A stretch of DNA of 22,199 bases, from the IMG/VR virus record IMGVR_UViG_3300038415_000044, positions 1 through 22,199 of that record. One strand, given 5' to 3'. The position numbers and the translations under genes were made by a program. Position 1 is the stretch's first letter, and each line of letters starts with the position of its first letter. This DNA is from a virus. Below, one piece after another: positions 1 through 22,199 of this stretch. The notes below the pieces were generated by a model. That model did no database searches. It was not told the DNA's origin and saw only the letters and a program-made list of their open reading frames with translations.

Positions 1-1
1 C

Positions 2-226
2 CAGCCTGGCTATCGCCATGCCAGTGATCGCGATCCAGGCGGTGTTCGCAGCGTTGCACTCGTAAAGCGTGTTGATGACGAAGCCTGAACCCGATGATGT
101 GCAGAACGCAAGCATCCCCGCATAGGTCGTCGCGGCCGCGATTGCCGCCCCCGTGCCCACGAAGAGGGTCTTCTGGTTGAGCTTCGTGTATGTGACCGGA
201 CCTTCATACTGACTGAATGCGCTCAA
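2..226 (-). CDS. Partial distal tail-module protein, probable membrane-type
   Basis: The start is a TTG at 226 that overlaps the TGA of the preceding gene as TTGA, the same coupling used across this genome. The frame stays open to the window edge, giving about 75 residues with no stop, so the C-terminus is missing. The visible part has a polar N-terminus (MSAFSQYEGPVTYTKLNQ) followed by small-residue and hydrophobic stretches, including TLFVGTGAAIAAATTYAGML and TAWIAITGMAIARL, which could be membrane segments or a hydrophobic β-rich virion protein. Two cysteines are present. It lies at the end of the tail gene series, where fibre, adhesin or lysis genes often sit. I do not recognise the family, so no function is assigned. 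Confidence 0.6.
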   Translation of the reverse strand, partial: MSAFSQYEGPVTYTKLNQKTLFVGTGAAIAAATTYAGMLAFCTSSGSGFVINTLYECNAANTAWIAITGMAIARL

Positions 227-495
227 AGATCCAGCTCACCGCTTCCTACCGAATACTGCGCGTCGAGATAAAAGCCTGCACGACCGCCTCCGGCCGAATC
301 GAGCCTGTAGCCGCCAGTGACGATGTCCTCCCCAGGGATCGAATCCGTGAAGTCTTCCTCCTCTCCGGTCAGCGGCTCGATGAAGTTGAGCTGGGCGCTT
401 ATGTCGGTCTTGGACCCGTCGATGCGCTTGATCTGGGCGTCGAGCTTGGCGAACATGTCGGTGATGTCGGTCTGCCGGTTGACCTTGGTGCTCAA
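223..495 (-). CDS. Small tail-module protein, unknown function
   Basis: About 90 residues, rich in Asp, Glu, Gly and Ser. The N-terminal third (NRQTDITDMFAKLDAQIKRI) is helical with a heptad-like pattern. The C-terminal half (GGYRLDSAGGGRAGFYLDAQ) looks like β-structure. I chose the TTG at 495 because it forms a TTGA overlap with the stop of the upstream gene; a GTG at 516 would overlap that gene by 25 bases. A short helix followed by a β domain fits a baseplate or fibre accessory protein, but that is inference from position and shape. No family is recognised. Confidence 0.6.
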   Translation of the reverse strand: MSTKVNRQTDITDMFAKLDAQIKRIDGSKTDISAQLNFIEPLTGEEEDFTDSIPGEDIVTGGYRLDSAGGGRAGFYLDAQYSVGSGELDL

Positions 496-1043
496 GTCGC
501 GCTCGCTCCTGTCCACTGCACCGCAGTCGTGAGCGTCGCGGACGTCGGGAACAAGAACGAGGAGGAGAACAGGGCACGCTGCAGCATCGTACCGACCGAA
601 GCAGCGTTGAAGATCCCCTCTTCCGCTATCGTCTGCCCCGCTGCCGGAGACGTCGACGGGAAGAAGGCGTCCAGCTCGAAGCCCTTGCCGGAGTTGATCG
701 ACAGCAGCGAGGCGTAGCGGACTCGGTCCTTCTCGGTGACGAGGGTCGTCTGGCCGGCAGCTGGCGCCGTGTTCCCTGTCCCGATGGCCTGATACTGGAA
801 GCCGGCAACTGACTGGCCGGACACCAAGAGAGCCACCTGCACGAGACCGGCGTCGACGGTCTTGTTGACGAACTTACGCCAGCTGAGCAGGGCCCCTTCG
901 CGCTCGAGTCTGCGAAGCAGCTCATCGGTCAGCTGACGGCGTCTCATGACCGAAAGATAATGGTCGAAGGTCGGGACATAGCCAGGAGCCCAGATCATCG
1001 CATAGCCTCGGCCGGTGAACCTAATGCCGTCCAGAACCCTCAA
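492..1043 (-). CDS. Distal tail/baseplate structural protein
   Basis: A virion protein of about 183 residues just downstream of the hub-like gene. The middle carries AIGTGNTAPAAGQTTLVTEK, a pattern (I-G-T-G-x-T-A-P followed by a T-L-x-x-E element) that recurs in distal tail and baseplate proteins of tailed phages, and the rest is β-rich. A GTG at 1058 would give five more residues. I prefer the TTG at 1043 because a TTAAGA box lies at -31 from it, matching the other promoters here. The gene ends in a TTGA overlap with the next one. The exact tail role is inferred from position. Confidence 0.65.
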   Translation of the reverse strand: MRVLDGIRFTGRGYAMIWAPGYVPTFDHYLSVMRRRQLTDELLRRLEREGALLSWRKFVNKTVDAGLVQVALLVSGQSVAGFQYQAIGTGNTAPAAGQTTLVTEKDRVRYASLLSINSGKGFELDAFFPSTSPAAGQTIAEEGIFNAASVGTMLQRALFSSSFLFPTSATLTTAVQWTGASAT

Positions 1044-1068
1044 GTTGGAAGGCGACACGCTCCCACTC

Positions 1069-1074
1069 TCTTAA
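1069..1074 (-). promoter_or_regulatory. TATA-like box for leaderless tail gene
   Basis: TTAAGA on the minus strand begins 31 nt before the TTG at 1043. It overlaps the end of the hub gene, whose TAG stop is at 1077-1079. The spacing equals that of five other boxes in the window. Confidence 0.5.
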
Positions 1075-1076
1075 TC

Positions 1077-2672
1077 CTAAACGAGTTCGACCCCTCCAAT
1101 GTTCAGCGCCGTGGCGCCGAGGGCCTGCTTGTCGGTCTCGAAGTCCAGGGTGACGTCTGTGACCTGGAACTGCTCATTGAGCCCGGCTCCCAGCGAGACG
1201 ACGGTGACGTACTGCCCGGGCTTCGGAAGGACGTCAGGAATGTAGCAGGTCGCGTCGAGGACCCTCTTGACCTTGGCCGAGACTGCCACCTGGGCCGTAA
1301 TCAGGTTGGCCATCGTGGCGCGGTCCCGGATGTTCGTGTCCGTGAACACGCTCTCGCTGAGCTTTCTGACCCCGGAGACGGGGATCGACCCGACTGTGAC
1401 GATGACGGGCGCCGCATAGGTCCGGTAGGTGTAGGTCGCGACGCTCGAGGTAGGGGTCCACGACTTGCCGTCGGCCGACGTGGCTTTCACACCTGCAGAG
1501 TCCGAGCCTTTGAACCACGCGAACGTGTTTGCCGTGACTCCGTTGAGAGCGAAAGCAAGCCAATACTTCTGCCCGATCAGGACCGTCTGGGCTCCGATGT
1601 CGATGATGACCCAGCCACCCCCTGGCGCCGGCGTGGCCTTCGGAATCGAGAATGACTTGAGCAGGCTGCCAGGGACGCCTCCATTGTCGACGAAGACCGC
1701 CCCATTGAGGTCCGCCGTTGGTGTTCCGACGCTCTGCAGGTAGGCCGCGACATAATTCATGGTCCGCTGCGTGGGAGCGAACTGCACGGCGATCCAGGAG
1801 ACGGAGAGCTTGTCGGCTCCTCCCGTGATGGCCTCCGACTTCTGGTCGATGACGTTCGTGTCGGTCCCACCGAGCCCGAAGAGCCTGTTCACGACGTCGT
1901 TGCCGTCGTCCTCGCTCTTGTGCTCCTTGTCGTCGACGATGTATGCGAGCTTGGTCTGGTCGCCCCAGGCTGCACCCGTGGCTGGATCATCTGTGACCAG
2001 GATCCCGGAGTCGAGAGCCGACGGATTGGCGAAGTAGAAGACCTTGTTCTCGTCGACCCACCAGACCCTGCCAGCCTGGGCGGCCAGGTCGTTGAGGATG
2101 TCACTGATCGGCTTGTAGACCGCGACGTAGCTCGGAATGAAGATCCCAGTGCTGTCGATGCTCAGCGTGAAGCCGTCGTCTGCCACGATCGTCGGGCCTC
2201 CGGTCGGATAGGCCGAGGGATCGCTCAGGACCAGGCTGACCAGGTTGCCGATCTCGGTCGACGTGTCGGAAGAATCGGGGGTGATGCCGTCTGCCTGCCT
2301 GGCCTGGAACTTCGCGAAGTTCCCAATGCGCTTCGAGGGCCGCTTGCTCCAGTCGAACCCCTTGACGTCGTAGAGCCTCCTGCCGATCCCGGGGACCCTG
2401 GTCGTCGGGTCCGCCACGAGCCCCGAGAAGTACTTGGTCCAGGCGCCAGCCCCGGCCTTCTGGACCCAGACGTCTATCGGGTCGTCCACCACGATGGAGC
2501 CAAGAAGATCTCCGTCGCTATCCTCGATCACCAGGTTGAACGTCGACGCCACGCCCTCGGCCGACTTGGAGATCGAGAGGCTGTTCAGGTTGAAGTCGAG
2601 CCGGGGCAGCAGCGGGTCGTAGATCAGGGATCCCAGCTGCACTTTCGCATAGAGTGGGGCTTGGACGACCAT
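1077..2672 (-). CDS. Tail hub/tail-associated protein with inserted jelly-roll-like domain
   Basis: A 531-residue protein directly following the tape measure gene, where the distal tail or hub protein normally lies. Residues 1-270 and about 410-531 look like a hub scaffold: the N-terminus has a β-rich element with IDVWVQKAG, and the C-terminus has PDVLPKPGQYVTVVS and EQFQVTDVTLDFETD, the OB/β pattern of baseplate hub proteins. Between them, about residues 290-400, lies a separate module (AVFVDNGGVPGSLLKSFSIP, then GQKYWLAFALNG) with the layout of jelly-roll modules found in surface and carbohydrate-binding proteins. I infer a receptor or glycan-binding insert. The ATG abuts the tape measure stop directly. 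No peptidase motif was recognised. Confidence 0.7.
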   Translation of the reverse strand: MVVQAPLYAKVQLGSLIYDPLLPRLDFNLNSLSISKSAEGVASTFNLVIEDSDGDLLGSIVVDDPIDVWVQKAGAGAWTKYFSGLVADPTTRVPGIGRRLYDVKGFDWSKRPSKRIGNFAKFQARQADGITPDSSDTSTEIGNLVSLVLSDPSAYPTGGPTIVADDGFTLSIDSTGIFIPSYVAVYKPISDILNDLAAQAGRVWWVDENKVFYFANPSALDSGILVTDDPATGAAWGDQTKLAYIVDDKEHKSEDDGNDVVNRLFGLGGTDTNVIDQKSEAITGGADKLSVSWIAVQFAPTQRTMNYVAAYLQSVGTPTADLNGAVFVDNGGVPGSLLKSFSIPKATPAPGGGWVIIDIGAQTVLIGQKYWLAFALNGVTANTFAWFKGSDSAGVKATSADGKSWTPTSSVATYTYRTYAAPVIVTVGSIPVSGVRKLSESVFTDTNIRDRATMANLITAQVAVSAKVKRVLDATCYIPDVLPKPGQYVTVVSLGAGLNEQFQVTDVTLDFETDKQALGATALNIGGVELV

Positions 2673-4286
2673 CTACGAGGTCCTCCGCTGGGTCTCGCGC
2701 TTGAGCCCTTCCATGACGGTGTCGATGAGCTCCTGCTTGGAACCGACGTAGTTCGGGAACGAGAACGAGTAGTGGTTGACGACGGTGCCGCCCGGGGCGC
2801 CTCCGGAGAACCTGCCTCCGGCGATCCCTGGAACGGTCGACGAGAGTCCTTGCAGCGGGACCACAGCCTCGGGCCCATTCTCTCCCACTACCGCGAGCGT
2901 CGGCTGGTCGATGATCCCGCCTTCAGCAAGACCGAGGGCGCTGCCGATGCTGCTGATCGTTCCCGTGACGCTTCCAACGACGTTGCTCACCGTGCTGCTC
3001 GCGTTCGTAAGCGTGTTGAGGCCATCGAGGATCGGCTTCAAAACGCTCCAGATGGTGTCGAAGATCGGCTTGATGAGACCCCAGGCTGCGCTGACGACCG
3101 TGTGGACCCCTCCCCAGAAGTCGTTCCAGGCCGTCGATAGGTCTCCGATGATCGTCTGGAGGACGCTCATGCCTGTTGAGAAGACGAGGGTGACGACCGC
3201 CATCACCGGCTTCACCACTGCCTGGATCCCGGCCCAGAGGGCATCCCACGCGATCTCAAGGGCGTCGATGATTATCTGGGCAGCGTCCCACCAAACCTGA
3301 AAGTAGAGCGAGATCATTGTCCAGACGATCTTCGCGTATTCCTGGATCCCTTGCCACACGAGGTTGATGACGACGCCGAAGGCCTTGACAGCGACCTGGA
3401 TGGCATCGATCACCGGCATGATGTAGGGCTTCAGGAAGTCGACCACCGCCTGGAACTTCTCGCGGATCCCTCCCCAGTCGTTGGTCCAGGCTTCGTAGAG
3501 CAGGGCCGCCACGGCGATGATCGCGAGGATGATCAGGACGACCGGGTTGGCGTCCATCACGGCGTCGAAGGCTGCCTGAGCCGCTGTCATCAGGGTAGTT
3601 CCTGCGACGTAGATCCCCGACATGACTGCGTGGGCTGCTCCGGCGATTGATGACGCGACGCCGATGCCCTGGAGCCCCATGACCAGGTTGAGCACGTTGA
3701 AGGCCACGTTCGGGATCTGGAGAGCGACGCCGACGAGAGCCATCTGGTACTTGCTCTGGGCCGCGCTCGCCGCATCGACAGCCTTGTTGTGCTCGTCGAT
3801 GGCAGACGTGAGCGCCTTCTGGGCACTCAGGGCCTGCGAGGAGTTAGGGCCGTACTTCGCGACGGCGGTGTTGTAGTCCTCCTGTGCTGTCGTGACCTTG
3901 TTCTCGGTAGAGATCACGTTAGCGTTGGCCGTGTTGAGGTTCGTCTGCGCTGACGTGAGAGTGCTGATCATGCTGGTCACTTCGTGTCCAATCGTACTGA
4001 TACTCTGGAACGCCTTCTGCGACTCCGCGAGGGTCGAGTGCCCGATCTTCCAGCTGTTCCAGTTGTCGTTGACGGCAGCGTTCTGCAGCCTGAGCTCGGA
4101 CCGTGTGTCCTTGATCTGGTCGGTGGTGGTCCCGAAGGATGAAGCGACGTCATCGAGCGAGCTCGTCGTCGACGCTGATGAGTTGGACACCTGGTCAAGG
4201 GAGTTGGCGACGTCGCCAAAGTTCGAAGCTGCCTCCTCGACGCCGTCCGTCGTGACCTTGTAGTCGATCGGTACCTCGGCGCTCAT
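2673..4286 (-). CDS. Tape measure protein
   Basis: The 537-residue product sets tail length and is threaded inside the tail tube. The N-terminal 170 residues are helical and rich in Ser, Thr, Ala, Asn and Gln (coiled-coil-like). A strongly hydrophobic centre follows, including PVVLIILAIIAVAALLYEAW near residue 250. After it come repeated Trp-containing helical segments (WDALWAGIQAVVKPVM, WNDFWGGVHTVVSAAWGLIK), and then a Gly-rich C-terminus with GENGPEAVVPL, a motif common at tape measure C-termini. The position after the tail chaperones and before the hub is canonical. It is short for the family; at about 0.15 nm per residue a tail of roughly 80 nm is expected. ATG start just after the preceding TAG. 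Confidence 0.9.
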   Translation of the reverse strand: MSAEVPIDYKVTTDGVEEAASNFGDVANSLDQVSNSSASTTSSLDDVASSFGTTTDQIKDTRSELRLQNAAVNDNWNSWKIGHSTLAESQKAFQSISTIGHEVTSMISTLTSAQTNLNTANANVISTENKVTTAQEDYNTAVAKYGPNSSQALSAQKALTSAIDEHNKAVDAASAAQSKYQMALVGVALQIPNVAFNVLNLVMGLQGIGVASSIAGAAHAVMSGIYVAGTTLMTAAQAAFDAVMDANPVVLIILAIIAVAALLYEAWTNDWGGIREKFQAVVDFLKPYIMPVIDAIQVAVKAFGVVINLVWQGIQEYAKIVWTMISLYFQVWWDAAQIIIDALEIAWDALWAGIQAVVKPVMAVVTLVFSTGMSVLQTIIGDLSTAWNDFWGGVHTVVSAAWGLIKPIFDTIWSVLKPILDGLNTLTNASSTVSNVVGSVTGTISSIGSALGLAEGGIIDQPTLAVVGENGPEAVVPLQGLSSTVPGIAGGRFSGGAPGGTVVNHYSFSFPNYVGSKQELIDTVMEGLKRETQRRTS

Positions 4287-4287
4287 C

Positions 4288-4644
4288 CTAAGGAGCCCCT
4301 ACCAGGTCGGCGAAAGCGTCGTCCGTCTTCCCCTCGATCTCGTCCAGGATCGCGTCGACTGCCGGCTGCATGAACGGCTGGGCTCTCATCCTCGAAGTTC
4401 CCAGTTCGACGTAGGAGGCGTAGCCGGCCATCGCCCGGAAGTGCCACTCGCCCTCTCCCATGGCTACCCAGTCAATCGAACGCTGCAGGTACCCGGTGTC
4501 GACGGGGACGATCGCCTTGGCGTAGTCGACCATGTCCTGCAAACACGCCTCGATCGACCGCTCGGTGATGGGCTTGACCGAGTCTGCGGCCTTCCTGGTG
4601 AACGCCCTGGCCGCGTCGAGGCCCTCGACCGTCATGCTAACCAT
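4288..4644 (-). CDS. HK97 gp10-like tail/neck component
   Basis: A 118-residue protein with the features of the HK97-gp10-like family: an N-terminal helix, DYAKAIVPVDTGYLQRSI (the V-D-T-G-x-L-x-x-S element), then YASYVELGTSRMRAQPFMQP, where Y-x-x-Y-V-E-L-G-T and P-F-x-x-P-A are the family hallmarks. These proteins take part in head-tail or tail completion. In most phages the gene sits with the connectors before the tail tube; here it lies between the tail chaperones and the tape measure. The ATG at 4644 overlaps the frameshifted chaperone stop within ATGGTTAG; a second in-frame ATG lies at 4635. Confidence 0.8.
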   Translation of the reverse strand: MVSMTVEGLDAARAFTRKAADSVKPITERSIEACLQDMVDYAKAIVPVDTGYLQRSIDWVAMGEGEWHFRAMAGYASYVELGTSRMRAQPFMQPAVDAILDEIEGKTDDAFADLVGAP

Positions 4645-4876
4645 TGTAGAACTCCGCCGTATTCTGGTCCTGCTTGCTCTTTATCGCCTGGGCCTTGTCG
4701 ATGGCCATCCAGGTGGAGATGAGCTTCGGGCGCAGCCGCGTCGCCTCCTCCGGCCCTATGTGATAGTCGATGGCGAGCTTCCGGAGCAGAAGCGCCTCGT
4801 GCTGGAACGGAGTGAGCCCGCTCAGGTTGTCGAAGAAGACGAAGCGGTTGAGGGCTCGGACTTCGGCCTTGGTCGT
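4637..4876 (-). CDS. Tail assembly chaperone, T portion (made by -1 frameshift)
   Basis: This 79-residue reading frame has no initiation codon of its own near its beginning. It becomes readable when ribosomes slip back one base on T TTT TTA at the end of the upstream chaperone frame, base 4876 being read twice. The translation starts TTKAEVRALNRF and contains DYHIGPEEATRLRPKLIS before ending at TAG; codon choice is clearly coding (strong G/C third positions). In lambda and many other phages the G and GT chaperones are made this way and help the tape measure recruit tail tube subunits. The fusion would be about 178 residues from the CTG start or 189 from the GTG start. Confidence 0.85.
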   Translation of the reverse strand, partial: TTKAEVRALNRFVFFDNLSGLTPFQHEALLLRKLAIDYHIGPEEATRLRPKLISTWMAIDKAQAIKSKQDQNTAEFYNG

Positions 4877-5205
4877 AAAAAAAGCGTGTTGTACTGCTGG
4901 ACGATCTGGTTGACGACGGATGCCTTGCCGTTGGCCAGGTCTTCCGGCGTGAGCTTCGGGCTGACCAGGGCTGCGCTGACGAGCTTGTAGGTGAGCTTCT
5001 TCTTGTCGGTCTCCTTCTCGTCTGCCGTGTCGAGCAGCTCGCTGTGCCCAACGTCCCGAAAGACGCAGGCGAGCTTTTCTCCCGTGGACGGGTCCTCGAC
5101 CGTGAACGGGTACTCTTTCTTGGCCAGGAACGCCCTGGCAGCTGCTACCTGCGGATCTATGTCAGCGCTCAGGTGATGCTCACCGCTGTCGCGCCGAAGC
5201 CCCAC
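4822..5205 (-). CDS. Tail assembly chaperone, G-type protein
   Basis: The zero-frame product of the tail assembly chaperone locus, placed between tail tube and tape measure genes as in most siphoviruses. Up to the slip site it reads as a compact domain (AARAFLAKKEYPFTVEDP, then KLTYKLVSAALVSPKL). After the slip site the frame continues for only a short low-complexity tail ending in SSSSTT. A GTG at 5205 would overlap the tail tube gene by 37 bases. A CTG at 5172 is an attractive alternative: it forms CTGA with the tail tube stop and has GGTGAG upstream as a possible Shine-Dalgarno site. That choice gives 116 residues. Confidence 0.85.
   Translation of the reverse strand: MGLRRDSGEHHLSADIDPQVAAARAFLAKKEYPFTVEDPSTGEKLACVFRDVGHSELLDTADEKETDKKKLTYKLVSAALVSPKLTPEDLANGKASVVNQIVQQYNTLFLRPRPKSEPSTASSSSTT
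4876..4882 (-). promoter_or_regulatory. -1 ribosomal frameshift slippery heptamer
   Basis: The minus strand reads CTTTTTTTACG. In the zero frame this is CTT TTT TTA, giving the heptamer T TTT TTA, a canonical X XXY YYZ slippery site of the sequence used in HIV-1 gag-pol. Slippage joins the G-type frame to the T-type frame. I did not identify a convincing downstream pseudoknot by eye. Confidence 0.85.
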
Positions 5206-6062
5206 TTCTCGGGGATGCCTTCCTTCGCGTCTGCGTCGACGGACCTGTCAGTCAGGTCGATCGCGTAGGCGCCGGTGAACGTGATCGTGCAGGTCGTGGC
5301 CTTCAGCACCCAGGCCAGGGTCCGGGACGTGTTAGCTTTCGCGTCGGTCTCGAGGGTCGTTGAGACGTACTCGACGGTGATGTCGCCCTTGATGTCACGC
5401 TGGAACGAAGTGCCGCTGAACGCCATCTTCTTCGATCCAAGAATCCATTTGTCGCCTGTCTCCCTGGTGATGGTTACGTTGATCTCCTCGCAGGGTATTC
5501 CTGATGCGTTCCACGACACAGGGCTCGCGCCTCCGTCGGCCATCGACCAGAGAGCGGTCGTGTCCGGTGTTGCGTGAGTTCCCGATCCGATGTAGTCGGT
5601 GACTGAAGGCGTCGAGATGTTGTCGTGCGTAAGCGTGACGGTGACATTGAGCGAGGGCTTCGAAGCCGCGCCGGAGATCTTGATGCTCTTGATCCTCGAG
5701 CGCGTCATCGTGATGAAGTTCGTGGTCCCGTTGAGCTTGAAGGAGAACCCGATGCTCAGGGCCTTGTCGATCGACCCGGCTCCGCCTCCGACCGCACTGA
5801 TCCCGTACTTGATGAAGGTCGAGTTCGTGATGCCGAACTCGAGGGTCGACTCGAAGACCTGGCGTCCGAAGACGAACTTGTAGGGATCCTCAGAGCCGTG
5901 GCGCCTGTAGATGTCCTTGTCCTGCGTGAGCTTCGGGGTCCACTTGGCCACATTGGCCAGAAACACCATCGTCGGATTGGTCGGGAACGTGCCTTCCGTC
6001 GTCTCTTCGACATACTCGAGCTGGTTGACGATCTGGCTCGCATGCGTCATCACGGAGCTCAA
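5169..6062 (-). CDS. Major tail tube protein
   Basis: A 297-residue β-rich protein immediately upstream of the tail chaperones, the normal place of the tail tube subunit. The opening (SQIVNQLEYVEETTEGTFPT) matches tube proteins of siphoviruses, in which an E-x-T-x-G-x-x-P element near the start is frequent. The rest alternates β strands with Thr/Ser-rich loops, and the C-terminus (EGIPEKWGFGATAVSIT) is typical of the fold. It starts at TTG 6062, overlapping the previous stop as TTGA; an in-frame ATG lies four codons later. TATCTG lies at about -31, a poor TATA match. Expected to polymerise as hexameric rings around the tape measure. Confidence 0.78.
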   Translation of the reverse strand: MSSVMTHASQIVNQLEYVEETTEGTFPTNPTMVFLANVAKWTPKLTQDKDIYRRHGSEDPYKFVFGRQVFESTLEFGITNSTFIKYGISAVGGGAGSIDKALSIGFSFKLNGTTNFITMTRSRIKSIKISGAASKPSLNVTVTLTHDNISTPSVTDYIGSGTHATPDTTALWSMADGGASPVSWNASGIPCEEINVTITRETGDKWILGSKKMAFSGTSFQRDIKGDITVEYVSTTLETDAKANTSRTLAWVLKATTCTITFTGAYAIDLTDRSVDADAKEGIPEKWGFGATAVSIT

Positions 6063-6310
6063 GCGCTAACGCCTCCCGTGGTCGCGACAGATACTTTCAC
6101 AGACACAGTCGTGGTCTCCTGCCGCCACGCGCCGCAGAGAGCGCAGTGCCAGTTGTTGATCTGGGCGCCTGCCGTCGACGCCTCTGTGAACTCCATGGCG
6201 GGGATGCCCTTGCAGCCCTCGCTCGCATGTTCAAACTCAAATGCGCTTTCGTCCTTCTCGGACTTCTTGACCGTGAGCTTCTCGCCCGACGAAAGAAAAC
6301 CGCGGCGCTC
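6059..6310 (-). CDS. Small Cys-containing protein without a recognisable start codon
   Basis: The frame between tandem TAA TAA (6311-6316) and the TGA at 6059 encodes up to 83 residues and looks genuinely coding: EKLTVKKSEKDESAFEFE, then a Cys at residue 33, NNWHCALCGAWRQ with Cys-x2-Cys next to a His, and a Thr/Val-rich end. The Cys/His group suggests one small zinc site. No ATG, GTG, TTG or CTG exists in this frame before an internal ATG at about residue 39, which would remove half of it. An 18-bp promoter-like repeat lies directly upstream. The start could be non-canonical, reached by recoding, or lost through a sequence error. It ends in TTGA coupling to the tail tube gene. Confidence 0.6.
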   Translation of the reverse strand, partial: ERRGFLSSGEKLTVKKSEKDESAFEFEHASEGCKGIPAMEFTEASTAGAQINNWHCALCGAWRQETTTVSVKVSVATTGGVSA

Positions 6311-6325
6311 TTATTAGCCTGAGAA
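6308..6325 (-). repeat. 18-bp repeat, copy A, with TATA-like core
   Basis: TTCTCAGGCTAATAAGAG on the minus strand, identical to the copy at 11889-11906. In that copy the TAATAA core lies at -31 from an ATG. Here the position 31 nt downstream of the core (6285) holds no start codon. Confidence 0.6.
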
Positions 6326-6384
6326 CGTGCCGGGGTTAATAACGGCCAGCTGAGCAGCCAGGCCTTCCGGCGACCGTCGATTGT

Positions 6385-6404
6385 TAACAAAACGGACTTT
6401 GTTA
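6385..6404. promoter_or_regulatory. Inverted repeat, possible operator
   Basis: TAACAAA and TTTGTTA form a perfect 7-bp inverted repeat with a 6-base spacer on the minus strand. It lies in the 144-bp space (6311-6454) between the membrane protein gene and the tail genes, about 60 bp upstream of repeat copy A. An A+T-rich dyad in a G+C-rich genome suits a regulator site better than a strong terminator. The same space also holds a short in-frame stretch ending NPGTFSG before TAA TAA. Confidence 0.4.
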
Positions 6405-6454
6405 TGCTGGTCTTACGAGCGCTTGTGGGAAAAAGGGAGGATCCTCAGTCTCAG

Positions 6455-7087
6455 CTACGGGGTAGCTGGGGCTGGGGTCGGAACCGGTCCGAGCTTCGCG
6501 TCGATCACTTGCAGGGCTGCGGCCGCGAACGGCTGATCGGTCGCTGGGAGCTTCTGGATCTCTCCCTGGATGTACGGCTTGACGTCGGCCCAGGTCTTGC
6601 TCACCAGCGCAGATGAGACGGTGCCCGTGTCGACGAAAGCGATGATGTCTGAGACCGCGTCACCGGCGAGAACGCCAACACCTGTGACGAGGGCCTGCTC
6701 GGCCGGAGGGAATGCTTGGACATTTGCGACCAGGTAGCCTATGAACGCTCCAACCGCCCACAGGACCTTATCGAGGATGTTCTTCTGTCTGAGCGAGATA
6801 GTCATGTTCGATTTCCGAGACGGCGCTGCGCTCTTTAACGTCCCCGGCCCTGTGGCCAGGTCGAAATCGCGCAAGGAGTCCCAGGTGAGAAGGACCCCGG
6901 CGCCGAGGATCCCGACGAGCCCCGTGATGATCTCCGACGTCCTCTCGCCGACCAGGTTGAAGTAGATCGTGACGACGGAGAACCGCATCTCGAGCAGGAT
7001 GCGGTCGAACGCATACCCCAGCACGACCGAGAAGAGCAGGATCCTGGCGAAGAGCCTGATCTGGGCCTTCCTGGTCTCGTCCATCAC
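6455..7087 (-). CDS. Membrane protein in the connector-tail interval
   Basis: A 210-residue protein with about four hydrophobic segments: near residues 12-30 (LFARILLFSVVLGYAF), 52-68 (EIITGLVGILGAGVLLTW), 102-120 (ILDKVLWAVGAFIGYLVANV) and 130-150 (LVTGVGVLAGDAVSDIIAFV). The C-terminus is soluble and ends in a Pro/Ala tail. A membrane protein among head-tail genes could be a holin-like or superinfection-exclusion protein, but no family is recognised. The start is GTG at 7087 overlapping the previous stop as GTGA, with ATG next. An internal ATG at 6805, preceded by TTAAAG, could yield a 116-residue form with only the last two segments. Confidence 0.7.
   Translation of the reverse strand: MMDETRKAQIRLFARILLFSVVLGYAFDRILLEMRFSVVTIYFNLVGERTSEIITGLVGILGAGVLLTWDSLRDFDLATGPGTLKSAAPSRKSNMTISLRQKNILDKVLWAVGAFIGYLVANVQAFPPAEQALVTGVGVLAGDAVSDIIAFVDTGTVSSALVSKTWADVKPYIQGEIQKLPATDQPFAAAALQVIDAKLGPVPTPAPATP
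6833..6838 (-). promoter_or_regulatory. Possible internal TATA-like box
   Basis: TTAAAG inside the membrane protein gene starts 33 nt before the in-frame ATG at 6805. The spacing differs by two bases from the -31 seen elsewhere, so this is a weaker call. Confidence 0.3.
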
Positions 7088-7596
7088 TGCTTGACCTTCT
7101 CGTAGTGGACCGTGACGATGGCGACGCTGTGGACGAGCTCAGGCTTCCAGTCAGTCGCCTCGCTGGCCGGCTCAGGGGCCTCTCGGAAGTCGCTAATATC
7201 CCACCAGCAGATGCCGGGAGCAGGGCCTGCCCTGATCAGCATGATCTGCTGAGCGACCTCCTTCTCGAGCTTCCACTTCTTGTCCCTCATGTTCTTACCC
7301 TTCGCGAAGATGTGCACGTAGTGCCTGTCGGTGTACTCCCAGCGGGTACTGCCGAGCACGTTGGGATCGATGCTCACCAGAAGCGGTGTGACGTGGACCT
7401 GGAAAAACGTCTGGCCGTCCCACCAGGTCGTGCCGATCTTGACGCCGCTCGGGTTGAGCGACGCGTCGAAGAGCTGAAGCTCCGAATCTCCTTGCGCCCC
7501 AGCAGCTGGCCACCCGTTCTTCAGGGCGTTCATGATCGTGATGTTGACGTCGGTCTGGAAGTCTGCAGTCTGACCTGCGACGATGATCTTGGCCAC
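7084..7596 (-). CDS. Head-tail/tail completion protein
   Basis: A 170-residue protein in the connector cluster between the neck protein and the tail genes. It begins MAKIIVAGQTADFQTDVNIT and contains paired aromatic stretches (GTTWWDGQTFFQVHVTPLLV, then ICWWDISDFREAPE) and TRWEYTDRHYVHIFAKGKNM, a strand-rich pattern seen in tail terminator and completion proteins. The C-terminus HSVAIVTVHYEKVKQ forms a final strand, as in the tail-terminator fold. GTG start at 7596, four bases after the stop of the zinc-finger gene. It ends in a GTGA overlap with the membrane protein gene. The role is inferred from order, size and strand pattern. Confidence 0.6.
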   Translation of the reverse strand: MAKIIVAGQTADFQTDVNITIMNALKNGWPAAGAQGDSELQLFDASLNPSGVKIGTTWWDGQTFFQVHVTPLLVSIDPNVLGSTRWEYTDRHYVHIFAKGKNMRDKKWKLEKEVAQQIMLIRAGPAPGICWWDISDFREAPEPASEATDWKPELVHSVAIVTVHYEKVKQ

Positions 7597-7599
7597 GGC

Positions 7600-7749
7600 C
7601 TACGCCTTCCGCTTCTCGCGCTGGTTGCCCTCGTGGAGAGCAGCGATCCTGCAGTCGGCTGAACAGAACTGCCTCTTGTCGTTCAGGCTCGCGACCTCGA
7701 AGGCCTTGCCGCAGCCGGAGTAGTGGCATCTCCTCGAGTAGGTTGCCAT
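7600..7749 (-). CDS. 49-residue zinc-finger microprotein
   Basis: A short gene of 49 residues, ATG to TAG, fitting tightly between the connector gene (stop at 7752) and the completion protein (start at 7596). The protein reads MATYSRRCHYSGCGKAFEV, then RQFCSADCRIAAL and a basic tail (EGNQREKRKA). The C-x4-C plus F-C-S-x2-C-R pattern is a treble-clef or FCS-like zinc finger, which usually binds nucleic acid or a protein partner. Its place in the head-tail cluster is unusual; it may bind DNA at the portal or regulate late genes, but this is speculation. Codon use matches the neighbours. Confidence 0.8.
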   Translation of the reverse strand: MATYSRRCHYSGCGKAFEVASLNDKRQFCSADCRIAALHEGNQREKRKA

Positions 7750-7751
7750 GC

Positions 7752-8153
7752 CTATGGCTCCGTCATCGACGTATCGGAAGTGACCTGGCCCTGCCCGGGG
7801 ATCGGCCCGAGCACTGGGTTGAGCGGCGAGGTCCGGTAGTTCGAGGACTGAACCACGACGATCTGAGTGCCGAACAGTTGCTCGATGATCTTGTAGAACT
7901 CTTCGCGGAACGTCTTGCCCTTCTGCTCGACGTCCTTGTAGTTGGCCAGCAGGAGCGAAGCGGCATAGAAGTTCGACAGCTGCTGGATGGTCTGGAACTC
8001 GTCATCGACGGCTGCCCAGTCGTCCTTCCGTGTAAGGCTCTTGACCAGCGAGTCGGCCGCGTTGATGTAGCCCGCTATCGTGGCGTCGGAGACGTCGGAC
8101 GGGGGCACGTTGTTCGCGAGGGCTCTTACGCTTGAGACGTCGCCGTAGGTCAC
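7752..8153 (-). CDS. Head-tail connector (neck) protein
   Basis: A 133-residue helical protein with the pattern of the gp6/gp15-type connector: ANNVPPSDVSDATIAGYINA (sites for D/S-x-x-I-x-x-x-I-x-x-A near the N-terminus) and ADSLVKSLTRKDD, then an all-helical core (QQLSNFYAASLLLANYKDVE) and EEFYKIIEQLF. Such proteins form a ring under the portal. GTG start at 8153 overlaps the stop of the glycosyltransferase gene as GTGA, and a TTAAAG box lies at exactly -31, so the gene can be translated both by coupling and from its own leaderless mRNA. The C-terminus is Pro/Ser/Thr-rich and probably flexible. Confidence 0.75.
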   Translation of the reverse strand: MTYGDVSSVRALANNVPPSDVSDATIAGYINAADSLVKSLTRKDDWAAVDDEFQTIQQLSNFYAASLLLANYKDVEQKGKTFREEFYKIIEQLFGTQIVVVQSSNYRTSPLNPVLGPIPGQGQVTSDTSMTEP

Positions 8154-9070
8154 GGAGAAACCGAAGCCTCCTTCTCGTCTTTAACGCTCTTCTTGGCATA
8201 GGGCCACGGGATCACTCCTGCGGCGTAGAGCAAACCCGTCACCATGCCCTTGGTCCTGTCGGACCATTGGACGATCTCCTGCTCGGAACCGCTCGCGATC
8301 TGCGCCAGCATCAGCAGCAGCCCCATGTCGAACTCGTTGCCGGAGGCCGCGCTGCGCTTGATGCTTTCAAGGTCCGCAGCCAGGGCCTCCGGGTCGACAA
8401 AGACGGCCTCGCAGTCGGAGCCCTCGAAGTACTTCGACGTCGACCAGGTCCCCTCGTTGCCGATGAACTGCAGCATGCGGTAGAGCGAGCGGCGATGGAG
8501 CCATGCCTTCGACCGCAGGGAAGGATCGTTGACGATGCTGACGCCATGGACCTGGTAGAATGGAGGGCTCGCATTCTGGGTGATGACGCCAAGGGGCGAC
8601 CTGATGGTCCAGTGGTTTGGCTCGTAGTGGAGGCCTGGCGTCCACCTCACGAGCCTGTTCTGCGGGAACTTCCTGCCAAACCTCAGGTCCTCGACGTCGA
8701 TGCTGGCGTAATCTGCCGCCCAGCTGGAGAGCACAACTCGGAGAACTGCTTCGCTGTCAAGGACCTCGTCGTCGTCGATGATCAGCAACCAGTCGTCGCT
8801 CGTGGGCTTGAGAGTCGCGGCCAGCTGCAAGGCCTGGGTCCGGGCCGTCTTCTGCAGCAGATGCCCGTGCCTGGTGTACATGGTCGGGAACGGAAGGCCT
8901 GTCGCACACTCGCCTGGGGAGCTTGGGCTGTCGCCTCCAAGGCGAGGCCATCCGGCGTAAGGTCCCTCGTGGATGACCGCCCCGTCGACGTGGCCTCTGA
9001 GGCTCTCGAGCGTGCGCTTGAGCGACTCGGGGCTGCCGTATGTGTTGATGCACGCGAAGATCTTGGTCAT
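8150..9070 (-). CDS. Family 2-like glycosyltransferase
   Basis: A 306-residue protein with a GT-A nucleotide-sugar fold. The N-terminus MTKIFACINTYGSPESLKRT matches the first strand and loop of family 2 enzymes, and SDDWLLIIDDDEVLDSE near residue 95 contains the D-x-D metal and nucleotide-binding motif. The remainder has many aromatic residues expected in an acceptor-binding region. It probably transfers a sugar to a protein or glycan, with no membrane anchor visible. The start forms an ATGA overlap with the upstream glycosyltransferase gene. Together the two form an insert between capsid and connector genes; likely roles are virion glycosylation or changes to the host surface, which is inference. 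Confidence 0.82.
   Translation of the reverse strand: MTKIFACINTYGSPESLKRTLESLRGHVDGAVIHEGPYAGWPRLGGDSPSSPGECATGLPFPTMYTRHGHLLQKTARTQALQLAATLKPTSDDWLLIIDDDEVLDSEAVLRVVLSSWAADYASIDVEDLRFGRKFPQNRLVRWTPGLHYEPNHWTIRSPLGVITQNASPPFYQVHGVSIVNDPSLRSKAWLHRRSLYRMLQFIGNEGTWSTSKYFEGSDCEAVFVDPEALAADLESIKRSAASGNEFDMGLLLMLAQIASGSEQEIVQWSDRTKGMVTGLLYAAGVIPWPYAKKSVKDEKEASVSP
8179..8184 (-). promoter_or_regulatory. TATA-like box for leaderless connector gene
   Basis: TTAAAG (in GTTAAAGACG) starts 31 nt before the GTG at 8153 and lies within the last codons of the glycosyltransferase gene. The same 10-mer precedes the protease-scaffold gene. Confidence 0.6.
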
Positions 9071-9867
9071 TCCAGCAGTCCCTTGTAGATCTGGTCGAGC
9101 TGCTTGACGACGTTCTCGATGCGGTGCCGCTCTGGGAATCCTTCGAGCGTCTCCTTCGTGGGCCAGTAGTAGACCTGCTTGCCGAGCATGAGGCTCTCGA
9201 GGTCCGTCAGCGACAGAACCTTTTCGGGCGTGGCCGAGTAGTCGACCTCGGGCTTCCAGGAGATCTCTCTCTCGAAGCCCGACAGGAACGACGGCATCTC
9301 AAAGTAGGGCATCGGGTCCTGCCAGCGGATCCAGACCGTCACGCCCGGGATGGCTGCCTTGACTTCGTCGACGAAGGGCAAGGTCCGGACGTAGTCGCAG
9401 GGGAAGAGGTCCCCGTGGCCAGCGTATTCGGTGCGCCTGAACAGGCGTTCGTCGATCGGGTTGGGAAGCCAGCTCGAGCCAGGGATCAGCTTCTGCAGGT
9501 CAGGCGTAGAGACGAGGGCGACGTCTGCGAGCCTGGCCAGGCGCTGGGCGGTGGCAGGATCCTCCTCGCGCAGGTTCTGGCCGTGGTGATGAAGAACGAT
9601 CTTCGCATAGGGGTGGCTCTCCCTGATCCTGGGGAGCAGCCAGTCGAGGGCATGGACATGGATGATGCCGAAGTCAGGAACGAGCCTGATAGCCTCTTTG
9701 ACCATGACGTCCCTGTTCGTGCAGCAGCGGATGATCCCGTCCTCGCCAGCGCGGAAGGGATCCAGATTGCGATCAGCCATCAGAACGGCAGAGCCGGGAT
9801 ACTCGCGAGCAAGAATGGCGGCGACACGTCCTGCGTTCCAGATGTGAAGGACCTTTGGGGGATCCAA
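9067..9867 (-). CDS. Family 4/1-like glycosyltransferase
   Basis: A 266-residue protein, short for a GT-B enzyme. The N-terminal half resembles GT4/GT1 proteins: KVLHIWNAGRVAAILAREYP, then IIHVHALDWLLPRIRESHPY, KIVLHHHGQNLREED and VALVSTPDLQKLIPGSSWLP, then NPIDERLF, the N-P-I/V-D element found in such enzymes. The C-terminal half carries EKVLSLTDLESLMLGKQVYY, similar to the E-x7-E region of the donor site. The TTG start at 9867 has TTATAG at -31, suggesting a leaderless mRNA starting a two-gene glycosylation unit. The neighbour is a GT2-like enzyme. The sugar and acceptor cannot be read from the sequence. Confidence 0.8.
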   Translation of the reverse strand: MDPPKVLHIWNAGRVAAILAREYPGSAVLMADRNLDPFRAGEDGIIRCCTNRDVMVKEAIRLVPDFGIIHVHALDWLLPRIRESHPYAKIVLHHHGQNLREEDPATAQRLARLADVALVSTPDLQKLIPGSSWLPNPIDERLFRRTEYAGHGDLFPCDYVRTLPFVDEVKAAIPGVTVWIRWQDPMPYFEMPSFLSGFEREISWKPEVDYSATPEKVLSLTDLESLMLGKQVYYWPTKETLEGFPERHRIENVVKQLDQIYKGLLE

Positions 9868-9892
9868 CGGTGCGTGAGAGTGCGTGGGATTG

Positions 9893-9898
9893 CTATAA
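9893..9898 (-). promoter_or_regulatory. TATA-like box for glycosyltransferase pair
   Basis: TTATAG starts 31 nt before the TTG at 9867. It lies in the 96-bp space after the capsid gene and just downstream of the hairpin terminator, so the pair has its own promoter. Confidence 0.65.
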
Positions 9899-9910
9899 GA
9901 AGAGTTGCCC

Positions 9911-9935
9911 CGGCCAGCTCCCCCATTGCTGGCCG
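9911..9935 (-). terminator. Hairpin terminator after major capsid gene
   Basis: CGGCCAGC and GCTGGCCG form a perfect 8-bp stem with a 9-base loop, 28 bases beyond the capsid gene stop. On the minus strand it is followed by GGGCAACTCTTCTT, a modest T-rich tail. It would end or stabilise the highly expressed capsid mRNA. Confidence 0.6.
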
Positions 9936-9963
9936 AGGCCCGGATTCGAAGTTATGGGTATTC

Positions 9964-10983
9964 TTACGCGTAGGTCGTTGTGATGGTCCGCATGCCGCCC
10001 TGGTTGATGATGCTTGCCAGGGTCCATTGCCTGATGACGTAGCCGTCCGCGCCCCTGATCTCGTCGCGGTACTGTGCCGCTTCGGTGGGCCCTGCTGCGA
10101 GCACTACCGCTCCGGAGGACTTTGACATGACCGTCGCCATTGTGGCTGTCAAGTCTGGGTCTGTGACCACCATCAGGTCTGGGTAGCCGACTGCCGCGAG
10201 GTTCGGGCTTACGTTGCTGAGAGCCCCTGCGTCCTGGTTGAAGTATCTCACGTAGGTGTTGGCGCGAAGTGCCGCGAAGACCTTCGGGTGAAGTCCTATC
10301 ACGTCTGGCTTGAAGCCGTTCTGCCAGATGAGGTCGTAGACCCCTTCGAGGTCCAGCAGCGGGTTGTAGTGGCTGAAGTCGCCGTTCGTGTTCATGGTGT
10401 TCCACGCGCCTCCTGAGTAGGAGCTCGTGGCGACGGTTGTGCCTCCTTCGATGATGGCCTGGAGCTGGGCGTTCTCCGCCTTCACGAGGGCTCTGGCTGC
10501 GTTGTCGACGTGAAGCCTGAAGACGTCGTGGACCGCCTGCTTCTCGGACTCGTCCGAGAGCAGTATGTGGGCGACGTTCTTCCCTGCGGCTGCAAGGTCG
10601 AATGTGGTCCTCGCGTAGGTCTGCTTGAGGACTTGTGCCTCCTCGAGAGGCAAGATCCTCGTGGATGCGCTGTACTTGGTGGCCAGGTCTACGCTGAGTA
10701 CGAGCTGCGGGCTGTTGACGATCTGGCACATCTCCCGGAGCCTGTAGTCACGGAAGGTAGTGCCGAGGACCTGATCGAGCACGACCACCGCCTTGATGGT
10801 CGAGCTGTCTGGAGTATCGAAGATGCCTCCGCTGAGAGAGGCTTCTGCGGCCCTGAGGAACCTGCCCTCGACTTCCTTGAGCCCCTTCTTGGCGACATAG
10901 TCTGAGTTGGGCGCGTTGCCGACGGCGCCTCTGTAGAAGGTCCCGTCATCAGGGTTGAACCAGGCGAGATGCTTGCTGTCCAT
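9964..10983 (-). CDS. Major capsid protein, HK97-fold
   Basis: A 339-residue protein after the protease-scaffold and decoration genes, the standard place for the capsid subunit. The N-terminal region includes LKEVEGRFLRAAEASLSGG and FRDYRLREMCQIVNSPQLVL, a helix and E-loop region. The middle (VFRLHVDNAARALVKAENAQ) is the spine-helix type segment. The C-terminal part contains KPDVIGLHPKVFAALRANTY, then YPDLMVVTDPDL and the P-domain/A-domain strands ending with INQGGMRTITTTYA, a pattern shared by HK97-fold capsid proteins of archaeal and bacterial tailed viruses. ATG start two bases after the previous TAG. A hairpin terminator follows. Confidence 0.85.
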   Translation of the reverse strand: MDSKHLAWFNPDDGTFYRGAVGNAPNSDYVAKKGLKEVEGRFLRAAEASLSGGIFDTPDSSTIKAVVVLDQVLGTTFRDYRLREMCQIVNSPQLVLSVDLATKYSASTRILPLEEAQVLKQTYARTTFDLAAAGKNVAHILLSDESEKQAVHDVFRLHVDNAARALVKAENAQLQAIIEGGTTVATSSYSGGAWNTMNTNGDFSHYNPLLDLEGVYDLIWQNGFKPDVIGLHPKVFAALRANTYVRYFNQDAGALSNVSPNLAAVGYPDLMVVTDPDLTATMATVMSKSSGAVVLAAGPTEAAQYRDEIRGADGYVIRQWTLASIINQGGMRTITTTYA

Positions 10984-10985
10984 CT

Positions 10986-11426
10986 CTAAGCACTGATCCC
11001 TGCTCGGTATCCGAGCAAAATCCTACCGTAGCTTGCCTTGGTGATGGCCTCGTAGGCCGTCCCCACGATGAGGCTGAGCTGCAAGGCGTCAGACTGGACG
11101 TAGTTGCTGGAGAAGTCCGTGGCCCTCGCCTTCTGGATCTTTGTCTTGGTCGTGGTTCCCGGCTTCACGAGCCAGCCGAGCGAAATGTTGCCGACGTTGT
11201 CCTCTGCGAGTTCGACGATCCCTTCGATGAGGCACCTGCCAGTCCCAGACTTCGCGATGGCTTCAACGGCCACCACGTACGGGCCCTGATCCGTCGCGTT
11301 TTGGGCGTCGCGGACTTTGCCAGCTCTGACGACGCAGAGGTCGCCCTTTACGATGGCGCTGGTGCCATCCTCGGTGAGCTGGATGTACCGGGCGCCGATC
11401 TCAGAGTCGACGTCTCCAACTGCCAC
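10986..11426 (-). CDS. Capsid decoration/stabilisation protein (DUF2190-like)
   Basis: A 146-residue β-rich protein between scaffold and major capsid genes, where head decoration proteins lie. It contains TSAIVKGDLCVVRAGKV, GPYVVAVEAIAKSGTGRC and LIEGIVELAEDNVG, a small β-barrel pattern like DUF2190 capsid-cement proteins in which alternating K-G-D and G-x-V-x-V-A-x-E segments are typical. The GTG start at 11426 shares its first base with the final base of the scaffold TAG stop (TAGTG), so translation is probably coupled. The last codons contain a perfect short hairpin just ahead of the capsid gene. Confidence 0.7.
   Translation of the reverse strand: MAVGDVDSEIGARYIQLTEDGTSAIVKGDLCVVRAGKVRDAQNATDQGPYVVAVEAIAKSGTGRCLIEGIVELAEDNVGNISLGWLVKPGTTTKTKIQKARATDFSSNYVQSDALQLSLIVGTAYEAITKASYGRILLGYRAGISA
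11002..11016 (-). promoter_or_regulatory. Short perfect hairpin upstream of capsid start
   Basis: GCTCGG-ATA-CCGAGC on the minus strand forms a 6-bp stem with a 3-base loop, ending 18 bases before the capsid ATG. It lies within codons of the decoration gene, so it may be chance, an RNA-processing site or a translation control element. Confidence 0.3.
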
Positions 11427-11866
11427 TACTGATTGCCTCCCTTGGTTGGGCCGAACATGCTTTCGCGCAATGCGTCCACCGCCGTGGCTTCCGTCCCGCT
11501 GCCTGCCGCTGCGGAGTACGCGACGCTGGCCGACCTGGGTCTTACCGATCCGGTCGGGTTGGCGTCGATCAGCTTCTGGTAGGTCGTGGCCAGCGCGTTG
11601 AGCGTGTCCGCGCTGAAGCCCTTCATGGCCTCCAGTTCTTTCTGTGCGTCCGCCGCCTTGGCGAGACCGCACGCGACCTTGAGCTCGACGACGCGCTTGA
11701 CAGATGCGAGCCTGTCGGCAGCCTCTCGCGTTGCTTTCTCGTCTTCGAGCGTCTTGACCTTTCCGCTCAGGGCGTCGACCTCGGCGCACTTCGCAGTCAT
11801 CTTCGTCGACTGCTCCGCGACCGTGGCCTTGAGCTGGTCAAACTCTTTCTGCTCGTTGGCGTCCAT
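11426..11866 (-). CDS. Nested scaffold protein (internal start)
   Basis: Same frame and stop as the protease-scaffold fusion, but starting at the internal ATG at 11866 to give 146 residues (MDANEQKEFDQLKATVAEQS and onwards). A TAATAA core within the 18-bp repeat lies at -31 from this ATG, and GGAG lies just upstream. This is the arrangement of lambda C/Nu3, in which the scaffold is also made alone from inside the protease gene. The heptad-rich part covers roughly the first 60 residues. Support is positional and by analogy; no expression evidence exists here. Confidence 0.55.
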   Translation of the reverse strand: MDANEQKEFDQLKATVAEQSTKMTAKCAEVDALSGKVKTLEDEKATREAADRLASVKRVVELKVACGLAKAADAQKELEAMKGFSADTLNALATTYQKLIDANPTGSVRPRSASVAYSAAAGSGTEATAVDALRESMFGPTKGGNQ

Positions 11867-12802
11867 TCGAGTCTCCGTGCCCGTCTGACTCTTATTAGCC
11901 TGAGAAGCCTCGAGGTACTTGCCCCAGGCGTAGGCGTAGAGTGGATCCTCCTTCATCTTCTTGCCGATGAGGGTGGCGGCCTCTCCCATGGTCTTGGCCA
12001 GCCCGAGCGACACCATCGTCGCGGCGCTGCGGTTCTTGATGGCTGCGCAGACCTTCTTCGCGGTGTCCTCGTCCCCGTACTGCTTCATCATCTTGGTCAT
12101 GCACTCGTCCCAGGGGAACGAGCCAGGACCACCCGCCGGCGCGGCGAACATCATCTCGAGCTCGGCGCTGAACGCCTGTATATCCAGATCAGTGGCCAAT
12201 GTCAGGACCGAAGCCGGGTTTGGCTCTTTAACTATCGAAGCGACCGCCGCAGAGAAGTTGCAGGTCCTGACGTCTGGTGAGACGCAGGTCCCCCTGACGC
12301 TGGCTGCTCCTCCGAAAGCAGGGTTGTCGACAAAGGCGACGTGCCTGCCGATGAACGACTCGACCATCTCTCCGCCGTTAGGCAGATGCTGGATGTTCGA
12401 CGTGTCGACGCGAATCTGCGGGCTGACCCACTTCCAGGAACCGCTCTTGATCCCGGCCCAGGCCTCATCGCTGGAGATCTTGGCGATCCCCCAGCCGATT
12501 CCGTTGCTGACACCGACGTCGATGATCGTCCCGACCTGGTGGGCGTCCTCGTAGGCGGAGAGCTCGCCGAGCGGGAGCGACTCGCCGGTCCTCGGGTCGA
12601 CGCCGTGCTGCATCGGGTCTCCAGGCGGCCCGATGACCGGCTTTCCGATGAACGACTTGAGCCCGGCGAGCAGGGCGTCGTCGGTGACGCCCCACTTGTT
12701 CTTGCTGAGGACGTCGGCGTCCAGGATGAAGATCTTGACGTAGCGGATCCCGTCCTTCTCATAGGGCTCGAGGGCGCTGCCGTATCTGAGGACGTACTGC
12801 AA
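11426..12802 (-). CDS. Prohead protease-scaffold fusion protein
   Basis: A 458-residue protein upstream of the decoration and capsid genes. Residues 1-165 look like a prohead maturation protease: GIRYVKIFILDADVLS, YEDAHQVGTIIDVGVSNGIG and SGSWKWVSPQIRVDTSNIQH, then ESFIGRHVAFVDNPAFGG. The middle carries WDECMTKMMKQYGDEDTAKK followed by VCAAIKNRS, the cysteine-pair helix often found in phage head proteases and portal-associated proteins. The C-terminal third (KTLEDEKATREAADRLASVK) is a charged coiled coil typical of scaffold. The TTG start at 12802 has TTAAAG at -31. I did not fix the catalytic triad. An internal ATG at 11866 could yield the scaffold alone. Confidence 0.78.
   Translation of the reverse strand: MQYVLRYGSALEPYEKDGIRYVKIFILDADVLSKNKWGVTDDALLAGLKSFIGKPVIGPPGDPMQHGVDPRTGESLPLGELSAYEDAHQVGTIIDVGVSNGIGWGIAKISSDEAWAGIKSGSWKWVSPQIRVDTSNIQHLPNGGEMVESFIGRHVAFVDNPAFGGAASVRGTCVSPDVRTCNFSAAVASIVKEPNPASVLTLATDLDIQAFSAELEMMFAAPAGGPGSFPWDECMTKMMKQYGDEDTAKKVCAAIKNRSAATMVSLGLAKTMGEAATLIGKKMKEDPLYAYAWGKYLEASQANKSQTGTETRMDANEQKEFDQLKATVAEQSTKMTAKCAEVDALSGKVKTLEDEKATREAADRLASVKRVVELKVACGLAKAADAQKELEAMKGFSADTLNALATTYQKLIDANPTGSVRPRSASVAYSAAAGSGTEATAVDALRESMFGPTKGGNQ
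11889..11906 (-). promoter_or_regulatory. 18-bp repeat, copy B: internal promoter for scaffold
   Basis: TTCTCAGGCTAATAAGAG, identical to the copy at 6308-6325. The TAATAA core begins 31 nt before the scaffold ATG at 11866, the standard spacing here. Confidence 0.55.
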
Positions 12803-12827
12803 CGAAGCTGCTTCTGGCTTTGAGCGT

Positions 12828-12833
12828 CTTTAA
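12828..12833 (-). promoter_or_regulatory. TATA-like box for leaderless protease-scaffold gene
   Basis: TTAAAG (in GTTAAAGACG) starts 31 nt before the TTG at 12802, four bases after the stop of the membrane microprotein gene. It fits a leaderless mRNA. Confidence 0.65.
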
Positions 12834-12836
12834 CCC

Positions 12837-12920
12837 TCAGACGAAGATTCGGAGGGCGATTGCCGTCCCCACGAGCAGGGCCAGGATCAGCAGGACCGCG
12901 AGCGCCCTCTTCCACTTCAA
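12837..12920 (-). CDS. 27-residue membrane microprotein
   Basis: A 27-residue gene with TTG at 12920 overlapping the YkgJ-type gene stop as TTGA and ending at TGA just before the protease promoter. The product is MKWKRALAVLLILALLVGTA followed by IALRIFV: basic at the N-terminus and then one uninterrupted hydrophobic helix, a typical single-pass membrane microprotein. Alternatives are an uncleaved signal anchor or a chance frame, but the overlap at its start and its exact fit in the gap favour a real gene. A role in lysis, secretion or membrane attachment of head assembly is possible and untested. Confidence 0.65.
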   Translation of the reverse strand: MKWKRALAVLLILALLVGTAIALRIFV

Positions 12921-13348
12921 ACCGCTTTCGCCAGCTCCTCGATCGTCTTCATGCCATAGGCGACCTCTTTAGCCAGCTCCTCGAGGTACGGCCCCATGTC
13001 CTTCACGGTCTTGCCCAGGTACAGGCCAGGGCACTCCTTGGGCGCCTCCTCGAGGTACCCGACGTCTCCCTGCGGGGTGTAGTGGAACGGGTAGAGCCTG
13101 CAAGGGTGAGGCCTGGACCCGTAGACGGCGCACTTCTTGTCGCTCCTGAGGAACGTGCAGGGAGCGAAAGGCTCCTTCTGGTTGAGCTCGCGGAGGATCG
13201 ACGCGCCCTCGTGGGTGCACTCGGCCTCGAAGTCCTTGATCTGGGAAGGCGCCATCGCGGCGAGCCTGTCGACGTCCCGGGGCAGCAGGGCGAGCACCCT
13301 CGGGTGGCAGCACTTGCCGCAGCCGGGCCTGCACTCGAAGAGCATCAA
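12917..13348 (-). CDS. YkgJ-type CxxCxxCC metal-binding protein
   Basis: Contains FECRPGCGKCCHPRVLALLP at the N-terminus, then CTFLRSDKKCAVYGSRPHPC and RLYPFHY, the Cys-cluster layout of the YkgJ family (putative zinc or iron-sulfur binding). Later it carries KECPGLYLGK and a helical C-terminus. Function in this family is not well known. TTG at 13348 (or ATG at 13345) starts right before the Cys cluster. The same frame continues upstream with coding-like codons for some 30 more residues (AKIAAYARYRTD, then PVTKEGQ) but without ATG, GTG or TTG; a CTG at 13453 or 13459 would include it. The gene follows the portal gene and is coupled by TTGA to the membrane microprotein. Confidence 0.8.
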   Translation of the reverse strand: MMLFECRPGCGKCCHPRVLALLPRDVDRLAAMAPSQIKDFEAECTHEGASILRELNQKEPFAPCTFLRSDKKCAVYGSRPHPCRLYPFHYTPQGDVGYLEEAPKECPGLYLGKTVKDMGPYLEELAKEVAYGMKTIEELAKAV

Positions 13349-13442
13349 CTGGCCTTCCTTGGTGACCGGGATCTGGACGGTCAGGCCTGCGTCTGTCCTG
13401 TACCTGGCGTAGGCCGCGATCTTCGCAGACGCGACCCTGTGG

Positions 13443-14930
13443 TTAGGTAGCAGCTGCAGGGTTGGTCCCTTCTGTCGGGGCTGTGGGCGACGGGGCTGTC
13501 GTCGGCTCCGGTTGCTGGACTTCTGGCATGCCAGACTGCGGTCCCGTGGGCGGCGGTCCGATGATCATCTCGAGCGCTATCGGGTTCCACGCGTGCTCGA
13601 TGTAGACTTCAGGCTCCTGGTCCTCGGCGAGGGCTGCGGGAAGACCGACGCTCTTGGCGTTCTCTTCGACCATCAGCCAGGCCTTGACCAGCGGAGCGTA
13701 CCAGCGGAGCTCGAGCTGCCTTCCGTGCTGGGTCTGGATGTCGGTGATGGGTCCGTTGATGAACATCAGCGCTTGGATCTCGGCGGTGGCCCTGTTGACG
13801 TTGTGCTCCCTGTTCAGCAGGAAGCGCGGGACCTGGAAGTTGCCGATGAGCTCGTTGTCGAGGTTCTCCTTGGCCGCGATCAGCTTCTCGAGGTCCGGGC
13901 TGATGTCGACCTTCTGGAACTCGACCTTCCTGTTGACGCCGATGAACTTGCCCGGCGCCAGGGTGGCGTTGTCGAGGATGCTCTGGATCGTCACCGTGGC
14001 AGCTGCCGAGCTCTGCCTCTCGGTGTCGATCCGCAGGATCCCGGCAGGAGCCCACAGCGACTTCGCGACCTCCTGGATCGCCTCCTGAAGCAGGAACCTC
14101 CTCGCCTGCAGCGGCCAGCCGATCGGCTCGATCTCGCTCAGGCCAACATGCTCGTTGAGGATCTCGTTGTGCGTGAAGTGGAGGACGTTCTCGGGCGGCA
14201 GGATGTTCTTGTCGTTGTTGATGCTGATGTCCGCGCGGATGCCGTAATAGAGCCAGTGGTCGATCTCCCCGGTGTCGCGGTTCATGCGGGGCCACATGGC
14301 CCAGGGCTCGAGCTCGATCAATTTCAGGACGACGCCGTTGTCATCCTTGAGAATGAAGAACGACGCGAGGCCGCTGATCTGGGTGAAGATGATCGCCTGC
14401 CGCATGACGGCGTCTATGTTCACCTTGCGGTTCATCCCATCGATGTAGTCCTTGAGAGGGCCGTACTTCGCTCCAGGATCGGCGTAGACAGGCTTCTTGG
14501 TCTGGGGGTCGATGGCGCCCGTCTTGTGGGCACTCGGGTTGACCCACTTGACGACGGTCTCGGCTCCCTCTTTCGTGCCCCACTCTGCCTTGATCTGGAT
14601 CGACTGCCTCACGATGCTGTCTCGCTTGAACTCCCGGAACCATTTATCCATCGCGTCGTAGGCGATGGACCTTGCGAACGTGACGTCGCCGCCACCGTAT
14701 TGTAAGCGGAACTGCCAGCCCGTGCCCCTGCTGACCGTGGTCCCCGGGGCCCTGGCGCGTCTGAATTGCTTGTCGTCGATCGGAGCGTAACCTGCGGTCC
14801 TGCGGATGGCGTTGAAGTCAGCGGCGACCGAGTCGTCGTAGGACTTCTCGGCTTCAAGTCCCTTCGCGAATTCGCTCGCGTCCTTGGACGTCGCCGCGAC
14901 CGCCTTGTCAGCGTCCGTCTTCTTGGCCAA
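13443..14930 (-). CDS. Portal protein
   Basis: A 495-residue protein downstream of the terminase genes. Recognisable portal features are DKWFREFKRDSIVRQSIQIK near residue 100 (early helix), VLHFTHNEILNEHVGLSEIE (the wing/stem region with the H-x-x-x-N/E-x-x-G-x-S element), WPLQARRFLLQEAIQEVAKS, then LAPGKFIGVN and a long helix with NRATAEIQALMFINGPIT. The Pro/Thr/Ala-rich tail (about the last 35 residues) is low complexity. It forms the dodecameric DNA entry ring. TTG start at 14930 with CTAAAG at -31, indicating a leaderless mRNA. It lies between a short CTG-start gene and the YkgJ-type gene. Confidence 0.85.
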   Translation of the reverse strand: MAKKTDADKAVAATSKDASEFAKGLEAEKSYDDSVAADFNAIRRTAGYAPIDDKQFRRARAPGTTVSRGTGWQFRLQYGGGDVTFARSIAYDAMDKWFREFKRDSIVRQSIQIKAEWGTKEGAETVVKWVNPSAHKTGAIDPQTKKPVYADPGAKYGPLKDYIDGMNRKVNIDAVMRQAIIFTQISGLASFFILKDDNGVVLKLIELEPWAMWPRMNRDTGEIDHWLYYGIRADISINNDKNILPPENVLHFTHNEILNEHVGLSEIEPIGWPLQARRFLLQEAIQEVAKSLWAPAGILRIDTERQSSAAATVTIQSILDNATLAPGKFIGVNRKVEFQKVDISPDLEKLIAAKENLDNELIGNFQVPRFLLNREHNVNRATAEIQALMFINGPITDIQTQHGRQLELRWYAPLVKAWLMVEENAKSVGLPAALAEDQEPEVYIEHAWNPIALEMIIGPPPTGPQSGMPEVQQPEPTTAPSPTAPTEGTNPAAAT

Positions 14931-14955
14931 CGGGCTCAGCAGCCCCCGTGTCGGT

Positions 14956-14961
14956 CTTTAG
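14956..14961 (-). promoter_or_regulatory. TATA-like box for leaderless portal gene
   Basis: CTAAAG (in GCTAAAGACCG) starts 31 nt before the TTG at 14930. It lies in the 37-bp space after the small CTG-start gene. Confidence 0.6.
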
Positions 14962-14967
14962 CATGAG

Positions 14968-15150
14968 TCAGAGCTGCTTCCTCTCCGACTCGCTGATGAT
15001 CGTGATGCCGACCCTGTCGAGGCCTTCGTCGTGCCAATGGCTCCTCCTGCTCTTCTTGGGGCTGACGGCTACGGCCTGGCCTGCGGTGGGATCGGGCTTG
15101 TCCTTGAGCGGCTCTCCCAGCTTCAGGACCTTCGGCTCTTCGTCGCTCAG
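14968..15150 (-). CDS. 60-residue protein with probable CTG start
   Basis: A 60-residue reading frame that no ATG, GTG or TTG can open. A CTG at 15150 overlaps the stop of the winged-helix gene as CTGA. Third positions are strongly G/C as in neighbours. The protein begins SDEEPKVLKLGEPLKDKPDP, has a basic SPKKSRRSHWHDEGLDRV section, and ends ISESERKQL. It is charged and probably disordered at the start. Neighbours are an HTH protein and portal. No family is recognised; a small packaging or head accessory factor is possible but not supported by more than position. Confidence 0.65.
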   Translation of the reverse strand: MSDEEPKVLKLGEPLKDKPDPTAGQAVAVSPKKSRRSHWHDEGLDRVGITIISESERKQL

Positions 15151-15488
15151 GACGCGGACACCCCCGCATCCTCTTCAGGGACCGGAGCCTGAGGCTCGAC
15201 GTAGAAGACACTCCTGATCTCCAGCCAGGTCGCAGTCTCGTAGAATTTGCGGCCGGAGCCGGTCAACGAGTAAAACCAGCTTTCCTTCCGGATGAACCCA
15301 TACGCGAGGAGCTCGCTGAGGAGCTTCTCTGTCATGACGTAGCTCATGTTAGCCTTGTAGAGAATGGGGGTCAGGCGAACCGGGCCTTCTTTCTCGATGA
15401 CGCCGAGGATCTCCATCAGGATCTCGACGCGGCTCCTTCGGATGTTCTTGACCTCGCGGCGTGCGACGGTTGCTTCCTGGGACATCAT
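15147..15488 (-). CDS. Archaeal winged-helix DNA-binding protein (HTH_45-like)
   Basis: A 113-residue protein starting at ATG 15488 (ATGA overlap with the terminase stop). It has the archaeal winged-helix pattern: RRSRVEILMEILGVIEKEGP, then YKANMSYVMTEKLLSELLAY as helices 2 and 3, GFIRKESWFYSLTGSGRKFY as the wing, and a tail EPQAPVPEEDAGVSAS. The Y-K-A-N/A-x-S-x-x-x-x-x-x-L-x-x-L and T-x-x-G-x-x-F elements are typical of archaeal HTH_45-like regulators, strong evidence for an archaeal host. Placement between terminase and portal suggests a control factor for late genes or a packaging partner. Specific binding sites are unknown. Confidence 0.8.
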   Translation of the reverse strand: MMSQEATVARREVKNIRRSRVEILMEILGVIEKEGPVRLTPILYKANMSYVMTEKLLSELLAYGFIRKESWFYSLTGSGRKFYETATWLEIRSVFYVEPQAPVPEEDAGVSAS

Positions 15489-16855
15489 GGCTCTTTCGTC
15501 CACCTGCGCAGGGCGCACATTAGGGCGTCGACCGAGTCCATCGTGCTCTTGCCCGTCTTGTCGATCTTCCTGCCTCCCTTCGCCCAGCGGGCATTCTTCA
15601 GCTGCCAGATCAGGGTCCTGAACCGCGGGTGGATCCTCAGGCGGCGCTGCTCAAAGAACAGCTGCGTCGAGGAGATCATCGGCGGAAGTTCGGTCCCGAA
15701 TGCGACCCGCTCCGTGTAGATCCCCAGCTGGCCGAGGAGGTCGGAGAAGGGCTTGTTGCTGGCGTCGCAGAACGAGTCGGTGTACCCGCCCTGGACGTAG
15801 GCGTTCGTGATCGCGACCGCCATGTCGTTGAAGTTCGGCCGCTCGTACTCCTCTGCCATGATGACGTAGAGCGCATCCCCTCGGTCTTCAATGCCGCAGA
15901 CCGCGAACATGGAGCTCGCGAATCCGGTGTCGATCCCGATCGACTTCGTGAACTCAGCCCTGGGCGCCAGGTCGTAGGGTTCCGTGCACAGGTCGATCGA
16001 GTCGGGCCTGAAGACGTCGCCCGTTCCTGCCTGGGGCTGGCCGAGCCAGAAGACCATGTAGTTGCTGGACGGGTTGGCCATCGCCCTGCGTGCCTCGTCT
16101 ACCTGTACCGAGAACGGCTTGATCCAGGGCCTGCGGTCGACCTCGTGGATGAACGGCTCCTTGAGCTCCTCCCATGGGTGCTTCATCCAGGGGCCGTAGC
16201 GCTTGTATCCCCACTCGTCGGCGTTGCGCCAGGTCTCCATGAAGATGGGATCCTGGTAGTAGGGAGCCGACGCCATGATGCGGACTCCGCCCGTAGTGAC
16301 GGACGCCAAAGCCCCCGAGAGGACCTCTCCGCCCTGGGTCTTGGACGCAAGGACCGCCTCGTCGGCCATCACCACGTGAGGATGCCAGCCGTGGGCGCTG
16401 TAGTAGCTGCTCGCGTAGACGCGGACCTCGCGGCCATCTTTCAGCCTGGCGTTGACGGCGAGAGGCTCCTCCTCAAGATAGGCCGGGGTGTGCTTCCCAG
16501 AATGGAGCAGGCGCCTGATGTGGCCATAGGTGATCTTGGCCTGGTCCTCGCTTCCTGCGATGATGCCGATGGTCTTGAGCGGCGTGTACAGCATGAGCTC
16601 GATGGCGAGGATCGACAGGGTGAGGCTCTTCGCGGTCTCCTTGGCGCCCATGATGATCGAGTCGCGGGGATCCTTCCAGAACTCGGCCAGGAAGGCGCCC
16701 CTGTCCTCCTTCTCGGAAAGCCAGTCGAGGCCTTCCCACTCCTGCTGGGCGAATGTGATCGGGTCGGTCCAAGCGGGCAGCGTCTCCAGGACGGGATCTC
16801 CCCTGTGCCGCTCTTCGAGCTCGTCGAAGGACTTCCAGGTGTCCTGCAGCCTCAA
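15485..16855 (-). CDS. terL: Terminase large subunit
   Basis: A 456-residue motor and nuclease. Walker A region is GAKETAKS at residues 70-77 (A where many have G before K). Walker B is VVMADEA at 161-167 with catalytic Asp165 and Glu166. Coupling-type segment GGVRIMASAPYYQDP follows. The RNase H-like nuclease has SIGIDTGFASS (Asp309), a MAEEYERP element and FCDASNKPF (Asp364), ending with TMDSVDALMCALRRW. It packages DNA at the portal. TTG start at 16855 overlaps the small subunit stop as TTGA. The start removes no known domain; length is normal. Confidence 0.93.
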   Translation of the reverse strand: MRLQDTWKSFDELEERHRGDPVLETLPAWTDPITFAQQEWEGLDWLSEKEDRGAFLAEFWKDPRDSIIMGAKETAKSLTLSILAIELMLYTPLKTIGIIAGSEDQAKITYGHIRRLLHSGKHTPAYLEEEPLAVNARLKDGREVRVYASSYYSAHGWHPHVVMADEAVLASKTQGGEVLSGALASVTTGGVRIMASAPYYQDPIFMETWRNADEWGYKRYGPWMKHPWEELKEPFIHEVDRRPWIKPFSVQVDEARRAMANPSSNYMVFWLGQPQAGTGDVFRPDSIDLCTEPYDLAPRAEFTKSIGIDTGFASSMFAVCGIEDRGDALYVIMAEEYERPNFNDMAVAITNAYVQGGYTDSFCDASNKPFSDLLGQLGIYTERVAFGTELPPMISSTQLFFEQRRLRIHPRFRTLIWQLKNARWAKGGRKIDKTGKSTMDSVDALMCALRRWTKEP

Positions 16856-17289
16856 CGCCCGGAGGCCTCCACTTCGTGCTTCAGCTTCTCGACTTCCTCC
16901 TGGCGCTTCTGGTTCTCGACGACGTTGAGGACCGAAGGCCCCCTGTTGACTGCGGCCTGAATCGCTCCGATGAACTCGCCTATGAGGCTCGTGGCCTGGA
17001 TCTTGACGAGCGGGCTTTCGGCGCTATCACGGATCTCTGTAAGCACCTTGATCTGGTCCTCCCAACCCTCGATCGTGCGCCGGAAGTACAGTGGGTAGCT
17101 CTTCTTGGCGATGGCCTCGACGAACTTGGCTGCGTCCTTCTGAGACCTTTCCAGCCACCTGTAGTATGTCGCCTGGGAGATACCCATCAGCTGCATGATC
17201 TCGTCCTTGCGCTTGAGCTCGCGCAGGTACTCTTCGAACTTGGCCCTCTTGGTCGCGTCCTGTGCCTTGGTGGTTCCCGGTTTTCTCAT
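16852..17289 (-). CDS. terS: Terminase small subunit
   Basis: A 145-residue protein directly upstream of the large subunit, coupled by TTGA. It has a helix-turn-helix near the N-terminus (RKDEIMQLMGISQATYYRWL), expected to bind the viral packaging site, followed by helical segments (FRRTIEGWEDQIKVLTEIRD) for oligomerisation and a charged C-terminus (NVVENQKRQEEVEKLKHEVE) likely to contact the large subunit. ATG start at 17289, 40 bp after the preceding gene; no TATA box is visible at -31, so it may be read from an upstream promoter. The assignment relies on HTH, size and position. Confidence 0.8.
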   Translation of the reverse strand: MRKPGTTKAQDATKRAKFEEYLRELKRKDEIMQLMGISQATYYRWLERSQKDAAKFVEAIAKKSYPLYFRRTIEGWEDQIKVLTEIRDSAESPLVKIQATSLIGEFIGAIQAAVNRGPSVLNVVENQKRQEEVEKLKHEVEASGR

Positions 17290-17329
17290 TTTTCTCGCTT
17301 GCTGTAACGCGTCAAGCGACTCTCATTCC

Positions 17330-17623
17330 TCAGGCCTTGGCCTTCGCCGCGTAGAGGATCCCTGCCGGCAGCCCTGGGAACTGCCCTGCCTTGACGTGAA
17401 TGTGCGGGTCGCACTCTCCCGGCATCTTCGAGAGCCAGGCCTGCGGGTTGGGCTTGCGTCCCGCGACCTTCGCAGCCTCCACCTCTCGCTCCTTGGCATT
17501 GGCGGCTTCGGCCTTCCTCGCGTGGTAGGCCCACATCCTCATGCCGCACCCGTCGCACCTGGTCTCCTGGAAGGTGCGGGGGCCCGCGGAGTGGTGGTCA
17601 GTGCAGGTCGGTAAGTCGCTCAC
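17330..17623 (-). CDS. Small zinc-binding-type protein
   Basis: A 97-residue protein starting with GTG at 17623. The N-terminus MSDLPTCTDHHSAGP and ETRCDGCGMRMWAYHARKAE form a C-x2-H-H plus C-x2-C group that could hold zinc. A Lys/Glu/Ala-rich helix follows, and the C-terminus contains GECDPHIHVKAGQFPGLP, a second Cys/His-rich element. A GGTATATCC box lies just upstream, with the TATATC beginning at -28, a promoter for this gene and perhaps the packaging genes after it. No family recognised. It sits immediately before terminase genes. Confidence 0.7.
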   Translation of the reverse strand: MSDLPTCTDHHSAGPRTFQETRCDGCGMRMWAYHARKAEAANAKEREVEAAKVAGRKPNPQAWLSKMPGECDPHIHVKAGQFPGLPAGILYAAKAKA

Positions 17624-17645
17624 GCCCGTGTAGTGGACGCTTCAG

Positions 17646-17651
17646 GATATA
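17646..17651 (-). promoter_or_regulatory. TATA box before packaging genes
   Basis: TATATC (within GGTATATCC) begins 28 nt before the GTG at 17623, in the 79-bp space after the secreted protein gene. Spacing is three bases shorter than in the -31 group. Confidence 0.5.
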
Positions 17652-17702
17652 CCCGTTGCGCGGGAGTGCATAGGAAACAATGGGGGATAGGCCGGGAGAG
17701 CA

Positions 17703-18011
17703 TTAACTCATGTAGCATTCAGCAGGCAGAGGTTCGAACTGTAGGGTCGGCCCATGCAGGATTGAGCCCGGCGTGTAGATCATCGGAAGACCTTGGTCCA
17801 GTGGATACCAATCACCGATGTTGCAGTTCATCGCCTCAGTAGTTGACGCCCCCCCATAGGTCACAGTGACGAGCATGGTCCCATCCCAATTATGGGTCAC
17901 GGATGACGGGATGACTTTTACGCTCCGTTCTCCCCAAGAATATGCAGCATTGGAACCGACCACCGCGAATAGGACGATCAGGTAGAGTGCGCACCAGGCA
18001 TTGCGGTTCAT
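17703..18011 (-). CDS. Small secreted or membrane-anchored protein
   Basis: A 102-residue protein with a signal-peptide-like start: MNRNAWCALYLIVLFAVVGS followed by NAAYSWGE, consistent with cleavage after the Ala pair or with a membrane anchor. The rest is β-rich with two cysteines (MNCNIGDWYPLD and AECYMS) that could pair outside the cell. ATG at 18011 overlaps the preceding stop as ATGA. Last gene of the overlapping small-gene chain. No family recognised. An exported protein in an early viral operon may act on the host surface, for example in exclusion; this is inference. Confidence 0.65.
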   Translation of the reverse strand: MNRNAWCALYLIVLFAVVGSNAAYSWGERSVKVIPSSVTHNWDGTMLVTVTYGGASTTEAMNCNIGDWYPLDQGLPMIYTPGSILHGPTLQFEPLPAECYMS

Positions 18012-18196
18012 GAGAGCCCCGCCCTCGCGTTCTGGATGCGCTGACACCGATCGCACCATTTCCACTCCTTCTCCCAGACGGAGACGTCGACCTCCTTCTT
18101 GATAACCACTCCGCAGAGGGCTACCCTCGCGGGCCTGCCGTGGACTATCGGGAGCCGAGGATCGTCCTTGAAGAGGTGGACGAGTTTGACGCTCAC
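18008..18196 (-). CDS. Small Cys-containing protein, zinc-ribbon-like
   Basis: A 62-residue protein with a β-rich beginning (MSVKLVHLFKDDPRLPIVHG), a single early Cys (VALCGVVIKKEV) and WKWCDRCQRIQNA at the end, so one C plus C-x2-C may form a zinc site. GTG start at 18196, one base after the previous stop (TAGAGTG). It ends in an ATGA overlap with the secreted protein gene. Likely DNA- or protein-binding. Family not recognised. Confidence 0.65.
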   Translation of the reverse strand: MSVKLVHLFKDDPRLPIVHGRPARVALCGVVIKKEVDVSVWEKEWKWCDRCQRIQNARAGLS

Positions 18197-18197
18197 T

Positions 18198-18503
18198 CTA
18201 CGCCTTCGCCTCCGCTTCAGAGGAGGTCACGACCTTGACGACTCCGAAATCCACGCAGAAATCAGCCAGCGGGTAGTAGGCGTTGAAGTTCTTGAGCCAC
18301 GCTTTCGCCTCTCGGACTTCATCTGAAGTGTCCGACCCCAAGGTGCCAGCGACCATCGAGAGCAGGTCATCGGCGTTGTACTCGTCAATCTCCTTGGTCG
18401 TCTCGAAAGTGTCGTGGCCGAACTTCTTTGGCCCACCAGTCTTGGCCCACCAGTAAAGCGTGTACATCCGCTTCTGCGCTTCATGCCCGCTGTCGGAGGT
18501 CAT
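18198..18503 (-). CDS. Small acidic protein of unknown function
   Basis: A 101-residue protein starting with ATG in an ATGA overlap with the nuclease-like gene. It contains YTLYWWAKTGGPKKFGHDTF near the N-terminus, then acidic helical stretches (EYNADDLLSMVAGTLGSDTS) and VREAKAWLKNFNAYYPLADF, ending VVKVVTSSEAEAKA. No Cys cluster, membrane segment or catalytic motif is seen. Acidic small viral proteins are sometimes inhibitors of host factors or DNA mimics, but nothing here proves this. Confidence 0.65.
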   Translation of the reverse strand: MTSDSGHEAQKRMYTLYWWAKTGGPKKFGHDTFETTKEIDEYNADDLLSMVAGTLGSDTSDEVREAKAWLKNFNAYYPLADFCVDFGVVKVVTSSEAEAKA

Positions 18504-18853
18504 GGCAACATGCTCCTGAGCGTCGCCCTCGTCTGTCTGATCTGCCGGACGCAGAGCTCCGGGCAGTGCTTGACGTGCTGGTTGTCAAAGTAGAGGGGGA
18601 ACATGCCGTGGCTGAGGAGTTCGACGTGGCGCCTGTAGCTGTCGGACTTGCTCCCCTTTCCCATGACCTCGGGGACGATGTACAGGCCGGGGGTGACTGG
18701 CACCAGGAGGTCAGGGACGCGCGAGGAGTCTTCACCGGTCGGCATGGGTTCGCCCCACTTGGCGTCTATCCCGGCGCGGTTCAGCGCATCCAACAGGACG
18801 AGCTCCATCTCTCCGAAGCCCTTCCTGTAGGTTCCTTGCTGGCGCTCGCTCAT
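18500..18853 (-). CDS. Putative PD-(D/E)XK nuclease-like protein
   Basis: A 117-residue protein starting with ATG at 18853 (ATGA overlap). It resembles small Vsr/DUF559-type nuclease folds: a first helix with Glu (GFGEMELVLLDALNRAGIDA), then SSRVPDLLVPVTPG with the P-D strand, YIVPEVMGKGSKSDSYRRHV with Glu and a nearby Lys, ELLSHGMFPLYFDNQHVKHC and a closing helix with ELCVRQIRQTRATL. The E-x-K core is not exact (E-V-M-G-K), so it may be an inactive or divergent member. Possible roles are DNA repair, recombination or host DNA breakdown. The fold is inferred by eye. Confidence 0.5.
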   Translation of the reverse strand: MSERQQGTYRKGFGEMELVLLDALNRAGIDAKWGEPMPTGEDSSRVPDLLVPVTPGLYIVPEVMGKGSKSDSYRRHVELLSHGMFPLYFDNQHVKHCPELCVRQIRQTRATLRSMLP

Positions 18854-19035
18854 GGCGCTCCATTCTCCGCTTCCCAGGACTGGTAGCACTTCAAACACAT
18901 GCGGTCGGTTGGAAACGCAATGAGCGTCCAGTCTCCCTTGATTGTCCGGCCGCATCGGGTGCGCGTCCTGCTTCCCTTCGCCACGATGTGCCAGAGGACT
19001 TGGTCGCGGAGAGCCCTCAGGTTTTGATGTCTCAA
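18850..19035 (-). CDS. Zinc-ribbon-like small protein
   Basis: A 61-residue protein with a TTG start at 19035 forming a TTGA overlap with the previous stop. The sequence includes RDQVLWHIVAKGSRTRTRCG, then FPTDRMCLKCYQSWEAENGA. A Cys-Gly followed by C-x2-C, with a nearby His, resembles a zinc ribbon. The next gene is joined by ATGA. Probably a nucleic-acid or protein-binding microprotein. Confidence 0.65.
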   Translation of the reverse strand: MRHQNLRALRDQVLWHIVAKGSRTRTRCGRTIKGDWTLIAFPTDRMCLKCYQSWEAENGAP

Positions 19036-19412
19036 GCCGCTCCCTCCCTGATTCTGTACAACCACTCTCTTCCTTTCGCCGGGAGCATGCTCTCCACCAC
19101 GTCTGTGCCCCGGAGGTCGCTCATCGGGTCCTCGACGGCCAGCTGGGTCCAGTAGATCGATTTGCCGACATGCTTGAAGTCGCCGAAGCCGGCTTCTTCG
19201 ATGCCTCTATCGACCGCGTTGTTGAGCCATGCTTGGACTGCTTTGACCGTCTGCCATCCTACAAGGATGTGAAGCGCATGCCTGACCTTTTCATGATTCG
19301 GCCCGGGCCTCCAGTCGAGGTCATGCTTCCTCCCGCCACCAAGCTGTCTTTTGTCGCACTCGATGACGACCTGCTGGCCGCAATTGGAGCAGTTGACGGT
19401 GTGGCTGCTCAT
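19032..19412 (-). CDS. Zn-finger N-terminus protein of unknown function
   Basis: A 126-residue protein from ATG 19412 (ATGA overlap). The beginning MSSHTVNCSNCGQQVVIECD carries C-x2-C and a further Cys, a half zinc-ribbon. The middle (RHALHILVGWQTVKAVQAWL, then NNAVDRGIEEAGFGDFKHVG) is helical, and the C-terminus (GTDVVESMLPAKGREWLYRI) is mixed. No enzymatic motif. The largest product of the chain apart from its neighbours of similar size. It is flanked by zinc-type microproteins, so a DNA or protein interaction role in early infection is a reasonable inference. Confidence 0.65.
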   Translation of the reverse strand: MSSHTVNCSNCGQQVVIECDKRQLGGGRKHDLDWRPGPNHEKVRHALHILVGWQTVKAVQAWLNNAVDRGIEEAGFGDFKHVGKSIYWTQLAVEDPMSDLRGTDVVESMLPAKGREWLYRIREGAA

Positions 19413-19525
19413 TCCTTGAGATGCTCCTCGTACTTTCGATGGCTTTCGAATGTCGTGCCGCAACAGAGACAGCGGACACGCTCACCGATGCGCCGAAGGG
19501 TCTGGACTGCGTCGGGTTCGCTCAT
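19409..19525 (-). CDS. 38-residue C2H2-like zinc-finger microprotein
   Basis: A 38-residue gene from ATG 19525 (ATGA with the previous gene) to TGA 19409 (ATGA with the next). The product ends in VRCLCCGTTFESHRKYEEHL followed by KE. The C-x2-C-x3-F-x5-Y-x2-H layout is that of a C2H2 finger in which the final His is missing because the protein stops, though an internal His could take part. A minimal DNA-binding finger or a protein-interaction peptide is possible. Confidence 0.65.
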   Translation of the reverse strand: MSEPDAVQTLRRIGERVRCLCCGTTFESHRKYEEHLKE

Positions 19526-19803
19526 CTCGCGGGAACCTCCTTCATCTTGAGCAGAATCGCGCGGGCCTTGCGCTCGGCCTCGTACTCGTCCTCCCAGCGG
19601 AAGAAGCTGTGCAACCGAGGGTAGAGGATTCCATGTGTGCTCTCCTGATGGGCGAGGTATTCCGCACGCGCCTTTGCGAGAGAGTTTTCGAACTTCTTGG
19701 GGCAGTACTGGCAGCGGACGACCCACATGGGGCCCTCCGAGTCGATGAAGACATCCTTCGAGTACGGATTCCCTGGGGAGTTGGCAGGGAGGAGTTGTGC
19801 CAT
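19522..19803 (-). CDS. C2H2-type zinc-finger protein
   Basis: A 93-residue protein. ATG at 19803 is preceded by GAGGAGAATCTG, a good Shine-Dalgarno match, and shares a base with the preceding TGA. The central part is VVRCQYCPKKFENSLAKARA, then EYLAHQESTHG, giving C-x2-C-x3-F and H-x4-H with a longer spacer than standard fingers. The C-terminus is helical and charged (FRWEDEYEAERKARAILLKM). Probably binds DNA or a protein partner. A longer in-frame start would overlap the upstream gene. Confidence 0.7.
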   Translation of the reverse strand: MAQLLPANSPGNPYSKDVFIDSEGPMWVVRCQYCPKKFENSLAKARAEYLAHQESTHGILYPRLHSFFRWEDEYEAERKARAILLKMKEVPAR

Positions 19804-19964
19804 CAGATTCTCCTCACTTCGTTGCGGTTGGTGCGGGCGCTCCTCCGCGTGGGTTGGTTGCAGTTTGGGCACCTGTCTCTGCCGGACCCGACCTCAGCGA
19901 TGGGGACGACCGACTCGCCATAGAAGCCACACCACCGCTCTTGGGTCTCATAGTCGCAAATCAT
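19803..19964 (-). CDS. 53-residue zinc-ribbon microprotein
   Basis: Starts at ATG 19964 in an ATGA overlap with the winged-helix gene and ends at TGA 19803 sharing a base with the next ATG (TGATG). The protein begins MICDYETQERWCGFYGESVV and continues GRDRCPNCNQPTRRSARTNR with a basic end. The four cysteines at 3, 12, 32 and 35 suit one zinc ribbon. The basic tail fits nucleic acid binding. Confidence 0.75.
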   Translation of the reverse strand: MICDYETQERWCGFYGESVVPIAEVGSGRDRCPNCNQPTRRSARTNRNEVRRI

Positions 19965-20287
19965 TCGGGTCGCTCCGTGTCGAACGCGTCCATCGTGATG
20001 ACCTCCGTCATCCGCTTCTCCTTCTCGTACCCGGCCTTGAGGCGCTCCTGCCTCGTCCGCTCGTAGGCTTCGGCCGTCCAGACCCCCACATCATCTTCAA
20101 TGATTAAACCCGCATCCCTCAAGGTCTCAAAATAGTCGTAGACGGTTGACTTCCTGACGCCAAGGACCAGTCGTGCCCTCGCCAACAAGACCCTCTTCGA
20201 AATCCCTTCGTCGTCCTTCACCAGTGAGAGGAACCTGTGGACGGCCCGCCTGCGTTCAACCTTTAACGGCTCGCTGGACAGTGGCAT
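19961..20287 (-). CDS. Winged-helix transcription regulator
   Basis: A 108-residue protein from ATG 20287, heading the chain of small genes. SLVKDDEGISKRVLLARARL, then GVRKSTVYDYFETLRDAGLI and EDDVGVWTAEAYER give helix-turn-helix and wing. The N-terminus is basic and the C-terminus (RLKAGYEKEKRMTEV) is a charged helix. An imperfect palindrome 32-51 bp upstream of the start is a candidate operator, so it may control its own operon. No -31 TATA match is present. Probably a viral regulator of early genes, host-like in fold. Confidence 0.75.
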   Translation of the reverse strand: MPLSSEPLKVERRRAVHRFLSLVKDDEGISKRVLLARARLVLGVRKSTVYDYFETLRDAGLIIEDDVGVWTAEAYERTRQERLKAGYEKEKRMTEVITMDAFDTERPE

Positions 20288-20318
20288 CAGGTCTTCACTT
20301 CTCCCCGTAGGTCAATCA

Positions 20319-20338
20319 GTGGAAATCTCAGATTCCAC
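20319..20338. promoter_or_regulatory. Palindromic operator candidate
   Basis: GTGGAAATCTCAGATTCCAC is an inverted repeat (GTGGAATCT arms with one extra A) just upstream of the winged-helix gene. This arrangement fits autoregulation. The 247-bp non-coding interval 20288-20534 also contains direct repeats and the T-arm-like stretch below. Confidence 0.45.
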
Positions 20339-20369
20339 CCCGCATACGTCCTCCCACCTACTGCTACTG

Positions 20370-20394
20370 TACTACTCCCTCTTACTACTCCCTC
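20370..20394. repeat. Two 12-bp direct repeats, pyrimidine-rich
   Basis: TACTACTCCCTC occurs at 20370-20381 and 20383-20394, a period of 13 bp in a long pyrimidine tract (purine-rich on the minus strand). It lies between the HerA-like gene and the winged-helix gene and may bind a regulator or a recombination protein. Low-complexity expansion is the alternative. Confidence 0.45.
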
Positions 20395-20400
20395 CCTCTT

Positions 20401-20430
20401 GGTCGTGGGTTCGAATCCTACCCCCTCGCG
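20401..20430 (+). other. tRNA T-arm-like remnant, possible attachment site
   Basis: The plus strand carries GTGGG-TTCGAAT-CCTAC at 20405-20421, a perfect T-stem and T-loop (one G-T pair), followed by CCCCTCGCG like a 3' acceptor strand. No D-arm, anticodon arm or matching 5' acceptor strand is found upstream, so it is not a complete tRNA. A lone tRNA 3' end is typical of viral or plasmid attachment sites in archaea and bacteria. No integrase lies in the window. Confidence 0.45.
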
Positions 20431-20534
20431 TGGATGGATGCGGCGTGGAAAACCGACTTGGCAAGAACTCGAGTTGTTTCCCATCCTTGGGGGCGTCATT
20501 CTCCTACTGTCGGGGGAGGTGCGGAGGGGGGCCA

Positions 20535-21992
20535 TCAGTTTGAGACCTCCACTTTGACGAACCTCGCCAGCCTGTAGGTCGTCCCGTCGAAGACGACCGC
20601 GCCGAAGGTCCTCGGCACTATCTCGGAGATGTGCCTGTGGTCGAGGTTCCATCCGTGCTCCAGGCCGAGGACTTCAATCTCGGACGCCCTGCTGGGCTGG
20701 CCCTCGCGGTCGTTCATCAGGACGTAGACCAGCTGGCCGGCCTTCTCCTTGGTGCTCAGCGAGACGAGCTTCTCGGTGTGGCTGACCCTGATGGTCATCT
20801 GCTCGTGCTCAAGGTCGATTTGGCTGGGCGGTTCTGATTGAGAATGTGCACGGCCCTCCTCAGATGATGCGCGGCCCTGTGTCTGAAGGGAGGCCCCAGC
20901 ACCCCTGCCGGAGGCCTCCCGGGTGTCAGGCTGGGAAACGCTGCTCTGCACGCGCCCGACGTTGGCGGGGGCTTCCTGAGCTGGGTTACCCCGCACGTTG
21001 CCTGACTGTGATACTTCGGTGTGTAACTTGGTAGGTAGCTCCGTAGGTAAACGGCTCTGCGTAGGTAGCGGCTTAGGTGCATACGCAGGTATGTGCTTAG
21101 GTGTAGACCGTCCTTCGAAGACGTCCCTGAACCTCTCGATGAACTCCCCCACGGGCATCGGATGGATCTTCGAGGCGTCGAACCGCTTGAGGTTCTCCCT
21201 GGTGGCGTGGAAGGTCTCCCTCATCCTGAACTTGGTCTTGACGCCGGGCACGTTCATGTCGGGCCCCCAGACGTAGGCCTCGCCGTCCTTCAAATCACTC
21301 AGGGAGTCGAGCCATTCGTTGAGCGCCTTCTTGTCGCCGGTCCTCCTCACGGCCCAGGCTGCCACCGCCTCCTTGTCCTGGGGAGCGTTGGTCCGCATCG
21401 CGACCATGAAGTCAGACTGCGTGAGGACGTTCTTGTTGACCACAGCGGAGCGCTGCGAGAGCAGGGTGCAGCCGAGGTTCCGGTTCCCTCCCCGTCTGAC
21501 GAAGATGTCGACCGCGTGGAGGCAGACGGTCTCGTCGCGCATCGGCTTCTGGGGCGCGATCACGTCGGCCTCCTCGATGAAGACGTGCCGGTCGTTGGTG
21601 TTCTTCCGGCGGAGCTCGTCGAGGAACCGGGGGATGAACCGCTGGGTCTGGCCCTGGGTGAGCTCGGAGATGTCGATGACGCAGGAGACGTTCGACTGGA
21701 TGAGGGCGTCGGCCAGCTTCTCCGCCTTCTCCAGCTCGAGAGGAAGGTCCGCATGGTCGCCTCCGAAGACCACCACAGGCAGGCCCTTGCCTTTGCCGTC
21801 GTAACCCACTCTCAGGCCCCACCACACGCCCATCGGGTCGAGGACGATGATCGGGATCCCGGCCTTGACCATCTCCTCCGCGAGGACCGCAGCTGCCCAG
21901 GTCTTGCCCGCGCCCCTGATGGCGAGGAACGCGAAGACCCTCCTTGCGGCTTCGATGGTCAGCGTCAGGTTGTCGGAAAGCCTGAGGCTCAT
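20535..21992 (-). CDS. HerA/DUF87-type ATPase
   Basis: A 485-residue protein from ATG 21992. An upstream in-frame extension overlaps the ASCH gene and is rejected. Walker A is AIRGAGKTW (Lys30, Thr31), Walker B HVFIEEAD at residues 136-143, and LLSQR at 177-181 is the sensor-like motif. Residues 1-330 form the ATPase core of the HerA/FtsK-like branch (DNA translocation or end processing in archaea). About residues 335-420 are a Pro/Ser/Gln-rich linker with tetrapeptide repeats. The end (HTEKLVSLSTKEKAGQLVYV, GTTYRLARFVKV) may be a small winged helix. In this virus it may serve replication or recombination; a packaging role is less likely since a terminase exists. Confidence 0.85.
   Translation of the reverse strand: MSLRLSDNLTLTIEAARRVFAFLAIRGAGKTWAAAVLAEEMVKAGIPIIVLDPMGVWWGLRVGYDGKGKGLPVVVFGGDHADLPLELEKAEKLADALIQSNVSCVIDISELTQGQTQRFIPRFLDELRRKNTNDRHVFIEEADVIAPQKPMRDETVCLHAVDIFVRRGGNRNLGCTLLSQRSAVVNKNVLTQSDFMVAMRTNAPQDKEAVAAWAVRRTGDKKALNEWLDSLSDLKDGEAYVWGPDMNVPGVKTKFRMRETFHATRENLKRFDASKIHPMPVGEFIERFRDVFEGRSTPKHIPAYAPKPLPTQSRLPTELPTKLHTEVSQSGNVRGNPAQEAPANVGRVQSSVSQPDTREASGRGAGASLQTQGRASSEEGRAHSQSEPPSQIDLEHEQMTIRVSHTEKLVSLSTKEKAGQLVYVLMNDREGQPSRASEIEVLGLEHGWNLDHRHISEIVPRTFGAVVFDGTTYRLARFVKVEVSN
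21031..21108. repeat. 12-bp period AGGT repeat (iteron-like) inside HerA-like gene
   Basis: On the plus strand, AGGT starts at 21033, 21045, 21063, 21075, 21087 and 21099, so the spacing is 12, 18, 12, 12 and 12 bp. Units look like GTAGGTAGCGGC or TTAGGTGCATAC. They encode Pro/Thr tetrapeptides in the linker, with A+T-rich codons unlike the flanks. Confidence 0.6.
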
Positions 21993-21993
21993 T

Positions 21994-22198
21994 TCACGAG
22001 GAACCCCTTGACCGGCTGGAACTGTATGGCGAAGACCTCGTACTCCCCGAGCGGCCTGAACCTGAACCCCGCCCTGCGCAACGCGGTCTTGAGCTGCCAC
22101 AGGTTGTCGAAGCCCCCCAGCTCCGCGTCGAACTCAGTCAGGTCTCCCAGGTTCCTCAGCTTAATGTCGGTGATGCGGGCCCTGTACAGCAGCTGTCC
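21994..22198 (-). CDS. ASCH-domain protein, 3' part
   Basis: The last 68 residues of a gene cut by the right window edge, ending at TGA 21994, one base before the ATG of the HerA-like gene. The sequence reads YRARITDIKLRNLGDLTEFD, then AELGGFDNLWQLKTAL and EYEVFAIQFQPVKGFLVK. The order I-T-x-I, L-G-D-L-T, a G-F-x-x-L-x-x-L-K helix and a final V-x-x-I-x-F-x-P strand fits the ASCH (PUA-like) RNA-binding domain. Such proteins may act in RNA-linked regulation. The N-terminal part is not visible. Confidence 0.7.
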
Positions 22199-22199
22199 G

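Follow-up and report, generated by a model that had tools for sequence, protein, structure and literature searches.

In archaea, the core promoter (BRE/TATA) consists of an A/T-rich element whose centre lies about 26 nt upstream of the point where transcription starts and which TBP and TFB recognize. In phage lambda, the scaffold of the C/Nu3 locus lies in frame within the protease gene, and Nu3 is made from an internal translation start. In Haloferax volcanii, BRE/TATA core promoters have been associated with leaderless mRNAs, and GTG starts occur on them (PMC4983044). In SIRV2 and other crenarchaeal viruses, early genes, which include anti-defence genes, are preceded by conserved regulatory sequences formed by TTTAWATA plus a BRE (PMC11065993). 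In herpes simplex virus UL26/UL26.5, the coding region of the protease contains the promoter of the scaffold (PMC2949831). Taken singly, nested scaffolds, repeated promoters in viruses and leaderless mRNAs in archaea are already known; late transcription of tailed archaeal viruses is barely described. A search of the open-access literature returned nothing relevant on their late promoters, and the paper on Nvie-Pro1, the provirus of Nitrososphaera viennensis (FR725450), makes no mention of promoters (PMC6563490).

The window analysed here is the whole IMG/VR record IMGVR_UViG_3300038415_000044 (22,199 bases), which encodes a head-tail morphogenesis module on its minus strand (Table 1; several genes have predicted start codons). 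Positions 2604-9684 are confirmed by L019 and L020, two contigs of different sample origin that are >99.96% identical to the window there. The module is homologous to that of Nitrososphaeria head-tail viruses: TerL, the major tail protein, tape measure, baseplate, a gp10-like protein and post-baseplate/tail-fibre proteins all have homologues in Nvie-Pro1, which is also the single match of the baseplate protein among 50,697 phage records (FR725450.1; 94% covered, 25.7% identity, 2e-27). The archaeal link, which an earlier note on this DNA had drawn from promoter layout, is now backed by homology. These matches make an archaeal host of the Nitrososphaeria lineage likely and, judging from sequence, the virus probably infects ammonia-oxidiser-type (Nitrososphaeria, thaumarchaeal) archaea. 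Affiliation with bacterial phages was discarded because TerL matched these far less strongly than it matched Nvie-Pro1. Nothing in the phage collection matched the capsid protein, the portal and TerL proteins retrieved no close relatives, and a capsid match, L005, was dropped as a relative because its gene content is that of an unrelated phage. No host genome was linked by scanning 84,980 genomes with the capsid profile and with the exact sequence of a tRNA-arm-like stretch, and AmoC as a host marker gave no signal, control genomes being likewise silent. That stretch (20400-20440, plus strand; GTGGGTTCGAATCCTACCCCCTCG) resembles a tRNA T-arm plus the 3' side of the acceptor and is possibly an attachment site; ARAGORN and Rfam found no tRNA there, and no integrase was seen. 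Elsewhere in the window, the HerA/DUF87 ATPase shares 41% identity over its N-terminal half with one of the Manatee Spring virus Caudoviricetes sp. MW202482, and the interval between portal and protease genes encodes a small cysteine-rich protein (12917-13348, minus strand; CxxxCC, YkgJ-like by eye) with a counterpart at 4801-5238 of the closest relative, L006.

Table 1. Genes and promoter-like elements of the window and of related viruses; distances run from the first base of the element to the first base of the start codon.
Genome	Feature	Position	Strand	Remark
Window	HerA/DUF87-type ATPase gene	20535-21992	-	
Window	TerL	15485-16855	-	best match Nvie-Pro1 (Nitrososphaera viennensis provirus)
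Window	late promoter-like box CTAAAGAC (CTAAAG 14961)	14954..14961	-	-31 from portal TTG 14930
Window	portal protein gene, TTG start	13443-14930	-	Pfam PF04860 1.7e-11; phrog_12
Window	late promoter-like box TTAAAGAC (TTAAAG 12833)	12826..12833	-	-31 from protease-scaffold TTG 12802
Window	head maturation protease fused in frame to C-terminal scaffold-like region, TTG start	11426-12802	-	
Window	additional TTAAAGAG 12231	12224..12231	-	32 nt before in-frame TTG 12199, inside protease gene
Window	internal element TTCTCAGGCTAATAAGAG with TAATAA 11897-11892	11889..11906	-	-31 from nested ATG 11866
Window	putative nested scaffold-like product, 146 aa	11426..11866	-	charged C-terminal part of protease gene
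Window	major capsid protein	9964-10983	-	
Window	box TTATAG 9898	9893..9898	-	-31 from TTG 9867 of glycosyltransferase-like gene
Window	late promoter-like box TTAAAGAC (TTAAAG 8184)	8177..8184	-	-31 from GTG 8153
Window	TTAAAGAG 6838	6831..6838	-	-33 from in-frame ATG 6805, within membrane-protein gene 6455-7087
Window	second copy of TTCTCAGGCTAATAAGAG, box TAATAA 6316 (TAATAAGAG)	6308..6325	-	before Zn-ribbon ORF
Window	major tail protein	5169-6062	-	
Window	tape measure	2673-4286	-	
Window	baseplate-like protein	1077-2672	-	Nvie-Pro1 match (FR725450.1)
Window	box TTAAGA 1074	1069..1074	-	-31 from TTG 1043; 3 nt after baseplate stop
L006	TTAAAGAAA before protease gene	6199		syntenic with window 12826..12833
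L006	TTAAAGAAA inside protease gene, before scaffold part			syntenic with window 11889..11906
L006	TTAAAGAAA before first glycosyltransferase-like gene	9499		syntenic with window TTATAG 9893..9898
L006	TTAAAGAAA after second glycosyltransferase-like gene	12578		syntenic with window 8177..8184
L006	TTAAAGAAA before Zn-ribbon gene	13873		syntenic with window 6308..6325
L006	TTAAAGAAA, 3 nt after baseplate stop	19128		syntenic with window 1069..1074
Window	nested element TAATAAG			ATG at 31
L006	nested element TTAAAGAAA			ATG at 38
Nvie-Pro1 (L017)	nested element TAGTTCTCTT, before internal ATG 7439			ATG at 37
L004	nested element TACTTCTC			ATG at 37
L008, L009, L012, L023, L025, L027	nested element TA[GC]TTC...			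ATG at 40

On the minus strand of the window, six boxes lie with their first base exactly 31 nt before the first base of a start codon, and the positions that the earlier note had assigned to them were all verified, together with two extra boxes, TATATC at -28 from GTG 17623 and TTAAAGAG 6838 at -33. Three of the boxes share YTAAAGAC, as had been noticed, and the YTAAAGAC-to-TG pattern occurs exactly three times, always on the minus strand. Boxes 6316 and 12231 were absent from the earlier list. The former lies in one of the two copies (6308-6325 and 11889-11906) of an 18-base exact direct repeat, the longest of the window; the latter is a possible minor promoter candidate, and no counterpart was seen at the syntenic place in L006. 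The box at 8177..8184 overlaps the 3' end of the upstream gene (8150-9070). Two glycosyltransferase-like genes (8150-9867, minus strand), a label given by sequence pattern alone as neither has a Pfam match at E 0.01, sit inside the late module and are retained in L006.

A set of A/T-rich hexamers selected by eye in a G+C-rich genome might have arisen by chance, all the more when different hexamers had been pooled and the starts of two of them chosen by the earlier reader. Nevertheless, the top two 7-mers in an unguided enrichment scan of the window coding strand were GTTAAAG (5 vs 0.09 expected) and TTAAAGA (4 vs 0.07). The excess anticipated around -31 was also found in a distance-to-start scan, in which hexamers with at least 5 of 6 A/T peaked at -30/-31/-32 (4, 5 and 5 vs 0.32 expected; max-over-offset P about 0.0005 with 29 gene starts), a test that is not fully blind because starts 1043 and 11866 were among those picked beforehand. 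An ORF of at least 50 codons starts exactly 31 nt downstream of all three YTAAAGAC boxes, compared with 1.7% of random positions (chance 0.0166). Together with the synteny described below, the enrichment and positional tests refute chance for the YTAAAGA set and leave it extremely improbable as a general explanation. The box set is not due to chance, although TTATAG 9898 taken alone could still be, even with a syntenic counterpart.

L006, the closest relative (49% identity in the capsid by tblastn and 38% in the baseplate), carries TTAAAGAAA seven times on its coding strand and never on the opposite one (0.2 expected), and six of these copies are syntenic with window boxes (Table 1). The distance to the start is -33, -38, -48 or -49 (two other starts are ambiguous), so that the exact -31 spacing fails as a rule of the lineage: the promoter places are conserved between both viruses, the spacing is not, and -31 is peculiar to the window virus. 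The spacings of -48 and -49 come with a Shine-Dalgarno-like GAGGAG leader. These leaders of variable length behind a retained element speak against reading the boxes as late promoters, and so does the strong box 6316, near whose -31 position no canonical start (ATG, GTG or TTG), nor CTG, is present. The Zn-ribbon ORF behind this box (both within 6195-6325, minus strand) is homologous to L006 13921-14070, and its sequence is the same in L019 and L020. The GAGGAG leaders would also suit real promoters whose transcripts carry short leaders of 5-20 nt instead of being leaderless, as would the few bases by which archaeal start sites shift and the nested ATGs at 37-40 in relatives. We hold such leaders to be rather unlikely, given the tight 34-36 spacing and the Shine-Dalgarno depletion observed at promoter-linked starts in more distant kin. 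Two further peculiarities of L006 are a glycosyltransferase orthologue with an in-frame TGA (HVW*NAG) near its N-terminus (about 9575-9620), which represents a sequencing error, a pseudogene or read-through, and a long N-terminal extension of the protease gene (6234-6800) that is missing from the window and has an ambiguous start codon.

Like the window, Nvie-Pro1 shows a repeated element before its late genes, along with the homologous tail and TerL proteins, but the element is a different one and its protease is fused to the capsid protein. TAGTTCT occurs 12 times forward and never in reverse (0.36 expected under the same model as for L006), and TAGTTCTC lies at -34 to -38, mostly 34-36 nt before annotated starts. 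TAGTTCT is also present in L004 and in the relatives L007-L012. In agreement with this, six contigs later retrieved by capsid sequence alone all carry it on the coding strand, and in every one of them one copy or more lies 34-37 nt ahead of the start of an ORF; L023, L027 and L028 have it at this distance ahead of both portal and protease genes, and L025 and L026 mainly before other genes, so that the pattern recurs in these contigs with differing completeness. Across 11 viruses (Nvie-Pro1 and ten other contigs), 33 of 52 forward TAGTTCTC sites are found 33-37 nt upstream of the start of an ORF of at least 50 codons, compared with 6.0% of positions taken at random and, on the reverse strand, 1 of 15 sites. 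In larger records TAGTTCTC is almost confined to the structural module. The elements precede portal, protease, scaffold, tail and post-baseplate genes; those of the portal gene are found in Nvie-Pro1 and marine relatives too, and TAGTTCTC at L017 17327 and L004 18449 is syntenic with the post-baseplate box of the window. Starts linked to the element are depleted of Shine-Dalgarno sequences: an anti-SD 4-mer, the measure that separated the classes in the relatives (duplex energy was uninformative), precedes 3 of 46 of them vs 15 of 23 other starts (p = 4e-7). In the window the corresponding counts, 1 of 6 vs 12 of 24, do not differ significantly. Neither element was present in the stretches examined of the more distant L013, L015 and L022.

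On the capsid tree, a fully supported branch has the TAGTTCT viruses on one of its sides, and the window groups with L006 (98/90) apart from them. This indicates that the element was changed in place between the clades. The claim that the boxes are promoter-like elements, several of them within an otherwise coupled late gene series, at positions that fit leaderless mRNAs, stands and is extended by their retained places in relatives; the term TATA box is merely descriptive, as most relatives carry the non-TATA-like TAGTTCTC at the same position. Because TAGTTCTC has this character, a promoter-overlapping binding site for a regulator of viral or host origin, with the true TATA/BRE weak or elsewhere, is a serious option, even if an unlikely one. 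Sister clades that share the place and spacing of the element yet differ in its sequence would suit it, archaeal viral regulators with motifs overlapping the BRE are known (PMC5569661), and none of 17 virus records yielded a TBP or TFB gene, which means that host factors would be needed to read the element. On the other hand, the interval between motif and start showed no second consistent element, and the window boxes are A/T-rich at the position expected for a TATA box. A signal acting at the RNA level or in termination, with the motif as the U-rich tail of an upstream transcript and the next gene behind it by coincidence, appears improbable. In its favour, several Nvie-Pro1 copies of TAGTTCT supply, with their TAG, the stop codon of the gene before them, and the element is often succeeded by T-rich tracts. 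Yet the spacing is tied to the downstream start and not to the upstream stop, conserved copies occur within the protease gene with an in-frame ATG behind them, and GTTAAAGA is not U-rich.

Such promoter-like copies within the protease gene, each ahead of an in-frame ATG at the end of the protease part, are found in 10 viruses and with both motif types (Table 1), although they are not ten independent observations because the marine-type copies are mutually related. The region downstream is the capsid protein in Nvie-Pro1 and scaffold-like in the other nine; alignments and the in-frame ATG place such a 3' part in the protease genes of the window, L006, L004 and the marine relatives. The protease gene of the window, which matches phrog_976 weakly (E 0.0018), has homologues in L006 and L004. 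It is proposed that the C-terminal part would act as a scaffold and that the nested 146-aa product would be made from the internal promoter, so that the scaffold, or the capsid protein in Nvie-Pro1, could be produced in excess of the protease. This arrangement resembles that of UL26/UL26.5, where the scaffold is likewise an in-frame C-terminal part of the protease gene and has its promoter inside the protease coding region; it differs in concerning archaeal tailed viruses, in an internal promoter that is only predicted and in the capsid protein itself being the downstream part in Nvie-Pro1. The likeness is one of arrangement, with no claim that the promoters share an ancestor. Lambda C/Nu3 also has its scaffold in frame inside the protease gene, but there Nu3 comes from an internal translation start, in contrast to the internal promoter predicted here.

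We consider it likely that the boxes are late core promoters giving rise to leaderless mRNAs in a head-tail virus of the Nitrososphaeria lineage. Each box would sit at the BRE/TATA position of a transcript whose first base coincides with or adjoins the start codon, no Shine-Dalgarno sequence would be involved in translating the promoter-proximal genes from their TTG, GTG or ATG, leaderless translation from TTG being plausible, and the genes lying between promoters would be read by coupled translation. One promoter per functional block (portal, protease, scaffold, tail genes and post-baseplate gene) might allow the dose of each to be set separately. The analysis demonstrates motif enrichment, strand bias, fixed spacing, syntenic conservation and the Shine-Dalgarno depletion in relatives; we infer promoter activity, the transcription start, leaderlessness, late timing, this dose logic and the host. 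Like the promoters of Haloferax volcanii, the boxes are A/T-rich and lie about 31 nt before the start codon, and the genes behind them would do without a Shine-Dalgarno sequence; unlike there, the window repeats a narrow, near-identical YTAAAGA, TTG is frequent and the relatives carry a non-TATA-like sequence there. As in SIRV2, one virus repeats a consensus element, here a putative promoter, before a gene class that would be co-regulated, but the elements of the window precede structural genes rather than early ones.

More tentatively, Nitrososphaeria tailed viruses might possess a dedicated late-transcription code, namely a lineage-specific core element (TAGTTCTC or GTTAAAGA) swapped between sister clades at fixed promoter positions and recognized through a specificity that the virus directs, by a factor of its own or by one particular TFB of the host. 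A conserved, herpesvirus-like promoter for scaffold or capsid protein inside the protease gene would form part of it. Within the open-access literature searched, the predicted late promoter map of this lineage, the in-place swap of the element between clades and the putative promoter internal to the protease gene are new. A promoter map kept across highly diverged viruses while its element is replaced would offer a testable handle on how host RNA polymerase is directed, and the internal promoter would carry a herpesvirus-like gene arrangement over to archaeal tailed viruses. The motif can also help to place uncultivated viruses in the lineage and to correct gene starts. For example, the annotation of Nvie-Pro1 gene 16 is probably 39 nt too long (L017 10808-10847), since the element, which is followed 35 nt later by ATG 10847, overlaps the start as annotated.
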